From: Nibribacter ruber
GTDB lineage: Bacteria; Bacteroidota; Bacteroidia; Cytophagales; Hymenobacteraceae
Length of the DNA stretch: 64,000 nucleotides
Assembly: GCF_009913235.1 (NCBI RefSeq)
Contig: NZ_CP047897.1
Span: 1,240,001-1,304,000 of the forward strand
Direction: 5' to 3'
In this document: positions 1 through 64,000 of the stretch, piece by piece
Position numbering within the stretch: position 1 is the first letter of the stretch
Layout of the letters: every line of letters starts with the position of its first letter
Made by a program: the position numbers and the translations under genes
The notes under the pieces: model-generated
Databases searched by the model: none
What the model was told of the DNA's origin: nothing
What the model saw: only the letters and a program-made list of their open reading frames with translations

Positions 1-1063
1 GCGCGGTACACATTTGGCCCGAGTACAGCGTCAGAGAAAAGGCCAGGTTCTGAACCACTTTATCCAGGTCCTCGGCAGAATCCAGGATGATGGAGTTCAC
101 GCCGGCCTTCTCTGTGAAGACGGTTTTGCCTTTCAGGCCTTCCAGGTAGTTCCCAAAGGCGGTACCGCCGGTATAGTCTATTAGTTTGATGGCCTCGTGC
201 TCTGCCAGTTCTTTGGTGATTAGTTTGTCATCTGGGTCAACGGCCAATTGGCAGATGTTAGGATCCAGGCCGTATTCTGCCAACACCTTCTGCACTTCGG
301 CAATAACAATGGCAATGGGAAGAACGCCCTTAGGGTGCGGCTTTACAATCACGGGGTTGCCGGTGACCAAGCTGGCATACATGCCGGGTACCGTGTTCCA
401 AGTGGGAAACGTGGAGCAGCCTACCACTAGGCCCAGACCTTTCGGCACGGCCTTCCAGCTTTTGTTTAGTTTCAAGTTGAACTTGCCCATGGGCTTTTCC
501 CAGACCTGGGTCTCAGGGAAGCGGGTCTGTTCTTCATACCCGGCGGCAATGGCTTCCAGGGCTCTGTCTGCCGCGTGCGGGCCAGAGGCTTGGAAAGACA
601 TTAGAAAGGCTTGGCCGGTGGTGTGCATGGTGGCATGGGCAATCTCAAAGAAACGGCCTTTCATGCGCTCTAATGACTCTACCAGAATAGCTGCTCTCTC
701 TAAGGGGGATACTTTTCTCCAAACGTGGAAGGCTTTCTGCCCACGGGCCACCAAGGTTTCTACAGAGAAGGTAGGGTAGCTGATGTTCAGCTTCTCCTGT
801 TCATAGGGAGACTCCTCCTGCCCGGCCCATCCTTCAGGACTTTCCTGCAACAATTCTTCAAAGCGCTTGCCCAACTGGCCCTTGTATTGCTCAAGACCCG
901 CCTGGTCCGCTCCTTCTCCGTAAATGGCCGGCGACGGGTGCTCTGGGTACTGTGAAAAGAAAGTACGCTCATGCAAGGCCTGTACGGCACGATTTAACGT
1001 TTCACGGTGTTGCACCGTCAAGTTCTCTAACTCTTTGGTATTCTGTGAAATTGCCTCTTTCAT
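1..1063 (-). CDS. paaN: Phenylacetic acid degradation protein PaaN-like aldehyde dehydrogenase (3' end cut by window)
   Basis: NAD(P)-dependent aldehyde dehydrogenase family protein of the PaaN type, linked in other bacteria to breakdown of phenylacetate ring-opening products. The start is an ATG giving MKEAISQNTKELENL. The N-terminal third carries the PaaN-typical stretch YPEHPSP...YGEGAD and a later QEESPYEQEKLNISYP. The ALDH core follows, with an NPVIVKPHP cofactor-binding segment and, at the window edge, the catalytic-cysteine motif SGQMCTA (Cys352). About 354 codons are visible of an expected 550 or so; the C-terminal part lies outside the window. No other paa genes are in view, so the substrate is inferred from family resemblance only. 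Confidence 0.82.
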   Translation of the reverse strand, partial: MKEAISQNTKELENLTVQHRETLNRAVQALHERTFFSQYPEHPSPAIYGEGADQAGLEQYKGQLGKRFEELLQESPEGWAGQEESPYEQEKLNISYPTFSVETLVARGQKAFHVWRKVSPLERAAILVESLERMKGRFFEIAHATMHTTGQAFLMSFQASGPHAADRALEAIAAGYEEQTRFPETQVWEKPMGKFNLKLNKSWKAVPKGLGLVVGCSTFPTWNTVPGMYASLVTGNPVIVKPHPKGVLPIAIVIAEVQKVLAEYGLDPNICQLAVDPDDKLITKELAEHEAIKLIDYTGGTAFGNYLEGLKGKTVFTEKAGVNSIILDSAEDLDKVVQNLAFSLTLYSGQMCTA

Positions 1064-1220
1064 GTTTTATTTATGTGGTATCTTTGTAAACGGTAGATTG
1101 AAACTTAAATTTACTTGAATAGTATGTAAGTACCTATTCTCCCATGGGTTTTTACACACCGCATCTCCTTCTCCACCATCAACCAGAGACAGGCATTTAT
1201 TTTACTTTTAACACTTTTAC

Positions 1221-4058
1221 ATGAAGCTATTTTACCGGTTTCTCCTGCTGTGGGTAGGCTTTTACGGGGTTACGTCATCTTTGCATGCGCAAACGAAACC
1301 CCAGACCGAGCCTAATTTAGTTATTTTCAAGTTGAAGGCTTCGGCCACTTCTGGGACGCAGGCCCGTTCCGGGCAAAACAACCTGGCCCAGATTCTCAGA
1401 CCGGTGGCGGTTACCTCCGTGCAGCGCAAGTTCCCCAAAGCGGCGGCCCTGCCAACTGGTGCACAAGCTAAGATTACCACTGCCCCGTTGGTAGACCTTT
1501 CGCTGTTGTATGAGTTGAGGTATGAGCCTGGTCAGTCTTTTGAGCAAGTGAAGAAACAACTGCTGGCCTCCGGTCAGGTAGAATACGTGGAACCGCTGTA
1601 CAACTACGCTCCTCTCTACACTCCCAATGATCCCCAAGCCAACCCCAACACGGGCGGCCAGAGATCCTACCTCTCCAAAATTAAAGCGTATGACGCCTGG
1701 GACATCACCATGGGAGACACCACCGTGGTTATTGGTATTCTGGACACCGGCGTGCGCCTTACCCAGGAAGACCTGGTAGGCAACATCAAATACAACTACG
1801 CAGACCCCATTGACGGCATTGACAACGACAACGACGGTTATATTGATAATTATAGAGGCTGGGATTTGGCAGACAATGACAACAACCCATCTTCTGATGC
1901 CAACGGCCATGGCACCAACGTGGCCGCCATTGCCGCTGCCCAGGCAGACAATGGCAAAGGCATGGCGGGCGTAGGATTCAAATGCAAATTCCTGCCGGTT
2001 AAAATCTATGCTTCTCCCGGTTCTTCAGGAGCTTTCAAAGGCTATGACGCCATCGTGTATGCAGCAGACCACGGGTGCAAGGTGATCAACCTTTCCTGGG
2101 GTGGCCCAGGCTCCCCTTCTGCGTTTGAGCAGGACATCATCAATTACGCTGCCATCAATAAAAACGTGACCATAGTGGCGGCGGCCGGCAACACCAATGA
2201 AGAACTCAACTTCTACCCTGCCTCATACCAGAATGTGCTTTCTGTGGCCGCCCTGGATGGGAATGATGTAAAAGGAAGCAGCCATACCTTTAGTTACAAC
2301 GTGGACATAGGGGCCTTGGGAGTGAATGTGCTTACCGCCCGTGACGAGAACAACAACAGCTATGCCATGGGTAGCGGGTCTTCTATGGCCACACCTATTG
2401 TGGCAGGAGCCGCTGGTTTGCTACGGAGCAAGTTCCCCAACATGAACTCTCTGCAAATTGCAGAACAGCTTCGGGTAACAGCAGATGATATTTATTCTAT
2501 TGATGCCAATCAGAATTATCTTGAGAAACTGGGTAGAGGCCGGTTGAACATTCACCGCGCCCTGCGCGAAACAGACGCGAAATCCGTGAGAGCAACTTCC
2601 TGGCAGATTGGTACGGCGGGGGTGGCGTATTCTGGCGAGGCGACCGAGGTGAGCGTTTCTTTCACCAATTACCTAGCACCTGTTTCTGGCCTATCCGTTT
2701 ACCTGAGCTCTACCAGCCCTTTTGTAGACGTGGTGGAGGATGAGTTCATAGCAGGTAGCCAGGCTACATTGGCCACTTTTACCAACCAGGGTAAAAAATT
2801 CAAGATACGCGCGACGGATGATGCCCCAGTCAACTCTGAAGTGTGGTTGCGTCTGGGTTTCATGGACGGAGCATATACAGACTACCAATACATTAAAGTG
2901 GTGGTAAACCCAGACTACCTGACCACCAACGTGAACAACCTGCGCGCGTCTGTGATTAGCCGAGGCAACATTGGCTATGACGGACAGAATTTGAGCATCG
3001 GGCAGGGCGTGACGTATAAATCCACTACTCCGCTTTTGTATGAAGGCGGCTTATTGATAGGTTATTCTGCCACCCAAGTGTCTGACAACATCAGAAACGA
3101 AAAAGGCACGACAGACAAGGATTTCTATGCCCTCACGGCTTTGCAACGGAGACCTTCCTCCCCACTGGCTAACTTCTCTGCCAATAACATGCTGGAAGAC
3201 TCCCTTAACACCCGCAAGCCTCTGAGCATGCGCATCCAGCAGAACGTATTTGCCTGGGCAGATGCACCCAACCAAGACTTTGTAGTGCTGGAGTACCTGC
3301 TCACCAACCGCACCCAACAAACCATTTCCAATGCCTACGCGGGCTACTTTGCTGATTGGGATTTGGTGACCGCCGCCAGAAACGTAGCGGAGTACAAGGC
3401 TGACCTGAAGATGGGCATGGCCTACCCTAAGGCAGACGCCAAGGTATTCATTGGCATTCAGTTGCTTTCTAGAGGCGCACCCGGTTTTTATGCCTTTGAC
3501 AATTCAGGCGCTCCTTCTGGTACCATCATCATTGAGGACGGCTTTACCACCGCTGAGAAATATAAGGCCTTGTCTGGTGGTCTACAACGCACCAGCGCTG
3601 GCCTCACAGATACCAACGGCAAGGATATCTCCTTCATGATTTCATCTGCCATTAAAACCCTGGCCCCAACTCAAACAGACACGGTGGCGTTTGCCATAGT
3701 GGCGGGCAATACCAAGGAAGCCCTTTTTGAAAACGCTGCCGCCGCCCAGCAGAAATACCTGCAGATGACCTCAACCAGAACCGTCACCGGATTGCCTGAA
3801 GAGGCGCTGGCCACGGAAGTGAAGGTATATCCCAATCCTTCTACGGGCCGTGTCACGGTAGCTTTCCCGGCGAGTGCGCAGAGACAGTCCAGCCAGTTGC
3901 ATGTGTTAGACAGCCAAGGCAGAACAGTTTACCAGATGCTAGTCCCTACGGGTAGCAAGGCAGATCTTGACCTGAGCCACCTGGCCAAAGGAATGTACTT
4001 CCTGAAGATTTCCACCGGCAAAGAAGTGACTACCAGAAAGCTGGTGCTCATTCACTAA
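1221..4058 (+). CDS. Secreted subtilisin-like S8 serine peptidase with T9SS type A sorting domain
   Basis: 945-residue exported protease. Residues 1-23 form a signal peptide ending at LHA|Q, followed by a propeptide-like region. The peptidase S8 domain has the catalytic triad Asp175 (IGILDTG), His230 (NGHGTNVA) and Ser388 (GSGSSMATP). An acidic DNDNDGYIDN segment near 201-210 resembles calcium-binding loops of this family. A beta-rich middle section of unknown role comes next. The C-terminal 80 residues (VKVYPNPSTGRV onward, ending TRKLVLIH) form a Por-secretion/T9SS type A sorting domain, predicting passage across the outer membrane by the type IX system with surface anchoring or release. 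It is a single gene, convergent with aconitase. The protein substrate is unknown. Confidence 0.93.
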   Translation: MKLFYRFLLLWVGFYGVTSSLHAQTKPQTEPNLVIFKLKASATSGTQARSGQNNLAQILRPVAVTSVQRKFPKAAALPTGAQAKITTAPLVDLSLLYELRYEPGQSFEQVKKQLLASGQVEYVEPLYNYAPLYTPNDPQANPNTGGQRSYLSKIKAYDAWDITMGDTTVVIGILDTGVRLTQEDLVGNIKYNYADPIDGIDNDNDGYIDNYRGWDLADNDNNPSSDANGHGTNVAAIAAAQADNGKGMAGVGFKCKFLPVKIYASPGSSGAFKGYDAIVYAADHGCKVINLSWGGPGSPSAFEQDIINYAAINKNVTIVAAAGNTNEELNFYPASYQNVLSVAALDGNDVKGSSHTFSYNVDIGALGVNVLTARDENNNSYAMGSGSSMATPIVAGAAGLLRSKFPNMNSLQIAEQLRVTADDIYSIDANQNYLEKLGRGRLNIHRALRETDAKSVRATSWQIGTAGVAYSGEATEVSVSFTNYLAPVSGLSVYLSSTSPFVDVVEDEFIAGSQATLATFTNQGKKFKIRATDDAPVNSEVWLRLGFMDGAYTDYQYIKVVVNPDYLTTNVNNLRASVISRGNIGYDGQNLSIGQGVTYKSTTPLLYEGGLLIGYSATQVSDNIRNEKGTTDKDFYALTALQRRPSSPLANFSANNMLEDSLNTRKPLSMRIQQNVFAWADAPNQDFVVLEYLLTNRTQQTISNAYAGYFADWDLVTAARNVAEYKADLKMGMAYPKADAKVFIGIQLLSRGAPGFYAFDNSGAPSGTIIIEDGFTTAEKYKALSGGLQRTSAGLTDTNGKDISFMISSAIKTLAPTQTDTVAFAIVAGNTKEALFENAAAAQQKYLQMTSTRTVTGLPEEALATEVKVYPNPSTGRVTVAFPASAQRQSSQLHVLDSQGRTVYQMLVPTGSKADLDLSHLAKGMYFLKISTGKEVTTRKLVLIH

Positions 4059-4088
4059 TTGTGAGCATCTGAGTATTTAAAGAAAATT

Positions 4089-4126
4089 CGTTTTTGGCCT
4101 GTTTCCTGGAAAACAGGCCAAAAACG
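4089..4126. repeat. 38-bp palindromic repeat, copy 1
   Basis: Near-perfect palindrome: arm CGTTTTTGGCCTGTTTCC, TG centre, then the complementary arm ending CCAAAAACG. It lies between the converging ends of the S8 protease and aconitase genes, just before their shared terminator. Confidence 0.95.
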
Positions 4127-4130
4127 ACAA

Positions 4131-4166
4131 AAAGAAAGGGCAGCCAATTGTGGCTGCCCTTTCTTT
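4131..4166. terminator. Bidirectional intrinsic terminator
   Basis: A 16-bp perfect stem (AAAGAAAGGGCAGCCA and its complement) with a 4-nt loop, A-rich on the left and T-rich on the right, placed between two convergent genes. It can serve both the protease and aconitase transcripts. Confidence 0.9.
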
Positions 4167-4184
4167 TTTATGTAAACCAGAAGC

Positions 4185-6461
4185 TTACGCCTGGTTTTGC
4201 TGTAATCTGATCAAGTTCAAAGCAGAACCCGCTTTAAACCACTCAATCTGTCCTTCATTGTAGGTGTGGTTGGCGTCAAAGGTGTAGGTAGAACCGTCTT
4301 TGTGCGTCAATCTCACTTTCAATGGCACACCAGGCGTGAAGTTGGTCAGGCCAATGATGTCCAACACGTCATCCTCTTCAATGCGCTCGTAATCTTCTTT
4401 GTTGGCGAAGGTCAGGGCCAGCATTCCTTGCTTCTTCAGGTTGGTTTCATGGATACGGGCGAAGGATTTCACCAATACCACCTGCACCCCCAGGAAGCGA
4501 GGCTCCATGGCTGCGTGCTCTCTGGAAGAACCTTCACCGTAGTTCTCATCTCCTACTACCACAGATCCAAGACCAGCGGCTTTGTAAGTACGGGCTACTT
4601 TAGGAACTTCGTCATAACCGCCACCGCGTACCAGTTGGCTCTTCACGCTGTTGGCTTCGCCGTTGTAGGCATTGATGGCACCAATCAACATGTTGTTGGA
4701 GATGTTGTCCAGGTGACCGCGGTATTTCAACCATGGACCTGCCATAGAGATATGGTCAGTGGTACATTTGCCTTGCGCTTTGATCAACAGTTTCAAGCCC
4801 ATCAGGTCTTGTCCGTTCCATGGTTTGAACGGCTCTAACAACTGCAATCTGTCTGAGCAAGGATCTACCACTACGCTTACGGCGCTTCCGTCTGCCGCTG
4901 GGGCTACGTAACCGGCGTCTTCTACGGCAAAGCCTTTCACTGGGAACTCAATACCCATTGGCTCGTCTAACATCACTTGCTCGCCGTTTTTGTTTGGCAG
5001 CGTGTCGGTTAGCGGGTTGAAGGTCAGGTCGCCGGCAATAGCAAACGCAGTCACGATCTCAGGAGAAGCCACAAACGCGTGGGTGTTCGGGTTACCGTCG
5101 TTCCGCTTGGCGAAGTTACGGTTGAACGACGTGATGATGGAGTTCTTGCGCTTAGGGTCATCTGTATGACGGGCCCACTGACCAATACACGGACCACAGG
5201 CGTTGGCTAGTACTACCCCGCCAATCTCAGCAAAGGTGTCCAGGATGCCGTCACGCTCTGCTGTGTAACGAACTACCTCAGAACCTGGGGTGATGGTGTA
5301 CTCTGCGTTCACCGCTAAGCCTTTGTCAATGGCCTGCTGGGCCAAAGAAGCGGCGCGGGTTAAGTCTTCATAAGAAGAGTTGGTGCAAGAACCAATCAAA
5401 CCTACCTCAAGTTTGGCCGGCCAGTTGTGCTCACGCACGGCAGCGGCAAACTGAGAAATTGGCCAGGCTGCATCTGGTGTGAACGGTCCGTTCACGTGTG
5501 GCTCCAACTCGCTCAGGTTGATTTCAATTAACTGGTCGTAGAAGGCTTCAGGGTTGGCCATTACCTCGTCATCGGCACGCAGGTGCTCAGCAACCTGGTC
5601 GGCCAGTTCGGCAATCTCAGCGCGCTCAGTACCCACCAGATAGTCTCTCATTTTCTGGTCATAGGAGAAGACAGAGGTAGTAGCCCCAATCTCGGCACCC
5701 ATGTTACAGATGGTAGCTTTACCAGAGCAAGAGATGTTGTTGGCACCCTCACCGAAGTATTCTACAATGGCACCGGTACCGCCTTTCACAGTCAGGATAC
5801 CCGCCACTTTCAAGATAACGTCTTTGGCCGCTGTCCAACCGCTCATCTTGCCGGTAAGTTTCACGCCAATCACTTTCGGGAATTTCAGTTCCCAGGCCAT
5901 GCCGGCCATTACGTCAACGGCGTCTGCACCGCCCACGCCAATGGCAATCATACCAACACCACCCGCGTTTGGCGTGTGCGAGTCAGTCCCGATCATCATA
6001 CCGCCCGGGAAGGCATAGTTTTCTTGTACCACCGTGTGGATGATACCCGCACCCGGCTTCCAGAACCCGATGCCGTATTTGTTAGACACAGAGGCCAGGA
6101 AGTCATACACTTCTTTGTTCTCAGTGTAGGCTTCAGACAAGTCTTGCTCAGCACCTACGCGGGCCTGGATCAAGTGGTCACAGTGTACCGAAGATGGCAC
6201 TGCCACCGTTGGTCTACCGGCCTGCATGAACTGTAACAAAGCCATCTGGGCAGTAGCATCCTGCATGGCAACGCGGTCTGGCGCAAAATCTACGTAAGAC
6301 TTGCCACGCTCATAAGCCTGCGTAGCCGCACCGTTATATAAGTGTGCGTAAAGGATTTTCTCGGTAAGAGTTAAGGGGCGGCCCACCGCCGTGCGTGCTG
6401 CTGCCACCCGGTCTCCCAGCTGCGCATACACGCCCTTGATCATGTCTACATCAAATGCCAT
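4185..6461 (-). CDS. acnA: Aconitate hydratase
   Basis: TCA-cycle enzyme interconverting citrate and isocitrate, cytosolic, with a 4Fe-4S cluster. The 758-residue length and layout match the monofunctional mitochondrial-type aconitases usual in Bacteroidetes. Cluster ligands are Cys359 ([10 protein letters not shown]) and Cys422/Cys425 ([10 protein letters not shown]). The N-terminal substrate-binding region has [12 protein letters not shown] and [11 protein letters not shown], and the swivel domain has [15 protein letters not shown]. The ATG gives [12 protein letters not shown]. It is monocistronic, divergent from a lipoprotein gene. The symbol acnA is used loosely, since acn naming varies between phyla. 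Confidence 0.97.
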
Positions 6462-6605
6462 AGATCTGCTTCGTATTTATTTTAGGTAAGTACTTAAGGA
6501 TGTCCGCAAATGTCGCAAACAGAACCCTTTTACACAAATAATTAAATATCTCCTAACTCTATAGGGTTTTCTACCTGAAATGTCTGATATTTCACGGTTG
6601 CCCTA

Positions 6606-6613
6606 TACCTTTG
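6606..6613 (+). promoter_or_regulatory. Possible -7 element TACCTTTG
   Basis: Matches the Bacteroidetes -7 consensus TAnnTTTG and ends only 4 nt before the ATG of the downstream lipoprotein gene, so transcription would start at or next to the start codon. No good -33 TTG/TTTG at the proper distance was seen, so the call is tentative. Confidence 0.35.
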
Positions 6614-6617
6614 CTGC

Positions 6618-7868
6618 ATGAGCTTTAAATCAAAGACCCATTTTTTTCTATCCTCGTTCCTGCTTTCCACAGGCCTTTTTATGACCGCGTGTAACTCCAA
6701 CTCAGACAGCACGTTGCCCGCCGGCCCTTGGCGCGGCACCATTGAAGTGAGCGGCCATACCATGCCGTTCAACTTTACCGTGGCAGAGGAGAATGGAAAG
6801 CAGGTAGCCTATTTGGTTAACGGAGAAGAGAAAATTTTGATTGACGAAATCACGTTTGACCAGGATAGCGTGCGCCTGCAGATGCATATTTTTGACGCCA
6901 CGCTGCACGCCAAGGTAGACAAAGGCCAACTCACCGGCCGCTGGGAACGCCGCGACCAGGCCCAACCGTACAGCCTACCCTTTGCGGCCGAGCATGGCAA
7001 GACCAACCGCTTCGTAGAAAAGCCGGCCAAAGCCGACGTTGATATTTCCGGTAAGTGGGAAGTACTGTTTCAGGGCGAGGAAGGAAACAGCTATCCGGCC
7101 ATTGGCGAATTCACCCAGAACGGCAATACCCTGACCGGCACTTTTTTAACCCCCACCGGCGACTATCGCTTTCTGCAAGGCCAGGTAGCAGGCAAAGAAA
7201 TAGGCCTCTCTACGTTTGACGGCTCACATGCCTACCTTTTCACCGCAGAAGCCCAACCCGACCAAACCCTGAAAGGTGATTTCTACGTGGGCCTGGCGGG
7301 GCATGAGACCTGGACGGCTAAACGCAACGAAAACTTTGAACTTCCCTCTGCCGACACCCTCACGCACCTGAAGCCGGGTTATGACAAACTCTCTTTCGCC
7401 TTCCCAGATTTAGAAGGCAAACAAGTTTCTTTAGAAGACCCAAAATTTAAAGGCAAACCGGTGGTGGTGCAGATTTTTGGATCGTGGTGCCCCAACTGCA
7501 TGGATGAGACGGCGTTTCTGGCACCTTGGTACGCCAAGAATAAAAGCCGAGGCGTAGAAATCATTGGCCTGGGGTATGAGCTGAGTCCTGAGTTTGCGAA
7601 AGCCCAAACCAGAATCTCAAAAATGAAAGACCGCTTTGACGTGGAGTACACCTTGCTGGTAGCCGGCACCAAAGACAAAGAATTGGTGGCCAAATCATTA
7701 CCAGCCCTGAGCAAAGTTGTCTCCTTCCCTACCACCATTTTCATTGACAAACACGGCAAGGTACGCAGAATCCACACTGGTTTCTCTGGCCCTGGCACCG
7801 GTAAATACTATGAGACCTTTGTAAAGGAGTTCAACCAAACCATTGATAAGCTGGTAGCTGAGAAATAA
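6618..7868 (+). CDS. TlpA-like thioredoxin-fold lipoprotein
   Basis: 416-residue envelope protein with a lipoprotein signal (LLSTGLFMTAC, lipidated Cys25). Residues 35-245 are beta-rich and include two similar modules (GPWRGTIEVSG... and SGKWEVLFQGEEG...), unassigned. The C-terminal 165 residues form a TlpA/AhpC-like thioredoxin fold with active site GSWCPNCMDE (CPNC, about residue 291) and the cis-proline segment SFPTTIFIDKHG. Proteins of this type reduce periplasmic disulfides, for example in cytochrome c maturation, but the partner here is unknown. The gene stands alone, followed by a strong terminator. Confidence 0.88.
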   Translation: MSFKSKTHFFLSSFLLSTGLFMTACNSNSDSTLPAGPWRGTIEVSGHTMPFNFTVAEENGKQVAYLVNGEEKILIDEITFDQDSVRLQMHIFDATLHAKVDKGQLTGRWERRDQAQPYSLPFAAEHGKTNRFVEKPAKADVDISGKWEVLFQGEEGNSYPAIGEFTQNGNTLTGTFLTPTGDYRFLQGQVAGKEIGLSTFDGSHAYLFTAEAQPDQTLKGDFYVGLAGHETWTAKRNENFELPSADTLTHLKPGYDKLSFAFPDLEGKQVSLEDPKFKGKPVVVQIFGSWCPNCMDETAFLAPWYAKNKSRGVEIIGLGYELSPEFAKAQTRISKMKDRFDVEYTLLVAGTKDKELVAKSLPALSKVVSFPTTIFIDKHGKVRRIHTGFSGPGTGKYYETFVKEFNQTIDKLVAEK

Positions 7869-7884
7869 CCCACCTCTTGATTGC

Positions 7885-7932
7885 AAAACGAAAGCGGCGC
7901 AGTTCTCAAAAGGACTGCGCCGCTTTCGTTTT
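7885..7932 (+). terminator. Intrinsic terminator fused to a 38-bp palindrome
   Basis: 19-bp stem starting AAAACGAAAGCGGCGCAGT, 10-nt loop, complementary arm and T-run. The final CGTTTTT is also the first 7 bases of the following 38-bp palindrome. The same terminator with compensating base changes occurs about 1.07 kb downstream. Confidence 0.9.
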
Positions 7933-7964
7933 TGGCCTGTTTTCTGGAAAATAGGCCAAAAACG
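7927..7964. repeat. 38-bp palindromic repeat, copy 2
   Basis: Arm CGTTTTTGGCCTGTTTTC, TG centre and the other arm with one mismatch (ATAGGCC). Shares its first bases with the upstream terminator T-tract. Confidence 0.95.
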
Positions 7965-8093
7965 GTTAAGGCTACTTTTATTTGAAAGAAATCACTTTGC
8001 ATAGGTGCGCAGGATAGAATTAGCTCGTTTTAAATATTTAGTATTTTCTATATATTTAACCTTCAATTTATTATACCATTAGCAATTTATCAC

Positions 8094-8943
8094 ATGAGAA
8101 GACTTTTACTATTCTGTCTTGGCTTATTTCTTGTGTCTTCTTGCGGCGGCAATGCTGGCAAAGAGCGTGTAGACGAGCTTACCTCTACGGGGGTGAAGGT
8201 AGAGAATGAACGGGTGACCGCCTGGTTTCCCAAAGACTCTGTGCAAGACATTAGAATGAAGGAGATTGCAGATTCTTTACAGCAAATCATCATTGCCTCA
8301 GAACAGATGATTGGCAATCAGCCTTGGCAACAGTTCAAAGGCAAAAAAGATAAACTACTATTTCAACGAAGGCAATTTTGTGTCTGTGGCTAATGCAGAC
8401 GGAGATGTGTTTATACCCCTTTGGCGCATCACGTCTGGCCAGGCTCCAGTGCATCATGAGACCATGCACGTGCTGTTGCGTACCAAGGAAGGCAACTGGA
8501 ACTCCGTGTCCAAGGTGGTTTCTTTCTTCACCATACCCATGTGGTTCACAGAAGGCGTAGCCGAATACCTGGCCATGAAAGTCTCTCATGACACCAAGGT
8601 TCCCAAGTTGGATTTGCAGAAAAGTGGCGGTTATTTAAAAGTGGATTCTACCTGCAGTGCCGCGCTTAAAACCGAAGTGGGCCAGTATGTGGTAGATTAC
8701 ATTGGGGAGGAAGGCGCCATGCTCAAACTCTTCACCTCTGACCGCAAGACCTATGCCCCTCCCTTCTACAACTGCTCCTGCTCTTTCACTAAATACTTAG
8801 GCGAAACCTATGGCACTGAGGTTCTTTTGCGAAGCAACGCCCAGTTCAAAGATGAGCAGGAAACATTGGAACAGCTTACCAAAAAAGACCTATCTACTCT
8901 TAAAGAAGAATGGCTTACTAATCTTAAGAAACAGTACAAATAA
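8094..8943 (+). pseudogene. Zinc-metallopeptidase-like lipoprotein split by a frameshift in an A6 run
   Basis: Two overlapping frames together encode one protein of about 280 residues. The first (8094-8393) starts MRRLLLFCLGLFLVSSCGG, a lipoprotein signal, and runs to about FKGKK. The second continues INYYFNEGNFVSV and ends at 8943. The second part has HETMH (HExxH zinc motif) and 34 residues later WFTEGVAEYLA, whose Glu would be the third ligand, as in gluzincin or peptidase-MA-like proteins. The frames join at the A6 run at 8343-8348; removing one A restores a continuous reading frame. This may be a sequencing error, a true decay mutation or slippage; the sequence alone cannot tell. Confidence 0.8.
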
Positions 8944-8957
8944 GAAGACACTTCTCT

Positions 8958-9005
8958 AAAACGGAAGTGGCGCAGTTCTTAAAAGGACTGCGCCACTTCC
9001 GTTTT
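8958..9005 (+). terminator. Intrinsic terminator fused to a 38-bp palindrome
   Basis: Stem starting AAAACGGAAGTGGCGCAGT with 10-nt loop and full complementary arm. It is homologous to the 7885-7932 terminator, with two base pairs changed on both sides (A-T to G-C and C-G to T-A). The T-run again forms the start of a 38-bp palindrome. Confidence 0.9.
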
Positions 9006-9037
9006 TAGCCTATTTTGGCGAAAACAAGCCAAAAACG
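9000..9037. repeat. 38-bp palindromic repeat, copy 3
   Basis: Starts CGTTTTTAGCCTATTTTG and ends CCAAAAACG. A diverged copy lying between convergent genes and overlapping the upstream terminator. Confidence 0.92.
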
Positions 9038-9064
9038 ACATGCCTTGAAGGCCCACGTTGCTGG

Positions 9065-9448
9065 TTACTGCTCCAAAGGCTTGCCTGCTTCCTTCCAGGC
9101 TTTGAGGCCGCCGTCTAAATGCGCCACGTTGGTATAGCCCATCTGCTTAAGGGTAGTAGCCGCCAAAGCTGAACGTCCGCCCCCGGCGCAATGCAGAATA
9201 AGGCGCTTTTTCCGGTCAAACTCAGGTTTATGGTAGGGCGTGGTGTCATCTGCCAGAAACTCAAGCATACCCCTGGGCGCATGCGTGGACCCGGCAATCT
9301 TGCCACTCTCTTTCAGTTCTTCGCTTTCCCTGATGTCAATCAAAGTAGCATTGCCCTGGGCCAGTTCTCGTTCCACCTGGTCAGGAGAGAGGTTCTCTAC
9401 ATTTTTCTTGGCCTCTGTGACCAGGTCTGAGGCGGTTCTGTTTTCCAT
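9065..9448 (-). CDS. Rhodanese-like domain protein
   Basis: 127-residue cytosolic single-domain sulfurtransferase. The domain spans about residues 18-125, with TLIDIRESEELKESG, the active-site loop HCAGGGRSA (Cys87) and LDGGLKAWKEAGKPL at the end. The loop CAGGGR fits the six-residue rhodanese loop that accepts sulfur substrates rather than the longer Cdc25 type. No signal peptide. It converges on the frameshifted peptidase gene. The specific sulfur donor or acceptor cannot be told. Confidence 0.93.
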   Translation of the reverse strand: MENRTASDLVTEAKKNVENLSPDQVERELAQGNATLIDIRESEELKESGKIAGSTHAPRGMLEFLADDTTPYHKPEFDRKKRLILHCAGGGRSALAATTLKQMGYTNVAHLDGGLKAWKEAGKPLEQ

Positions 9449-9550
9449 AGTTTCTATGTTTTTAGGTTGGCTTTTTAAGTTTTAACGTGTGTTTACAGAT
9501 GTGTGCAGAGAAGTCAGATGGGTACGTAAGCTAAACAGGTAATACCGTTC

Positions 9551-9588
9551 CGTTTTTAGTCTGTTTTCTGGAAAATCGCCTAAAAACG
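9551..9588. repeat. 38-bp palindromic repeat, copy 4
   Basis: CGTTTTTAGTCTGTTTTC arm, TG centre, right arm ending CCTAAAAACG with mismatches. Lies between the end of a DinB-like gene and the start of the rhodanese gene. Confidence 0.92.
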
Positions 9589-9654
9589 ACGATCCTTGCA
9601 TAGTAGGAGGAGTGTCTTGCTTTATACTCCATTGTGGGCAAAAAAGCTACCTTT

Positions 9655-10218
9655 TTACTTGCCTAGAGACTCGTCTGTGAAATGCTCCCGGTGCTTGGGT
9701 TTGGAGAATTTATCCTGATTAAACGCCTTGGAACCACCTCTGGGAATGGACAAAGACGACCAGCCGCCTTCAGAGGCCATTTTGCCAATGTACACTATCT
9801 GCCCAACGTGATATGGGTAATGCGCCAGCTGCCGGTTGATGGCCTCCAGGACCGTGTGGCCTTGGTTTCTGATGTAGATGGTTTGGGAAAGGTCTTCTGG
9901 AGTCAGGGATTTAAGCGTAGCCAGGAAGCAATCCCAGCCTTCGTTCCACTTTTGGAGCACCTCTTGCGGGGTGACAAGGTCGTTGTCAAATTCGGCTTCG
10001 CGGTCTCGCCAGTCTTTTTCACCGTCTGTGGTCAGGAAATCTGTCCACCGCGAGAGCATATTGCCCCAGAGGTGTTTCACAATAGTGGCGATGCTGTTGC
10101 TGTCCTCGTTGTATTGCCAGAAAAGCTTCTCCTCAGGCACTTGCTGAAACGTCTTCTCTCCCAGCATCCGGTAATATTCAAACTGTTTTACAACACTTTC
10201 CAGGTACTCGCTTGTCAT
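9655..10218 (-). CDS. DinB/DUF1572-like four-helix protein
   Basis: 187-residue cytosolic protein of the DinB/YfiT superfamily, DUF1572 type. The fold is a four-helix bundle with a metal site; the expected histidine triad is visible as His49 (IVKHLWGN), His133 and His137 (LAHYPYHVGQI). Related proteins include thiol transferases acting with bacillithiol or mycothiol and others of unknown function, so the reaction cannot be assigned. A second DinB-like gene follows upstream on the same strand, 131 bp away. Confidence 0.88.
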   Translation of the reverse strand: MTSEYLESVVKQFEYYRMLGEKTFQQVPEEKLFWQYNEDSNSIATIVKHLWGNMLSRWTDFLTTDGEKDWRDREAEFDNDLVTPQEVLQKWNEGWDCFLATLKSLTPEDLSQTIYIRNQGHTVLEAINRQLAHYPYHVGQIVYIGKMASEGGWSSLSIPRGGSKAFNQDKFSKPKHREHFTDESLGK

Positions 10219-10349
10219 AGCACTGTCGTTTAAAGTATGGTATACGGTTACATTGTGTCTGAATACTTATTCCACTATCCTAACTTTAGCCTAGGTAGAT
10301 AAGGGCCTTAAAGCAGTGTTGTTTAGTACTATGCGGCATTGGTAACGGC

Positions 10350-10793
10350 TTACTGTTTTAAAGCCCGGCGCAGGTAATTTATTTGCCCCAGATGGTACGA
10401 GAGGTGTGCAGACAGATGCATTAAGAAAAAGCCCGTGGTCATTTCTTGGCCTAACACATTCTCTGGATAGGTTTCTGTCAACGCTTCTTCCTGCATCTGT
10501 CCAAGCGTGGCTTTTACAATGCGTTTGGCTTCTTCTACTTGCTGGAGCAGTTTCTCTTTGGGGATATTCATCAGGGTAAACTCCGCTTCCCGGTCTCTCA
10601 CATAGCTGTCGCTCCCCAGGTTCTTCCCGATGTAGGTGCGCAAATTTCCTACCAGGTGCAGACACAGATTACCTGCCGAATTCTTAATGCTGCCCGTAGT
10701 CTGCCATAGGTCATTCTCTTCTCTAAACTCACTGATTTCGCTTGTAAGTTTGTCCAGGTCACGTGAGAATATCTGAATAAATTCTGTAATCAT
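10350..10793 (-). CDS. DinB-family protein
   Basis: 147-residue DinB/YfiT-superfamily protein, shorter than its neighbour and only distantly similar to it. The metal-binding histidines are His46 (LCLHLVGN), His130 and His134 (SAHLSYHLGQINYL). No signal peptide. Same strand as the other DinB-like gene, so the two may be co-transcribed. Immediately upstream begins the palindrome-bounded cassette region. Function unknown beyond the fold. Confidence 0.87.
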   Translation of the reverse strand: MITEFIQIFSRDLDKLTSEISEFREENDLWQTTGSIKNSAGNLCLHLVGNLRTYIGKNLGSDSYVRDREAEFTLMNIPKEKLLQQVEEAKRIVKATLGQMQEEALTETYPENVLGQEMTTGFFLMHLSAHLSYHLGQINYLRRALKQ

Positions 10794-10831
10794 TGGATTA
10801 GAGTTGGGGGGGAAAGACTTTATAACTGTTA

Positions 10832-10877
10832 GTATAAAAAACGTGTGAGGTCGTCGGCCGAAACATGGTTTTTATAC
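10832..10877. repeat. 46-bp imperfect palindrome (cassette boundary A)
   Basis: Outer arms GTATAAAAA and TTTTTATAC enclose a GC-rich inner part (GGTCGTCGGCCG). It is 40/46 identical to the palindrome at 11616-11661, and both are followed by CAGTGTT. It bounds the small lipoprotein gene between them. Confidence 0.85.
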
Positions 10878-10891
10878 AGTGTTGTGGTGCG

Positions 10892-11592
10892 CTATTTTTC
10901 TTTCCAAGTTATCTGAGTTATTTTCCAATTATCCTTCTCTTTTTCAAGCTTCACAATCGGGTGGTAGTGGTCTGCGTAACTTTTCTTGCCTTCATAATTA
11001 TCGAAGAACCTTAATGTGGCAAGCCAATTGTCACCGCTCTTTTCCAGATTACTAACTTCCACGTCGGCAAAGGGTTCTTGGGTTCTTGGCTCCTTATCCA
11101 ATAGTAATAGTAGAGCCAGTCGCAGTATTTGTCGAACTCGTAGGCGTCCGCTTCACTATAAACTGACCAGTCTACTTTGGCCATATTTTCAGCACACCCT
11201 GAAATTCTTTGTTTCTCTTGCTTAATGAATTTATCTGAAACTGTGGGCAGCTTTCTTAGCTGTTCAAAGTATGGCTCGTACTCTACTTTACTTTTTCCTG
11301 CATTGCCTTCCACGATTCTTACTTCAATCGGTGTATTGGGGTCAGGATTGTTTACATTCTTTATATACCAGCGGTGGAAAGAAGTCGCAATTTTTTTAAG
11401 CTGTCGTGTTTCAGCTGTCTCTTGAGTAGATGCCACAGACTTCTCAGATGGTTGACTATCGGTTGAATCCTTTATAGATATGGCTTCTTGAATAAAAACC
11501 GCGTTATCCTTTACAGTAATATTTTCTTTTGGCTGTTCCGTGGAGCAACTAAGCAATCCCAAAACCGAGAGCAACAGAAGTATCCTTTTCAT
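10892..11592 (-). pseudogene. DUF3828-like lipoprotein, frameshifted
   Basis: The 5' part starts MKRILLLLSVLGLLSC, a lipoprotein signal, and runs to DKYCDWLYYYYW. The reading frame then shifts and the C-terminal part continues as LDKEPRTQEPFADVEV to the stop at 10892 with WKITQITWKEK. Joined, they give about 233 residues resembling DUF3828-type lipoproteins (N-terminal helix with WYIKNVN, C-terminal strands LATLRFF and NWKITQI). The shift falls near 11100, in a TACTATTACTATT repeat on the coding strand where slippage is easy. An upstream ATG would add five residues (MVILN). Lower GC than the core genes and bounded by palindromes, which suggests an accessory cassette. Function unknown. Confidence 0.7.
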
Positions 11593-11615
11593 ATTTAAAA
11601 TTACCAAAACGGCTA

Positions 11616-11661
11616 GTATAAAAAACGTGCTAGGCCGTCGGCCGTAGCATGATTTTTATAC
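11616..11661. repeat. 46-bp imperfect palindrome (cassette boundary B)
   Basis: Second copy of the palindrome at 10832-10877, same orientation. One inner base pair changes on both sides between the copies (T-A versus C-G), a small sign that the folded form matters. Followed by CAGTGTTAGCAACA. Confidence 0.87.
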
Positions 11662-11664
11662 AGT

Positions 11665-11674
11665 GTTAGCAACA
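11665..11674. repeat. 10-bp inverted repeat, left copy (GTTAGCAACA)
   Basis: GTTAGCAACA here and its exact reverse complement TGTTGCTAAC at 12308-12317 bracket the lipoprotein gene between them. Confidence 0.75.
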
Positions 11675-11680
11675 GTAATT

Positions 11681-12301
11681 TTATTTTTTATCAGGAAAGC
11701 AATCACTGCCAAAGGCTGGGCCGCCGTACTGCACTAATATTCTTTTGTTGATTTTCTTGAAGTTACAACCTTTGACAATTTCATCTATAATTGCCTGTTC
11801 GGGTATTGTATCAAAGATGAGGTATTCAAGGCCATACAAGTCATTAGTTGGATAGCCAATGGAAGAGTAATCAATTTTCAATTTGTCTGGAATCGAGAAA
11901 CTGTTACTTATTGAGTTACAGTTTGCCTTATCCAAATAGGTTCTAAGCTTTTCGATTTTCTCTTTATCCAAATTCACAATTTTGAAAGCATCCTCCAATT
12001 CTTTGTTGTCCAAGTCTATGTCAAACCTATGGAACTGTCCGTAATCATCAAATATGGCTTCTGTGTACCAAGTGGTTTTGTCGTGATAATTCTTCTGGTC
12101 TAACTTAAAATCTATATTATCATCAGAGTTGAACCTTATGAAAAGAACTAATTCTTTAGGCTTTATTTTATTGAAATAGCTTGCCAAGGAATCTATTTCG
12201 CTCTTCTTCTCTTCGTAGTTAGTGAAAACTCCCTTCGTGGCGTCACCACAACTTGTGAGACATAATGCAATCACAAACAGCACTAAAGAGATTATTTTCA
12301 T
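11681..12301 (-). CDS. Hypothetical lipoprotein in a cassette-like setting
   Basis: 206-residue protein with a clear lipoprotein signal (MKIISLVLFVIALCLTSC). The mature part is rich in Lys, Asp and Asn and has no motif I recognise; it contains KELVLFIRFNSDD and ends VQYGGPAFGSDCFPDKK. The gene is AT-rich compared with its neighbours and is tightly bracketed by a 10-bp inverted repeat and a 46-bp palindrome. Single small lipoprotein genes between such repeats suggest recent acquisition. Function unknown. Confidence 0.8.
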   Translation of the reverse strand: MKIISLVLFVIALCLTSCGDATKGVFTNYEEKKSEIDSLASYFNKIKPKELVLFIRFNSDDNIDFKLDQKNYHDKTTWYTEAIFDDYGQFHRFDIDLDNKELEDAFKIVNLDKEKIEKLRTYLDKANCNSISNSFSIPDKLKIDYSSIGYPTNDLYGLEYLIFDTIPEQAIIDEIVKGCNFKKINKRILVQYGGPAFGSDCFPDKK

Positions 12302-12307
12302 TCTTAT

Positions 12308-12317
12308 TGTTGCTAAC
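12308..12317. repeat. 10-bp inverted repeat, right copy (TGTTGCTAAC)
   Basis: Reverse complement of 11665-11674. A small hairpin (CCGAAC-T-GTTCGG) follows within 15 bp, but the 46-bp palindrome is not repeated on this side. Confidence 0.75.
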
Positions 12318-12449
12318 TATCTACTAGACCGAACTGTTCGGCTTATCTTCACTATATGTGGAGGAAATCAAAAGTAATACTCTAAGATAGTCGTTATTTG
12401 AAGGAGTTCTACTATAGTCTTTACTAGTGTATTAGTTATAAAGTAAATC

Positions 12450-12487
12450 CGTTTTTAGCCTATTCCCGCCAAAACAGACCAAAAACG
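12450..12487. repeat. 38-bp palindromic repeat, copy 5
   Basis: CGTTTTTAGCCTATTCCC... ends ACCAAAAACG. A diverged copy downstream of the polyprenyl synthase gene. Confidence 0.9.
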
Positions 12488-12544
12488 AGTACAGCATAAC
12501 AAGCCAGACTATAAGTCTTGCTTCTTGCCAAGCACTACTTGATT

Positions 12545-13522
12545 CTATTTTTCGCGCTCTATGGTGTAGCGGATGAGTTGCTCCAAGGAGTCTCTGGACG
12601 GGGAGGCGGGAAAGGTATGCAGCAGTTGTAGCGCCTCCTGGTGGTAGGCGTTCATGACCTGGATAGCATAGTTGAGGCCGCCAGAATTCTTCACGAAGTC
12701 AATGACCGTATTGATTCTGTCTGCCTTGCCGTTGTTGTTTTTGACGTTGTAAATGATGCGGCGCTTGGTGAGCCAGTCGGCTTGTTGCAGGGCGTAGATT
12801 AGGGGCAGTGTCATCTTCTTTTCTTTGATGTCAATGCCCACGGGTTTGCCAATTTCGGCGGTGCCATAGTCAAACAAATCGTCTTTGATCTGGAAGGCAA
12901 TGCCCACTTTCTCCCCAAACAGACGAGCGCGTTCCACGGTCTCGGCATCAGCGCCCACCGATGACACGCCCACGGCACAGCAAGAGGCAATCAAAGAAGC
13001 GGTTTTCTGCCGGATGATGTCAAAGTACACAGACTCGTCAATGTCCAGACGGCGGGCCTTCTCCATTTGCAGGAGCTCGCCTTCGCTCATCTCCCTAACG
13101 GCGTTGCTCACTATCTTGAGCAGGTCAAAGTCATTGTTGTTGAGTGAGAGCAAGAGGCCTTTGGAGAGCAGGTAGTCGCCTACCAGCACGGCAATCTTGT
13201 TTTTCCAGAGGGCATTGACGGAGAAGAAGCCGCGGCGGTAATTGGCGTCATCTACCACGTCATCATGCACCAGCGTGGCGGTGTGCAGCAGCTCAATGAG
13301 GGCGGCACCGCGGTAGGTGGCGTCTGTGATGTTTTCCTGCAACAGCTTGGCCGTGAAGAACACAAACATGGGCCGCATCTGCTTGCCTTTGCGTTTGACA
13401 ATGTAGCCCATGATCTTGTCCAGCAACAAAACATTGGATTGCATAGACTGCCGGAATTTCTTCTCGAATTCCTGCATCTCTGCCGCAATGGGGGCTTGTA
13501 TCTGGTTTAAGGGGCTGCTCAT
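12545..13522 (-). CDS. ispB: Polyprenyl diphosphate synthase (long-chain, trans)
   Basis: 325-residue isoprenoid chain-elongating synthase adding isopentenyl diphosphate to allylic primers, probably making the menaquinone side chain. Both aspartate-rich motifs are present: the first at residues 87-92 (HDDVVDDANYRRG) and the second in FQIKDDLFDYG. Also seen are GKQMRPMFVFF and the KTASLIASCCAVG helix. Length and motifs fit octaprenyl/heptaprenyl synthases better than farnesyl synthases, but chain length cannot be read from sequence alone. Divergent from the hydrolase-folK pair. Confidence 0.92.
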   Translation of the reverse strand: MSSPLNQIQAPIAAEMQEFEKKFRQSMQSNVLLLDKIMGYIVKRKGKQMRPMFVFFTAKLLQENITDATYRGAALIELLHTATLVHDDVVDDANYRRGFFSVNALWKNKIAVLVGDYLLSKGLLLSLNNNDFDLLKIVSNAVREMSEGELLQMEKARRLDIDESVYFDIIRQKTASLIASCCAVGVSSVGADAETVERARLFGEKVGIAFQIKDDLFDYGTAEIGKPVGIDIKEKKMTLPLIYALQQADWLTKRRIIYNVKNNNGKADRINTVIDFVKNSGGLNYAIQVMNAYHQEALQLLHTFPASPSRDSLEQLIRYTIEREK

Positions 13523-13635
13523 CTCTGCGTCGCAATATTACCATCCTAAACCCGCTAAAGCAAACCGGCCGTTTGCTTTTCACGGGTTTGTGGCCGTACT
13601 TCGCTATGTTTCACCTAAGCGCACTTTCTACCCGC

Positions 13636-14487
13636 ATGATACAGTACTCAGAGTTTGTTCTTTCCTCTGCCCACGGCCGTGATTTTTCTGTGGATGCCCG
13701 CTGGGTTTCTGACAACGAGCCGAAGCCCGTGGTCCTCTTCGTGCATGGTTTTAAGGGCTTCAAGGACTGGGGCCACTTTAACCTGCTGGCAGATTATTTT
13801 GCAGCGCACGGCTTTGTGTTCATAAAGCTGAACCTGTCTCACAACGGTGTGGAACCCGGCGGAAGCGACCTCACCAACATGGAGGCCTTCGGGAACAACA
13901 ACTTCTGCATTGAACTAGACGATCTGGGCACGCTCATAGACCAGTTAACCGCTGGCTCCACGCCCATTCCCGCCCAGGAACTGGACGCATCTCACCTGCT
14001 CTTGATTGGCCACAGCCGCGGTGGCGGACTGGTGCTCCTGAAAGCCGCCGAAGACGCCCGCGTTTCTGGCGTGGCCACCTGGTCTGCCATCAGTGACATT
14101 GATCAGCGCTGGTCTAAGGAATTGATGGAAGAATGGAAGCGCACCGGCGTACAGTACATTGCCAATGCTCGTACCGGCCAGCAAATGCCCTTGTATTACC
14201 AGCTGGTAGAAAATTTTGAAGCCAACCGGAAGCGCCTGGACATCTTGAAAGCGGTAGAGAAACTGTCTGTTCCGGTGCTCATCATCCACGGCGAACAGGA
14301 CGAAACCCTGCCCTTGTCTATGGCACACGAGCTGCATGCCCAAAACCCTTTCGCAGAACTGTACCTGATCCCAGAGGCGGACCATTCCTTCGGGGGGCGG
14401 CACCCGTACGAGGCTACGGAACTTCCCGCCTTCGCCAAAGCCGCCGCCGATAAAACCATCCAGTTCTTTCAAGCCGCGTTGTCATGA
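13636..14487 (+). CDS. Alpha/beta hydrolase
   Basis: 283 residues from the ATG giving MIQYSEFVLSSAHGRDF; longer versions from 13573 or 13606 are open but add a non-conserved leader. Catalytic triad candidates are Ser in GHSRGGG, Asp in HGEQDETLP and His in EADHSFGG. The oxyanion region is VVLFVHGFKGFKDWG. Members of this group are dienelactone hydrolase/acyl-peptidase-like esterases of unknown substrate. Its TGA overlaps the ATG of folK by 4 nt (ATGA), so the two are translationally coupled. Confidence 0.88.
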   Translation: MIQYSEFVLSSAHGRDFSVDARWVSDNEPKPVVLFVHGFKGFKDWGHFNLLADYFAAHGFVFIKLNLSHNGVEPGGSDLTNMEAFGNNNFCIELDDLGTLIDQLTAGSTPIPAQELDASHLLLIGHSRGGGLVLLKAAEDARVSGVATWSAISDIDQRWSKELMEEWKRTGVQYIANARTGQQMPLYYQLVENFEANRKRLDILKAVEKLSVPVLIIHGEQDETLPLSMAHELHAQNPFAELYLIPEADHSFGGRHPYEATELPAFAKAAADKTIQFFQAALS

Positions 14488-14966
14488 GGCCGCTGTACTT
14501 GCTTTTGGGCAGCAACCTGGGTGACCGGGTTTCTTTCCTCCAGGAAGCGTTTGATCGTTTATCGGGTATTTTTGGGGAATCAGGGCAAAAGTCCAGCCTC
14601 TATGAAACGGCTGCCTGGGGCCTTGAAAATCAACCGGCCTTCTTAAACCAGGCCCTCTTGTTCCAGACAGACCTTCCGCCAGACCAGGTATTGGCCCATA
14701 CCCAACAGATTGAGCAGGACCTGGGCCGTGAGCGCAAAGAACGCTGGGGCGCCCGCGTCATAGACATAGACATTCTTCTGTATGGGAACACTATTCTAGA
14801 AACCCAAAACCTTACCATTCCCCATCCCCATTTGCATCAGCGCCGCTTTACGCTGGCCCCTTTGGCAGAACTGTCGCCTTCCTTTGTGCATCCGGTTTTA
14901 AAAAAGACCATCGCCCAATTATTGGCAGATTGTCCAGATCCGCTGGAAGTGACATTAATGTGCTAG
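14484..14966 (+). CDS. folK: 2-amino-4-hydroxy-6-hydroxymethyldihydropteridine diphosphokinase
   Basis: 160-residue HPPK, transferring pyrophosphate from ATP to hydroxymethyl-dihydropterin in folate synthesis. Typical motifs: LLLGSNLGDR at the N-terminus, RWGARVIDIDILLYG for metal and substrate binding, and IPHPHLHQRRFTLAPLAEL. Length is standard for the family. It overlaps the upstream hydrolase gene by an ATGA junction. The next stretch is a repeat-rich gap. Confidence 0.97.
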   Translation: MRPLYLLLGSNLGDRVSFLQEAFDRLSGIFGESGQKSSLYETAAWGLENQPAFLNQALLFQTDLPPDQVLAHTQQIEQDLGRERKERWGARVIDIDILLYGNTILETQNLTIPHPHLHQRRFTLAPLAELSPSFVHPVLKKTIAQLLADCPDPLEVTLMC

Positions 14967-15031
14967 TTTTGAGGTGGGATTTGAAGATGTGGAGATGTGG
15001 AGATTTGAAGATGGTGAAATGATTGAATAGC

Positions 15032-15069
15032 CGTTTTTGGGCTGTTTCCAGGAAATCAGGCAAAAAACG
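15032..15069. repeat. 38-bp palindromic repeat, copy 6
   Basis: CGTTTTTGGGCTGTTTCC arm, right arm ends GCAAAAAACG. Just 3' of folK. Confidence 0.92.
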
Positions 15070-15070
15070 G

Positions 15071-15108
15071 CACTCACTCACTCACTCACTCACTCACTCA
15101 CTCACTCA
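15071..15108. repeat. CACT tetranucleotide microsatellite
   Basis: About 9.5 tandem CACT units, non-coding. A shorter degenerate GAGT/AAGT tract adjoins the matching 25-bp repeat near 61332. Confidence 0.95.
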
Positions 15109-15113
15109 TTACT

Positions 15114-15138
15114 TGTCATCCTGAAAGGATCTTGTGGG
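15114..15138. repeat. 25-bp dispersed repeat, copy 1
   Basis: Begins TGTCATCCTGAAAGGATC and is identical to the reverse complement of 61307-61331, with a CACT-type tract next to it in both places. Confidence 0.9.
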
Positions 15139-15212
15139 CAAGTTATAAGGACGTTGGCTATAACACCTCCCGCAAGTTTGAGCGCAGCGGAAACTTGTGG
15201 ATAGGCTTAGGA

Positions 15213-15269
15213 GCAAGTTTATCAACTTGCCTGATCCTTCCGCCAACCCACGCAAGTTGATAAACTTGC
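15213..15269. repeat. 18-bp perfect inverted repeat pair
   Basis: GCAAGTTTATCAACTTGC at 15213-15230 and its reverse complement at 15252-15269, 21 nt apart. Each half is itself nearly palindromic. Confidence 0.9.
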
Positions 15270-15313
15270 GCCATGATTAGCTCCAAGTCACAGACTTGAA
15301 GCAGGAGAGTAAG

Positions 15314-15351
15314 CGTTTTTGGGCTAATTTTCAGGAAACAAGCAAAAAACA
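15314..15351. repeat. 38-bp palindromic repeat, copy 7
   Basis: CGTTTTTGGGCTAATTTT arm, right arm ends AGCAAAAAACA. Lies 3' of the sugar dehydratase gene. Confidence 0.88.
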
Positions 15352-15428
15352 GCCCTCCAAGAATTTCTTAAAAACCTCATCTTCACATCTTCACAATTCC
15401 AAATCTTCACATCTGAAGAATCAGCATC

Positions 15429-17348
15429 TTACTTCCGTTGGTCAAACTTCTGGTAAATGGAGTTCTGGCTGATGTACTCGGGGACCAATTGCTTCATCTT
15501 TTTGATGACTTCCACATTGTTCTGAGAATGGAAGAGGTCAATGAGGACCTGGATTTCATGAAGGACCAGGTGCACCTGTTGGGCGGGTACGTTGGCGAGG
15601 CGAATTTTGGGGTGATCAGTGGCCTGAACGGATTCGTTTTCATGGAAAAGCTCTTCTTCCAGCTTTTCGCCGGGGCGCAGGCCGGTATACACCAGCTGAA
15701 TGTCTTTGCCCAGGGTGAGGCCAGAGAGCTTGATCATCTTCTTTGCCAGGTCTACTATCTTGATGGAATCGCCCATGTCAAAGATATAGATTTCGCCACC
15801 ACGGCCCATGGCGGACGCCTCTAACACCAATTGGCAGGCCTCCTGAATGGTCATGAAATAGCGCGAAATGTCTGGGTGCGTGACCGTGAGCGGGCCGCCT
15901 TCCATGATCTGGTTCCTGAATCTGGGAATGACAGACCCGGTACTGCCCAGCACATTGCCAAACCGCGTGGTGATGAAGCGCGTGCGGTTGTTGCCCGTGT
16001 CCCGCAGATAATGGTCCAAAGACTGCACGTACATCTCACAGAGACGTTTGGAAGCCCCCATCACGCTGGTGGGGTTTACGGCCTTGTCAGTGGAGAGGAG
16101 TACAAACTTCTGAGCCTGGAACTTGATGGCCAGATCTGAGAGAATCTTGGTGCCCAGAATGTTGGTATTGAGCGACTCCGTGGGGTTCTCTTCCATCACA
16201 GGCACGTGCTTGTAGGCGGCGCAATGGAAAACCAGCTCGGGCTTGAAGGTTCTGAACACGGCTTCCATGCGGGCGGCATTGCAGATATCGCCCAGCACTA
16301 CCTCAAACCTTAGCTTCTGGTACAGTTCCGTCAGTTCCAGTTCCAGGTCGTACAAAGGAGACTCGGCTTGGTCAAGAAGAATGAGTTGCTTGGGTTTGAA
16401 CCGAATGAGCTGCCGCACCAGTTCGCTGCCAATGGAACCAGCGGCGCCCGTGATTAAAATGGTTCGGTTCTGGAGTTCCTTGTGCAGCAGCGGCGAATCA
16501 ATCTCGGCGGCGGCGCGGCCTAAGACGTCTTCAATGCGCACCTCCTTGATCTGCTTGAAACTCAGCTCGCCGTTGATCCATTTGTACGTAGGCGGCACAA
16601 TTAACACCTGCACTCCGGCCTTGAGACAAGCTTCAACCAATTGCCTTTTGCGGGAGATAGACAGCCGCTGCACTGCCAGAATAAGAAGGTCTACCTTCAG
16701 GTTGGTCAGTTGGTCGGCGAGGGTTTGCGTGGGTTGTAATATGGGAATGCCATTGATGGCCAGGCCAGTCTTTGACGCCTCGTCATCCAGAAAAGCCAGA
16801 ATGCGGTAATAGGTGCCCATGTCCTGCTGCAGGGTGCGCTGAGTAATGGTCCCCACCTCGCCGGCGCCAAAAATGGCCACGTTGATTTTCTTGCTGTTGG
16901 TGTGGTTCCATTCATAATGCAGAATCTTGGCCCAAACGCGCACCATAGAGGTGGCCATGAGACTCAAGGCATAGTCAATGAGTAACACCGAGATGGGAAT
17001 GAAATTCTGGTACCCGAAACCTTTGTTGTACACCAGCTGGGCGGCCACCAGCACCAATGAGCTGCCCGTGAGCGCGAAAAAGAGTTTACGCAGGTCGTCA
17101 ATGCTGGAGTAGCGCAGGATGCCCCGGTGGGTTTTGAAATAATACGCAGCCAGGCCTTTTATCACCAGCACAATGGGCAGCATCCACCCTACTGACAGCT
17201 CTGTAAAAACCGGCAGGCTGAAGTTGAACCGAAGCAGGTAGGCCGCTAAAAAGGACAGGGCACATAAACAGAGGTCTATGGCAAACACCAGTTGCTTTGG
17301 CATTTTCTGAGTAAACATCTGCTGCATGTGCCCCATCTTCTTTTGCAA
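15429..17348 (-). CDS. Membrane NDP-sugar 4,6-dehydratase (WbpM/PglF/CapD family)
   Basis: 639-residue inner-membrane protein of polysaccharide synthesis. Residues 1-120 have four hydrophobic segments, including CLCALSFLAAYLLRFNF. A first Rossmann-like domain follows (VAIFGAGEVGTITQRTL), then the catalytic SDR domain with GAAGSIGSELVRQ for NAD(P). In place of the usual YxxxK this family uses the MGASK motif, seen in VNPTSVMGASKRLCE. The likely reaction is 4,6-dehydration of a UDP-HexNAc, as in WbpM and PglF. The exact start among several nearby Met codons is uncertain. No other surface-sugar genes are nearby. Confidence 0.92.
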   Translation of the reverse strand: MQKKMGHMQQMFTQKMPKQLVFAIDLCLCALSFLAAYLLRFNFSLPVFTELSVGWMLPIVLVIKGLAAYYFKTHRGILRYSSIDDLRKLFFALTGSSLVLVAAQLVYNKGFGYQNFIPISVLLIDYALSLMATSMVRVWAKILHYEWNHTNSKKINVAIFGAGEVGTITQRTLQQDMGTYYRILAFLDDEASKTGLAINGIPILQPTQTLADQLTNLKVDLLILAVQRLSISRKRQLVEACLKAGVQVLIVPPTYKWINGELSFKQIKEVRIEDVLGRAAAEIDSPLLHKELQNRTILITGAAGSIGSELVRQLIRFKPKQLILLDQAESPLYDLELELTELYQKLRFEVVLGDICNAARMEAVFRTFKPELVFHCAAYKHVPVMEENPTESLNTNILGTKILSDLAIKFQAQKFVLLSTDKAVNPTSVMGASKRLCEMYVQSLDHYLRDTGNNRTRFITTRFGNVLGSTGSVIPRFRNQIMEGGPLTVTHPDISRYFMTIQEACQLVLEASAMGRGGEIYIFDMGDSIKIVDLAKKMIKLSGLTLGKDIQLVYTGLRPGEKLEEELFHENESVQATDHPKIRLANVPAQQVHLVLHEIQVLIDLFHSQNNVEVIKKMKQLVPEYISQNSIYQKFDQRK

Positions 17349-17366
17349 AATCTATAGCGCCGAGGA

Positions 17367-18242
17367 TTATCCTACCTGGGAAACCTCAGCGTTTTTGTCA
17401 ATTTTCTTCACCAGACCTTGCAACACCTTGCCCGGGCCGCACTCTACAAACAGCGTGGCACCGTCAGCGATCATTTGCTGCACAGACTGTGTCCAACGTA
17501 CGGGAGCCGTTAATTGCTGGATGAGGTTTTGCTGAATTTCTTGCGGATCTGTATGCGGCTTGGCGTCCACGTTCTGGTACACCGGGCAGATACCCTGCTT
17601 AAACTCTGTGTTACGGATGGCCGCTTCCAGTTCTGCTTCGGCAGATTTCATGAGCGGTGAATGGAAGGCTCCGCCCACAGGTAAGACCAGGGCGCGCTTG
17701 GCACCGGCGGCTTTCATGGCTTCGCAGGCTTTTTCTACGCCGGCAATGGAACCAGAAATTACCAATTGGCCTGGGCAGTTGTAATTGGCGGCTACAACCA
17801 CGTCGTCCACCTCGGCGCATATCTGCTCCACCTTTTCGTCTTCCAGGCCCAAGATGGCGGCCATGGTAGAGGGTTGCTCCTCGCAGGCTTTTTGCATGGC
17901 CAGGGCACGTTTAGACACCAGGCGAAGGGCATCTTCAAAGGAAAGCACTTTGTTGGCGACCAAGGCAGAAAACTCACCTAAAGAGTGACCAGCTACCATC
18001 TCTGGCGTAAAATCCTGAGCCACGGCGGCCTGAATAACGGAATGCAGGAAAATGGCGGGCTGGGTGACTTTGGTTTGCTTGAGTTCTTCGTCGGTGCCAG
18101 AGAACATGATGTCGGTGATCCTGAAACCCAGAATCTCGTTGGCTTGCTCAAACAGGCGTTTGGCTTCTTCATGCTGGTCATACAGGTCCTTGCCCATGCC
18201 CACAAACTGGGAACCCTGCCCCGGAAAAACGTATGCTTTCAT
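17367..18242 (-). CDS. fabD: Malonyl CoA-acyl carrier protein transacylase
   Basis: Transfers malonate from CoA to ACP in fatty acid synthesis. 291 residues from the ATG giving MKAYVFPGQGSQFVG. A longer frame upstream only translates the 38-bp palindrome and should be ignored. Nucleophile Ser87 lies in GHSLGEF and catalytic His194 in GAFHSPLMKS. Length is normal for the family. It follows the sugar dehydratase's start by 18 bp on the same strand, so fabD may be read ahead of it. A 38-bp palindrome lies in the presumed 5' untranslated region. Confidence 0.96.
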   Translation of the reverse strand: MKAYVFPGQGSQFVGMGKDLYDQHEEAKRLFEQANEILGFRITDIMFSGTDEELKQTKVTQPAIFLHSVIQAAVAQDFTPEMVAGHSLGEFSALVANKVLSFEDALRLVSKRALAMQKACEEQPSTMAAILGLEDEKVEQICAEVDDVVVAANYNCPGQLVISGSIAGVEKACEAMKAAGAKRALVLPVGGAFHSPLMKSAEAELEAAIRNTEFKQGICPVYQNVDAKPHTDPQEIQQNLIQQLTAPVRWTQSVQQMIADGATLFVECGPGKVLQGLVKKIDKNAEVSQVG

Positions 18243-18256
18243 AGCTTTTGGTTTTT

Positions 18257-18294
18257 TGTTTTTGGTCTCTTTTCTGGAAAACAGGCCAAAAACG
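18257..18294. repeat. 38-bp palindromic repeat, copy 8 (in the fabD leader)
   Basis: TGTTTTTGGTCTCTTTTC arm, right arm ends GGCCAAAAACG. It lies between the probable fabD -7 element and the fabD start codon, so it should be transcribed as a hairpin in the leader. Confidence 0.92.
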
Positions 18295-18317
18295 GCGGTT
18301 TTCTCTAGAAAAGAAAA

Positions 18318-18325
18318 CAAAGATA
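18318..18325 (-). promoter_or_regulatory. Probable fabD -7 element (TATCTTTG)
   Basis: On the minus strand this reads TATCTTTG, matching TAnnTTTG. It sits between the upstream gene's terminator and fabD. No clear -33 element was found, as the terminator stem occupies that place. Confidence 0.45.
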
Positions 18326-18328
18326 AGA

Positions 18329-18362
18329 AAAAGGCGCCCATTCTAAGAAGGGGCGCCTTTTC
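18329..18362 (-). terminator. Intrinsic terminator of the gliding-type gene
   Basis: AAGGCGCCC stem, 11-nt loop, complementary arm, with T-run on the minus strand; 11 nt beyond the stop of the upstream gene. Confidence 0.88.
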
Positions 18363-18372
18363 TATGATGGGC

Positions 18373-21099
18373 TTAGTGGATGATCTCTACCCAGCCCTTG
18401 AATACTCTGACGTCTGGCGTGCTGGACCTTCCGTAGAATTCCACCTCCACCTGGTAGAAGTAGGTACCGTCTGCCAGGGCTTTGCCGCCATCGTCTACGC
18501 CTTTCCAGTTCAGGCCTGGTTCTGAGTTGCCTTCAAACACCTTGTTGCCCCATCGGCTGAACACTTTCAACCTGGCAGATTTAATAAAGGCCGCACCTTG
18601 TTTAGGCGTGAACACGTCATTGACCCCGTCATTGTTGGGCGTAAAGATGTTAGGCAGAATAAACACAATACAGTTGTCTTTGCAGGCCACGTCCGTCTCC
18701 TCAAATACACTGGTATTGCCGGTCACATCCGTGGCGGTCACGGCATAGCATCCCGCAAAGGACTGTAAGCCGGTATGTGTGAACGTCATAGCCTTGGTAG
18801 TCCCAATCACCTGGAAGGGGTCATCATCTTTGGCTTTATAATACACGGTGTAGAGGGCAATGTCTGCCGTGTTACAACCTTCTGGCAGGGTCCAGCTCAC
18901 CACGTTCTGGAACGGCGGGTTGGTTGGCTCCGTGATTTCAGGACATGGATCCAGGGTGACGATAGGCTTGCAGACCTGCACCAGACAGGCAATCTGGCTG
19001 TTGTTGAGGATTGGGTCTGGCAGCAACGGATTCTGGTAGGTCCCTTTGGTCACCACGTAAGCACAGTATTCCTCTCCCACCAGCAACGGAATGTTTTTGG
19101 TATAGGTACCGCTGGTTGGACCGGCGGCCACGCTGTCATAGCGCTCAAAGTTGCCACCGGGCTTCTTAAGGTAAATGACATGGTGGTATTTCCGGTCTTG
19201 CTGCGCGTTGTCCCAAGGCACGTTATAGGTCCAGTTCAAAATGAGGGAGGTGCCGTTGGCCTTGGCCGTAAGTCTTACACTAGACGCCGAGGCCGAGTCT
19301 GCCAGCACGGTAGCCGCCCCTGCCCCATCGCCACGGTATAATTCCACGCGGTAGATGTAGGAGGTGTCCTGGGTGTTGAGCCCGTTGTCTACAAAGATGG
19401 TGTCATTCAAGCCCAGGTTAGGACGCACCTCTGTGAAGACCGCCGCTGGGCCGCGGCCTTGGCCTAGGGCTCTCAGCAACCGGTACCGGTACGGGCCAGG
19501 CAACTGATCTATCAAGGTTTTGGGTTTGTTCCACTCCACGCGCATCTTACCGGTGGTGGTGCTGGTTTCTGTTACGCTGACCTTGGTCATGGCCAGGGAC
19601 TCCAGCGTGGCGCACACTTCATTAGAGGCTAGGCTTTCTCCGCCTCCGGGCGCTCCAAACTCCACATAGATCCGGTAGCAGTAGGTTTTGTTGCGCGGCA
19701 GGCCTTGTCCGTTGTTGGTGTCTGTGAAGGTGGTGGCGTTGGCATTCACCTGCCCTACGCGCACGAACCCAGAAGACGCCGGAATTCCGGTCTCGCAGTA
19801 GCCAGGCACAAACGTAGAAGGCCCTTCTTTTCTATATATATAAATGCGGCTGGCGTTGACGCAGTTGTAGGCCTGCCAGTTGATGGTGATGGTATTACTG
19901 CTCTGTACCACTGCGGTGGTGAGCACGGGCGGCGGCCCGATGACCGTAATGCGCCAAGGCTGGATGTCTACCAGCGGCTGCACCCCGGCTGGCGGAATAT
20001 CAACCGCCCTGAACGTGACCTGGTACGGCTGACGACGCACGTCTAAACAAGCCAGAGTCTGCCAGTTGAACACGTAGGCGGTATCTGGAGTGCTTGCTTT
20101 GGTAAAGGTGGCCGGCGGCAACATCTCCCCAAAGGCAGACACGTTTACCTTGTGCCGGTCTGGGTCTGTTACTATAATGGTGTCCCGCAGTCTGGTGCCG
20201 GCTATAATACAGGTGTCTCTGGGCACAAACAGCCTGGGCGGCCTGTTGGGAATGTCCTTTACTAGAATCTGCATGTCGCGCACCACGCGTCCAATGAGCC
20301 GCTTGTTGCGCCACTCCTCTACCACGAAGGCAATGTTGAACTCTCCCAAGACGCCGGGCGTGTTCCAGGTGATCTGACCAGTGACGGGGTCTAACCTAAA
20401 GAAGGGCGCGCCCGAGTTGACCGGAATGCCCAAAAAGTTTTCCAGACCGCGGTAACCAGGAGCAATGGTGGCAATGGGGTTGCCACAGGCATCACGGCCG
20501 CCGTCTATCCTGGGCTCAAACATCCTGAACACCAGGCTGTCGCCGTCCTCGTCATATGCACCGGGGTTGTGCACGAAAATGTTGTTGATGTCTGCCACGT
20601 CAATGGGCGGCACCAGCAAGACCGGAGACCGGTTAATGCCCAAAAACTGGTCAATGGTTACGGTAGAAGTCAGGAAAAACGACTGCTGCACCGAGTTGGA
20701 CAGGTTGATGATGCTGGCGTTTCTATTTTCCCCAATGAAAGAGACGGTGAACGTACCGTCCCCAGAATAGGTGTGCTCAAAGAAATAGGTATTGACCAAC
20801 GTGTTGTTCTCTCCGTTCTGCAACAACACCCTGGAGGCTCTCACCGACGTCTGAGGCGTGCTACAGTCGCCGAAGTACAGTGTGGCCTGCTCGTCTTCAA
20901 TGCCGCCGGCCACCGTGTAGGTAACCAGCTTAAAGAAGAAACGAAGAGGGTTCCTGGCAGCGGTGGTGTCACTTTTGGCAAAGATGTTCCCCGCCCGTAT
21001 GTGGGTGGCCTGCGCGGCAGGAGCAGAAAACAGTAAAAACGCGAACAACCCAAGCAGGAAACCAAGCCGGGCGAGCAGTCCTTGACGTTTTAAAGGCAT
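18373..21099 (-). CDS. Secreted multidomain protein with T9SS type B (gliding motility-associated) C-terminal domain
   Basis: 908 residues from the ATG giving MPLKRQGLLARLGFLL, which yields a proper signal peptide (FLLFSAPAAQA|THIRAGN). An upstream in-frame Met adds a poor leader. The body has beta-rich domains, several fibronectin III-like (for example NTITINWQAYNC, TSLILNWTYNVPW, NVVSWTLPEGC). The last 90 residues carry the CHU_C/type B sorting signature: ILPNIFTPNNDGVNDVF, LKVFSRWGNKVFE, and GTYFYQVEVEF with a final KGWVEIIH. This predicts type IX export and surface attachment, so an adhesin or matrix role is likely though not proven. Single gene with its own terminator, divergent from sdhC. 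Confidence 0.9.
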   Translation of the reverse strand: MPLKRQGLLARLGFLLGLFAFLLFSAPAAQATHIRAGNIFAKSDTTAARNPLRFFFKLVTYTVAGGIEDEQATLYFGDCSTPQTSVRASRVLLQNGENNTLVNTYFFEHTYSGDGTFTVSFIGENRNASIINLSNSVQQSFFLTSTVTIDQFLGINRSPVLLVPPIDVADINNIFVHNPGAYDEDGDSLVFRMFEPRIDGGRDACGNPIATIAPGYRGLENFLGIPVNSGAPFFRLDPVTGQITWNTPGVLGEFNIAFVVEEWRNKRLIGRVVRDMQILVKDIPNRPPRLFVPRDTCIIAGTRLRDTIIVTDPDRHKVNVSAFGEMLPPATFTKASTPDTAYVFNWQTLACLDVRRQPYQVTFRAVDIPPAGVQPLVDIQPWRITVIGPPPVLTTAVVQSSNTITINWQAYNCVNASRIYIYRKEGPSTFVPGYCETGIPASSGFVRVGQVNANATTFTDTNNGQGLPRNKTYCYRIYVEFGAPGGGESLASNEVCATLESLAMTKVSVTETSTTTGKMRVEWNKPKTLIDQLPGPYRYRLLRALGQGRGPAAVFTEVRPNLGLNDTIFVDNGLNTQDTSYIYRVELYRGDGAGAATVLADSASASSVRLTAKANGTSLILNWTYNVPWDNAQQDRKYHHVIYLKKPGGNFERYDSVAAGPTSGTYTKNIPLLVGEEYCAYVVTKGTYQNPLLPDPILNNSQIACLVQVCKPIVTLDPCPEITEPTNPPFQNVVSWTLPEGCNTADIALYTVYYKAKDDDPFQVIGTTKAMTFTHTGLQSFAGCYAVTATDVTGNTSVFEETDVACKDNCIVFILPNIFTPNNDGVNDVFTPKQGAAFIKSARLKVFSRWGNKVFEGNSEPGLNWKGVDDGGKALADGTYFYQVEVEFYGRSSTPDVRVFKGWVEIIH

Positions 21100-21252
21100 A
21101 GAGTAGAGTTTTGCATGCAGTAACAAAGATAAAATAAGACGCCAGAAGGCCATAAGATGACATGGCAGCGGCGCACGAATCTTCGCTGAAATATAGGTTC
21201 TTTTCTATAACGTATTCTAAAGTTTCCTGTTGTAATACTTCAACGGCATTCT

Positions 21253-21290
21253 GGTTTTTAGCCAATTTTTCTGAAAACAAGCTAAAAACA
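21253..21290. repeat. 38-bp palindromic repeat, copy 9
   Basis: A more diverged copy (GGTTTTTAGCCAATTTTT, right arm ends CTAAAAACA) in the 5'-5' gap between the type B sorting gene and sdhC, upstream of the sdh promoter. Confidence 0.8.
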
Positions 21291-21358
21291 ACTTTGTTTA
21301 GTCAGGAGAAGGCGCTGCGCAGACGGCAATTTAGATTAATTCAAAATTGCTTTGCACG

Positions 21359-21389
21359 TTGCGTAACAAAGGCACGCCGTGTACCTTTG
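21359..21389 (+). promoter_or_regulatory. sdhCAB promoter (TTG-N20-TACCTTTG)
   Basis: TTG at 21359-21361 and TACCTTTG at 21382-21389, 20 nt apart, match the Bacteroidetes primary sigma consensus (TTG/TTTG, about 19 nt, TAnnTTTG). Transcription would start about 45 nt upstream of the sdhC ATG. The rest of this gap of about 340 bp holds only a 38-bp palindrome. Confidence 0.7.
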
Positions 21390-21441
21390 GAAAGATTTTA
21401 CCAATCCTGTTACCCTAATTCTACAACCTTAACACAGCAAA

Positions 21442-22131
21442 ATGAGTTGGTTTTCAAAAACGTTTTCCAGTACCATTGGGCGCAAGCTTTTAGTGGCTGT
21501 CACTGGACTGTTTCTCTGCTCTTTTTTGGTAGTGCACCTGGTGGGAAACCTCCAGTTGTTCAAAGGTGATGGCGGCGCGTCCTTCAACATCTACTCCCAT
21601 TTCATGGCAACAAACCCTATCATCCGCACTATGGAAATTGTGCTGGTCTTGGGTTTTGGATTTCACATTTATGAGGCCCTGGTACTTACCAGAAGAAACA
21701 AAGGCGCTCGTACTACAGAGTACGCGTACAACCGCCCGCAAGACAACAGCAACTGGTCTTCGCGCAACATGGGTCTGCTAGGCACCGTGATCCTGGTGTT
21801 CTTGATCATCCACTTGTACAACTTCTTCTGGAGAGCCCGCTTTGGCGAGCCCAACATGATTCCCATTGAAGGCACGGACTATGATGACCTGTACTCAGTG
21901 GTAGTGCAGTCGTTCCACTTATGGTGGTATGTGTTGATTTATGTGCTGGGTCAGATTGCCCTGGGTTATCACCTGTTCCACGGGTTCCAAAGCGCCTTCC
22001 AGACCCTGGGATTGAACCACAAGAAGTACACGCCGGCCATCCAGATGTTTGGGGCCTTCTTCTCCATTGTGATCGCAGCGGGCTTTGCCTCTATGCCACT
22101 CTATTTTTTCATCAAAGACGTTGTTTTGTAA
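21442..22131 (+). CDS. sdhC: Succinate dehydrogenase cytochrome b subunit
   Basis: 229-residue membrane anchor of respiratory complex II, of the B558 type found in Bacteroidetes and Bacillus, where one five-helix subunit replaces SdhC plus SdhD. The first helix holds RKLLVAVTGLFLCSFLVVHLVGNLQ, with a haem-ligand candidate His. Other histidines occur in FGFHIYEA, FLIIHLYNFFW, SFHLWWYV and GYHLFHGFQSAF, enough for a di-haem protein. First gene of sdhCAB, with 12 nt to sdhA. Confidence 0.95.
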   Translation: MSWFSKTFSSTIGRKLLVAVTGLFLCSFLVVHLVGNLQLFKGDGGASFNIYSHFMATNPIIRTMEIVLVLGFGFHIYEALVLTRRNKGARTTEYAYNRPQDNSNWSSRNMGLLGTVILVFLIIHLYNFFWRARFGEPNMIPIEGTDYDDLYSVVVQSFHLWWYVLIYVLGQIALGYHLFHGFQSAFQTLGLNHKKYTPAIQMFGAFFSIVIAAGFASMPLYFFIKDVVL

Positions 22132-22143
22132 TAAGCGAACGCT

Positions 22144-24057
<1,914 letters not shown>

Positions 24058-24060
24058 CGA

Positions 24061-24163
24061 TTAATTAAAAATTAGGAATTAAAAATTAGAAATGGGTTTC
24101 TATCAGAAACGGCAACCATCTCTTCCCTTAATTTCTAATTCATAATTTATAATTTCTAATTAG
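24061..24163. repeat. AT-rich inverted repeat between sdhA and sdhB
   Basis: Left side is built of AATTAAAAATTAGGAATT-like units, right side of TTTCTAATTCATAATTT-like units, roughly complementary around a 40-nt centre. It would form a long weak hairpin in the sdh mRNA, possibly a processing or stability element. Similar TAATTTCTAATT spacers occur near 61420. Confidence 0.7.
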
Positions 24164-24170
24164 AAAGATA

Positions 24171-24953
24171 ATGGCTGGTAATAATCCTAACAGCAAACCC
24201 ATGAACCTGACGCTGAAAGTTTGGAGACAGAGAAACTCCCAGGCGGCCGGTAAATTGGAGACATACCAAGTAAAAGATATTTCGCCTGAGATGTCTTTCC
24301 TGGAGATGATGGACGTGCTGAACGAAGACCTTCTTCGTAGCGGGGTAGACCCAATCGCATTTGACCATGATTGCCGTGAAGGTATCTGCGGAATGTGCAG
24401 TTTATACATCAACGGCCGTGCGCACGGCCCAGAAAGAGGAACCACCACGTGCCAGTTGCACATGCGTAAGTTCTCTGACGGAGACACCATCACCATTGAG
24501 CCTTGGCGCGCGGGCCCCTTCCCTATCTTAAAGGACCTTTGCGTAGACCGTTCAGCCTTGGACAGAATCCAGCAGGCAGGTGGGTACGTGTCCATCAATA
24601 CCGGTGGGGTGCCAGACGCCAATGAGATTCCAATCCCGAAGCTGATTGCAGACAAAGCCTTTGATGCGGCTACCTGTATTGGTTGCGGTGCCTGTGTGGC
24701 AGCTTGCAAAAACTCTTCGGCCATGTTGTTCACCAGCGCTAAGATTTCTCAGCTTGCTATGTTACCGCAAGGCAAGGTGGAGCGCAAGACGCGTGTAGAG
24801 AACATGGTGGCCCAGATGGACATTGAAGGCTTTGGTGCCTGCTCTAACATTGGCGCTTGTGCCGCTGAATGCCCGGTTGGTATTTCTCTGGAGAACATTG
24901 CCATGATGAACCGCGAGTACATCTCTGCCAAGTTCACCTCTGAGAACGTATAG
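24171..24953 (+). CDS. sdhB: Succinate dehydrogenase iron-sulfur subunit
   Basis: 260-residue electron-transfer subunit of complex II. The N-terminal plant-type ferredoxin domain binds 2Fe-2S through [17 protein letters not shown] and a later Cys in TTTCQLHM. The C-terminal domain has the two clusters' ligands [15 protein letters not shown] and [15 protein letters not shown]. Length and motifs fit the Bacteroidetes SdhB/FrdB. Last gene of sdhCAB, followed by an intrinsic terminator joined to a 38-bp palindrome. Confidence 0.97.
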
Positions 24954-24972
24954 TTTTACTTCATTCATTTTG

Positions 24973-25008
24973 AAAAGGCGGAGCTTCCATGGCTTCGCCT
25001 TTTCTGTT
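24973..25008 (+). terminator. sdh operon terminator
   Basis: AAAAGGCGGAGC stem with its complement GCTTCGCCTTTT (one G-T pair), short loop, then TTCTGTTTTT. The T-run runs into the next palindromic repeat. Confidence 0.85.
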
Positions 25009-25042
25009 TTTGGCTTGTTTTCCAGAAAACAAGCCAAAAACA
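25005..25042. repeat. 38-bp palindromic repeat, copy 10 (perfect arms, changed ends)
   Basis: TGTTTTTGGCTTGTTTTC and its exact complement around a CA centre. Both arms differ from the consensus at paired positions (TG/CA end pair, T-A inner pair), so pairing is kept. Confidence 0.95.
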
Positions 25043-25126
25043 GAAAATCCCATTCCCGTAGGCATTGCCTGAAACCTGTAACTTTGAGCGGCCTTCTGGG
25101 TTAAAGAGGCTAAAGACCAACCACGC

Positions 25127-25651
25127 ATGATTCTGATCATTTCCGGCACCAACAGACCTGATTCCCTATCCTTGCAGATTGCGCAGCTGTACCAGACGCT
25201 ACTCACCCAACGCCACCAGCCCTCTGAAATCCTGGACCTGCAAGACCTGCCCCTGGATTTCGCCTCCCCGGCGCTTTACAACCGCGAGTTGTACTCACAA
25301 GAATTCCTTGATTTGAGAGCTCAGGTGGCCAGCGCCCAGAAAATAGTATTCATCGTACCCGAGTACAACAACTCTTTTCCTGGCGTCTTAAAAGCATTCA
25401 TAGACGGCCTGGAATACCCCCATGCCCTCCGGAATAAAAAGGGTGCCTTGGTAGGTCTCTCTACCGGAAGCCAGGGAGGCGCCTTAGCCCTCAGCCACCT
25501 CACTGACATCCTGAACTATTGCGGCCTGCACGTGTTGGCCCAGAAACCCCGCTTGGCTTTTGTACATAAACATCTGCAAGCTGGCATTTTCACAAATCCC
25601 CTCTACCTACAATTGCTGGAAGAGCAGGTAGAAGCCCTTATCCCGTTTTAA
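25127..25651 (+). CDS. NADPH-dependent FMN reductase family protein
   Basis: 174-residue flavodoxin-fold protein. FMN-phosphate loop ISGTNRPDSLSLQIA at the N-terminus, the family motif PEYNNSFPGVLKAFID in the middle, and GLSTGSQGGALALSHL near the third flavin loop. Such proteins (azoreductase/chromate-reductase-like) reduce quinones or other acceptors with NAD(P)H; the true substrate is unknown. Cytosolic, single gene. A TAACTTTG -7-like sequence at 25079-25086 may start its transcript. Confidence 0.92.
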   Translation: MILIISGTNRPDSLSLQIAQLYQTLLTQRHQPSEILDLQDLPLDFASPALYNRELYSQEFLDLRAQVASAQKIVFIVPEYNNSFPGVLKAFIDGLEYPHALRNKKGALVGLSTGSQGGALALSHLTDILNYCGLHVLAQKPRLAFVHKHLQAGIFTNPLYLQLLEEQVEALIPF

Positions 25652-25672
25652 CTTTCTAATTCCACTTTAATA

Positions 25673-25710
25673 CGTTTTTGGCTTGTTTTCTGGGATCTAG
25701 GCGAAAAATG
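25673..25710. repeat. 38-bp palindromic repeat, copy 11
   Basis: CGTTTTTGGCTTGTTTTC arm is intact; the right arm is decayed (GATCTAGGCGAAAAATG). 3' of the FMN reductase gene. Confidence 0.85.
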
Positions 25711-26423
25711 GCAGGTTTGAAATTTATATTAAAGTGACAATCAAGAAGCTTATAGGCTCCAAGCAGTTGAAAACCGCGTGCCAAAGTAGGATTAAGCAGG
25801 AATTATAATTCAAAGATTCATCATCAACGATAGTCTCGTCGGAAGTTGCAAATTCCCTCTACTGCGCTCGCTGCTTCAAACTCTCGTTTGTTCAATCCTC
25901 ATGGGGAATTTGCCAGTGGCAATAGCCATTACAATCCGCACATGCTCCAACTGAATTTAGGATAGGCCTTTACTAAACGCACCATTTCCAGTCTTTCCGT
26001 CGAGCCGCCTAAGCAGGTTACCGCCTCAGATTAGATCAGCGGCAAAGACGGAGAGCCGGCCGTTCCTCTCCCAAAACTGCATCCACGCAGAAGAGGCAAG
26101 CTAGTACAGCGCGAGGCGGGAAGACGGGGCCCCGCGGCCGCGAGCGCTTGGCGGTGACAATGAAACAAGGCGGCATAAGGGCACCGGAAGAAAGAACCTT
26201 CTCAGGAGCAGCCCACGGAGGCGCACGGCAGAAAGTCATGGATGTAACATCCACACCAGAGATACATAAGCAAAGCCCTAAGAAGAGTTGCAGTAGGAGA
26301 AGAGGCCTTAGGCGCGTCTTTGGCAAATTTACCGCCAACAACGCCCAGCGGCAACCCAAACAACAGCAAGGACAGAAGACAACGATATGAAGCCCTCACT
26401 TCCACATAACTCCTCCATCAAAA

Positions 26424-26457
26424 AAACAGCCCAAAACCGTTTCCGATTTTGGGCTGT
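26424..26457 (-). terminator. Terminator of the dcw operon (after ftsZ)
   Basis: AACAGCCCAAAA and TTTTGGGCTGTT form a perfect 12-bp stem around a CCGTTTCCGA loop, flanked by A/T runs. The right arm is part of the adjoining 38-bp repeat. Confidence 0.8.
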
Positions 26458-26481
26458 TTCCTGAGAAATAAGCGAAAAACG
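26444..26481. repeat. 38-bp palindromic repeat, copy 12
   Basis: CGATTTTGGGCTGTTTCC... ends AGCGAAAAACG, one base from the ftsZ stop codon. Its left arm doubles as a terminator arm. Confidence 0.85.
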
Positions 26482-26482
26482 C

Positions 26483-27979
26483 TTAGTCTACATTATCATG
26501 CAGGAAACGATTGTCTCCTAATAATTCATTGTCATCATTCAGGTTGAAACGAGAAATCTGCTGCTCAGTAGATGGCGTCACTGTCTCCAGATTCACGTTG
26601 CGGCGCAGGTACGCAGGCACTTCTAGTTTCTCTTTGATGGCAGCATCTGAGTACATGTCAGCACTTAGGCCGCGTAAACGTTCTCTGCGCTCATTGATAC
26701 GGCTGGCATCTCTGGACTCGCGCAGGGGCTCTGCTACGGGCGCATAAGCAGGCTCTTCAAAGGCGGTAGTGAAGATTTCGCTGTTACCTAAGTCAAAGAT
26801 GATCTTGCCTTCGGTGACCGGTTCTGGTCTGCGCACAGGTTCCGCTGCAATCACAGTAGACGGAGAAGCCGTTGGGGCCACGCTATGCGTGGGAACTACA
26901 ATAGGTGCGGCAGGTTCAGAAATAACAACGGGAGCTACCTGAGGCTGAGATACCGCTACTGGCTCTGCCTCAATCTCTTTTTTTGGCTGTGGAAGATTCT
27001 CGTGGTTACGGGCAAAACCAGTGGCAATCACCGTTACTCTAATGCTGGCACCCAGCGAAGAATCAATGCCATGCCCGAAGATCACCTCAGAATCATCACC
27101 GGCTTTCTCCTGGATGTAATCCGTGATTTCGGTCAACTCATCCATTTCCAGTTCTGCCTGATCACCAGACATGATGGAAAGAAGGATTTTCTGAGCGCCA
27201 TGAATGTCGGTGTTGTTTAACAGCGGGGAAGACAAGGACTCCTCGGCGGCTCTTAGCGCTCTGTTCTCACCTTCCGTGATGGCAGAACCCATCACAGCGG
27301 CACCAGAGTCTTTCATGACCGTCTTCACATCTTCAAAGTCCACGTTCACCTCAGAAGTCACCGTGATGATCTCCGCGATAGACTTGGCAGCCGTGGTCAA
27401 AACGTTGTCTGCTTTGGCAAACGCAGCTCTGATGGGCAGATTCCCAAACATCTCGCGCAGCTTATCATTGAGGATGACCAGGACGGTGTCACAGTTCTCG
27501 CTCAGTTCTTTGATACCATTGTCAGCGGCGGTGCGCTTCTTTTTGCCTTCAAAGGCAAAGGGAGCGGTCACTATGCCCACGGTTAAGATGTCCATTTCCT
27601 TGGCCACCTTGGCAATGACTGGGGCGGCGCCGGTACCGGTTCCACCACCCATCCCTGCCGTAATGAACACCATTTTGGTATGGGCACCTAACAGTTCTCT
27701 AATCTCTTCTTTGCTTTCCAGGGCGGCCTGCTTGCCACGCTCAGGGTTGGCACCAGCACCCAGACCTTCGGTCAAGGTAGTGCCTATCTGCAGCTTGTTG
27801 GGCACACTGCTACTTTTCAAAGCCTGTTCATCGGTATTGCACACCACAAACTCCACGTCTTTAATGCCTTGGCTGAACATGTGGTTCACGGCATTACTTC
27901 CTCCTCCACCAACACCAATCACCTTGATGATTGACTTGGAGTGCGATGGCACATCAAACTTGTACGATGAAAAACTCAT
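26483..27979 (-). CDS. ftsZ: Cell division protein FtsZ
   Basis: 498-residue tubulin-like GTPase that forms the division ring. N-terminal core: GVGGGGSNAVNHM, the GTP signature GMGGGTGTGAAPVIA, and the T7-loop region NVDFEDVKTVM. A long linker (about residues 330-440, rich in Pro, Val and Glu) leads to PAYLRRNVNLE and a tail ending NRFLHDNVD that probably contacts FtsA. The linker makes it longer than Escherichia coli FtsZ, as is usual in Bacteroidetes. Last gene of the dcw operon, 23 nt after ftsA. Confidence 0.98.
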   Translation of the reverse strand: MSFSSYKFDVPSHSKSIIKVIGVGGGGSNAVNHMFSQGIKDVEFVVCNTDEQALKSSSVPNKLQIGTTLTEGLGAGANPERGKQAALESKEEIRELLGAHTKMVFITAGMGGGTGTGAAPVIAKVAKEMDILTVGIVTAPFAFEGKKKRTAADNGIKELSENCDTVLVILNDKLREMFGNLPIRAAFAKADNVLTTAAKSIAEIITVTSEVNVDFEDVKTVMKDSGAAVMGSAITEGENRALRAAEESLSSPLLNNTDIHGAQKILLSIMSGDQAELEMDELTEITDYIQEKAGDDSEVIFGHGIDSSLGASIRVTVIATGFARNHENLPQPKKEIEAEPVAVSQPQVAPVVISEPAAPIVVPTHSVAPTASPSTVIAAEPVRRPEPVTEGKIIFDLGNSEIFTTAFEEPAYAPVAEPLRESRDASRINERRERLRGLSADMYSDAAIKEKLEVPAYLRRNVNLETVTPSTEQQISRFNLNDDNELLGDNRFLHDNVD

Positions 27980-28002
27980 TTCTTACCCTCCTGAATTACT
28001 CG

Positions 28003-29334
28003 TTAATAATTTTGTTGCTTGTCATCGAAGTCATCGATCAACATGCTCTTGGTACGCTCCACAATTTTGTTGAAGAACCCACCGCTGAAAGATGATTTCT
28101 GCTGCGCGGGCCTGGCCTCGTTCACCGGTCTGGCCTCAGAGTTGTTGTTCAGCTCTGAGTACCGGTTGGCGCGCTCGTCCAGGGCCTGGTAACCAGCCAA
28201 CACTAGGCCAACGGTAGTCGCATACATCGGGCTCTTCACCGAATCAATCTTGCTCTTACCCAAATGCTCGTTCGGATACCCGAGGCGGGCATCAAGGCCG
28301 GTCAGATACTCTACCAATTGCACCAGGTTCTGCAGCTGAGCACCGCCACCCGTGATGACAATACCTGCTGCCAGTTGGTTGGCATACCCGCTTCTAACAA
28401 TTTCAGAATAAACGAGTTCAACAATCTCCTCCATTCTTGCTTCTATAATAAAAGCAAGGTTTTTAAGAGAAATTTCTTTTGGTGTTCTGTCTCTCAGGCC
28501 TGGAATGGAAACTATCTCATTCTCAGAGGCTTCGTCTGCAATGGCTTTTCCAAAGCGCACCTTCAGCTGCTCTGCCTGGTTCTGCATGACCATGCACCCC
28601 TGCTTGATGTCTGAGGTGATGATGTTGCCGCCAAACGGAAGCACCGCCGTGTGCCGGATGATGTTGTCCTTGAAGATGGCCAGGTCTGTGGTGCCGCCTC
28701 CAATGTCAATCAGGGCCACACCGGCTTCGCGCTCTTCATCGCTGAGCACAGACATACAAGATGCCAGAGGCTCCAGGATTAATTGCTCAATCTCCAGGCC
28801 GGCACGATGTACGCACTTGTTAATGTTTTGAATGGCGCTAGACTGGGCCGTGATGATGTGGAAGTTGCCTTCCAGCCGCACACCAGACATGCCCACCGGG
28901 TCCATGATACCATCTTCATAGTCTACTTTGTAGTCTTGAGGCATTACATGGATGATCTCACTACCCGGGGGGGTCACCAGACGGTACATGTCATTGGTGA
29001 GGCGGTTGATGTCCTCTACCGTGATTTCACTGTCAGTGGAGGTGCGGGTGATACTACCGTTGTGCTGCAGACTTTTGATATGCTGACCGGCAATCCCTAC
29101 ATTCACCACCTTGATGTCTATCCCAGACTGCTCCTCTGCCTGCCTGATGGCTTTCTTGATGGCGTCTACGGTTTTATCAATGTTAGACACCATGCCCCGC
29201 ACTACGCCCTCAGACACGGCTTTGCCCATGCCCAGAATCTCTAGCTTTCCGTACTCGTTCTTACGGCCCACTAAAGCGCAGATTTTGGTGGTCCCAATGT
29301 CTAAGCCTACAACTATTTTGTCGTTGTTCTGCAT
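28003..29334 (-). CDS. ftsA: Cell division protein FtsA
   Basis: 443-residue actin-like ATPase that tethers FtsZ to the membrane. ATP-binding motifs are KIVVGLDIGTTKICAL, VALIDIGGGTTDLAIF and GIVITGGGAQLQNL. The SHS2/1C insertion lies around residues 85-165. The C-terminal stretch FNKIVERTKSMLIDDFDD is the expected amphipathic membrane-targeting helix. It follows ftsQ by 8 nt and precedes ftsZ. Confidence 0.97.
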   Translation of the reverse strand: MQNNDKIVVGLDIGTTKICALVGRKNEYGKLEILGMGKAVSEGVVRGMVSNIDKTVDAIKKAIRQAEEQSGIDIKVVNVGIAGQHIKSLQHNGSITRTSTDSEITVEDINRLTNDMYRLVTPPGSEIIHVMPQDYKVDYEDGIMDPVGMSGVRLEGNFHIITAQSSAIQNINKCVHRAGLEIEQLILEPLASCMSVLSDEEREAGVALIDIGGGTTDLAIFKDNIIRHTAVLPFGGNIITSDIKQGCMVMQNQAEQLKVRFGKAIADEASENEIVSIPGLRDRTPKEISLKNLAFIIEARMEEIVELVYSEIVRSGYANQLAAGIVITGGGAQLQNLVQLVEYLTGLDARLGYPNEHLGKSKIDSVKSPMYATTVGLVLAGYQALDERANRYSELNNNSEARPVNEARPAQQKSSFSGGFFNKIVERTKSMLIDDFDDKQQNY

Positions 29335-29342
29335 ATCGTTAT

Positions 29343-30104
29343 CTATTCACAAATAATCTGATCCTTGTACTCCACATTCAGGCGGCTGTATTTCTCCCAC
29401 CCTACTACCGGCAACACCTCCTTGTAAAAAATGAACAGCTTCCTGAACTTCTCCTCTAGGTGGTGGGGCTTGCCAAACTCAATGCGCTGGTCGCCTACCT
29501 GCGTTAAAAAACTTACTTTCCCCTTGGCGTCTATGTCCATATGGGCCAACTGAGCATCCCAGAAGGGGTCCTGCTCAATGAAGCGTAAAAGCTCCAGGTA
29601 TGGCCTGCCCACTGAATCCTGAAAGAAGGAGGGGGCTAAGGTTGGTTTCACAGCTGACGAAGTCACTGGAATGACATGCGCCGTGTACAGTGAAGACAGA
29701 GGCAGCACATTTCCTTCTTCGTCCAGGTACACATCGCGTTCTGAACTCAGCAGCCGGGCAATGGGCCTGTTTTGTTTTATCAGGACGTTGATGTTGCCAT
29801 CAAGATCGTGATATACCTCCGCTTCTCTTACAAATTTATGCGATTTAATTCGCAATTCAAGTCGCTTGAGGTCAATCTCCCCTTTTTTCGTTCCCTCCAG
29901 CGGCTGGTCTCCATTTCTGGTGAGCAGCGCTAGAACTTCCGTCTCACTAAGAAAGTAATTGTTGTATTCATTATCAATTTTAATATTGACTTTTTTACAT
30001 ATTTTATCCTGTTGCCGAGACTTGGAAAAGCCTGCCAAAAACAGGAAGCCGCTTAAACACAAAACGGCAAAGAGCAGGGCTTTTACTTTTCTATTCCACA
30101 ACAT
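29343..30104 (-). CDS. ftsQ: Cell division protein FtsQ/DivIB-like
   Basis: 253-residue bitopic protein of the divisome. One N-terminal transmembrane segment (KALLFAVLCLSGFLFLAGF, residues 8-26), then an extracytoplasmic part beginning with a POTRA-like region (VNIKIDNEYNNYFLSETEVLALL) and FtsQ-type strands (REAEVYHDLDGNINVLIKQNRP). Sequence conservation is low, as typical; the call rests on topology and on its place between murC and ftsA. Its start overlaps the end of murC by 14 nt. Confidence 0.9.
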   Translation of the reverse strand: MLWNRKVKALLFAVLCLSGFLFLAGFSKSRQQDKICKKVNIKIDNEYNNYFLSETEVLALLTRNGDQPLEGTKKGEIDLKRLELRIKSHKFVREAEVYHDLDGNINVLIKQNRPIARLLSSERDVYLDEEGNVLPLSSLYTAHVIPVTSSAVKPTLAPSFFQDSVGRPYLELLRFIEQDPFWDAQLAHMDIDAKGKVSFLTQVGDQRIEFGKPHHLEEKFRKLFIFYKEVLPVVGWEKYSRLNVEYKDQIICE

Positions 30105-31500
30105 GGGCTCTCTCCTCCAGAAGGTGCTTTATACCAGACACTAAGGTGTCAATGTCTCCGGCGCCCACCGTGGCCAGCACCGCAAAATCCAAATCATTTT
30201 CTAAGGCCGCCAACACATCTTTTTTTTCAAGCAGACGCTTCTCTGGTCCCTCTATTTTGTCAAAAATCAGCTGGGTGGTCACCCCCGGCAGCGGCAACTC
30301 CCGGGCCGGGTAAATTTCCAGCAACCAAACCTCGTCTGCCAGGCTCAAACTCTCGGCGAAGCCTTCCAGAAAATCACGGGTTCTGGTGAACAGGTGCGGC
30401 TGAAAAATAACCCTCAGCTTCTGCCCTGGGTACAAGGCCCGCACCGACCTCAGAAAGGCTTCAATCTCCCGTGGGTGGTGGGCGTAGTCATCTAAGAAAA
30501 CCTTGCCATTATCTGCCCATACGCGCTCAAAACGACGTTTCACCCCTACATACGCCTCTATGCCCTCCTGAATCTTTTCTGGGCTTAACCCTACCAGTGA
30601 TACAGCCTGCGCGGCGGCCACGGCATTCTCTACATTGTGGAAGCCCGGCACCTGCAAAGACGTTTCAGGGAGTGCAAAGTTCCGACCTTTCACAGAGAAT
30701 TTCATAGCTCCGGCCGCAATTTTTATAGGCCCAGAGGCAAGCTCTTCATGCTCAAGACCATAGGTAATGACCTGCACCGTAGGGTGCACCGAATCTTTTA
30801 AAGATTGGTCTGCGGTATGGTTCAACAACAGGTATCCGTTGGGCTTTATCTGGCTTACAAACTGCTTGAATGACTCTACCAGCGCCTCCTTTTCCCCATA
30901 AATGTCCAAATGGTCTGGATCTGTGGAGGTGACGATGGCAATGTCTGGATGCAGAGTTAAAAAAGACCGGTCAAACTCATCTGCCTCTACCACGGCCAGC
31001 GCTCTTTCCTCATGTTCATGCGGCAGCAACAGGTTAGAACCAAGGTTGGTAGAAATGCCGCCCAAGAACGCCGAGGTGGAAACCTTTGCATGCTGTAAAA
31101 GGTGCGCCACCATGGATGACGTTGTGGTCTTACCATGGGTACCCGCCACGGCAATGAGGTATTGGTCTGCCGTCAGTAAGCCCAGCACCTGGGACCGTTT
31201 CATAATGGTGAAGCCGTTCTCTTGCAGGTATTGTCTTTCTGTTTGCGCCGCCGGAACGGCAGGCGTGAGCACCACCAGCGTTTTTTGCTTGTTTTCCAGA
31301 AAAGAGGCCGGAATCAACCGGATATCATCTTCATAGTGAATCTGGGCGCCTTCTTCCGTTAGTTTCTGGGTAAGGGGCGTCACCGTACGGTCATACCCTG
31401 CCACTGCAAAGCCTTTGGCCAGAAACCAGCGGGCAATGGCGCTCATGCCAATGCCTCCAATGCCCAGAAAGTAGATATGACGGTAGTGGCTCAGGTTCAT
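30091..31500 (-). CDS. murC: UDP-N-acetylmuramate-L-alanine ligase
   Basis: 469-residue Mur ligase adding L-Ala to UDP-MurNAc in the cytosol. Rossmann motif YFLGIGGIGMSAIARW, ATP loop AGTHGKTTTSSMVAHLL, VVEADEFDRSF and the C-terminal DDYAHHPREIEAFL. Near residue 70 the segment PASFLENKQKTLVVLTPA is encoded by DNA resembling the 38-bp palindrome (29 of 38). Its ATG overlaps the murG stop as ATGA. Confidence 0.97.
   Translation of the reverse strand: MNLSHYRHIYFLGIGGIGMSAIARWFLAKGFAVAGYDRTVTPLTQKLTEEGAQIHYEDDIRLIPASFLENKQKTLVVLTPAVPAAQTERQYLQENGFTIMKRSQVLGLLTADQYLIAVAGTHGKTTTSSMVAHLLQHAKVSTSAFLGGISTNLGSNLLLPHEHEERALAVVEADEFDRSFLTLHPDIAIVTSTDPDHLDIYGEKEALVESFKQFVSQIKPNGYLLLNHTADQSLKDSVHPTVQVITYGLEHEELASGPIKIAAGAMKFSVKGRNFALPETSLQVPGFHNVENAVAAAQAVSLVGLSPEKIQEGIEAYVGVKRRFERVWADNGKVFLDDYAHHPREIEAFLRSVRALYPGQKLRVIFQPHLFTRTRDFLEGFAESLSLADEVWLLEIYPARELPLPGVTTQLIFDKIEGPEKRLLEKKDVLAALENDLDFAVLATVGAGDIDTLVSGIKHLLEERAHVVE
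31279..31316. repeat. Palindrome-like sequence inside murC (degenerate)
   Basis: CGTTTTTTGCTTGTTTTC... matches the 38-bp family at about 29 of 38 positions; the left two thirds fit well, the right end (CCGGAATCA) is lost. In frame it encodes FLENKQKT. May be chance. Confidence 0.4.
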
Positions 31501-32602
31501 TTTACTAGTTTCAAGAGTTCCTGTACAATGGTTTCGGCGGCGTGGGGCTTGCCCAACTGCGCAATGTTCTGGCTGAGTTGGGTTTGCTTCTCAGCATCTT
31601 GGGCAAGCGCAAGCGCCGTGTCCCACAACGAGTTTTCAGCTTCTACATCCTTTACCAGGAGGGCAGCGTCTTTCTGCACTAAAGCCATGGCATTTTTAGT
31701 CTGATGATCTTCGGCTACGTTAGGAGAAGGAACCAGAATAGACGGCTTCTGCGCCAGGCACAGCTCAGAGATGGACAAGGCTCCCGCTCTGGAGACTACC
31801 ACGTCTGCGGCGGCATAGGCCAAATCCATGCGTTGGAGGAAATCAAAGGCTTTGATCTGGTCTTGCGGCAAATGCTTTACTGCTTCCTCTGCCGTAGCAA
31901 AATAAACTTTGCCGGTCTGCCAGATGAGGTTGTAGCCGGCGTCTTGAATCTTCTGTAAGGCCGCCTGCGTGCTTTGGTTAAGGGTTCTGGCCCCCAGGCT
32001 GCCGCCAATGACCAGAAACGTTTTCCGGGAAGGCTCCAGCCCAAAGAAAGCCATGGCCTCTTCGCGCTTGCCCAGGCTGTCCACTATGTCGCGGCGAACG
32101 GGGTTGCCTGTCAGTTCAATCTTGCTGGCCGGGAAGAACTTGTACATGGTATCATAGGCCACGCACACTTTATCTACCTTATTGGCTAACAACTTGTTAG
32201 TGATGCCCGCGTGCGAGTTCTGCTCCTGGATGAGCGTGGGTATGTGCTGTTTGGTAGCCGCGTACAAGGTAGGCCCGCTGGCGTAGCCGCCCACGCCCAC
32301 CACGGCATCGGGTTGAAAATCTTTAATGATCTTATGGGCCGTCCTGATGCTGGAAATCACCTTCAAAGGGAAGGACAAATTATCCAAAGTCAAACGACGT
32401 TGCAAGCCACTGATCCACAGACCTATGATTTTATAGCCCGCCTCTGGCACGCGCGTCATTTCCATGCGGCCCTTGGCACCTACAAACAGAATTTCTGCCG
32501 TTGGGTGCACGCGTTTTATCTCATTGGCAATGGCCACCGCCGGGTAGATGTGACCGCCCGTACCCCCCCGCTGATGATGAACTTGTAAATCTTATCCGGC
32601 AT
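31497..32602 (-). CDS. murG: UDP-GlcNAc:lipid II GlcNAc transferase MurG, with a frameshift in a 7-base C/G run
   Basis: GT28 glycosyltransferase that converts lipid I to lipid II at the inner membrane. The body is standard (EQNSHAGITNKLLA, VVGVGGYASGPT, LVIGGSLGARTLN, DVVVSRAGALSISELCL). The natural start is the ATG at 32602, giving MPDKIYKFIISGG, overlapping the ftsW stop by 11 nt. The frame breaks at the C7 run 32563-32569: with one more C the coding strand reads ISGGGTGGHIYPAVAIANE, the normal donor-site loop. Read literally, only a 346-residue form from 32537 lacking this essential loop is open. Because murG is essential, a missed base in the assembly is the most likely cause. Confidence 0.92.
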
Positions 32603-33761
32603 GGCTCATGACGTTAGGTTTGTTGGAAACCGGGGCTGCCGCCAGTTTGGCTTCATACTCGCTTCGGCTCACGCTCAGAATAATACCAATGGAAATACCC
32701 GTGAAGATGAGGGACGTACCACCCATACTGAGCAGTGGCAAAGGCAGACCCGTGATAGGCCCCAGGCCCACGGCCACGCCCATGTTCACCATGGCCTGTA
32801 TGACCAGACTGAAACTGATGCCCGCTGAGAGAAGGCCGCCGAACGCTCCAGAGCTGTTCGTGACGGCCACCATCCCTCGATAGAGGAAGGCCAGGTACAG
32901 AAAGAGCACCAGCGCCCCACCTATCATGCCATACTCTTCAATGATGATGGCATAGATAAAATCTGAGTATGGGTGCGGCAGGAAATTACGCTGGTCAGAG
33001 TTGCCCGGGCCTTTCCCCACCACGCCGCCGGTGGCAATGGCAATGTAGGACTGCTCCAACTGGAAGACCGTCTGTGTGGGGTCCATGAAGTTCTCAATCC
33101 TGCTGATGGCCGTCTGCATACGTTGACCAATGGTCAAGGCGATGGTCCCAAAGATGGCACCCACCACAATCATGATCATGATCTGCTTGAACGGCACCCG
33201 GCCAATGAACATCAAGAGCAAACAGGTCATGAACAATAATAAGCCCGTAGAAATGTTACTCATGGCAATGAGGCCGCAAATCAAGCCGCTCCACAACACC
33301 AAGGGAATCAAGGTCTCCTTGAAGTTGGTGATGTTCATCTGGCGCTTGCTCAACATGCTGGCCAGGTAAGAAATCAAAGCCAGTTTGGCTAAATCTGAAG
33401 GCTGGAACGTCTGGTTGATGATGGGAATAGTGAGCCAGCGCGAAGCCTCGTTGATGTTAGAGCCTTTCAGGTAGGTATAGATGAGCAATGGCACCGAGAA
33501 GACCAGCGCCAGCAAACTCAGTTTAGCGTAATACTTATAATTCACTTTATGAGCCAGCCACACAAAGGCCAGACCCAGGAAGATAAGGCTGGAGTGCTTG
33601 AAGAGGTAATACTCCGTGTTTCCGCTCATTTTCTTGTACGCCAGCGTACCCGTAGCTGAATACACCACCGCAATGGAAATCAAGGAAAACGACAAAACGA
33701 TGCCCCACAGAATAGGGTCGCCTTTCAGGTTGTCACGCAGCCAATTCTTCACCTCATTCAT
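32592..33761 (-). CDS. ftsW: Lipid II polymerase FtsW (SEDS family)
   Basis: 389-residue polytopic membrane protein, the septal peptidoglycan glycosyltransferase working with FtsI. About ten hydrophobic segments. SEDS hallmarks are FQPSDLAKLALI, AIIIEEYGMIGG, MVNMGVAVGLGPITGLPLPLLSMGGTS and the final SVSRSEYE. It overlaps murD by ATGA and murG by 11 nt, so translation is coupled along this part of the operon. Confidence 0.97.
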   Translation of the reverse strand: MNEVKNWLRDNLKGDPILWGIVLSFSLISIAVVYSATGTLAYKKMSGNTEYYLFKHSSLIFLGLAFVWLAHKVNYKYYAKLSLLALVFSVPLLIYTYLKGSNINEASRWLTIPIINQTFQPSDLAKLALISYLASMLSKRQMNITNFKETLIPLVLWSGLICGLIAMSNISTGLLLFMTCLLLMFIGRVPFKQIMIMIVVGAIFGTIALTIGQRMQTAISRIENFMDPTQTVFQLEQSYIAIATGGVVGKGPGNSDQRNFLPHPYSDFIYAIIIEEYGMIGGALVLFLYLAFLYRGMVAVTNSSGAFGGLLSAGISFSLVIQAMVNMGVAVGLGPITGLPLPLLSMGGTSLIFTGISIGIILSVSRSEYEAKLAAAPVSNKPNVMSHAG

Positions 33762-35104
33762 ATCCCAGCGCTTTTAAGATTCTGCACCGCCTCCGCAAAC
33801 GCGCGGCCTCGGTGTTCATAGTTATTAAACAAGTCAAAACTGGCGCAGGCCGGCGACAGCAATACCACGTCCCCTTCCTCCGCGAAGTCTTTCGCCAATT
33901 TGACGGCCTCGTTTACATCTTGCGTTTCTACCAAGGCTGGGCAGGTGGCTGAGAAGGCAGCTACTATCTTGCTGTTGTCCACGCCCAAAGCCACAATGGC
34001 TTTCACTTTTTCCTGCACCAACGGCAGCAAAGTGGAGTAGTCATTGCCCTTGTCTTTGCCGCCCACTACCCACACAATAGGCTGCTTGATGCCGTCCAGG
34101 GCGTACCAAACCGCTTCCACATTGGTGGCTTTGGAGTCATTGATGAAGGTAACGCCGTCTATTTCGCCCACGGGTTGCATGCGATGATCTGCGTTTTTAA
34201 AGGTGCCTAACCCCTGCTCAATCTGCTCTGGCGTCAAGCCCACTAGCAAAGCTGCCCCTACGGCCGCCATGGAATTATACTGGTTGTGCTGCCCAATCAA
34301 AGGAGAGTTGGCGGTTTCTACTTTTGCCGAGATTCCGGAAAAAGTGGCCAAAATCGACTGTCCTTCATACCGGATGGCCAGGCCATCTGCCTCCTTCAAC
34401 CCGAACGGAACCGCCGTACCCGGCACCTCATGGCCGGCCTTGTATTTCTGAATTTCAGCATCATCCTGATTGAACAGGAAATAGTCTGCCGCCGTCATGT
34501 TCTGTGCCAACTTGAACTTGGCTGCCGCATACTTTTCCATCTGGTAGGCATAGCGGTCCAGGTGGTCTGGCGTGATGTTGAGCAGAATGCCAATGTGCGC
34601 TTTGAACTGGTACATGTTGTCTAGCTGGAAACTGCTCAGTTCCACTACATAATAGTCATAGCCGCCTTCCAGCACTTTGCCCGCCAGGCTTTCGCCTACG
34701 TTGCCCGCCAAGGCCACTTTTAACCCGGCACTTTTCAACAAATGGTAAGTCAACAGCGTGGTAGTGGTTTTGCCATTGGTACCCGTAATGCAGATGAACT
34801 TACCATCTGCGTATCTGCCGGCAAACTCAATCTCAGAGATGACCGGGATGGTTCTTTCCAAAGCGCCTTTGATGACAGGAGCCGTATCTGGAATGCCCGG
34901 GCTTTTGATGATTTCCTGTGCGTTGTAGATGCTGTCTAATGTGTGCTCCCCTTCTTCAAAGGCAATGCCGGCTTTGGTCAACTCCGCGCGGTACTTGTCT
35001 GAGATGGCGCCTTTGTCAGACACAAACACGTCATAGCCTTTGGCTTGTGCCAACAAAGCCGCGCCTACGCCGCTCTCTCCTGCTCCCAAAATGGCTACTT
35101 TCAT
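33758..35104 (-). CDS. murD: UDP-N-acetylmuramoylalanine-D-glutamate ligase
   Basis: 448-residue Mur ligase adding D-Glu to UDP-MurNAc-L-Ala. Nucleotide-binding start VAILGAGESGVGAALLA, ATP loop ITGTNGKTTTTLLTYHLL, the region NITPDHLDRY, FINDSKATNVEAVWYAL, and VLLSPACASFDLF at the end. Standard length. Its leader contains one arm of the 30-bp inverted repeat bounding the inserted four-helix gene upstream. Confidence 0.97.
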   Translation of the reverse strand: MKVAILGAGESGVGAALLAQAKGYDVFVSDKGAISDKYRAELTKAGIAFEEGEHTLDSIYNAQEIIKSPGIPDTAPVIKGALERTIPVISEIEFAGRYADGKFICITGTNGKTTTTLLTYHLLKSAGLKVALAGNVGESLAGKVLEGGYDYYVVELSSFQLDNMYQFKAHIGILLNITPDHLDRYAYQMEKYAAAKFKLAQNMTAADYFLFNQDDAEIQKYKAGHEVPGTAVPFGLKEADGLAIRYEGQSILATFSGISAKVETANSPLIGQHNQYNSMAAVGAALLVGLTPEQIEQGLGTFKNADHRMQPVGEIDGVTFINDSKATNVEAVWYALDGIKQPIVWVVGGKDKGNDYSTLLPLVQEKVKAIVALGVDNSKIVAAFSATCPALVETQDVNEAVKLAKDFAEEGDVVLLSPACASFDLFNNYEHRGRAFAEAVQNLKSAGI

Positions 35105-35107
35105 ATT

Positions 35108-35137
35108 CGTTGCTCGTTATTGGTTATTCGTTGTTCG
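35108..35137. repeat. 30-bp inverted repeat flanking the IVS-type gene, murD side
   Basis: CGTTGCTCGTTATTGG... pairs with 35510-35539 with only two mismatches. It lies just upstream of the murD start codon. Confidence 0.92.
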
Positions 35138-35500
35138 AGGATTTGCTAATCCTCTGAAATAATTGATAAAGCCGTGCACCAATTGTTTGCAGGCGGTAAT
35201 TTCTTCTAAGGTTTTATCTAACTCAGTACTACCTATGTATTGTTGGTCAAAAGCAATATAGACCTGTGTTTCTAACTCATACAAGGAGCCTCTGCTCATA
35301 TATAAAAACTGAACTGCCTCTTTGGCTGTCTGCCTCCCACATCCTTCTGCAATGTTAGACACAACAGACACAGCCGCTCGTCGCATCTGGTTCGCTAAAC
35401 CAAACAACTCCTCTTTGGGAAATTGTTTAGTGATGGAATAAACAGTGCTGGCTAGCTGTCTACACTTAATCCAAACATCAAGCTCTGTATATGATTTCAT
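35117..35500 (-). CDS. Four-helix bundle protein of the 23S rRNA intervening-sequence (IVS, TIGR02436) family
   Basis: 127 residues from the ATG giving MKSYTELDVWIKCRQL; a TTG 27 nt upstream would lengthen it. The family signature is clear: ELDVWIKCRQLASTVY, QFPKEELFGLANQMRRAAVSVVSNIAEGCGR, and QFLYMSRGSLYELETQ. Relatives occur inside intervening sequences of bacterial 23S rRNA genes and the related bAvd proteins serve diversity-generating retroelements; their biochemical role is unclear. Here the gene breaks the dcw operon between mraY and murD, same strand, and a 30-bp inverted repeat surrounds it, with its end lying within one arm. Confidence 0.9.
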   Translation of the reverse strand: MKSYTELDVWIKCRQLASTVYSITKQFPKEELFGLANQMRRAAVSVVSNIAEGCGRQTAKEAVQFLYMSRGSLYELETQVYIAFDQQYIGSTELDKTLEEITACKQLVHGFINYFRGLANPRTTNNQ

Positions 35501-35509
35501 CTTCTCTTT

Positions 35510-35539
35510 CGAATAACGAACAACCAATAACGAGCAACG
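35510..35539. repeat. 30-bp inverted repeat flanking the IVS-type gene, mraY side
   Basis: CGAATAACGAACAACCAATA... , partner of 35108-35137; three bases from the mraY stop codon. In RNA the two would pair as a long stem enclosing the gene. Confidence 0.92.
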
Positions 35540-35542
35540 ACC

Positions 35543-36760
35543 CTAGCGAAGCTTCAAAGTAGCTAAGGTCAAAATGGCTAGCATGATGCCCACCGTCCAG
35601 AAGCGCGATACGATTTTGGCTTCATGATAGCCTAGTTTCTGGTAGTGGTGGTGCAGAGGTGACATCTTGAAGATTCTTCGGCCCTCGCCGTATTTCTTTT
35701 TAGTGTATTTGAAGTAGCCTACCTGCAGCATAACAGATAAATTCTCAATCAAGAAGATGCCGCACAGCACTGGAATCAATAATTCTTTGCGCAGAATCAA
35801 GGCCAAAACGGCAATGATACCGCCAATGGAAAGAGAACCGGTATCACCCATGAACACCTGCGCCGGATAGGAGTTGTACCACAAGAACCCCACGCAGGCG
35901 CCCACAAAGGCGGTACAGAAAATTACCAGCTCCCCGGTGTTGGGAATGAACATGATATTGAGGTAATCTGCGAAGATGGCGTTGCCAGACACCCAGGCAA
36001 ACACTATCAAGGTAGTAGCAATGATGGCCGAGGTACCAGCCGCCAGACCGTCAATTCCATCAGTGATATTGGCGCCATTGGACACTGCCGTGATGATGAT
36101 GATGACCAGCGGGATGTACAGGAAACGGGCATATGAACCTAGAACAGGGCTGGCAAAACTGAAGAAATGATGGTAGTCTAACTCATTGTTCTTGGCAAAC
36201 GGAATGGTGGTGATCATTTGGCGCACGTCTGTGTAGGTAGAAGACGCCTCTACCGCAGATAAGCCATGAGAGGTCAGGTACTGTCGTACCACCACGTCAT
36301 CAGAGAAAAATAGCGTCAAACCAACAATCAGGCCCAGACCAATCTGGCCCATAACCTTGAACCGTCCGGCCAGGCCTTCTTTGTTTTTCTTGAAGACCTT
36401 GATGTAGTCATCCAAAAACCCGATGGCCCCCAACCAAATAGTAGACACGATCATGAGGAGAATATACACGTTGTCCAGTCTGGCCAGCAGAAGCGTGGGC
36501 ACCAGAATGGCCAGTAGGATAATCAAACCACCCATGGTAGGCGTGCCCCTCTTCTCCATCTGACCGGCCAATCCCAAATCCCGGATGGACTCTCCTACTT
36601 GCTTGCGGTGCAGCATCTTGATGAGCCTGCCCCCAAAAATCATGGCAATGAGCAAAGAGATGAGCGCCGCCAAGCCTGCCCTAAACGAGATGTACCGGAA
36701 AACGCCGGCCCCGAAGAGGTCAAAGTGTTGGTCTAGGTAGTTAAAAAGGTAGTAGAGCAT
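35543..36760 (-). CDS. mraY: Phospho-N-acetylmuramoyl-pentapeptide transferase
   Basis: 405-residue polytopic enzyme making lipid I from UDP-MurNAc-pentapeptide and undecaprenyl phosphate. Motifs: [69 protein letters not shown], and [23 protein letters not shown]. Somewhat longer than the E. coli enzyme because of an extra loop near residues 165-215, common in Bacteroidetes. Sits 71 nt downstream of murE. Confidence 0.97.
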
Positions 36761-36831
36761 CTGGTTCTTTTAAGAATAAGAAGCGGCACGGCATTGGCCA
36801 CTTCGCCGTAGAATCTAATATCTATTTCTTT

Positions 36832-38295
36832 CTATTTCTGGAGCAGGGCAAACGTCTCCTGCAAAATCTGCTTGTCGTCAAAAGGCGAGCGTTGGCCTTT
36901 CACTTCCTGGTAAGTTTCATGTCCCTTGCCGGCTACCAGAATGATGTCATCGGCATCGGCGAGCATTACCGCCGTTTTAATGGCTTCTTTCCGGTCCACT
37001 ACGCTCAAGGCCTTTCTCAAATCTGTGTGCTTTACGCCGGCCTGCATCTGGTTCAGGATTTCCTGCGGATCTTCATCCCTCGGGTTGTCTGACGTCAAAA
37101 TGACTCTGTCACTCAGGCGTGCGGCTATGTCTGCCATGATAGGACGCTTGGTCGCATCGCGGTTGCCGCCGCAGCCCACAATGGTGATGACTTTCTGCTC
37201 GGGCTTTCTGATCTGCTGGATGGTCTGCAACACATTCTCCAGCGCGTCTGGGGTGTGGGCATAATCCACAATACCGGTTATCTGGCCAGGGCTCACCACG
37301 TAGTCAAACCGTCCGGCGGCTGAGGTGAGAGAAGATAGACTGGTTAACACCTCCTGCGCATCCTCGCCTAACAAAACCGCCGCGCCGTACACGGCCAGCA
37401 GGTTATAGGCGTTAAAAGTGCCAATGAGCTTGAACCACACTTCCTGCCCTTCCAATTCCAGTTGCAACCCTTGGATGGAGTTGTCCAGCAGGCGGGCCTT
37501 GAAATCAGCTTCTTTGCGCAGGGCGTAGGTTTTCTTGTCGGCTTTGGTGTTTTGCAGCATCACCATGCCGCGCTTGTCATCTGAGTTTACCAGCGCAAAT
37601 GCCTTAGTTGACAGATTGTCAAAAAAGAGCTTTTTGGCCTTGATGTACTCGTCAAACGTCTTGTGGTAGTCCAGGTGGTCATGCGAGATGTTGGTGAACA
37701 CGGCGCCGGCAAATTCCACCCCGGTCACTCTGTGCTGAACCAAGGCATGCGAGCTCACTTCCATGAACGCATGAGTGCAGCCCGCTTTTACCATCTGGGC
37801 CAACAAGGCTTGCAAAGTGATGGCGTCTGGTGTGGTGTGCGTGGCCGGAATTACCGTTTCATTGATTTGATTCTGCACCGTTGACAGCAGACCAGCGTTG
37901 TAGCCCAGCTCCCGGAACAGTTTATGCAGTAAAGTCACGCAGGTGGTCTTACCGTTGGTTCCCGTTACCCCCACCAGCTTCATTTTCTGGGATGGATGTC
38001 CGTAGAATGCGGCAGCCACGTGGCCCATGGCCTCGGCCACGTTGGGCACAATCACAAAGGTGACTCCTTCTGGGGCGTTTTTGGGCTCTTTTTCGGAAAA
38101 CACGACAGAAACGCCCTGCTCCAGGGTCTGGGGTATGAAGTCATGGCCGTCGCGCACGGTTCCCTTGATGGCGAAGAACGCCACCCCCGGTCCCGCCTGA
38201 CGGGAGTCCATAGTTAACGCAGAAAGCTCGGGGTTAGTAGGCCCGAGCAATTGCGAGGACGGTATCGCCTGCAGTAGGTTTTGTAGTTGTGCCAT
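36832..38295 (-). CDS. murE: UDP-MurNAc-tripeptide ligase (meso-diaminopimelate type)
   Basis: 487-residue Mur ligase adding the third stem-peptide residue. ATP loop VTGTNGKTTCVTLLHKLF, HTTPDAITLQ, MEVSSHALVQHRVTGV, and the motif TSDNPRDEDPQ, whose DNPR marks meso-diaminopimelate specificity. Near residue 65 the peptide VVFSEKEPKNAPEG is encoded by DNA matching the 38-bp palindrome at 31 of 38 positions. The start MAQLQNLLQAIP overlaps the 3' end of ftsI by 62 nt. Confidence 0.97.
   Translation of the reverse strand: MAQLQNLLQAIPSSQLLGPTNPELSALTMDSRQAGPGVAFFAIKGTVRDGHDFIPQTLEQGVSVVFSEKEPKNAPEGVTFVIVPNVAEAMGHVAAAFYGHPSQKMKLVGVTGTNGKTTCVTLLHKLFRELGYNAGLLSTVQNQINETVIPATHTTPDAITLQALLAQMVKAGCTHAFMEVSSHALVQHRVTGVEFAGAVFTNISHDHLDYHKTFDEYIKAKKLFFDNLSTKAFALVNSDDKRGMVMLQNTKADKKTYALRKEADFKARLLDNSIQGLQLELEGQEVWFKLIGTFNAYNLLAVYGAAVLLGEDAQEVLTSLSSLTSAAGRFDYVVSPGQITGIVDYAHTPDALENVLQTIQQIRKPEQKVITIVGCGGNRDATKRPIMADIAARLSDRVILTSDNPRDEDPQEILNQMQAGVKHTDLRKALSVVDRKEAIKTAVMLADADDIILVAGKGHETYQEVKGQRSPFDDKQILQETFALLQK
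38076..38113. repeat. Palindrome-like sequence inside murE (degenerate)
   Basis: CGTTTTTGGGCTCTTTTT... ends ACAGAAACG, 31 of 38 identical to the family consensus and of the same length. Encodes VFSEKEPKN in frame on the minus strand. Confidence 0.5.
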
Positions 38296-40387
38296 TTCGT
38301 TCTAAGGTAATTGTAATCCACATGCCTTTTTTCACTGGTACTCCAGCGGGCACGCTTTGCGCCTTCACCCGGCCCAGGCCGGCGGCTCTCACCCGTAGGC
38401 CTTGGTTTTCCAACAGGTAAAGAGCGTCTTTGAGGGTCATGTCCTTCACATCGGGCACGCGGCCTTCTTTCACCGGAACCGGTTTCATGGCCACCGAATG
38501 CTTTTGGGTATCTATTCTTATCCAGTCTTCTTCTGGGTTCACAGGGTGCGCGCTCACGCCCAGTTTATTGCAAAGAAGCGTCAGTTCTTCTTGGTTGCCC
38601 GCGTGCAGGCTAGGCAGTTTAGGCGTCACGTTGGCGGGTCTGCGCACCATGGGGGTGTGAATGGCCAGATCCTGTGCGTAGGCTTTGTCTGCTAATTCTC
38701 TGAACACCGGTGCCGCCACGTCACCACCATATTGGGCGTTTTTGTTAGGGCTGTCAATGATCACGATGCAGCTGTACTTAGGCCGGTCTGCCGGGAAATA
38801 GCCCACAAACGAGGTGGAGTATTTCTTGGTGTACTGCCCGTTAATTACTTTTCTGGCGGTACCGGTTTTACCGGCCACTTTGTAGTCTTTGCTGCGCAGG
38901 TTCTTAGCGGTTCCCTTCTCTACTACGCCTTCCATCATCATTTTCAACTCCGCCAGAGTCTCATCAGAGCAGATTTTAGGGTTCAGCACTTTGGCTTCAA
39001 ACTTCTCCAACACCTGGTCGGCACGCTTGATTTCCTTCACGATGATGGGCTGCACCTTCACTCCGTTGTTGGCCACGGCATTGTAAAACGCCAGGGTCTG
39101 CAGCGGCGAAATCTTCAACTCATAGCCAATGGCCATGGTAGACAAAGAAGGACGGCTCCAGCTTCGGTCTTTAGGCGTTTTGATGTAAGGTACGGCCTCG
39201 CCGTTCATCTGGAAGCCAAGTGGCTGGTGCAAACCAAACTTGAAGAGGTAGTCTACATACTTCTGTGGATCATTGCCGAAATGGTCCTGAATTAGTTTGG
39301 CAATCCCCACGTTGGAGGACTTTTCAAAAACCTGCTGAATGGTGATTTTGCCATTCCCGTGGGTGTCTGTCTTTACCGCGCCCCCAATGCGCATAGAGCC
39401 GTTGCCAGTGTCTATGGTGTCGGTGAGTTTCAGGTCAGAGTCTTCCAGCAGCGCCATCATAGAGGCTAGCTTAAAGGTAGAACCCGGCTCGGTGCGGCCT
39501 TGGTTACCCACGGCGTAGTTATAATCTTCTACATAAGTACCCAAGCCCGCCTTGCCTAAGTTGGCGATGGCTTTGATCTCACCCGTGCTCACTTCCATCA
39601 AAATTACACACCCGTGGGCGGCGTCATTGGTGGTTAAGGCTCTGCGCAGGGCACTCTCGGCTACGTCCTGCAGGTTGATGTCAATGGTGGTTCTGATGTC
39701 AAAACCGGGCAATGGCTTCACTTCGGTGCCGTCATAGATGGGCTTGTTGCCACCCGCCATGCGCTCATAAAGAGCTTCGCCGTCTTTACCGGCCAGATGA
39801 CGGTTGAAGCTGAACTCAAGCCCCGCGCCCTTCTTGTCCTCGTTCAGGAAACCAATGGTACGCTTGGCCAACGACCCAAACGGCAGGAACCGGCGGTCCA
39901 GTTTCTCAAAAATCACCCCGCCCCTATTTTTACCGGCTCTGAAAATGGGCCATTTGGCCATCATCTTCTTCTCCTGGTAATTAATTAAGCGGTTGTTCAG
40001 GCGCACATACTTGCGTTTGTTGTGCCGGGCGTTCTTAATCTTGCGCTTATAATAGTCGGCTGAGCGGTCTCCGTAGAACCGTGACAACTTCAAGGCCAGA
40101 GAGTCTATTCCTTCCCTGAATTCATCTTCCTTGGTAATGGACGGGTCAAAAGCCACCCGGTAGAACGGCAGCGACGTGGCCATGATGCGCTCATCATCTG
40201 AGTAGATGTTGCCGCGCGTGGCAAAGATGGGCTGGTAATGGAACCGCTTCTCATCTGCCAGTTCTTTCCACTTGTCCCCGTCTTTGAACTGGATGTAGCC
40301 TACTTTGTAGATAATAGCGAACGCAAACAGACAGATAGCCAAAAAGGCCAACCGTACGCGCGTTACGATGGACCTCTTAATATTCAT
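38234..40387 (-). CDS. ftsI: Peptidoglycan transpeptidase FtsI (class B PBP with PASTA domain)
   Basis: 717-residue division-specific penicillin-binding protein. One N-terminal membrane anchor (LAFLAICLFAFAIIY), a dimerisation/pedestal domain (RGNIYSDDERIMATSLPFY), then the transpeptidase with Ser303 in STFK, SSN at 357-359 and KTGT in VAGKTGTARKV. A single C-terminal PASTA repeat (RVPDVKDMTLKDALYLLENQGLRV) ends at WITITLE; the last 20 or so residues run on over the start of murE. Overlaps ftsL by 11 nt. Confidence 0.96.
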   Translation of the reverse strand: MNIKRSIVTRVRLAFLAICLFAFAIIYKVGYIQFKDGDKWKELADEKRFHYQPIFATRGNIYSDDERIMATSLPFYRVAFDPSITKEDEFREGIDSLALKLSRFYGDRSADYYKRKIKNARHNKRKYVRLNNRLINYQEKKMMAKWPIFRAGKNRGGVIFEKLDRRFLPFGSLAKRTIGFLNEDKKGAGLEFSFNRHLAGKDGEALYERMAGGNKPIYDGTEVKPLPGFDIRTTIDINLQDVAESALRRALTTNDAAHGCVILMEVSTGEIKAIANLGKAGLGTYVEDYNYAVGNQGRTEPGSTFKLASMMALLEDSDLKLTDTIDTGNGSMRIGGAVKTDTHGNGKITIQQVFEKSSNVGIAKLIQDHFGNDPQKYVDYLFKFGLHQPLGFQMNGEAVPYIKTPKDRSWSRPSLSTMAIGYELKISPLQTLAFYNAVANNGVKVQPIIVKEIKRADQVLEKFEAKVLNPKICSDETLAELKMMMEGVVEKGTAKNLRSKDYKVAGKTGTARKVINGQYTKKYSTSFVGYFPADRPKYSCIVIIDSPNKNAQYGGDVAAPVFRELADKAYAQDLAIHTPMVRRPANVTPKLPSLHAGNQEELTLLCNKLGVSAHPVNPEEDWIRIDTQKHSVAMKPVPVKEGRVPDVKDMTLKDALYLLENQGLRVRAAGLGRVKAQSVPAGVPVKKGMWITITLERNGTTTKPTAGDTVLAIARAY

Positions 40388-40817
40388 CTTTCTTGATTAC
40401 TACTTGAATGGGCGGTGAAGAACTCTCTATGATGCCGGTGGGCGCCACGTTGCGGGCCACCTCAGACTGCTTGCTCGCCTCCATGTAATCAGACTTGAGC
40501 GTGGTGAAATCAGCGCGCAGATCCTCGGTCTCTGACTTGGTTCTGTCTATCTGCCGAAGGGTGCGTTCTGCATAGTGGCTATTGCCGATGTAAAAGATGA
40601 TGATGCACATCAAAAACAACACCTTTGGCAAATATTTAACGGGTAGGCCGTCGGCAAAAAACCAGTCTACCTTGGTGTAGCGATCCAAGAGCTCAAACAG
40701 GCTGGTCCCTTTCTGACGAGGCGGTCTTGGCGGACGCACCGGTTCCACCTGAGGCACCTCACGCAGGGTGTTGGCCTTAGATGGGCTGGTTCGCGGACGT
40801 ACAGTGTTGACTGCCAT
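40377..40817 (-). CDS. ftsL: FtsL-like cell division protein
   Basis: 146-residue bitopic protein. A basic, proline-rich cytoplasmic N-terminus (PVRPPRPPRQKGTS) precedes one membrane helix (YLPKVLFLMCIIIFYIGNSHYA) and a periplasmic coiled-coil-like segment (RTLRQIDRTKSETEDLRADFTTLKSDYMEASKQ). This topology and the place between rsmH and ftsI identify the divisome protein FtsL; sequence similarity across phyla is always weak. Overlaps ftsI by 11 nt. Confidence 0.9.
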   Translation of the reverse strand: MAVNTVRPRTSPSKANTLREVPQVEPVRPPRPPRQKGTSLFELLDRYTKVDWFFADGLPVKYLPKVLFLMCIIIFYIGNSHYAERTLRQIDRTKSETEDLRADFTTLKSDYMEASKQSEVARNVAPTGIIESSSPPIQVVIKKDEY

Positions 40818-40861
40818 GTTCTATAAATCGTGTAAGTGTTTCTTCCCTTCTTCCTTCCCCT

Positions 40862-41791
40862 CTATTTCTTGGACGATGTCTCTGGGGTCTCTCTTTTCTC
40901 GGCTACCCGAAGTTTGGCACTGCGGGAGCGGTTATTTTCTTGCAGCTCTTGGGCGCTGGGCACAATCGGCTTGCGGGTCACAGAATCCAAAGGCTTGATC
41001 TCATTGCCAAAAAAGTCTTTCTCCACCTCGCCAAAGAATTTGCCTTTGTTGATGTAGTTTTTCACCAAGCGGTCTTCCAGGGAATGGTAAGAAATAACAG
41101 ATAAGCGACCGCCGGGCTTTAAAACCTCCACGGCCTGTTCCAGCATTTCTTCCAATGCCTTCAACTCATCGTTGACTTCAATTCTTAAGGCCTGAAACAC
41201 TTGGGCCAAATACTTGTTCTCTTTGCCTTTGGGCGTACAGCCTGAGATGGCTTCTTTGAAATCTGCGATGGTCTCAATGTCGCGCACGTTGCGGGCAGAC
41301 ACTACCTCACGGGCCAAGGTTTTGGCGTTCTTCACCTCACCATACAGCCCGAAAATGCGGTGCAGTTGGTCCTCTTCATAGGTCATGATGACATCCTTGG
41401 CGGTCAAGGGGCTATCCTTATCCATGCGCATGTCCAGAGGGCCGTCAAAACGGGTAGAGAAGCCACGCTCTGCAGTGTTGAATTGGTGAGAAGAAACGCC
41501 TAAGTCGGCTAGTATGCCATCTACTTGGCGTACGCCGTACAGTCTCAGGTATTTTTTAAGGTACCGGAAGTTGGCTTTTACAAACGTGAACTGGTCAGAG
41601 ATGAGGCGTTCAGACTGGCGCTCAGCATCGGTGTCCTGGTCAAAGGAATACAGTTGGCCGCCTTGCATCTGCTCCAGAATGCGGGCAGAGTGGCCGCCGC
41701 CGCCAAAAGTGACGTCCACGTAAATGCCTTTGGGTTTTATAGCCAAAGCATCTACCGATTCCTGTAACAAAACGGGGTTGTGGTATTGCAT
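40862..41791 (-). CDS. rsmH: 16S rRNA (cytosine(1402)-N(4))-methyltransferase
   Basis: 309-residue SAM-dependent enzyme (formerly MraW) methylating C1402 of 16S rRNA. Motifs are HNPVLLQESVDAL, the SAM loop DVTFGGGGHSARIL, DGILADLGVSSHQ, ERGFSTRFDGPLDMRM, and VISYHSLEDRLVKNYI. It lies 8 nt after mraZ and before ftsL, the standard dcw order. Confidence 0.97.
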   Translation of the reverse strand: MQYHNPVLLQESVDALAIKPKGIYVDVTFGGGGHSARILEQMQGGQLYSFDQDTDAERQSERLISDQFTFVKANFRYLKKYLRLYGVRQVDGILADLGVSSHQFNTAERGFSTRFDGPLDMRMDKDSPLTAKDVIMTYEEDQLHRIFGLYGEVKNAKTLAREVVSARNVRDIETIADFKEAISGCTPKGKENKYLAQVFQALRIEVNDELKALEEMLEQAVEVLKPGGRLSVISYHSLEDRLVKNYINKGKFFGEVEKDFFGNEIKPLDSVTRKPIVPSAQELQENNRSRSAKLRVAEKRETPETSSKK

Positions 41792-41799
41792 GGCTCGGG

Positions 41800-42267
41800 T
41801 TATTCTATAATGGTGGAAGCCGGCGGATTCCCCAGGTATTTCTGGGCCAGCTGTGAGAAGTTTTGTTGGTCTTTTTCCAGGAACGCGTCGTATTTCTCCG
41901 GATTCCAGATTTCTACCCGATTGCCCAATCCCACTACAATCGCTTCTTTGTCAATCTCGGCATAGCGCACCATAGTCCTGGGCAGGATAAACCGGCCCGC
42001 ATTGTCCAGTTCTACCTCTGTGTTGCCCCTAAAGAAATTCCTTTGAAAGTGGCGGTACTCCTCATTGAACTCATTCAAACCGGCAACGCGGTCATAGATG
42101 GCTTTCCACTCAGTTCTAGGGTACAACACCAGACAAGGCTCAAACCCTCTGGTCAAAACCACCTGGTTGCCGGAGTCTTCTGGCAGATTGGTTTTGATTT
42201 TAGAAGGCAGCACCAATCTTCCCTTGGGGTCTAGCTTACATTCATATTCGCCGGAGAGGAAGTTCAT
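41800..42267 (-). CDS. mraZ: Transcriptional regulator MraZ
   Basis: 155-residue AbrB-like DNA-binding protein with two MraZ repeats, seen in DPKGRLVLPSKIK (residues 13-25) and LDNAGRFILPRTM (about 87-99). MraZ forms a ring and represses the dcw operon by binding spaced GTGGG repeats in its own promoter; three such repeats lie just upstream. First gene of the 13-gene cell wall and division operon. Confidence 0.97.
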   Translation of the reverse strand: MNFLSGEYECKLDPKGRLVLPSKIKTNLPEDSGNQVVLTRGFEPCLVLYPRTEWKAIYDRVAGLNEFNEEYRHFQRNFFRGNTEVELDNAGRFILPRTMVRYAEIDKEAIVVGLGNRVEIWNPEKYDAFLEKDQQNFSQLAQKYLGNPPASTIIE

Positions 42268-42303
42268 TGGTGTAGGGAGATAACTCTAGTCTTTGGTACA
42301 AAA

Positions 42304-42333
42304 CAAAAGTAATAAAGGGTGCACCAAAGTCAA
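42304..42333 (-). promoter_or_regulatory. mraZ promoter (TTG-N19-TACTTTTG)
   Basis: On the minus strand TTG (42331-42333) and TACTTTTG (42304-42311) are 19 nt apart, an exact fit to the Bacteroidetes consensus. The predicted start is about 30 nt upstream of the mraZ ATG. Confidence 0.8.
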
Positions 42334-42357
42334 CCACCGTCTCCCACTTTTTCCCAC
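42333..42357 (-). promoter_or_regulatory. MraZ operator: three GTGG(G/T) repeats at 10-bp spacing
   Basis: Minus strand reads GTGGG-AAAAA-GTGGG-AGACG-GTGGT. Repeats separated by 5 nt are the MraZ-binding pattern known in E. coli and Mycoplasma. The third repeat touches the -33 TTG, which suits repression of the operon by its own first product. Confidence 0.8.
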
Positions 42358-42359
42358 TT

Positions 42360-42406
42360 TGTGGATAAATCATGGTTATCCACCCCACTTATACACATTA
42401 TCCACA
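42360..42406. promoter_or_regulatory. Cluster of four DnaA-box-like 9-mers
   Basis: TGTGGATAA (42360-42368, reverse of TTATCCACA), TTATCCACC (42376-42384), TTATACACA (42389-42397) and TTATCCACA (42398-42406). Two are perfect consensus boxes, one is TTATNCACA, one has a single mismatch. An AT-rich tract follows. Confidence 0.75.
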
Positions 42407-42596
42407 TTTTTCTCTGCCACTTCGGGAAAACTTTCTGATAACTATATAGAAAAAATCTTTTATTAAACACGCGAAAAAAATTTCATCTGTTTGACTTTCA
42501 ATTATTTATACAGAAAAACACCAATCACCTGCGGGCTAAACAAGCAAGTGGAGTGAAAGTGGTACAAAGTGGGGCGTTTTTCCGTATCTTTGCTAC

Positions 42597-43037
42597 ATGC
42601 GGCCTTCTTACCGACACATTATCCTTCTTTTGCTGGCATTTAGCGTGCTGACCGGCTCTGTGGGCATTGCTGCCACTCAGCGGTTCTGCGCTATGATGGG
42701 CATGGAACTTCCGGCTGCCAAGGCCGAGAAAATGAAGGAGATGGACTGTTGTAAAAAGAAAGCGCAGCCTAAGAAATCCTGCCAAGAGGCCGCAGCCCAG
42801 GTGGACAAAAAAGAGTGCTGTTCTTCTTCTACTACTTACCACAAGCTAGACAACCTGGCGCTTAAACTGTCTGACAAGGTTGTTTTCTATGCGTTACAGC
42901 CAGCGCTGGTTAGTTCTTTCCTGACGCCGCCCACCACCGCGGTGATAATTTCCTCTTCCTGGCCTTCTTTCACAGACACGTCGCCCCCACTAACCGGGCG
43001 TGACCTGCTGACAAGACTGCACATCCTTAACATTTAA
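42597..43037 (+). CDS. HYC_CC_PP family protein
   Basis: 146-residue exported protein. N-terminal hydrophobic segment HIILLLLAFSVLTGSVGIAA, then spaced cysteine motifs TQRFCAMMGM, MDCCKKK and KECCSSS, and the closing SPPLTGRDLLTRLHILNI. This arrangement defines the Bacteroidetes HYC_CC_PP family; the first motif here is RFC rather than HYC. Such genes often sit next to TonB receptors and HMA proteins, as here, and a metal-binding role is likely but unproven. A TATCTTTG -7-like element ends 4 nt before the ATG. Confidence 0.82.
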   Translation: MRPSYRHIILLLLAFSVLTGSVGIAATQRFCAMMGMELPAAKAEKMKEMDCCKKKAQPKKSCQEAAAQVDKKECCSSSTTYHKLDNLALKLSDKVVFYALQPALVSSFLTPPTTAVIISSSWPSFTDTSPPLTGRDLLTRLHILNI

Positions 43038-43131
43038 AGACTCTATTTCCCACACATTAGAGGCGGCGGCTTAGTATGCCTATCTGCTTCTACCCCAAGG
43101 AAATAATGTATTCTTTAAATGATTATCCCAT

Positions 43132-45366
43132 ATGTATTCAACTAATTACCGCGTCTTCTGGACTATGGTATTTCTGGGCCTTTGCCTGCCCTTTTTATCG
43201 GTTGCCCAATCGCTTTCGGGTAGGGTGTTAGACGCCACCTCCTCTTCCCCCCTCATTGGTGCCACTGTCACCTGGCTGGGCACTACCCAAGCCACCAGCA
43301 CAGATGCCACAGGATACTTCCAGTTAAAAGCCGCCCCATCGGGTGAGTCATCATTACTGGTAACTTACATTGGTTATAAATCAGACACCATTCAGGTGCA
43401 AGGCCGCTCCAACTTGGTGATCAAGCTCCAGTCTAGCGGTTCTCTGAAAGAAGTGACCGTGACGGCCAAGCAGGACCGCTACAATGCCATGACGCCCACC
43501 AACTCCCAAGTCATCACGGCCATGGACTTGACCAAATCTGCCTGCTGTAACCTAGCCGAAAGCTTTGAAACCAACGCCTCTGTTGAGGTTTCTACCTCAG
43601 ACGCGGTCTCTGGGGCCAAGCAGATTCAGATGCTGGGCTTGGACGGTTCTTACACGCTCATGACCACGGACAATGTGCCGGCTCTTAGAGGCTTGGCCAC
43701 GCCCTACCGTTTGAACTACCTGTCGGGCACCTATATTGAGGCCATTGACATCATCAAAGGAACCGGGAGTGTGCTGAACGGCTATGAGTCCATCTCGGGG
43801 CAAGTGAATGTGCGTTTGCGCGACCCTGAGAAATCTGACAGGCTGTATGTGAACCTGTACGGCAACAGTTTTGCCAAATGGGATGCCAACGTGAATGCCT
43901 CCGCTACGCTCACGCCCAAGTTGAGCACCATCCTTATGTTGCACACAGACCAGATGGCAAACCGCATAGATGGCAATGACGACGGCTTTCTGGACTTACC
44001 CCTGGGCAAGCACTATAATGTGTTCAACAAATGGAAGTACAACACCGGCAAGCAATGGGTGGCAGAACTAGGCTTACAAGCCCTGCGCGAAACCCGCACC
44101 GGCGGCCAGGTGGGCTACCGAAGCGGCATGCCCCAGGTAGAAGGCAGTTTCTATGGCACCGAGTCTGAGACTGACCGCTACAGCGCCTATTCAAAAACGT
44201 CTTACACCTTCAAAAACCGACCGTATCAAAGCCTGGGACTGATTTTATCTGGTTCTCACCATGCCTTTGATTCTAACTATGGAGCCAGAACTTACAACGG
44301 ACGGCAGAACAGCGGTTTGGCCAACTTGATTTTCCAATCGGCGTTTGGCAATACGGCCCATACTTATAAAACTGGTTTGAGCTATCAACTGGAAGATTAT
44401 CAAGAAGAACTGGCTGGCAAAGACTACACCCGCAAAGAGCAGGTGCCGGGTGCCTTCTTTGAGTACATCTACCAGAACAGCACCAACCTTACCTTGGTAG
44501 GCGGCGTGCGCGCTGACCATCACAACCTGTATGGCTGGGTATACACGCCGCGCTTCAACGTGAAGTATGATTTCACACCCAACACCATTCTGCGGCTGGC
44601 GGCGGGCAAAGGCTTTAGAGTAGCCAACCCCATTGCCGAAAACGTGGCCTCGCTCATCAGTAACCGGGAGTTTGTACTAAAGGATAATCTGGCCCCCGAG
44701 AAAGCCTGGAACCTAGGCGGAAGCTTCACCCAGTACTTTGAGGTGGGTGCCCGCAAAGGCGCTTTCATCACAGACTACTACTATACCAGTTTCCAGAACC
44801 AAGTGGTGCCAGACATGTACAGCAGCCCCTACCAGGTGGTGTTCAGCAACCTGGACGGACGTTCATTCTCCAAGAGCTTCCAGGCCGAGTTGCAGTATGA
44901 ACTCACCGAAATGCTGGATGTGAAAGCCGCCTACAAGTATTTTGATGTGCGCACCACCTACAATGACCAGCTGCTGCAACGTCCTTTCATTCCCAACCAC
45001 CGTGCCTTCCTGAATCTGGGTTTTGCCACCCCGTTTGACAAATGGCGCGCTGATTTGACGGCTCAGTGGTTTGGTCCGCGCCCGGTTCCTGATATGGAGG
45101 GAGGACATCTAAATGGCGGCAACTCCCCTGATGGAATTATCAAAACTAGAACTGTTAGCCCCTACGCGGTGTTTAATGGACAGGTCACCAGAGCGTTCAA
45201 GAAATGGGAAGTGTACTTGGGCGGTGAGAACCTCTTGAATTACAAACAAAAGAACCCAATTATTGCCGCCGACCGACCTTTCAGTCAGAACTTTGACGCC
45301 AGCATGGTCTGGGCCCCTATTACGGGCAGATTGATTTACGCCGGCATGCGCTTTACTATTAAGTAA
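43132..45366 (+). CDS. TonB-dependent outer-membrane receptor (probable metal uptake)
   Basis: 744 residues. Signal peptide (MVFLGLCLPFLSVAQ), a carboxypeptidase-regulatory-like domain (LSGRVLDATSSSPLIGATV, about residues 28-110), plug domain (SQVITAMDLTKSACCNLAESFETNASVEVS... to VLNGYESISGQVNVRL) and a 22-strand barrel ending in Ile-Lys (AGMRFTIK). The plug contains a CC pair. Lying between an HYC_CC_PP gene and an HMA gene, it probably imports copper or another metal chelate; substrate is inferred from context only. Confidence 0.9.
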   Translation: MYSTNYRVFWTMVFLGLCLPFLSVAQSLSGRVLDATSSSPLIGATVTWLGTTQATSTDATGYFQLKAAPSGESSLLVTYIGYKSDTIQVQGRSNLVIKLQSSGSLKEVTVTAKQDRYNAMTPTNSQVITAMDLTKSACCNLAESFETNASVEVSTSDAVSGAKQIQMLGLDGSYTLMTTDNVPALRGLATPYRLNYLSGTYIEAIDIIKGTGSVLNGYESISGQVNVRLRDPEKSDRLYVNLYGNSFAKWDANVNASATLTPKLSTILMLHTDQMANRIDGNDDGFLDLPLGKHYNVFNKWKYNTGKQWVAELGLQALRETRTGGQVGYRSGMPQVEGSFYGTESETDRYSAYSKTSYTFKNRPYQSLGLILSGSHHAFDSNYGARTYNGRQNSGLANLIFQSAFGNTAHTYKTGLSYQLEDYQEELAGKDYTRKEQVPGAFFEYIYQNSTNLTLVGGVRADHHNLYGWVYTPRFNVKYDFTPNTILRLAAGKGFRVANPIAENVASLISNREFVLKDNLAPEKAWNLGGSFTQYFEVGARKGAFITDYYYTSFQNQVVPDMYSSPYQVVFSNLDGRSFSKSFQAELQYELTEMLDVKAAYKYFDVRTTYNDQLLQRPFIPNHRAFLNLGFATPFDKWRADLTAQWFGPRPVPDMEGGHLNGGNSPDGIIKTRTVSPYAVFNGQVTRAFKKWEVYLGGENLLNYKQKNPIIAADRPFSQNFDASMVWAPITGRLIYAGMRFTIK

Positions 45367-45427
45367 TTGTTGATTGCTGAAGAAATAATCTATTAACAAT
45401 CAGCAATTGACATTCAACAATAAAAAC

Positions 45428-45466
45428 CGTTTTTTGGCCTGATTTTGGTAAAAGAGGCTAAAAACG
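45428..45466. repeat. 38-bp palindrome family, copy 13 (39 bp)
   Basis: CGTTTTTTGGCCTGATTTTG... with one extra T, right arm ends GGCTAAAAACG. Inside the receptor-HMA operon gap. Confidence 0.9.
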
Positions 45467-45518
45467 GAATTGAAATTGAAAACTTTTAACTCATAAATTA
45501 AACTCTTAACTCACTAAA

Positions 45519-45869
45519 ATGAAAACGTTAAAAATCTGGATGCTCGCTTTGGTAATGACTGGTTTCGCAACTGTAGGCTTTGCGGCCAACGGAAAGAAAG
45601 GCGATGAAGTGAAATTCAAAACCTCTGCCGTGTGCGGCATGTGCAAAGCCACTATTGAGAAAGGCCTGGCCTATGAAAAAGGCGTGGAGAAAGCCGTTTT
45701 AGATGTAGACTCTAAAATTGTGACAGTGACTTATGATGCCAAGAAAACCTCCCCAGAAAAACTAAAGAAAGCAGTGAATGAGTTAGGCTATGACGCCGAC
45801 GACAGCCCGGCTACCCCGCGTGCCTATGATCGTCTGGATGAGTGCTGCAAAAAAGACTCGGCTCACTAA
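45519..45869 (+). CDS. Exported heavy-metal-associated (HMA) domain protein
   Basis: 116 residues. Signal peptide (LALVMTGFATVGFAA|NG), then an HMA domain (FKTSAVCGMCKATIEKGLAYEKGVEKAVLDVDSKIVTVTYD... to LGYDAD). The metal site is the CGMC motif, a CxxC as in copper chaperones. A short tail contains DECCKKDSAH. Probably a periplasmic copper or similar metal binder handing on ions taken up by the adjacent receptor; direction of flow is a guess. Followed by an intrinsic terminator. Confidence 0.92.
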   Translation: MKTLKIWMLALVMTGFATVGFAANGKKGDEVKFKTSAVCGMCKATIEKGLAYEKGVEKAVLDVDSKIVTVTYDAKKTSPEKLKKAVNELGYDADDSPATPRAYDRLDECCKKDSAH

Positions 45870-45890
45870 TCGTTTCTTCTTACCTATTTT

Positions 45891-45918
45891 AAAGCCTGCT
45901 CTAAAGCAGGCTTTTTTT
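45891..45918 (+). terminator. Intrinsic terminator of the metal-handling genes
   Basis: Perfect 10-bp stem AAAGCCTGCT/AGCAGGCTTT, CTAA loop, then TTTTTTT. Confidence 0.93.
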
Positions 45919-45925
45919 GTGCCTT

Positions 45926-45963
45926 CTTTTTTGGCCTGGTTTCCAGAAAATAAGCCAAAAACG
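45926..45963. repeat. 38-bp palindromic repeat, copy 14
   Basis: CTTTTTTGGCCTGGTTTC arm, right arm ends AGCCAAAAACG. Follows the terminator of the HMA gene. Confidence 0.9.
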
Positions 45964-46051
45964 ACCTGCTCGCCTAAAACAGAAGCCCAGCCAGCACACG
46001 CAAACCAAAGAATTTCATCTTACCTTTAGCGCACCATCTCCTAGCTAGCAG

Positions 46052-47953
46052 ATGCCTTCATCACCCAAATCATCCTTCATGAACCTCAATGTCAAATCCC
46101 TTCTCGTTGCCTTCCTTTTACTGGGGGCTTTCCAGAGTGTGGCTCAGCAACTGCCCATGCCGCGCAACATTGCCGCCGCGTACCAAAAAGGCACCCGTAG
46201 CGTAACTGGCACGCCCGGCGCTTCCTACTGGCAGAACACCGCTGACTATACCATCAACCTCAACTTTGACCCTGCGTCTAGAAAAGTAACGGGTACGGTA
46301 GAGATTGACTATACCAACAATAGTCCAGACACGCTCAAGCAGATCGTCTTCAAACTGTATCCCAACCTGTACCAGGAAGGCGCTCCCAGAGCCGGCGGCA
46401 TCTCGCCGGAAGATGTGAGCGAAGGCGTGAAGATTGAGAAACTGAGCTACAACCAGCAAGCCCAGGACGTGCAAAAACTACGCATGGACAACACCAACAT
46501 GACGGTGCGCATCAAACCCTTGGCGCCTAAGCAAAAAGGCATCTTCAGCATTGCGTATAATTACGAGCTAAATGCGGGCTCGCATAACCGGACGGGGCAG
46601 GTAGATGAGCAGGGCGCTGCGTTTCTGGCCTATTTCTTCCCGCGCATTGCCGTGTATGATGACGTAGACGGCTGGAACCGTACGCCTTATTTAGGACCTC
46701 AGGAGTTTTACAATGACTTCTGCAATTTCAAGGTGAACATCACGGTGCCGCAGCATTTTGTGGTCTGGGCTACCGGCGATTTAAAGAATGTAGACTATGT
46801 GCTCACCAAAAAATACGCCAAGCGATTACAGAGTGCAGAGAAGAAGGACGCCATCATCGCCATCATTGACAGCACTGATTTAAAACGCCGCGACATCACC
46901 GCCAAAAACGCCCAGAATACCTGGAAGTTTGAAGCCAGCAATGTGGTAGACTTTGCTTTCGCCACTTCAGACCATTATCTATGGAACTCCACCAGCTTGG
47001 TAGTGGACCCTAAAACCAAACGCCGCACCCGCGTGGACGTGGCCTTTAACCCTATTCACCATGACTTCAAGGAGGTGATTGACTTCTCAAGAAAGACCGT
47101 AGAGGCTATGAGCTACACTTTCCCTAAATGGCCTTTCCCCTACCCGCACATTACCGTGTTTGACGGCCTGGACCAGATGGAATACCCCATGATGGTGAAT
47201 GACAACCCCGTAGAAACCCGCGAAGACGCTATCACCCTAACCGACCATGAGATCTTTCATACCATGTTCCCGTTTTACATGGGCACCAACGAGACCAAGT
47301 ACGGCTGGATGGACGAAGGCTGGGCCACTATTGGCGAGTGGATTATCTCTACCATCATTGAGCCTAACCTGAAAGACGATTACGGCGTGGCACCTTACTC
47401 CATGATGGCTGGCACCGAGGCAGATATGCCCATCGCCACGCTTTCCACGCAACAGTCAGGTACTCCGTTCTTCCTAAACTCCTACCCTAAGCCGGCGCTT
47501 GGTTATTTATATGTGAAAGAAATGCTGGGGGACGAACTGTTCACCAAAGCGCTGCACACCTACATCCGGAACTGGAATGGCAAACATCCGCTTCCTTGGG
47601 ATTTCTTCAATTCTATGAACGCGGGTGCCGGAAAAGACCTCAATTGGTTTTGGAAACGTTGGTTTTTTGATGAAGGAACCCCAGACTTAGCCATCGCTCA
47701 TGTGCAACAACTAGCAGGACAGTATGTAGTAACCGTGGAAGCCAAAGGCACCAAGCCCGTGCCCGTAGAACTAAACGTTACCTACGCAGATAATACCACA
47801 GAGAAAGTGAAGCGCAGTATTGGCGTTTGGGAAAAAGGAAACACTACCACCCAGGTAGAATTCAAGCCTACAAAAGCCGTGAAGAAGCTGGAACTGAAAG
47901 GCACCTATATTCCAGACACCAATCCCAAGGACAATGTCTACGAAGTAAAGTAA
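46052..47953 (+). CDS. M1 family zinc aminopeptidase
   Basis: 633 residues with an N-terminal signal; the second Met (46079, MNLNVKSLLVAFLLLG) gives the neatest signal peptide ending SVAQ. N-terminal beta domain YTINLNFDPASRKVTGTVEIDYTNNSPD. Catalytic domain: DGLDQMEYPMMV replaces the GxMEN motif, HEIFH is the HExxH zinc site, and WMDEGWATIGEW supplies the third ligand. Bacteroidetes M1 proteins of this type trim peptides in the periplasm or outside. A TACCTTTA -7-like site lies at 46021-46028. Monocistronic, with a strong terminator. Confidence 0.93.
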   Translation: MPSSPKSSFMNLNVKSLLVAFLLLGAFQSVAQQLPMPRNIAAAYQKGTRSVTGTPGASYWQNTADYTINLNFDPASRKVTGTVEIDYTNNSPDTLKQIVFKLYPNLYQEGAPRAGGISPEDVSEGVKIEKLSYNQQAQDVQKLRMDNTNMTVRIKPLAPKQKGIFSIAYNYELNAGSHNRTGQVDEQGAAFLAYFFPRIAVYDDVDGWNRTPYLGPQEFYNDFCNFKVNITVPQHFVVWATGDLKNVDYVLTKKYAKRLQSAEKKDAIIAIIDSTDLKRRDITAKNAQNTWKFEASNVVDFAFATSDHYLWNSTSLVVDPKTKRRTRVDVAFNPIHHDFKEVIDFSRKTVEAMSYTFPKWPFPYPHITVFDGLDQMEYPMMVNDNPVETREDAITLTDHEIFHTMFPFYMGTNETKYGWMDEGWATIGEWIISTIIEPNLKDDYGVAPYSMMAGTEADMPIATLSTQQSGTPFFLNSYPKPALGYLYVKEMLGDELFTKALHTYIRNWNGKHPLPWDFFNSMNAGAGKDLNWFWKRWFFDEGTPDLAIAHVQQLAGQYVVTVEAKGTKPVPVELNVTYADNTTEKVKRSIGVWEKGNTTTQVEFKPTKAVKKLELKGTYIPDTNPKDNVYEVK

Positions 47954-47964
47954 CAAAGCCTTTT

Positions 47965-48012
47965 AAACGCGAAGCCCCGCTAACTCTTTTGAATTAGCGG
48001 GGCTTCGCGTTT
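47965..48012. terminator. Intrinsic terminator fused to a palindromic repeat
   Basis: AAACGCGAAGCCCCGCTAA stem with full complement and 10-nt loop; T-run shared with the next repeat. Lies between convergent M1 peptidase and crtW genes and could act both ways. Confidence 0.9.
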
Positions 48013-48045
48013 TTGGCCTATTTTCCATAAATCAGCCTAAAAACG
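48008..48045. repeat. 38-bp palindromic repeat, copy 15
   Basis: CGTTTTTGGCCTATTTTC arm, right arm ends GCCTAAAAACG. Joined to the terminator before it. Confidence 0.93.
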
Positions 48046-48103
48046 AAAAACAGCATGGGTTAAAACTGTTAATTGGTCACTTATGACTGTTTACTAATTC
48101 CTG

Positions 48104-48808
48104 CTAACTGTTCCCTGAAAGTCGGTCTTTCTCCTGGTATAGTTTCCACCAAGGTAAGTAGGGTTTATCATGGTGCTCATAATGGTACCCAAAGAAGTAA
48201 CAGCTGATAAACGCCCATAAGTGATTTCTTCCCTGGGTAGAAGATTTGTGCTTGTTATCTGGTTCATGCTCTCCCTTATGCGGCAGATACGTTCCGAAGT
48301 AAAACAACTGAAACGTGGCCAGAACCGCCGGTACCATCCAGAAAAGGATGATATTCTCCACCGGAAACCATAGTTGTAATAGATTGTAAGTACCCGCCAT
48401 TAAGAGAACTTGAATAATGGTGATGTACTGCCGGGCAAAGCTTAAGAACCACAGAAAGAAGTTGCCGCCATGGTAATCTGGATCTTCTTCGGTGGCGACG
48501 TGTTTGTGGTGCAGGTGATGTTTGGGGTACAGCCTGCCGTAATAATTATAGGCGAACAAGCCTGCGGTGATAGTGCCAATGATGCTGTTCAATCGCTCGT
48601 TACCGGGAGCTACTACGCCGTGCATGGCATCATGCGCCGTAATGAACAAGCCCGTGTACAAATGCGTCATGACTAGCACCGCCAAGTAAGTTAGCGGCGA
48701 GGCAAAAGAAACCTCCCAATGCAGCAGAAACCACAGCAAACTAGCCCACGCCGTTAAGATGAGCAAGGCGATGATGACTCCGGTATGTTGCTGGGTGAAA
48801 GATTTCAA
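48104..48808 (-). CDS. crtW: Beta-carotene ketolase (CrtW type)
   Basis: 234-residue membrane di-iron oxygenase of the fatty-acid-desaturase superfamily, adding 4-keto groups to carotenoid rings. Histidine boxes: TAHDAMHG, KHHLHHKHV and HYEHHDKPYLPWW; the last is typical of CrtW rather than desaturases. Three to four membrane segments. The start appears to be TTG, since no ATG lies upstream in frame and the next Met is far inside. Separated from ispH by a 38-bp palindrome, so it may have its own promoter. Predicts keto-carotenoids such as canthaxanthin or astaxanthin with crtZ. Confidence 0.88.
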   Translation of the reverse strand: MKSFTQQHTGVIIALLILTAWASLLWFLLHWEVSFASPLTYLAVLVMTHLYTGLFITAHDAMHGVVAPGNERLNSIIGTITAGLFAYNYYGRLYPKHHLHHKHVATEEDPDYHGGNFFLWFLSFARQYITIIQVLLMAGTYNLLQLWFPVENIILFWMVPAVLATFQLFYFGTYLPHKGEHEPDNKHKSSTQGRNHLWAFISCYFFGYHYEHHDKPYLPWWKLYQEKDRLSGNS

Positions 48809-48882
48809 TGCGTTTACGGCTGGTTTGGTTTTTCTTACGAAGGTAGGGCTTGGTTTGGCTTATTGCGCAAAGAGGTCTTACT

Positions 48883-48920
48883 CGTTTTTGGGCTAATTTC
48901 TGGAAAACAGGCCAAAAACG
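48883..48920. repeat. 38-bp palindromic repeat, copy 16
   Basis: CGTTTTTGGGCTAATTTC arm, right arm GAAAACAGGCCAAAAACG intact. Between ispH and crtW. Confidence 0.93.
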
Positions 48921-48940
48921 ATGATTCTATACGATTTGGC

Positions 48941-49786
48941 CTATAACGTCTGCAAAGCGTCCCGAACTTCTTCCATGAGCCACATGGGCGTGGAAGTAGC
49001 CCCGCAGATTCCTACGGTTTCGCCGTTGGCAAACCAGTCAGGTTGTATTTCTTCTACTTTAGACACAAAGTAGGTATTGGGGTTGGTGTCCTTGCAGACT
49101 TGGTACAACACTTTTCCATTAGAAGACTTGGTACCTGATACAAACACAATCCTGTTGTATTTCTGGGCAAACAGACGCAGTTCCTTATCACGGTTAGATA
49201 CTTGCCGGCAGATGGTGTCATTGGCGTCTACGGCGTACCCTCGCGTCTCTAATTCATTTTTGATGTTGTAGAAACTGTTGGTGCTTTTGGTGGTTTGGCT
49301 GTAAAGCGTGATGTTCTGGGGTAACTCATGACGTAGCAACTCGTCCAGGTTCTCAAAGACTACCGCCTCATTACTGGTTTGGCCTAAGAGTCCCAATACT
49401 TCGGCGTGGCCGTGCTTGCCGTAAATAAAGATTTGCTCTTTCTTGTCAAAGGAGGTCTTGATACGGTTCTGTAATTTGAGCACCACCGGGCAGGAAGCGT
49501 CAATTAAGGTGAGGTTGTTTTGCATGGCCATCTGGTAGGTAGACGGCGGCTCGCCGTGCGCCCTAATCAGCACATGCTCGTCCCGGAGTTTCTGCAATAC
49601 GTCATAGTTGATGATGCGCAGGCCTTTCTTCTGCAAGCGCTCCACTTCTTCGTCATTGTGTACAATATCGCCTAAGCAATACAAGTAGCCACGTTCTTCC
49701 AGCAGGTCCTCAGCCATCTGAATGGCATAGATTACCCCGAAGCAGAATCCTGAGTTGGCGTCAATGGTTACCTGTAGTTGTCGCAT
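48941..49786 (-). CDS. ispH: 4-hydroxy-3-methylbut-2-enyl diphosphate reductase
   Basis: 281-residue last enzyme of the MEP isoprenoid pathway, producing IPP and DMAPP with a 4Fe-4S cluster. The three cluster cysteines are Cys15 (NSGFCFGV), Cys99 (IDASCPVV) and Cys261 (VGICGATSTP). IRAHGEPPSTY and SQTTKSTNSFYNI are family substrate segments. Placing ispH within the carotenoid cluster, 3 nt after the lycopene cyclase gene, couples precursor supply to pigment synthesis. Confidence 0.97.
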   Translation of the reverse strand: MRQLQVTIDANSGFCFGVIYAIQMAEDLLEERGYLYCLGDIVHNDEEVERLQKKGLRIINYDVLQKLRDEHVLIRAHGEPPSTYQMAMQNNLTLIDASCPVVLKLQNRIKTSFDKKEQIFIYGKHGHAEVLGLLGQTSNEAVVFENLDELLRHELPQNITLYSQTTKSTNSFYNIKNELETRGYAVDANDTICRQVSNRDKELRLFAQKYNRIVFVSGTKSSNGKVLYQVCKDTNPNTYFVSKVEEIQPDWFANGETVGICGATSTPMWLMEEVRDALQTL

Positions 49787-49789
49787 ATG

Positions 49790-50500
49790 CTAGTTAACAA
49801 GGGCTGCGGTGACTTTGTTTGCAGGTGCTTCGGCTTTTTGCTTCAAGAACTCATAAATAAGGATGGTCATGAGCAAAAGCAACATAGAGTACATGGTGTC
49901 TTCGGCGGGAATAGTAGTTATACGGAACCCCGTGTTATGTGCGTTGTTGTACCTGACCACGGGCAAAGCCGTGAGCACTCCGTTTACCAGCAGAAACGGC
50001 ACTAGATGCACCAGATACGCCAGGTAAAACCTCCCCATCTTTCTGTACCTGAACAGCGCATAATACACCACCAGCAGTACCGGCACCAGTAGGCAGGTGA
50101 GCATGGTATACCATCTTCCCCAGAAAAACAGTCCTATGGCCAGGTTGGCAATCACTAAAAACCAGGTAATGGCCGGGGCATAAGGCTGAAGCCATTCCCT
50201 TGATATATACGTGTTTAAGCATTCATAGATAAAAACGCAGGCGTAGGGGACGGTAATAAAGAAAAGTATTTCCTCCAGAGGCAGATTGCCGATGTAAAAG
50301 CCAAGGAGATAGTCGGGGTTAAAGCTCCAGACGCCGTGTTGGGTAAAGGCCATGTCCCAGGAGATGAAGCAGAAGGCTGTCACAGCCATGGCGGGGAAGA
50401 GATGGCGCCAGTTGGTATAAAAGTGCACCCGCTTGTCAAAGGAGAGCACCAGGGGGAAAAAGATGGTGAAGATGTTTAAGTAGAGGTAGATGTAGTTCAT
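49790..50500 (-). CDS. crtY: Lycopene cyclase (CrtYcd type, fused domains)
   Basis: 236-residue polytopic membrane protein with two related lycopene-cyclase domains of the CrtYc/CrtYd (fungal/actinobacterial) type. Domain one has SWDMAFTQHGVWSFNPDYLLG and PLEEILFFITVPYACVF, the known PxE(E/D) signature. Domain two has a matching but weaker pattern (VRYNNAHNTGFRITTIPAEDTMYSMLLLL). It converts lycopene to beta-carotene. Overlaps the upstream unknown gene by 4 nt. Confidence 0.9.
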   Translation of the reverse strand: MNYIYLYLNIFTIFFPLVLSFDKRVHFYTNWRHLFPAMAVTAFCFISWDMAFTQHGVWSFNPDYLLGFYIGNLPLEEILFFITVPYACVFIYECLNTYISREWLQPYAPAITWFLVIANLAIGLFFWGRWYTMLTCLLVPVLLVVYYALFRYRKMGRFYLAYLVHLVPFLLVNGVLTALPVVRYNNAHNTGFRITTIPAEDTMYSMLLLLMTILIYEFLKQKAEAPANKVTAALVN

Positions 50501-51030
50501 AGCTTCAGGTTGGTCACCTGCTCGCGCTCTTCTGGGGTCAAATGCTCTGGGTGCCTCAGCAGAAAATCTTTCATGATCTTTAAAGACTCCACCGGCATGC
50601 CAGACTTGGGATGACGCAGCATGGCGCTCAGGAATATGTTTTTATCGTCTTGCAAATGCCCGCTCATGTTCAGGTAGCGGGGCACGAAGAATTCAATAGA
50701 ATACCGCAGAAACCTTACTTCTGGGTCTTGTTTGTCCAGTGCCACCGCCTGCTCAAAAATCTGACCCGAGGTGCGCAGGTACTTTAGCTTAGCGTACGGG
50801 CTCCAGGTGTGCTTGGCCATGACGGCGTTAGACACCGCTTTGTATCCTAGTTTCAAAGGGTCTTTGCCTTTGTACTTCTCCATTAAGGCATGAAAATCAT
50901 CTGCCAGCTCTTCGTTCTTGGCTGATTTTTGATAGAAGCTCAGCAACACCGAGTGCCGGTAGGCGTCTGTTTCTTGGGCTACAGGCACCAACACTAGACT
51001 AAGGGAGAGGAGAACCGCGGGTAAAAGCAT
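50497..51030 (-). CDS. Conserved hypothetical protein within the carotenoid operon
   Basis: 177 residues. Likely signal peptide (MLLPAVLLSLSLVLVPVAQ). The mature part is mostly helical and TPR-like in feel (TSGQIFEQAVALDKQDPEVRFLRYSIEF, MPVESLKIMKDFLLRHPEHLTPEEREQV). No known domain recognised. It lies 7 nt after crtB and overlaps the cyclase gene, so it is translated with the pathway; it could help carotenoid assembly at the envelope, but that is only a guess from position. Confidence 0.8.
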   Translation of the reverse strand: MLLPAVLLSLSLVLVPVAQETDAYRHSVLLSFYQKSAKNEELADDFHALMEKYKGKDPLKLGYKAVSNAVMAKHTWSPYAKLKYLRTSGQIFEQAVALDKQDPEVRFLRYSIEFFVPRYLNMSGHLQDDKNIFLSAMLRHPKSGMPVESLKIMKDFLLRHPEHLTPEEREQVTNLKL

Positions 51031-51037
51031 AAGCGCA

Positions 51038-51883
51038 TTAGAAAGTATTGAACTGGTACCTAATATACGAACTAAGCAGTAAAGCTAGCTTGGTATTATC
51101 TGGCACTCTTACGCGTTCTGCTAAAATTTGGGCGGCTGGCGCCTTCTTTATTTTCTTGAAAAGCTTTAAATAATAAATATACGCCAGGTACACGCCCATC
51201 TTGGCACCTTTGGGCAAGGCCATGATTCCCACGTAGGCATCGTCAAAATCACGTTGGATGTCTGCCTCAATCTCTTCTTTGTCTTTGGTGCAGAAGGACA
51301 GGAAATTCACCTTCGGGAAGTACACGCGCCCGCGGTCATGGTAGTCACTTTTAATGTCCCTGAGGAAGTTCACTTTCTGGAAAGCCGCTCCCAGTTTACA
51401 GGCAGGTGCTTTCAAGCGCTCAAACATGGCTTCATCTCCTTCGCAGAATACTTTCAGGCACATCAGGCCTACTACTTCAGCCGAGCCATAGATGTATTCC
51501 TCATAGCAGTCACAGTTGTACTCGCGGTCTGTGAGGTCCATGGCCATGCTGTTCAAGAACGCGTCAATGTAGGCATGGTCAATCTTAAATTCGTTTACCA
51601 CCAATTGGAAAGCATGCAACACCGGATTCAGGCTGATTTTCTCCTCCAAAGCCTGGTAGGTGTCCTTTCTGAAGCGCTCTAGCAGTTCGGCCTTGTCATG
51701 GTCATGGAAGGTGTCCACAATCTCGTCGGCAAACCGCACAAACCCATAGATGGCGTAAATGGAATCATGAAACTTGGGGCTGAGCGTCTTGATGCCCAAC
51801 GTGAAGGACGTGCTGTAGCGCTGAGTGATGAGCTTACTGCATTCCAGCGTGGTGGTGTCAAAAAGTGTCTTAGGTGGCAGCAT
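51038..51883 (-). CDS. crtB: Phytoene synthase
   Basis: 281-residue head-to-head prenyl synthase joining two GGPP to phytoene. Motifs: RYSTSFTLGIKTL, FVRFADEIVDTFHD with the first Asp-rich site, EEYIYGSAEVVGLMCLKVF, and LGAAFQKVNFLRDIKSDYHDRGRVYFP with the second. Standard length. It starts 3 nt after the crtI stop. Confidence 0.96.
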   Translation of the reverse strand: MLPPKTLFDTTTLECSKLITQRYSTSFTLGIKTLSPKFHDSIYAIYGFVRFADEIVDTFHDHDKAELLERFRKDTYQALEEKISLNPVLHAFQLVVNEFKIDHAYIDAFLNSMAMDLTDREYNCDCYEEYIYGSAEVVGLMCLKVFCEGDEAMFERLKAPACKLGAAFQKVNFLRDIKSDYHDRGRVYFPKVNFLSFCTKDKEEIEADIQRDFDDAYVGIMALPKGAKMGVYLAYIYYLKLFKKIKKAPAAQILAERVRVPDNTKLALLLSSYIRYQFNTF

Positions 51884-51886
51884 GCA

Positions 51887-53398
51887 TTAATGGGTTAAGG
51901 ACGCTTTTTGCGGGGCAAATTCTTTCACAACTTCGGCCGCTACTACCTGCCCTGAGATGAGCGAAGGCGGCACGCCTGGTCCAGGAACAGTCAATTGGCC
52001 TGCGTAAAACAGGTTCTTTATTTTTTTGCTCTTCAGGCTGGGTTTTAGCACTGCCGTCTGAGTGAGTGTATTGGCTAAGCCGTAGGCGTTGCCTTTAAAG
52101 GCATGGTAATCCTGTATAAAATCCTGATGCGCGTAGCTGCGTTTGTACACCACGTGACTTCTCACGTCCTGGCCCGTAATCTGCTCCAGGCGGGTCATCA
52201 CCATATCATAGTAGCGCTCCCGGGTTTCCTCAGTGTCGGTCAAGTCTGGCGCCACGGGTATCAAGATGAATACATTCTCCATTCCTGCTGGGGCAACGCT
52301 GGCATCTGTCTTTGACGGCACTGATACGTAAAACAATGGTTTCTTAGGCCAGGCTGGCGTTGTATAAATCTCCTGCGCGTGCGGCCCAAAGTCTTCGTCA
52401 AAAAACAGATTATGGTGGTGCAGTCCGGTAAGCTTCTTGTCAATGCCTAAATAGAAAATGAGCGATGACGGCGCCATCACGCGGCTGTCCCAGTATTTGT
52501 CCGTATAACTACGATAGGCTGGCGGCAACAGTTGGGTTTCCAGGTGATGGTAATCGGCGGCACCTACGACTACTTCTGCGGTGTAGGTGCCTTTGTTGGT
52601 GATAAGTTGAGTGATTTGTCCATCCTGAATGTCAATCTTCTGGACCTCCTCGCCTAAGCGCATCTCTACGCCCAGTTCCTCGGCCAAGGCTACCATGCCT
52701 TCCACAATCTTGTGCATGCCACCCATGGGGTACCAGGTACCCAGTGACATGTCTGCGTAGTTCATGAGGCTGTATAAGGCGGGGGTGTTTTCTGGCAAAG
52801 CACCCAAGAATAGAATGGGAAACTCCATCAACTGAATAAGGCGCGGGTGCTTGAAGAACTTGCGCAAGTGCTTGGCCATGGACTGAAACACATCCAGGCG
52901 CATGACGTCTACCAGCAGTTTCAGGTCCACAAACTCGGTCAGGGAGCGGCTGGGTTTATAGACTAGTTGATTGATGCCTACCTCATATTTATAGGCGGCT
53001 TGCTTTAAGAAATCTCTCAGTTTTAGGCTAGAGCCCGGTTCCAGTTCTTCAAAGAGCGCCTCTAGTTTTGCCATAGAAGCAGGCAACTCTAAGGTATCTC
53101 CTTTACCATACAGTACTTGGTAGGATGGATCCAAGCGCACTAAATCATAGTAGTCTGCCGTGGTTTTCCCGAATTTCTGGAAAAACTGCTCAAAAACGTC
53201 TGGCATCCAATACCAGCTGGGGCCCATGTCATAGGTGAAGCCTTGCGCGCTGAAGGTTCGCGCACGACCTCCGGCAACATCGTTTTTCTCTAAGACGGTC
53301 ACGTGATAGCCGGCTTGCGCCAGACTGGCCGCGGTAGAAAGGCCGGCAAACCCGGCGCCTATGACAATGGCTTTGTTTTTGGGGAGGGATTCACCCAT
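51887..53398 (-). CDS. crtI: Phytoene desaturase
   Basis: 503-residue FAD-dependent enzyme making lycopene from phytoene. The dinucleotide fold KAIVIGAGFAGLSTAASLAQAGYHVTVLEKNDVAGGRAR is at the N-terminus. The family C-terminal motif is NLFYAGQLTVPGPGVPPSLISGQVVA. Other conserved parts include MGPSWYWMPDVFEQFF and YPMGGMHKIVEGMVALAEELG. First enzyme of the contiguous crtI-crtB-unknown-crtY-ispH run, 40 nt downstream of the sigma factor gene. Confidence 0.96.
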   Translation of the reverse strand: MGESLPKNKAIVIGAGFAGLSTAASLAQAGYHVTVLEKNDVAGGRARTFSAQGFTYDMGPSWYWMPDVFEQFFQKFGKTTADYYDLVRLDPSYQVLYGKGDTLELPASMAKLEALFEELEPGSSLKLRDFLKQAAYKYEVGINQLVYKPSRSLTEFVDLKLLVDVMRLDVFQSMAKHLRKFFKHPRLIQLMEFPILFLGALPENTPALYSLMNYADMSLGTWYPMGGMHKIVEGMVALAEELGVEMRLGEEVQKIDIQDGQITQLITNKGTYTAEVVVGAADYHHLETQLLPPAYRSYTDKYWDSRVMAPSSLIFYLGIDKKLTGLHHHNLFFDEDFGPHAQEIYTTPAWPKKPLFYVSVPSKTDASVAPAGMENVFILIPVAPDLTDTEETRERYYDMVMTRLEQITGQDVRSHVVYKRSYAHQDFIQDYHAFKGNAYGLANTLTQTAVLKPSLKSKKIKNLFYAGQLTVPGPGVPPSLISGQVVAAEVVKEFAPQKASLTH

Positions 53399-53438
53399 GG
53401 GGACTGAGGTCGTTTAGATCAAGTTACTCTTCTACGGA

Positions 53439-53954
53439 TTAAATGCCGTACGCGTACACCCGCAACTGTTGTTTCAATTCTTTGCGGGCCAAGTGGATTC
53501 TGTTCTTCACGGTTCCAATTGGAATCTTCAACTTCTCGGCAATCTCCAGGTACTTGTAGCCCACATAATACATCATGAACGGCGTCTTGAACTCCTCTGG
53601 CAACTGCTGTACCGCGTCTTCAATGTCCTGCGCAGCAAACTCGCCCGTGGCGCCGTTGTACGCGACCATACGGTCATCGTTCGGAAAGTACTGAAAATAG
53701 TCGGTGGTATCAAGGGTGCTGGTACGTTTGGTCACCTTGTTGTAGTGGTTGATGAACGTATTGCGCATGATGGTGTATAGCCAGGCCTTGATGTTGGTAC
53801 CCGTCTTAAACTTGTCTCTGTTGGCAAACGCCTTAAGCAAAGTCTCCTGGACCAGGTCTTTGGCGTCATCTGAGTCTCTGGTGAGATTATAGGCGGCCGG
53901 CCGAAGCGTAGGGGCTATGTTCTCTACAACGGTTGAAAATTCTACGACTGTCAT
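53439..53954 (-). CDS. ECF-type RNA polymerase sigma factor
   Basis: 171-residue sigma-70 family protein with region 2 (NLTRDSDDAKDLVQETLLKAFANRDKF, KAWLYTIMRNTFINHYNK) and region 4 (LPEEFKTPFMMYYVGYKYLEIAEKLKIPIGTVKNRIHLARKELKQQL). No sigma-1 or anti-sigma gene adjoins. It sits between a B12-binding MerR regulator and crtI, an arrangement like LitR-LitS in Streptomyces, where an ECF factor turns on carotenoid genes in light. An 8-bp inverted repeat lies in its leader. Confidence 0.93.
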   Translation of the reverse strand: MTVVEFSTVVENIAPTLRPAAYNLTRDSDDAKDLVQETLLKAFANRDKFKTGTNIKAWLYTIMRNTFINHYNKVTKRTSTLDTTDYFQYFPNDDRMVAYNGATGEFAAQDIEDAVQQLPEEFKTPFMMYYVGYKYLEIAEKLKIPIGTVKNRIHLARKELKQQLRVYAYGI

Positions 53955-53956
53955 TT

Positions 53957-53988
53957 TTGTTTAACGTTTAAAGTAAAACATTAAACAA
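53957..53988. promoter_or_regulatory. Inverted repeat upstream of the sigma factor gene
   Basis: TTGTTTAA and TTAAACAA, 16 nt apart, just upstream of the ATG. Further GTTTAA motifs occur nearby. Possible operator for the adjacent MerR-type regulator. Confidence 0.4.
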
Positions 53989-54105
53989 TTATACGCACAA
54001 AAAATTAATGTAGCTACTTCTGTTTAATATTTTTTTCAAAAAAATAAACACACCGAATCATCCTCCCAGAGTGGGAGACCTACGTAAAAAGAAAGGGGCG
54101 TAGAT

Positions 54106-55002
54106 TTAGGCGAGAGCCGAATTTCTCTGGATCCAGTTCTCCAATTCTTCAATCTCTTTAAAGAAGGAGACTTTGGCCGGAAGTTCTTTCACCGGGAAGT
54201 AATGCAGCAGGGAGCCGCTTATCAAGATTTGCTTAACCGGCAAGGTATTGTTCATCTCTTCCAGATAGTCTGACACGGTGGTCCGGAGGAAGGGCGTGGT
54301 GAAAACAGAATACACAAAGGCCGGCTTAAAGTATTGGACGGCCTTTGCCAGGTCTGTCAAGGGCAGGTGCTGCCCCAGGTACAAGGTGTACATACCCGCT
54401 GAGCGCAAGAGGTAGTGCACATACATCAAAGAAATCTCATGCATTTCACCTTCCGGCAGGTAAAGAACCACGCGTGGCGCGTCTGGCTTGGTCACTACTG
54501 GCAAGGCATCTATGGCCACCAGCATTTTCTGGCGTACCAGCTGGCTCATGAAATGTTCATGCGCCGGGGTGATGTTGCCGGTTTGCCAAAGTAGGCCAAT
54601 CTTGTTTAAAAACGGGTAGATAACGGAGCGCACCGTGGCAGAAAAACCCAGTTGCAGAATGGCCCGGCTCAGGACGCGCTCAAACAGCACCTCGTCCAGC
54701 TCTACCATGGCCACAATCATCTGGTTGATCAATTGTTCCTGGCCTGGTTCATCGCCGGTAATTTTCAACACCTCCTGGGCTACCAGGTCTGGGGGCAGCT
54801 GGGCAATCTTGGAGATTTTGTAGCCGTCCTGGTAGAGCAGCGCCACGTTGAGCAGGTTTTTAAGGTCTGCGTCATCATAGTACCGGATATTGGTCTGCGT
54901 GCGCTTGGGTTGCAACAGTTGGTACCGCTGCTCCCAGATGCGAAGAGTATGTGCCTTAATGCCGGATAAATGCTCCAACTCCTTGATAGAGTATTGCGCC
55001 AC
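54106..55002 (-). CDS. MerR-family regulator with cobalamin-binding domain (CarH/LitR-like)
   Basis: 298 residues. Residues 1-70 are a MerR winged helix (YSIKELEHLSGIKAHTLRIWEQRY). A helical B12-cap domain follows with Trp139, Glu149 and His150 (LLWQTGNITPAHEHF), which is the Wx9EH signature of CarH photoreceptors. The cobalamin-binding Rossmann domain has E186-M-H188-E-I-S191, matching ExHxxG except Gly to Ser. In CarH, adenosylcobalamin holds a repressor tetramer in the dark and light breaks it. With a sigma factor and crt genes downstream, light control of pigment synthesis is very likely. Confidence 0.9.
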   Translation of the reverse strand: MAQYSIKELEHLSGIKAHTLRIWEQRYQLLQPKRTQTNIRYYDDADLKNLLNVALLYQDGYKISKIAQLPPDLVAQEVLKITGDEPGQEQLINQMIVAMVELDEVLFERVLSRAILQLGFSATVRSVIYPFLNKIGLLWQTGNITPAHEHFMSQLVRQKMLVAIDALPVVTKPDAPRVVLYLPEGEMHEISLMYVHYLLRSAGMYTLYLGQHLPLTDLAKAVQYFKPAFVYSVFTTPFLRTTVSDYLEEMNNTLPVKQILISGSLLHYFPVKELPAKVSFFKEIEELENWIQRNSALA

Positions 55003-55031
55003 AGGTGTGAGAAATTAAGTTAAACCGCAAT

Positions 55032-55481
55032 TTAGCGCTTCTTAGCCAGCCGAAAGAATTTAGGATGCACCCACAGCATGCCAAAGGACTCTGAGCCGTC
55101 TCTGCCTTTGGTTTTGTGGTGTACTTTGTGCGCTATGTCCAAGGCTCTCAGGTAGGTGTTTCTTGTCTTGCCAAACAGCTTCATGCGCCTATGAATAAAC
55201 AAGTCATGCACCAGAAAGTACGCCAACCCATACAGGGTAATGCCCACTCCCACCCAGAACCGGTAGTCCAGCGCCTCTGTCCCGTAGATAAAACAAAGTG
55301 CCGCAATGACCCCGTAAAAGACAAATGACACGTCATTCAGCTCAAACTTGTGGGCATGCGGTTTGTGGTGCGACTCATGGATATTCCACAAGACGCCGTG
55401 CAGCACATACTTGTGCACCGCCCAGGCCACCAGCTCCATCACCAGGAACGTTCCTAACACTATCGCCGCGTTCGTCAGCAT
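55032..55481 (-). CDS. crtZ: Beta-carotene hydroxylase (CrtZ type)
   Basis: 149-residue membrane di-iron hydroxylase of the sterol-desaturase/CrtZ group, adding 3-hydroxyl groups to the rings. Histidine motifs: VHKYVLHG, HESHHKPHAHKF, HDLFIHRRM and HKVHHKTKG. Three to four hydrophobic segments. Ends 29 nt before the CarH-like gene start, so it heads the pigment and regulator cluster. With CrtW it predicts astaxanthin-like products. Confidence 0.94.
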   Translation of the reverse strand: MLTNAAIVLGTFLVMELVAWAVHKYVLHGVLWNIHESHHKPHAHKFELNDVSFVFYGVIAALCFIYGTEALDYRFWVGVGITLYGLAYFLVHDLFIHRRMKLFGKTRNTYLRALDIAHKVHHKTKGRDGSESFGMLWVHPKFFRLAKKR

Positions 55482-55590
55482 ATTCTCTCAACCGTGGGGG
55501 TACGCAAATGTTTTTCCTAATTTGAAAATTTGAAGATATGGAGATGTGGAGATTAAGGAATGTGAAGATGTGAAAATGATTTTTGGGAAT

Positions 55591-55628
55591 CGTTTTTGGC
55601 CTGACTTCTGGAAAACAAGCCAAAAACG
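55591..55628. repeat. 38-bp palindromic repeat, copy 17
   Basis: CGTTTTTGGCCTGACTTC arm, right arm GAAAACAAGCCAAAAACG. Confidence 0.94.
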
Positions 55629-55723
55629 AGGTTCGGCAAGTTTTACTCTACTTAAAACAGTTTTTCCTTACGCTTTACCTTTCTTCTCCCATTTGATACA
55701 CAAGGACGCAGTCACGCATTATG

Positions 55724-55747
55724 CTTGTTGGTGATAACACCAACAAG
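55724..55747. repeat. Perfect 10-bp hairpin
   Basis: CTTGTTGGTG-ATAA-CACCAACAAG. No T-run follows, so it is not a normal terminator. Confidence 0.85.
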
Positions 55748-55907
55748 GGCGGTATTGCTTATTATAATTTCCCTTTCAAAAGGCCCATTCTCAGAGTTCT
55801 CGATTAGAAAATAGCACATCAGCACATTAACCCATTAGCACCCTGAAGACTCATTTTCACATCTCCACATTTTCAAATCTTCACATTAAAAATAGCACAT
55901 TAAAAAG

Positions 55908-56720
55908 CTACCACGTCAAAGGTTCCTTGTCCAGGAAAGACTGAATACCGCGCTGGCAATCTTCAGTAGAGCGCGCGAAGGCGTTTTTCTCAGCGGCGTA
56001 CTCCAGGGCAGACTTAAGCGGAAGTTCCTGCACGCGGGCAATCATCTCTTTGGTGGTTTCCATACTCTGACCCGAGTTCTGGGTGCATAAACGTTGCGCC
56101 AGTTCCTCTACGCGGTTTGCCAGCTCATCTTCCCCCACCACTTCATTGATCAACCCGATAGCCTGCGCCCGTTCCGCCGAAATTAAATCACCGGTCAGCA
56201 ATAATTCCTTCGCTTTAGACTCGCCGATTTTGCGCAACAAGAAAATCTTGACGATGGCCGGAATGAACCCAATCTTGACCTCGGTGTAGCCAAACTTGGC
56301 GCTAGGAATAGTATAGGCAAAATCACAGACGGTGGCCAGACCGCAACCTCCGGCTATGGCGTGGCCGTGCACTTGGGCAATGACTACTTTCTTGAGCGTA
56401 TAGATTTGGTAGAACAGCTGCATGAGGTGCGTAGAGTCCTCCAGGTTTTCTTGAAACGTGTTCTGCTGCAACTGCTGCAAATATTCTAAATCTGCACCCG
56501 CACAAAACACCGCACCCGCCGCCTTGAGCACGATTACTTTGCAGTCCTCGTCATTTTCAGCGAAGTCAAAGGCTGCTTTCAGTTCTGTGACCACCTGGTA
56601 ATTGAGCGCGTTGCGCTTCTCTGGGCGGTTGAGTGTAATATACCCCACACGATTAGCACACTGGTACTGAATGTATTGCAGGGATAAGGTTTCAGCGATG
56701 TTCATATCAATGTCGGTCAT
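55908..56720 (-). CDS. Enoyl-CoA hydratase/isomerase family protein
   Basis: 270-residue crotonase-fold enzyme. Oxyanion-hole segments are GAVFCAGADLEYLQQL and HAIAGGCGLATVCDF; the catalytic glutamate region is FGYTEVKIGFIPAIVKIF. A second Met (56705, MNIAETLSLQY) is an alternative start. Substrate (fatty acyl, methylglutaconyl or other CoA ester) cannot be fixed. Single gene downstream of comEC on the same strand. Confidence 0.93.
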   Translation of the reverse strand: MTDIDMNIAETLSLQYIQYQCANRVGYITLNRPEKRNALNYQVVTELKAAFDFAENDEDCKVIVLKAAGAVFCAGADLEYLQQLQQNTFQENLEDSTHLMQLFYQIYTLKKVVIAQVHGHAIAGGCGLATVCDFAYTIPSAKFGYTEVKIGFIPAIVKIFLLRKIGESKAKELLLTGDLISAERAQAIGLINEVVGEDELANRVEELAQRLCTQNSGQSMETTKEMIARVQELPLKSALEYAAEKNAFARSTEDCQRGIQSFLDKEPLTW

Positions 56721-56816
56721 AGTCTAATTACCTACGAATTGGCTAAGCTTAAAGGTATGAAAATTAAGAAACCCACCTTAAAAAGTGATGACGGGCAAGG
56801 GAAAATCTACCCTGGT

Positions 56817-58934
56817 TTACCGTAATCTCAAAGTCCAGGCACCATCTTCCTCCAGGTTGTGGACCGTATAGCCAGCGGCCCGCAACTCCGTGGATTTGCG
56901 TTGCACATACCAAGGCGCGTTGGTCTGGTCCATAACCACATATGCACAGTCTATGACTTGCCGTAGTTGATCAACTTTAGCCCAGACATTCTTCTGCAAC
57001 ACCAGCACATCTACTGGTACCGGTTTAGCTAAATTACGAGGTAGTTTCTGCAGCCAAAGAATCCGTTTGCCTTGCCAGACCATTAACCTGTTGCCTTCTT
57101 CCGTTGCATGCACCGCCAGCTCGCGTTTTTGGCTTGATTTCTGGAAAAGAGGCCAAAAACGATGCCCCTCTTGAACACCCTTCGCCCACCAGTGCGGCTG
57201 GATGGTATAGGTAAAGTTGCGGGGCTGGGCATGGAAAGCAGAGTCTGCCAGCAGCGTGGCGCTTCGGCCTTCAATTATTCCAACGGCACTGCTTTTTCTA
57301 GCGCTGTAGATAACTAGCTCTTGGATGTGCCGCTGCCGTTGGGCTTCGGCTATTTCAGTGGCAGAGAGGAAGGCCAAACAGACTGTGGCCAGCCCGAGCC
57401 AAGGTAGCTTTCTGTATACTAGAAACAAGACTAGGCCAATCATCAACACATATAAGGCCAGCACCTGACCAATGGAAATGACAAACCCGTCCAACACTGA
57501 AAAAGGCCACTGCTCCAACCAAAGCAGAAACCTGTTCAACCCAAAAAGCGTCCATTGCAGCAGAAACCCCAGTAAGACATTCAAATAAGGCACCCAGAAC
57601 AAAAGCATGAACGCCACGCCCAGATATAAACCAGCAGAAGTCAAGGGCACTGCCAGCAAATTGCCTACCCAGAAGTACACCGGAAACTGATGGAAGTAGT
57701 ACAAACTCAGAGGAAACGTAGCCATTTGCGCGGCAATGGAAATGGCGAAGAGCTCCCAGACCATGCGCATTGGTTTCTGCTCTGGGTTCCAGAGTTGAAG
57801 GAAAAGCGGTTGCAGCAAAACAATGCCCGCCACCGCCAGAAACGACAGCTGGAAGCCCACGTCAAACAAGAAATTGGGATCCATCAAGAGCAGCAGCATG
57901 GCCACGGCCGCCAAGGTGTTCAAGACAGAAGATTTCCTTCTCAGCAACATGCCCAGCTCTACCAGAGAGAACATCCACACAGACCGCAAGACCGAAGCCG
58001 ACAAACCCGTCACGAAGGCATAAAACCACACCACGCCCACAATGAACAGGAAGATAACCACCCTGGACTTTCGGCCACGCCGAAGATGCTTAAGGAAGAA
58101 CAACAGCACACCGTAAAGCAAGCCCACATGCAAACCGCTCACCGCCAACACGTGCATGGTACCAGTTCTGGCGTAGGCATTGCGTAACGAGGCATCTAGA
58201 TCATCCTGCACGCCTAAGACCAGGGCATTGGCAATGGTGGCTTCGCGCTTGAAAGGAATGTGCTCTTTAAAGGCCGCTTCTAGCGTTTTTCGGACTTGTA
58301 AACTGATGGCCTCCAGTGCACTTTCTGGGTGTAGGCCTATCACTTGCCAGGAGCCTTCGGGGAGGTAAGACTGCCACTGAATGTGCTTGAGCGTGAGGTA
58401 GCGGCGGTAGTCAAATTGGTGGGGATTGGCGGGTTTGGCAGGTGGCATCAAGGTGCCTTTGATGAGCAATTGATGTCCGTATTGCAGGGTATCTGCCTCT
58501 GGTGAATGGGGCAGAAAAACGGCCACTTGTCCAGAAGCGGCATGCCAATTACCCAGTGAGTCCCGCACCGCCTCTACCCTGCCCACAGAACTCACCGAAG
58601 TAGGTTTCAAGGCAACTGCTTTAACCAAAGTCACTTTGTAATGCGTGATGGCGCTTGCCGGGACCTGAAGCGTTTTTGGGCTGTTTTTCAGAAAAGAGAC
58701 CAAAAACGCCAGGGATAGAAGGGCCGCTAAACCTGCCCAGCCTGTGTACGTCCTAAATTTCCGGTTGGGCTTTCTTAACGTAAACCACCAGGCCGCAAGA
58801 AACAAGAGCACCAGGCCAGCCGTCACCAAAGCCACATAAGAACCAGCCTGACCCAGGTAGTTGTATAGCAGAATACCCGACAGGAAAGCTGTCAAGGGAC
58901 GTATCATGCCAGTTAAAAGGTGTCTTCCTTTCAA
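56817..58934 (-). CDS. comEC: ComEC/Rec2-family DNA uptake channel with two embedded palindromes
   Basis: 705-residue polytopic inner-membrane protein for passage of single-stranded DNA in natural transformation. N-terminal DUF4131-like part with three helices, then an OB-like loop, then the Competence domain (HVLAVSGLHVGLLYGVLLFFL and following helices). The C-terminal metallo-beta-lactamase domain is absent: no HxHxDH motif is found. Two 38-bp palindromes are translated within it: FLVSFLKNSPKT (about residues 76-88) and RFWPLFQKSSQKR (about 592-604), using different frames. Confidence 0.92.
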   Translation of the reverse strand: MKGRHLLTGMIRPLTAFLSGILLYNYLGQAGSYVALVTAGLVLLFLAAWWFTLRKPNRKFRTYTGWAGLAALLSLAFLVSFLKNSPKTLQVPASAITHYKVTLVKAVALKPTSVSSVGRVEAVRDSLGNWHAASGQVAVFLPHSPEADTLQYGHQLLIKGTLMPPAKPANPHQFDYRRYLTLKHIQWQSYLPEGSWQVIGLHPESALEAISLQVRKTLEAAFKEHIPFKREATIANALVLGVQDDLDASLRNAYARTGTMHVLAVSGLHVGLLYGVLLFFLKHLRRGRKSRVVIFLFIVGVVWFYAFVTGLSASVLRSVWMFSLVELGMLLRRKSSVLNTLAAVAMLLLLMDPNFLFDVGFQLSFLAVAGIVLLQPLFLQLWNPEQKPMRMVWELFAISIAAQMATFPLSLYYFHQFPVYFWVGNLLAVPLTSAGLYLGVAFMLLFWVPYLNVLLGFLLQWTLFGLNRFLLWLEQWPFSVLDGFVISIGQVLALYVLMIGLVLFLVYRKLPWLGLATVCLAFLSATEIAEAQRQRHIQELVIYSARKSSAVGIIEGRSATLLADSAFHAQPRNFTYTIQPHWWAKGVQEGHRFWPLFQKSSQKRELAVHATEEGNRLMVWQGKRILWLQKLPRNLAKPVPVDVLVLQKNVWAKVDQLRQVIDCAYVVMDQTNAPWYVQRKSTELRAAGYTVHNLEEDGAWTLRLR
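57124..57161. repeat. 38-bp palindromic repeat, copy 18, inside comEC
   Basis: CGTTTTTGGCTTGATTTC arm, right arm GAAAAGAGGCCAAAAACG. Translated on the minus strand as RFWPLFQKSSQK without a stop. Confidence 0.95.
58671..58708. repeat. 38-bp palindromic repeat, copy 19, inside comEC
   Basis: CGTTTTTGGGCTGTTTTT arm, right arm GAAAAGAGACCAAAAACG. Translated as AFLVSFLKNSPKT, a different frame from the other comEC copy. Confidence 0.95.
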
Positions 58935-59048
58935 TGCCAGGCTCCTTTGGTAATAGCGTTTTACTTATGTGACTACCAAAGGAATACGAGGTTTGAAACT
59001 GGAGCGTTTCTGAGCAAAAATGTCGCAAGGCATTACCCGCAAAAACAG

Positions 59049-59075
59049 AAAGGGCACGCTTGGCGTGCCCTTTCC
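59049..59075 (-). terminator. phoH terminator
   Basis: AAAGGGCACGC and GCGTGCCCTTT perfect 11-bp stem with a short TTG loop, placed 20 nt past the phoH stop. Confidence 0.85.
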
Positions 59076-59095
59076 TACAAATGAAATTGTGGTTG

Positions 59096-60163
59096 TTAAT
59101 CTTCTCTGCGGTACTGCTGCCGGCGGCGGGCGGCGTCTTGGTGACTGTCATTGCCCTCGTTTTGCTCGCGCTCCTGGGCGCGGCGCTCATCATGCTTGGT
59201 GTAGGCATCCACAATGCTTTTCACCAATCTATGGCGCACTACGTCATCAACGGTCATCTCCACGAAACCAATGCCCTGCACCTCCTTCAAGACGTTGATG
59301 GCCTCAATAAGACCAGACTTCTGGTTGCGCGGCAAGTCAATCTGGGTTCGGTCACCGTTGATCATCACTTTAGAGCTGGGGCCCATGCGGGTCATGAACA
59401 TCTTGATCTGCATAGGCGTGGTATTCTGAGCCTCATCCAGGAGCACAAAGGCGTTGTTGAGCGTGCGCCCGCGCATGTAGGCCAGCGGAGCAATCTCAAT
59501 CACCTTGTTCTCATAATAGTACTTGAGTTTTTCAATCGGAATCATTTCCTCCAGGGCGTCGTAGATGGGGCGCAGGTAGGGATCTACCTTGTCCTTCATG
59601 TCGCCGGGCAAGAAACCCAGGCTCTCGCCGGCTTCCACCACAGGTCTGGAGATGATGATCTTCTTCACCTCTTTGTTTTTGAGCGCGCGCACGGCCATGG
59701 CCACCGAGATAAACGTCTTACCAGAACCAGCCGGACCTAGGGCAAACACCAGGTCATACTTGTTGATCATGTCCACCAGCTTCTGCTGGTTAGGCGTCTT
59801 GGGCTTGATCACGCCGCCCTTGCTGCCGTACACAATCACGTCCGGACTGGTGATGACCACATCGTCCTCAAAGTCGTTGTCGGCGGTCAGGAACTTGTGA
59901 ACGCTTTTGTCCGTGATTTTGCCAAACTTGTGGTAATGTTCAATTAGCGAAGAGAGGATCTCATGGATCTTGGTGATCTCCGGCGTCTGGCCCTGGATCT
60001 TGATCTCATTGCCCCTTGAAATGATTTTGCTGCTAGGAAAAGCGGCGGCTAATTGCTTTATGTTTTGATTCTCTGCCCCCAGGAAGTCTATCAAAGAGAT
60101 ATCCTCAAGGGTTATCGTTTTTTCTACCAAAGGCTTTGTTTGTTTAAAAGGGTTATGAACCAA
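59096..60163 (-). CDS. phoH: PhoH-like ATPase
   Basis: 355 residues. N-terminal KH-like region (SSKIISRGNEIKIQGQ), then the P-loop NTPase core with ALGPAGSGKTFISVAMAV (Walker A), FVLLDEAQNTTPMQIKMFMTRMG (Walker B) and MINGDRTQIDLP. The tail is rich in Glu, Arg and Gln. PhoH/YbeZ proteins act in RNA and ribosome metabolism with YbeY. No ATG at the start: TTG at 60163, or TTG at 60130 giving MVEKTITLEDISL, which looks more natural. Confidence 0.93.
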   Translation of the reverse strand: MVHNPFKQTKPLVEKTITLEDISLIDFLGAENQNIKQLAAAFPSSKIISRGNEIKIQGQTPEITKIHEILSSLIEHYHKFGKITDKSVHKFLTADNDFEDDVVITSPDVIVYGSKGGVIKPKTPNQQKLVDMINKYDLVFALGPAGSGKTFISVAMAVRALKNKEVKKIIISRPVVEAGESLGFLPGDMKDKVDPYLRPIYDALEEMIPIEKLKYYYENKVIEIAPLAYMRGRTLNNAFVLLDEAQNTTPMQIKMFMTRMGPSSKVMINGDRTQIDLPRNQKSGLIEAINVLKEVQGIGFVEMTVDDVVRHRLVKSIVDAYTKHDERRAQEREQNEGNDSHQDAARRRQQYRRED

Positions 60164-60236
60164 TCTACCGAAAAAACAGTAGTTTTGTTATGAAACATAT
60201 ATAGAATTTTTAAAGTTCTTCTGACCGACCGTTCCC

Positions 60237-61013
60237 ATGGGTTTTATCACTTTCCTGTCTGATTTTGGCACCACAGACCACTATGTGGCCGCAGTTAAGG
60301 CTAAGATCCTGACTATCAATCCCGCACAAGTCATTGTAGACATCACCCACCAGGTAGAACCTTACAACATTGCCTACGGGTACCACGTGCTCAACTCCGT
60401 TTTTCAGGACTTTCCGGTGGGCACGGTGCATTTGATAGCCGTAGATACCCACGGAAGCAAGCAGGGACGGTTTCAGGTGGCTCGCCACCAGGGTCATTAT
60501 TTTGTATGCGCAGACAACGGCCTGCTTTCCCTCTTAACCGACGGCGACCCAGAGCAGCTCATAGACCTGCCCATGCAGCCAGACTCTCCCTCACCGGCCA
60601 GAGACATTATGGTACCGGCGGCGGTGGCTTTGGCCCAGGGCGCTTCCATGGCCGAGGTAGGCGAACTGGCAGACGGCATGTTGCAACTGATCAACCGCCA
60701 ACTCAAGCTCAATGACCATTCCGTATCTGGGCACGTGGTGCACGTAGACCATTACGGCAACCTCATCACCGACATCACCAAAGACAGCGTGGAAGCCATC
60801 GGTCACGGACGTCCGTTCCTGGTCAAGTTCGCCCGCGAAAAAGTAGACCGCATGTACTCGCGATTCAACCAGGTAGGCGAAGGTGATTGCGTCATCCTCT
60901 TCAATCGCCAAGGCTTCCTAACCATCGGCATCAACAAAGGCCACGCCTCAGAACTTCTGGGCATGTACTTTGACTCTAGCGTAGAGATCCAGTTCGCGCA
61001 AAACGCCAATTAA
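60237..61013 (+). CDS. S-adenosylmethionine hydroxide adenosyltransferase (DUF62)
   Basis: 258-residue protein that hydrolyses SAM to adenosine and methionine in characterised relatives, related to fluorinase. Motifs FITFLSDFGTTDHYVAAVKAKI, VIVDITHQVEPYNIAYGYHVL, CADNGLLSLL and HVDHYGNLITDI. Cytosolic. Divergent from phoH; a TAGTTTTG -7-like site lies at 60179-60186. Its need in the cell is not well understood. Confidence 0.94.
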   Translation: MGFITFLSDFGTTDHYVAAVKAKILTINPAQVIVDITHQVEPYNIAYGYHVLNSVFQDFPVGTVHLIAVDTHGSKQGRFQVARHQGHYFVCADNGLLSLLTDGDPEQLIDLPMQPDSPSPARDIMVPAAVALAQGASMAEVGELADGMLQLINRQLKLNDHSVSGHVVHVDHYGNLITDITKDSVEAIGHGRPFLVKFAREKVDRMYSRFNQVGEGDCVILFNRQGFLTIGINKGHASELLGMYFDSSVEIQFAQNAN

Positions 61014-61054
61014 TTAAGAATTAATAGTTCTTGGTTGTATAATGCACTGGGGAC

Positions 61055-61092
61055 CGTTTTTGGCCTGTTTTCTGAAAAAGAAGCTAAAAACG
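61055..61092. repeat. 38-bp palindromic repeat, copy 20
   Basis: CGTTTTTGGCCTGTTTTC arm intact, right arm ends AAGCTAAAAACG. 3' of the SAM hydrolase gene. Confidence 0.93.
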
Positions 61093-61235
61093 CCCAATCC
61101 GTCAGCAAGTTTGCAGTTTGTTGGTTGAATGGAGCAGGCTCCTAAACATGCGTGACCATGCAAACGGTTACCATGGCGCAGGCGTCCGCCTGTGTCAGAA
61201 CACGTTGGGTATCTGATAGGAATGCAGACATACAC

Positions 61236-61272
61236 CGTTTTGGGCTGTTTTCTGGGAAAGAGGCCAAAAACG
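61236..61272. repeat. 38-bp palindrome family, copy 21 (37 bp)
   Basis: CGTTTTGGGCTGTTTTC arm with one T lost, right arm AGGCCAAAAACG. Confidence 0.92.
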
Positions 61273-61306
61273 GCTTTAGGTTTTTAGCCAGCCCCTGCCT
61301 GGTTTA

Positions 61307-61331
61307 CCCACAAGATCCTTTCAGGATGACA
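61307..61331. repeat. 25-bp dispersed repeat, copy 2 (inverted)
   Basis: CCCACAAGATCCTTTCAGG... exact reverse complement of 15114-15138; followed by a degenerate GAGT/AAGT tract. Confidence 0.9.
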
Positions 61332-61447
61332 GAGTAAGTGAGTGTTTGAGTGAAGGAATGCTTGAAAAAGTTTGTCGCCCAAGCGGAGCTTAGTTCTTAA
61401 TCAACCTTATTACTAATTTTGAATTTCTAATTTCCAATTAAAGAGAA

Positions 61448-61732
61448 ATGTTAATCAGAATAGTGCGCATGACGTTTCATCCAGAGAAGGTAGAGGAGTT
61501 TCTGGCTATCTTTCATGCCTCTAAACACAAGATTGCAGCCATGCCGGGCTGTCATGGCGTTGAATTGCTACAGGACTACCATCAGGCTAATATTTACCAT
61601 ACATACAGCACCTGGGATTCTGACGATGCCTTGAATCAATACCGACAGTCCACTTTGTTCGGGATGGTCTGGAAGCCTACTAAAGCCTTGTTTTCAGCCC
61701 CAGCCCAGGCCTTTTCCATGAAGAAGGGATAA
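61448..61732 (+). CDS. Antibiotic-biosynthesis-monooxygenase (ABM) fold protein
   Basis: 94-residue small ferredoxin-like-fold protein. RIVRMTFHPEKVEEFLAIFHASKHKIAAMPGCHGVELLQD and the following HTYSTWDSDDALNQYRQSTLFG match the ABM/quinol monooxygenase superfamily. It could be a cofactor-free monooxygenase or a regulator; sequence does not decide. Probably in its own unit upstream of hscB, 72 nt away. Confidence 0.85.
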   Translation: MLIRIVRMTFHPEKVEEFLAIFHASKHKIAAMPGCHGVELLQDYHQANIYHTYSTWDSDDALNQYRQSTLFGMVWKPTKALFSAPAQAFSMKKG

Positions 61733-61804
61733 GAAGACCTTTGTATCTTCCTGCTGTCCACTTACGTCTAGTATAATAAACCTCACACCTAGCCCACCTA
61801 CACT

Positions 61805-62344
61805 GTGAACTACTTTAGCTTTTACCAGATACCAGAAAGCTTCCTCCCCGATGAGAAGGCCATTCAAACCAAATATTACGCCCTCAGCCGCGAGTACCAC
61901 CCCGATTTCTACACGCTGGAGCCTCAGGAGAAACAGCAGGAAATCCTGGAGAAGTCTACCCTTAACACCAACGCCTATCGCACGCTCTCCAATTTTGACA
62001 AGCGCATGCAGTACATCTTGGAGCAGCACGGGATGTTGGAAGAAGGCGGCGCCAATGACCTGCCTCAGGACTTTTTGATGGAAGTGATGGAGCTCAACGA
62101 GCTGCTCATGGACCTGGAAATGGAGTACAACTCCACCACCTTTAAGATTGTCTCTGACCAAACCGGTGAAATTGAGGGCCATATCAAGTCTGAGATCTGG
62201 CCGGTGCTGGAAGCCTATGAAACTTTTCCCCCTGAAAAACAGGCAGAAGCGCTTAAGCAGATAAAAAATTACTACTTAAAAGAGCGCTACCTCTTGCGTA
62301 TAAAGGAATCATTGAATAAGTTTGCATCCTCTTCTGACAGATAA
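61805..62344 (+). CDS. hscB: Fe-S cluster co-chaperone HscB
   Basis: 179-residue J-domain protein delivering IscU to HscA. The J-domain covers residues 1-75 with the HPD motif at 32-34 (LSREYHPDFYTLEP). The C-terminal three-helix domain includes LPQDFLMEVMELNELL, the conserved IscU-contact region. The start codon is GTG. No hscA or isc genes are adjacent. Followed 45 nt later by a tRNA gene. Confidence 0.94.
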   Translation: MNYFSFYQIPESFLPDEKAIQTKYYALSREYHPDFYTLEPQEKQQEILEKSTLNTNAYRTLSNFDKRMQYILEQHGMLEEGGANDLPQDFLMEVMELNELLMDLEMEYNSTTFKIVSDQTGEIEGHIKSEIWPVLEAYETFPPEKQAEALKQIKNYYLKERYLLRIKESLNKFASSSDR

Positions 62345-62389
62345 ACCAATCAAAACGGTTTCTCATTCAGAATCTACCAAACAGTAAAT

Positions 62390-62470
62390 GCCCAGATGGC
62401 GGAATTGGTAGACGCGTTGGTCTCAAACACCAATATCTTTGATGTGCCGGTTCGACTCCGGCTCTGGGTA
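62390..62470 (+). tRNA. tRNA-Leu (anticodon CAA)
   Basis: Acceptor stem GCCCAGA/TCTGGGT (with one G-T pair), D-arm GGCGGAATTGGTAGACGC, anticodon stem TTGGT/ACCAA with loop CTCAAAC (anticodon CAA, reads UUG), short variable arm, and T-arm GCCGGTTCGACTCCGGC. The 3' CCA is not encoded. An intrinsic terminator follows. Confidence 0.96.
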
Positions 62471-62477
62471 CAGAAAC

Positions 62478-62514
62478 AAAATAAGCCGCTGATAATCAGC
62501 GGCTTATTTTGTTT
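62478..62514 (+). terminator. tRNA-Leu terminator
   Basis: AAATAAGCCGCTGA stem, TAA loop, perfect complement and TTTTGTTT tail. Confidence 0.92.
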
Positions 62515-62583
62515 ATAGGTGGCAAAATATGTAGTTAAAAACCAATAATACAAACTATATCACCTAACTTTTCTGCCTGGTGG

Positions 62584-63615
62584 TCAATTAACCTGAATCA
62601 CAATCTTACCGAACGCACCCTGGTTTAGATGTTCGTATGCTTTCAAGGCATCTTCGAATGGATAGACTTTGTCAATCACTGGCTGTATTTTGAGCTGTTG
62701 GAATGCTTTGACCACATCTTCCAATGCTTTGCGGTGGCCTACGTTGATACCTTGCACACGTACACGTTTAGCGAGCAAGGTGAAAAGATTGACCTCGGCC
62801 ATCATGTCTTTCAGGAACCCGATGATGTAGATATTGCCCTGCAGTGCAACAGCCTCCAATGATTTATTCACGTTGTCACCGCCTACTACCTCCAGTATGT
62901 GTTGTACACCCTCACCGTTGGTCAGCTCTAGGACTTTCTTTTCCCAGTCCGGATTCTCCACGTAGTTGATCACATCAGTCGCTCCCAGTGATTTTATCTT
63001 TTCGGCTTTGGCATTGCTGCTGCTGGTGGCAATGACCCTTGCCCCGAGTGCCGCCGCAATTTGAACTGCCGATACCGACACCCCACCGGTACCCAGCACC
63101 AATACCGTATCACCGGCTTTAATATTACCGTACTCCACCAACGAGAACCATACCGTCAAAGCAGCAATAGGCAAACTGGCAGCCTCTTCATAGGTCATAT
63201 AGTCAGGTGCCTTCACCGTCGCATCTTCCTCCAAGAGTAGGTATTCCGCCAACCCGCCGTCTTTCGGACCGCCAAGTGCCGACGGCCCATAGTCCTGGTT
63301 GGGCGCCCCATCGAGCCACTTGATGAACATATGTGATATCACGCGGTCCCCGGCCTTGAATTTTGTTACGTTGTCCCCAATGGCAACCACCTCTCCTGCG
63401 GCATCAGATACTGGGATAAACGGTTCAGTCATCAGGTGCGGCAGATAAATCCCGTCAGCGACTGCCTTATCCCTGTAGTTGAGTGACACTGCTTTCACTT
63501 TGACTAAAACCTGACCTGGCCCAACGGTGGGGACAGGTAATTCTACCCGTTTGATGTTATCAAGCCCGGGACCTTGCCTTTGCCATGCTTTCATGGTCGA
63601 TTTGTGATTTCCCAT
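62584..63615 (-). CDS. Zinc-independent MDR alcohol dehydrogenase/quinone oxidoreductase-like protein
   Basis: 343-residue medium-chain dehydrogenase. N-terminal GroES-like domain (GPGQVLVKVKAVSLNYRDKAVADG, AAGEVVAIGDNVTKFKAGDRV) lacks the usual catalytic zinc cysteine after VKVKAV, as in quinone oxidoreductases. The NAD(P) motif is VLVLGTGGVSVSAVQIA. The natural start may be MKAWQRQGPG, seven residues inside. Substrate unknown. It follows a partial F420-reductase-like gene on the same strand, possibly one operon. Confidence 0.92.
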   Translation of the reverse strand: MGNHKSTMKAWQRQGPGLDNIKRVELPVPTVGPGQVLVKVKAVSLNYRDKAVADGIYLPHLMTEPFIPVSDAAGEVVAIGDNVTKFKAGDRVISHMFIKWLDGAPNQDYGPSALGGPKDGGLAEYLLLEEDATVKAPDYMTYEEAASLPIAALTVWFSLVEYGNIKAGDTVLVLGTGGVSVSAVQIAAALGARVIATSSSNAKAEKIKSLGATDVINYVENPDWEKKVLELTNGEGVQHILEVVGGDNVNKSLEAVALQGNIYIIGFLKDMMAEVNLFTLLAKRVRVQGINVGHRKALEDVVKAFQQLKIQPVIDKVYPFEDALKAYEHLNQGAFGKIVIQVN

Positions 63616-63703
63616 TGTATAATCTCTAAACTAATTCTTATTGGTTGACAAGCATTTTACTAGGTCAGGAAGCTGTAGTCCCCCCTGATGAGGTACATCC
63701 TCC

Positions 63704-64000
63704 TTAATTTTTTAAGCCCTTAGCTGAGGCCGAACGGTTTAAGGCGACAATTTCCTCGTGTGGGGGTATCGGGTCGACCTGGAAGTTATTAAGTTCAGCC
63801 ATGACAAAATCCCTTGCCGCGGGTGCCTTGCCCTTTTCGGCTCTGGCCAGCGCTTCTTTTAGCTCACCCGCGTTCAGTTCGGTGCAATAGGCGGGAGTGC
63901 CCGGCTCCTGTCTCCAGGACTCGGCAAGGATCCCGCCGCCCACAGCATCAAAGCCTGTCTGGTCTACCAGTCCTGCGGCTACTTTCTTGTGTTCCTCATT
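63704..64000 (-). CDS. NADPH-dependent F420 reductase-like protein (5' end cut by window)
   Basis: The last 99 residues are visible: VAAGLVDQTGFDAVGGGI, LAESWRQEPGTPAYCTELN, then a helical tail ending SASAKGLKN. The GFDAVxxGxLAESWRxxPGTP pattern matches the C-terminal part of NADP oxidoreductase/F420-dependent reductase-type Rossmann proteins. Bacteroidetes do not normally use F420, so the electron partner is probably another cofactor or the activity is different. The dinucleotide-binding half lies outside the window. Confidence 0.8.
   Translation of the reverse strand, partial: NEEHKKVAAGLVDQTGFDAVGGGILAESWRQEPGTPAYCTELNAGELKEALARAEKGKAPAARDFVMAELNNFQVDPIPPHEEIVALNRSASAKGLKN

Follow-up and report, generated by a model that had tools for sequence, protein, structure and literature searches.

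A near-perfect palindrome recurs at gene ends across the 64-kb stretch of DNA analyzed here (the window), which raises the question of what kind of element it is. The initial annotation described an abundant palindrome family with a 2-nt center and counted 21 copies, two of them with lengths of 37 and 39 bp. A scan for both arms bears out the family and gives 23 copies with up to eight arm mismatches, spanning positions 4089-61272. All 23 have a 2-nt center and hence are 38 bp long, and the two deviating lengths were not seen. Matches to the arm with three or fewer mismatches number 36 in the window, compared to 0.14 expected from shuffles. The copies are listed below without strand, together with a comEC homologue that carries two of them in its coding sequence.

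4089-4126: palindrome copy, 1 arm mismatch, 17/18 pairs
7927-7964: copy directly after a terminator-like hairpin (7885-7932), 1 arm mismatch
9000-9037: copy directly after a terminator-like hairpin (8958-9005), 4 arm mismatches
9551-9588: copy, 6 arm mismatches
12450-12487: copy, 6 arm mismatches
15032-15069: copy, 4 arm mismatches
15314-15351: degenerate copy, 8 arm mismatches
18257-18294: copy at the 5' end of an acyltransferase ORF (17367-18341, minus strand) whose start may be overcalled, its Pfam domain starting at residue 37; 3 arm mismatches
21253-21290: degenerate copy, 8 arm mismatches
25005-25042: copy with paired changes after a terminator-like hairpin, 18/18 pairs
25673-25710: copy, 7 arm mismatches
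26444-26481: copy, 8 arm mismatches; an extra inverted arm (3 mismatches) lies at 26422-26439
31279-31316: copy inside a Mur ligase ORF (30091-31500, minus strand; Pfam), 7 arm mismatches
38076-38113: copy inside a Mur ligase ORF (36832-38211, minus strand; Pfam), 6 arm mismatches; also in G142
45429-45466: copy, 7 arm mismatches; 12 of 15 relatives carry the core (three or fewer mismatches) at the corresponding position
45926-45963: copy after a complete terminator-like hairpin, 4 arm mismatches; also in G142 and G136
48008-48045: copy after a terminator-like hairpin (47965-48012), 5 arm mismatches; also in G142 and G136
48883-48920: copy, 3 arm mismatches; also in G142, with an element of G144 in the matching gap
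55591-55628: copy, 3 arm mismatches
56817-58934, minus strand: comEC homologue (competence protein family; Pfam PF03772, E 7.6e-62, and PF13567, E 1.4e-23)
57124-57161: copy within comEC at codon 602 (extended frame), 3 arm mismatches
58671-58708: copy within comEC at codon 86 (extended frame), 4 arm mismatches
61055-61092: copy, 4 arm mismatches
61235-61272: copy, 5 arm mismatches

The copy at 25005-25042, for which paired changes had been claimed, is indeed a perfect palindrome whose pairs changed together. A scan beyond the window, which the initial annotation had proposed as a check, shows that the enrichment holds: an 864-kb sample of the source genome (G000) contains 323 copies, compared to none in a reversed control, and this density corresponds to approximately 1,600 copies per genome. 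The center measures 2 nt in 319 of the 323 copies, 1 nt in two, and 3 nt in two. Furthermore, 406 arm matches (two or fewer mismatches) lie inside palindromes and none lies outside, and thus the palindrome is the unit.

The distribution of this unit follows a single genus. Its core pattern is found 190 to 1,626 times in each of 16 Rufibacter genomes (the source genome, which is probably a Rufibacter, and 15 relatives) and zero to three times in the other 188 genomes of the family. In a sample at the level of the order, all seven Rufibacter genomes carry the palindrome, and single matches occur in 4 of the 383 others. Copy number varies about ninefold among Rufibacter species, and the consensus differs between species to give dialects with a conserved core. 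In one species (G145) copies are few, and the palindrome may be on its way out. An exact core match was also observed on one viral contig. At the gathering threshold, Rfam finds only a tRNA in the window, and none of the literature titles and abstract openings listed, all from open-licence PMC papers, describes the palindrome, which leaves its absence unproven. To this extent, the earlier view that no named element has this consensus is upheld.

Based on gene calls from a home-made program, 304 copies in the 864-kb sample could be classified, of which 289 are intergenic; this count leaves out 19 further copies at stretch edges. Among gaps of at least 60 nt, copies occupy 71 of 92 between convergent genes, 152 of 294 between co-directional genes, and 26 of 86 between divergent genes, consistent with the earlier observation that most copies lie 3' of genes. 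Close inverted pairs, as in REPINs or BIMEs, are not the rule, as two copies occur in 30 of 472 such gaps and no gap holds more. Fewer occupied gaps lie less than 1 kb apart than label shuffles would give (12.0% versus 17.8%, p 0.0005). The spacing CV is not significant (p 0.14), and the spacing signal is modest overall. One 20-kb stretch that resembles a defence island has no copies, and copies are few in sequence of acquired appearance.

By size, copy number, and position, the family fits the description of a REP as a high-copy extragenic palindrome of 20-40 bp. As had been noted, no transposase lies nearby, at least of the types covered by our scan, which found no Y1/RAYT match inside the window. 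Elsewhere in the source genome, three REP_Tyr_transpos (RAYT-type) genes exceed the family cut-off, and one of these (P0001) has near-perfect 38-bp copies on both sides. However, the presence of this gene is not tied to that of the repeat. Orthologues of P0001 (73-79%) occur in only 4 of the 15 relatives, one of them with an internal stop. The five genomes in which P0001 or an orthologue occurs have core counts of 1,477, 1,610, 1,062, 738, and 745. In the other eleven the range is 190 to 1,626; these include the closest relative (G142), where the core is matched 1,170 times and P0001 finds no match at 1e-10. A related palindrome lies just upstream of P0001 and its four orthologues, in more degraded form in G135 and G139. 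These genes also lie among different REP hairpins of the GAGTCTGGAGACTC type, located upstream, of which the sample has few (9 matches versus 5 in the reversed control). P0001 was rejected as the mover because the repeat is abundant in G142 without the gene and because the P0001 loci carry this other REP-type hairpin. A cognate RAYT would be both flanked by its repeat and tracking with it, and P0001 is flanked but does not track.

Other traces of mobility were sought in the sequences around the copies. In 313 copies, no strongly conserved column was found beyond one base outside the 38 bp, and hence there is no GTAG/CGTC foot tag. A target site duplication of fixed length, as expected for a MITE, was not seen among 318 copies, which have no excess of flank repeats at 3 or 5 nt. 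Flank repeats do exceed shuffles at 2 nt with one base skipped (36 versus 23.3), at 4 nt with two bases skipped (5 versus 1.7), and at 6 nt (1-2 versus 0.1). These small excesses touch few copies and fit no single length, and self-complementary outer arms could be their source. A transposed element should show clean presence or absence between relatives, and this was not observed in the cases viewed: seven of eight cases were viewed among the exceptions to site sharing between G000 and G142, none of them with a clean 38-40 bp empty site, and the unoccupied alignments have gaps of 0-12. Because no tag, fixed-length duplication, tracking transposase, or clean empty site was seen, the palindrome fails the defining tests of a RAYT-mobilised REP.

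The initial annotation took paired changes as evidence that selection acts on the folded form. This claim is weak, with covariation confined to the outer arms and the lower stem. A z of at least 2 is seen for pairs close to the outer end in five of six species, whereas no apical pair has positive covariation above z 2 in the six species (the highest value is 1.8, from 27 copies in G132) and some apical pairs have negative covariation. The unique outer arms also covary; they reach at least 5 bp in 42 of 317 copies, compared to about one in shuffles. Between G000 and G142, inner double changes number 27 versus 18.3 expected, with 15 from pair to pair. Of the pairs in five outer stems, 24 are unchanged, 4 have changes on both sides that preserve pairing, 2 are broken, and 9 are gapped. 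Template switching between arms suffices to explain such paired changes, and we therefore do not read the covariation of the lower stem and outer arms as proof of selection on the fold.

Copies on or in terminator-like hairpins occur far above chance. Such hairpins abut 38 of 626 copy sides, compared to 8 in a control window, and in these cases the copy sits beyond the terminator hairpin. The palindrome by itself has no U tract 3' of its hairpin. In co-directional gaps, T runs of at least 4 within 20 nt past the copy number 33 on the sense side versus 21 on the antisense side, of 172. As RNA, the consensus has a folding energy of -24.0 kcal/mol, and its least altered pairs are A-U. An excess of G-U pairs in the sense orientation is not significant (186 G.T versus 164 A.C, p 0.26), and the lean is reversed inside genes (10 G.T versus 22 A.C).

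The palindrome also occurs twice within comEC. At codon 602, the core is present with three or fewer mismatches in all 10 species examined, and this site ranks first of 2,109 windows for pattern-specific conservation across these species. The codon-86 copy is less clear, with a rank of 91 of 2,109 windows and the core at the same limit in 8 of 10 species (for G138, one core mismatch was used; a run with a looser limit gave four, because the matching program can miss the best fit). The species comparison reveals no 38-bp insertion for the comEC copies. In G133, the left arm of the codon-602 site is written in the G133 dialect. Matches to ComEC were found in all 16 Rufibacter genomes and also in 10 of 14 control genomes.

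Sites are largely kept between species, as judged from one species pair. G142 (approximately 84% identity) is also occupied at 54 of the 61 comparable G000 sites, with 45 of 106 G000 copies not comparable. Seven of the 54 shared sites were dropped as gappy or not 38 bp, which left 47 orthologous copies for position-wise alignment. The outer T/A tracts (T4-6 and A33-35) have 2 changes in 282, compared to 37 in 204 for flanking A/T runs, and T15-16 and A23-24 are conserved on both sides. Positions such as 7, 10, 13, 14, 20, 22, 25, and 26 change at about the rate of the flanks. Dyad symmetry of constraint is imperfect, given the unequal changes at G9 (6/47) and C30 (2/47) and at T3 (2/46) and A36 (6/44). 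What stands out about the palindrome is that specific letters are conserved at fixed positions. A protein that binds double-stranded DNA is expected to leave conservation that is position-specific and dyad-symmetric but free of covariation, and this pattern is found here, though the lower stem covaries in five species.

Three other accounts must be weighed against recognition at the DNA level. An ancient origin as REP-like mobile palindromes is doubtful, although not negligible. A RAYT or other single-strand enzyme would have spread them in ancestral Rufibacter by favoring hairpin loops and terminator T tracts, and copies would later have been fixed and partly domesticated. Gene-end placement like that of the extragenic REPs described in PMC3733652, the preference for loops and bases of terminator-like hairpins, the variable copy number, the few short flank repeats, and the three RAYT-type genes, with the copies around P0001 and the related palindrome at all five orthologous loci, are consistent with this history. 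The tests of mobility above speak against it, as do the comEC copies that are not insertions and the defence-island-like stretch without copies. A gene-end element acting in RNA, with a transcribed hairpin that guards mRNA 3' ends or terminates in both directions between convergent genes, agrees with the strong convergent bias, the RNA fold of the consensus, the paired outer arms, the abutting hairpins, and the sense-side T runs. We consider it quite improbable, however, since the hairpin lacks a following U tract, abutting copies are positioned past a terminator hairpin, A-U pairs are the least changed, and no significant sense-strand G-U preference is seen, with the opposite lean in genes. 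In addition, the copies within the coding sequences of Mur ligases and comEC should cause interference under this account.

Another account likens the palindrome to a DNA uptake sequence (DUS) in palindromic form. It would serve as a self-identity mark by which DNA is preferentially taken up in natural transformation or recombined, and molecular drive would keep and homogenise its copies. Under this unlikely account, Rufibacter would mark its own genome with more than 1,000 signals of 36-40 bp. These would originate where they stand, diverge into species dialects, and be maintained, even within comEC, because DNA uptake or recombination favors them. High core counts, genus restriction, and dialects fit this picture, as Neisseriaceae DUS dialects likewise occur in thousands with a conserved core (PMC3630211). 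Also in its favor are the scarcity of copies in acquired-looking sequence, ComEC in every Rufibacter genome, and the comEC sites, with no 38-bp insertion and a species dialect in one arm at a fixed place. Against it, most classified copies are intergenic and ComEC is matched in most control genomes too. Known uptake sequences are non-palindromic and occur as lone sites in a single orientation, many of them in coding sequence, whereas no arms with two or fewer mismatches lie outside palindromes here. To our knowledge, no DNA uptake sequence has been described in this phylum, so this account, if true, would supply a palindromic counterpart there.

On balance, the copies look more like protein-recognition sites than mobile DNA. 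We give an even chance to the palindrome being a recognition site that is dyad-symmetric, specific to the genus, kept in place, and read as DNA by a putative protein. The constraint on T4-6 and A33-35, the shared sites, and the absence of lone arms argue for this reading, as do the conservation at codon 602 with the G133 dialect in its left arm, the lack of a significant G-U excess, the rarity of occupied gaps less than 1 kb apart, and the restriction to Rufibacter. A putative dimeric (or two-dimer) DNA-binding protein would most likely read both T/A tracts of each arm in GTTTnnnGnnTnnTT-n6-AAnnAnnCnnnAAAC, which are about one helical turn apart. Sites may arise in place via mutation and small indels and probably persist through selection or biased recombination. 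Gene ends might be used because constraint there is low and terminator hairpins supply ready T tracts, and the protein may organise or insulate the chromosome between transcription units. Our search covered the Y1/RAYT and ComEC families and did not find the reader.

Several observations weigh against such a recognition site. The outer arms and lower stem covary as in a hairpin, and the terminator association and sense-side T runs point to a possible role in termination. The imperfect dyad symmetry, the rank of the codon-86 copy, the modest spacing signal, and the related palindrome found upstream at the P0001 loci also count against it, as does the reliance of the shared-site test on one species pair with many copies not comparable. 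Moreover, it is difficult to see how an ordinary binding site could change its consensus at more than 1,000 sites one by one. REPs are often explained as miniature mobile DNA, and this family makes the question of whether they have a function directly testable, because sites are mostly kept between two species, specific letters change far less than the background, and the palindrome is retained in a coding gene. The system is also clean in that every examined Rufibacter genome has the palindrome, sampled neighbors have essentially none, and dialects differ.

Among known systems, binding sites of chromosome-organising proteins such as matS and Noc sites are short dyad-symmetric sites across the chromosome that number from tens to about 100 per genome. 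The palindrome resembles them in symmetry and chromosomal distribution, but it exceeds 1,000 copies per genome and lies at gene ends. DNA uptake sequences are short, non-palindromic single sites that are often in coding DNA and are also present at terminators. The palindrome shares high copy number, dialects with a conserved core, and presence at terminators with those of Neisseriaceae and Pasteurellaceae, but its unit is the full dyad, without lone arms at two or fewer mismatches, and it is mostly intergenic. Intrinsic terminators consist of a GC-rich hairpin with a U tract behind it; the palindrome taken by itself lacks such a tract, and some copies are nested in or beside hairpins of this kind. 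REPs, as described in PMC3733652, are high-copy extragenic palindromes of 20-40 bp, mainly in unidirectional or convergent gaps, with some in genes. The Rufibacter palindrome matches REP/BIME elements of the GTAG and CGTC superfamilies in size range, copy number, gene-end placement, and occasional presence in genes. Unlike them, it is symmetric without an unpaired tag, occurs mostly once per gap and not in pairs, has species dialects, and has neither a 38-bp insertion in comEC nor a tracking transposase. RAYT-associated REPs of Bacteroidetes are represented in PMC6006769 by TnpAREP subclasses 2.4 and 2.6. The Rufibacter RAYT genes are similar in having hairpins around them, including the 38-bp palindrome at P0001, but the P0001 loci also hold GAGTCTGGAGACTC-type hairpins that are rare in the sample.

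In the window, the arm described in the initial annotation matches 36 times at no more than 3 mismatches, compared with 0.14 matches expected, and a two-arm scan yields 23 copies of the palindrome, all 23 with a 2-nt centre, which upholds the claim of an abundant family. The genome of this organism (G000) is a single contig of 4,352,178 bases, of which the window spans positions 1,240,001 to 1,304,000. We sampled it by adding 40 evenly spread 20-kb stretches to the window (864 kb) and counted copies at a score of 9 or lower. The sample holds 323 copies, corresponding to about 1,630 by extrapolation to the genome, and the reversed-sequence control gave 0 copies up to score 12 and three at 13; enrichment continues beyond the window. 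The 2-nt centre is present in 319 of the 323 copies, and conservation ends sharply one base beyond the 38 bp. At 2 or fewer mismatches, the 17-nt arm has 406 matches within palindromes and 0 elsewhere in the 864 kb; in the window, a limit of 3 mismatches reveals an arm adjoining a copy, at 26422-26439.

With at most 1 mismatch, the arm is present in all 16 genomes of the genus Rufibacter (5 to 1,117 matches each) and as a single match in 7 of the 188 other genomes of the family. We also scanned with a degenerate core pattern, GTTTNNNGNNTNNTTNNNNNNAANNANNCNNNAAAC, permitting one mismatch. This recovered 190 to 1,626 palindromes in each of the 16 Rufibacter genomes (1,477 in G000) and 0-3 in each of the 188 other genomes; the backward control gave 0-2. 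Among 390 genomes drawn from across the order, the exact core occurs 45-1,042 times in each of 7 of 7 Rufibacter and as one match each in 4 of the other 383, and all 16 stretches from named records that carry a related full palindrome are from Rufibacter. Consensus sequences differ between species among the six compared, for example GTTTTTGGCCTGTTTTC in G000, GTTTAGGGGCTGTTTTT in G133, and GTTTTCGGGCTCATTTC in G144. One exact core match lies in a viral contig of IMG/VR (L270, 1275-1310). A different palindrome, TGTTTAACGTTT..AAACATTAAACA, is found in three other Rufibacter genomes (L202, 10287-10330; L212, 5847-5891; L201, 12425-12460).

The stability of sites was assessed against the nearest relative (G142), which is about 84% identical across a tested 19 kb and largely colinear with G000 over about 180 kb, where individual matches range from 68 to 91%. 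For 106 G000 copies in 250 kb, 54 sites are occupied in G142, 7 are without a copy by scan, 19 have distant anchors, and 26 lack an anchor; in the reverse check of 76 G142 copies, 54 are occupied in G000, 1 is not, and 21 are distant. Of the eight sites scored as lacking a copy, seven were inspected by eye, namely six G000 sites and the single G142 one, and a clean 38-40 bp gap is absent from all of them. Four of these sites show a diverged element in G142, and at three of the four a lone G142 element faces two scanned G000 copies, spaced 134, 192, and 269 bp apart; a single G142 copy may thus correspond to both. In the 250-kb coordinates, these G000/G142 places are 162475/162609, 183453/183645, and 148661/148930. 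They look as if recombination between copies had deleted the intervening DNA. In short stretches of further relative pairs (at least 79% identity), sites are mostly occupied, some lack the core at a comparable length (gaps of 0-12), and there is no clean gap. Between G143 and G145, compared over 32 kb from each, G143 has 15 copies at 2 mismatches and 19 at 3, and G145 has three and 9. Five G143 sites align with G145 sequence of the same or nearly the same length that has at least 3 core mismatches or no core match. G145 has just 190 core matches, and in stretches L211 and L266 several of its sites look degraded beside those of G143. In our reading, copies were probably lost in G145 rather than gained in G143, and the G145 lineage may have lost whatever maintains the repeat.

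Constraint was examined in 47 orthologous G000/G142 copies, after dropping 7 of the 54 shared sites. These copies are 86.3% identical with 1.5% gaps, compared with 75.0% and 81.3% identity and 12-14% gaps in the 25-nt flanks. Although selection of these sites relied on similarity, the G142 threshold was loose (score 14), so the resulting bias should be small. At T4-6 and A33-35, 2 of 282 bases changed, whereas A/T runs of at least 4 in the flanks had 37 changes in 204. Positions 15-16, 23-24, and 30 are likewise low (1-2 changes apiece), positions such as 7, 10, 13, 14, 20, 22, 25, and 26 vary roughly as often as the flanks, and no significant reduction was found at G9 or T12. From these positions, the conserved T/A tracts of each arm would lie about one helical turn apart.

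Two copies lie inside comEC:

56817-58934, minus strand, comEC
57124-57161, copy at codon 602 of comEC
58671-58708, copy at codon 86 of comEC

At 3 or fewer core mismatches, a level at which the backward control gives 12 matches in 864 kb, the codon-602 copy is present in 10 of 10 Rufibacter species examined (of 16) and the codon-86 copy in 8 of 10. We compared the window gene with stretches L181, L200-L202, L260-L264, and L267-L269. When the 2,109 windows in comEC are ranked by conservation of fixed minus free pattern positions, the codon-602 copy comes 1st and the codon-86 copy 91st, or 14th of 703 in its own frame. Neither copy is a 38-bp insertion, because comEC in three genomes of another genus (G147, G170, and G192) has 3 extra residues at codon 86 and lacks 3-6 at codon 602. 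Across the ten species examined, comEC is a gene with a DNA motif conserved within coding sequence. Other genic copies occur in two Mur ligases, an SbcC-like gene, an AAA-domain helicase-like gene, a histidine biosynthesis gene, an aminotransferase, a TPR protein, and a sigma-54 activator, among others.

A home-made gene caller, which found 687 genes (77.5% coding) and thus missed some, places 289 of the 304 classified copies between genes; 19 stretch-edge copies were left unclassified. The placement 3′ of genes proposed in the initial annotation was borne out: copies per kb number 3.08 in convergent, 1.78 in co-directional, and 0.97 in divergent gaps and 0.02 within genes, and 63 of 174 co-directional copies lie in the fifth of the gap closest to the stop codon versus 16 in that closest to the next start. 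Gaps of at least 60 nt hold two copies at most, as 30 of 472 do. The spread of occupied gaps is slightly more even than in label shuffles, both those less than 1 kb apart (12.0% versus 17.8%, p 0.0005) and those more than 6 kb apart (6.2% versus 9.5%, p 0.0085) being fewer, although the coefficient of variation of their spacings does not differ significantly (p 0.14). Terminator-like hairpins adjoin copies on 38 of 626 sides versus 8 in the control window. The stem is prolonged by at least 5 unique base pairs in 42 of 317 copies (about 1 in shuffles); some of these are A-tract/GC-stem/T-tract structures with the palindrome at the apex, and others are unlike terminators.

Selection on RNA should produce a G.T excess among co-directional copies. 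In sense orientation these have 186 G.T and 164 A.C mispairs (p 0.26), compared with 85 and 83 in convergent, 32 and 31 in divergent, and 10 and 22 in genic copies (p 0.05). T runs of at least 4 within 20 nt beyond the copy number 33 of 172 on the sense side and 21 of 172 on the antisense side, an excess that leans toward an RNA role, opposite to the mispair result. The earlier proposal that paired changes reflect selection on the fold has weak support: outer-end pairs reach a covariation z of 2 in five of six species, a pattern that template switching might equally generate, whereas apical pairs reach it in none of the six.

The suggested search for a RAYT-type transposase found three REP-associated Y1 genes in G000, plus a fourth, weak fragment. 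However, orthologues of one of them, P0001 (REP_Tyr_transpos), are limited to G140, G136, G135, and G139 (73-79%), the last with an internal stop, and G142 has no match at 1e-10 and just a weak one under the family cut-off. P0001 is flanked by copies on both sides, the upstream one being a 58-bp extended palindrome. Upstream of all five genes are GAGTCT..AGACTC hairpins typical of REPs, a type scarce in sampled G000 (9 matches versus 5 in the reversed control), and closer to the genes is a palindrome related to the 38-bp one, degraded in G135 and G139. Separately, window positions 15210-15272 carry two oppositely oriented CAAGTTTATCAACTTG-type hairpins with a RAYT-type REP look, distinct from the 38-bp palindrome. 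No target duplication of one constant length was found at copies, although a few short direct repeats occur there in excess of shuffles. One 20-kb stretch (L058, G000:C1:2640001-2660000) has zero copies; 5 of its 6 scanned proteins (11 ORFs of at least 200 aa are present) have matches, which include ABC-3C, macro, SMC-like, STAND-like (below cut-off), and integrase core, and from these it looks like a defence island. DNA unmatched in G142 has 2 copies in 12.1 kb versus 78 in 170.8 kb elsewhere, which points the same way on few data.

An ancient mobile origin of the family is possible, and the boldest reading would make the palindrome an uptake or recombination signal. Measured against known systems, the family failed defining tests of RAYT-mobilised REPs, of MITEs, and of classical uptake sequences. 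It is extragenic and REP-like in looks, and the 38-bp palindrome is best read as a putative DNA-level dyad site held in place.
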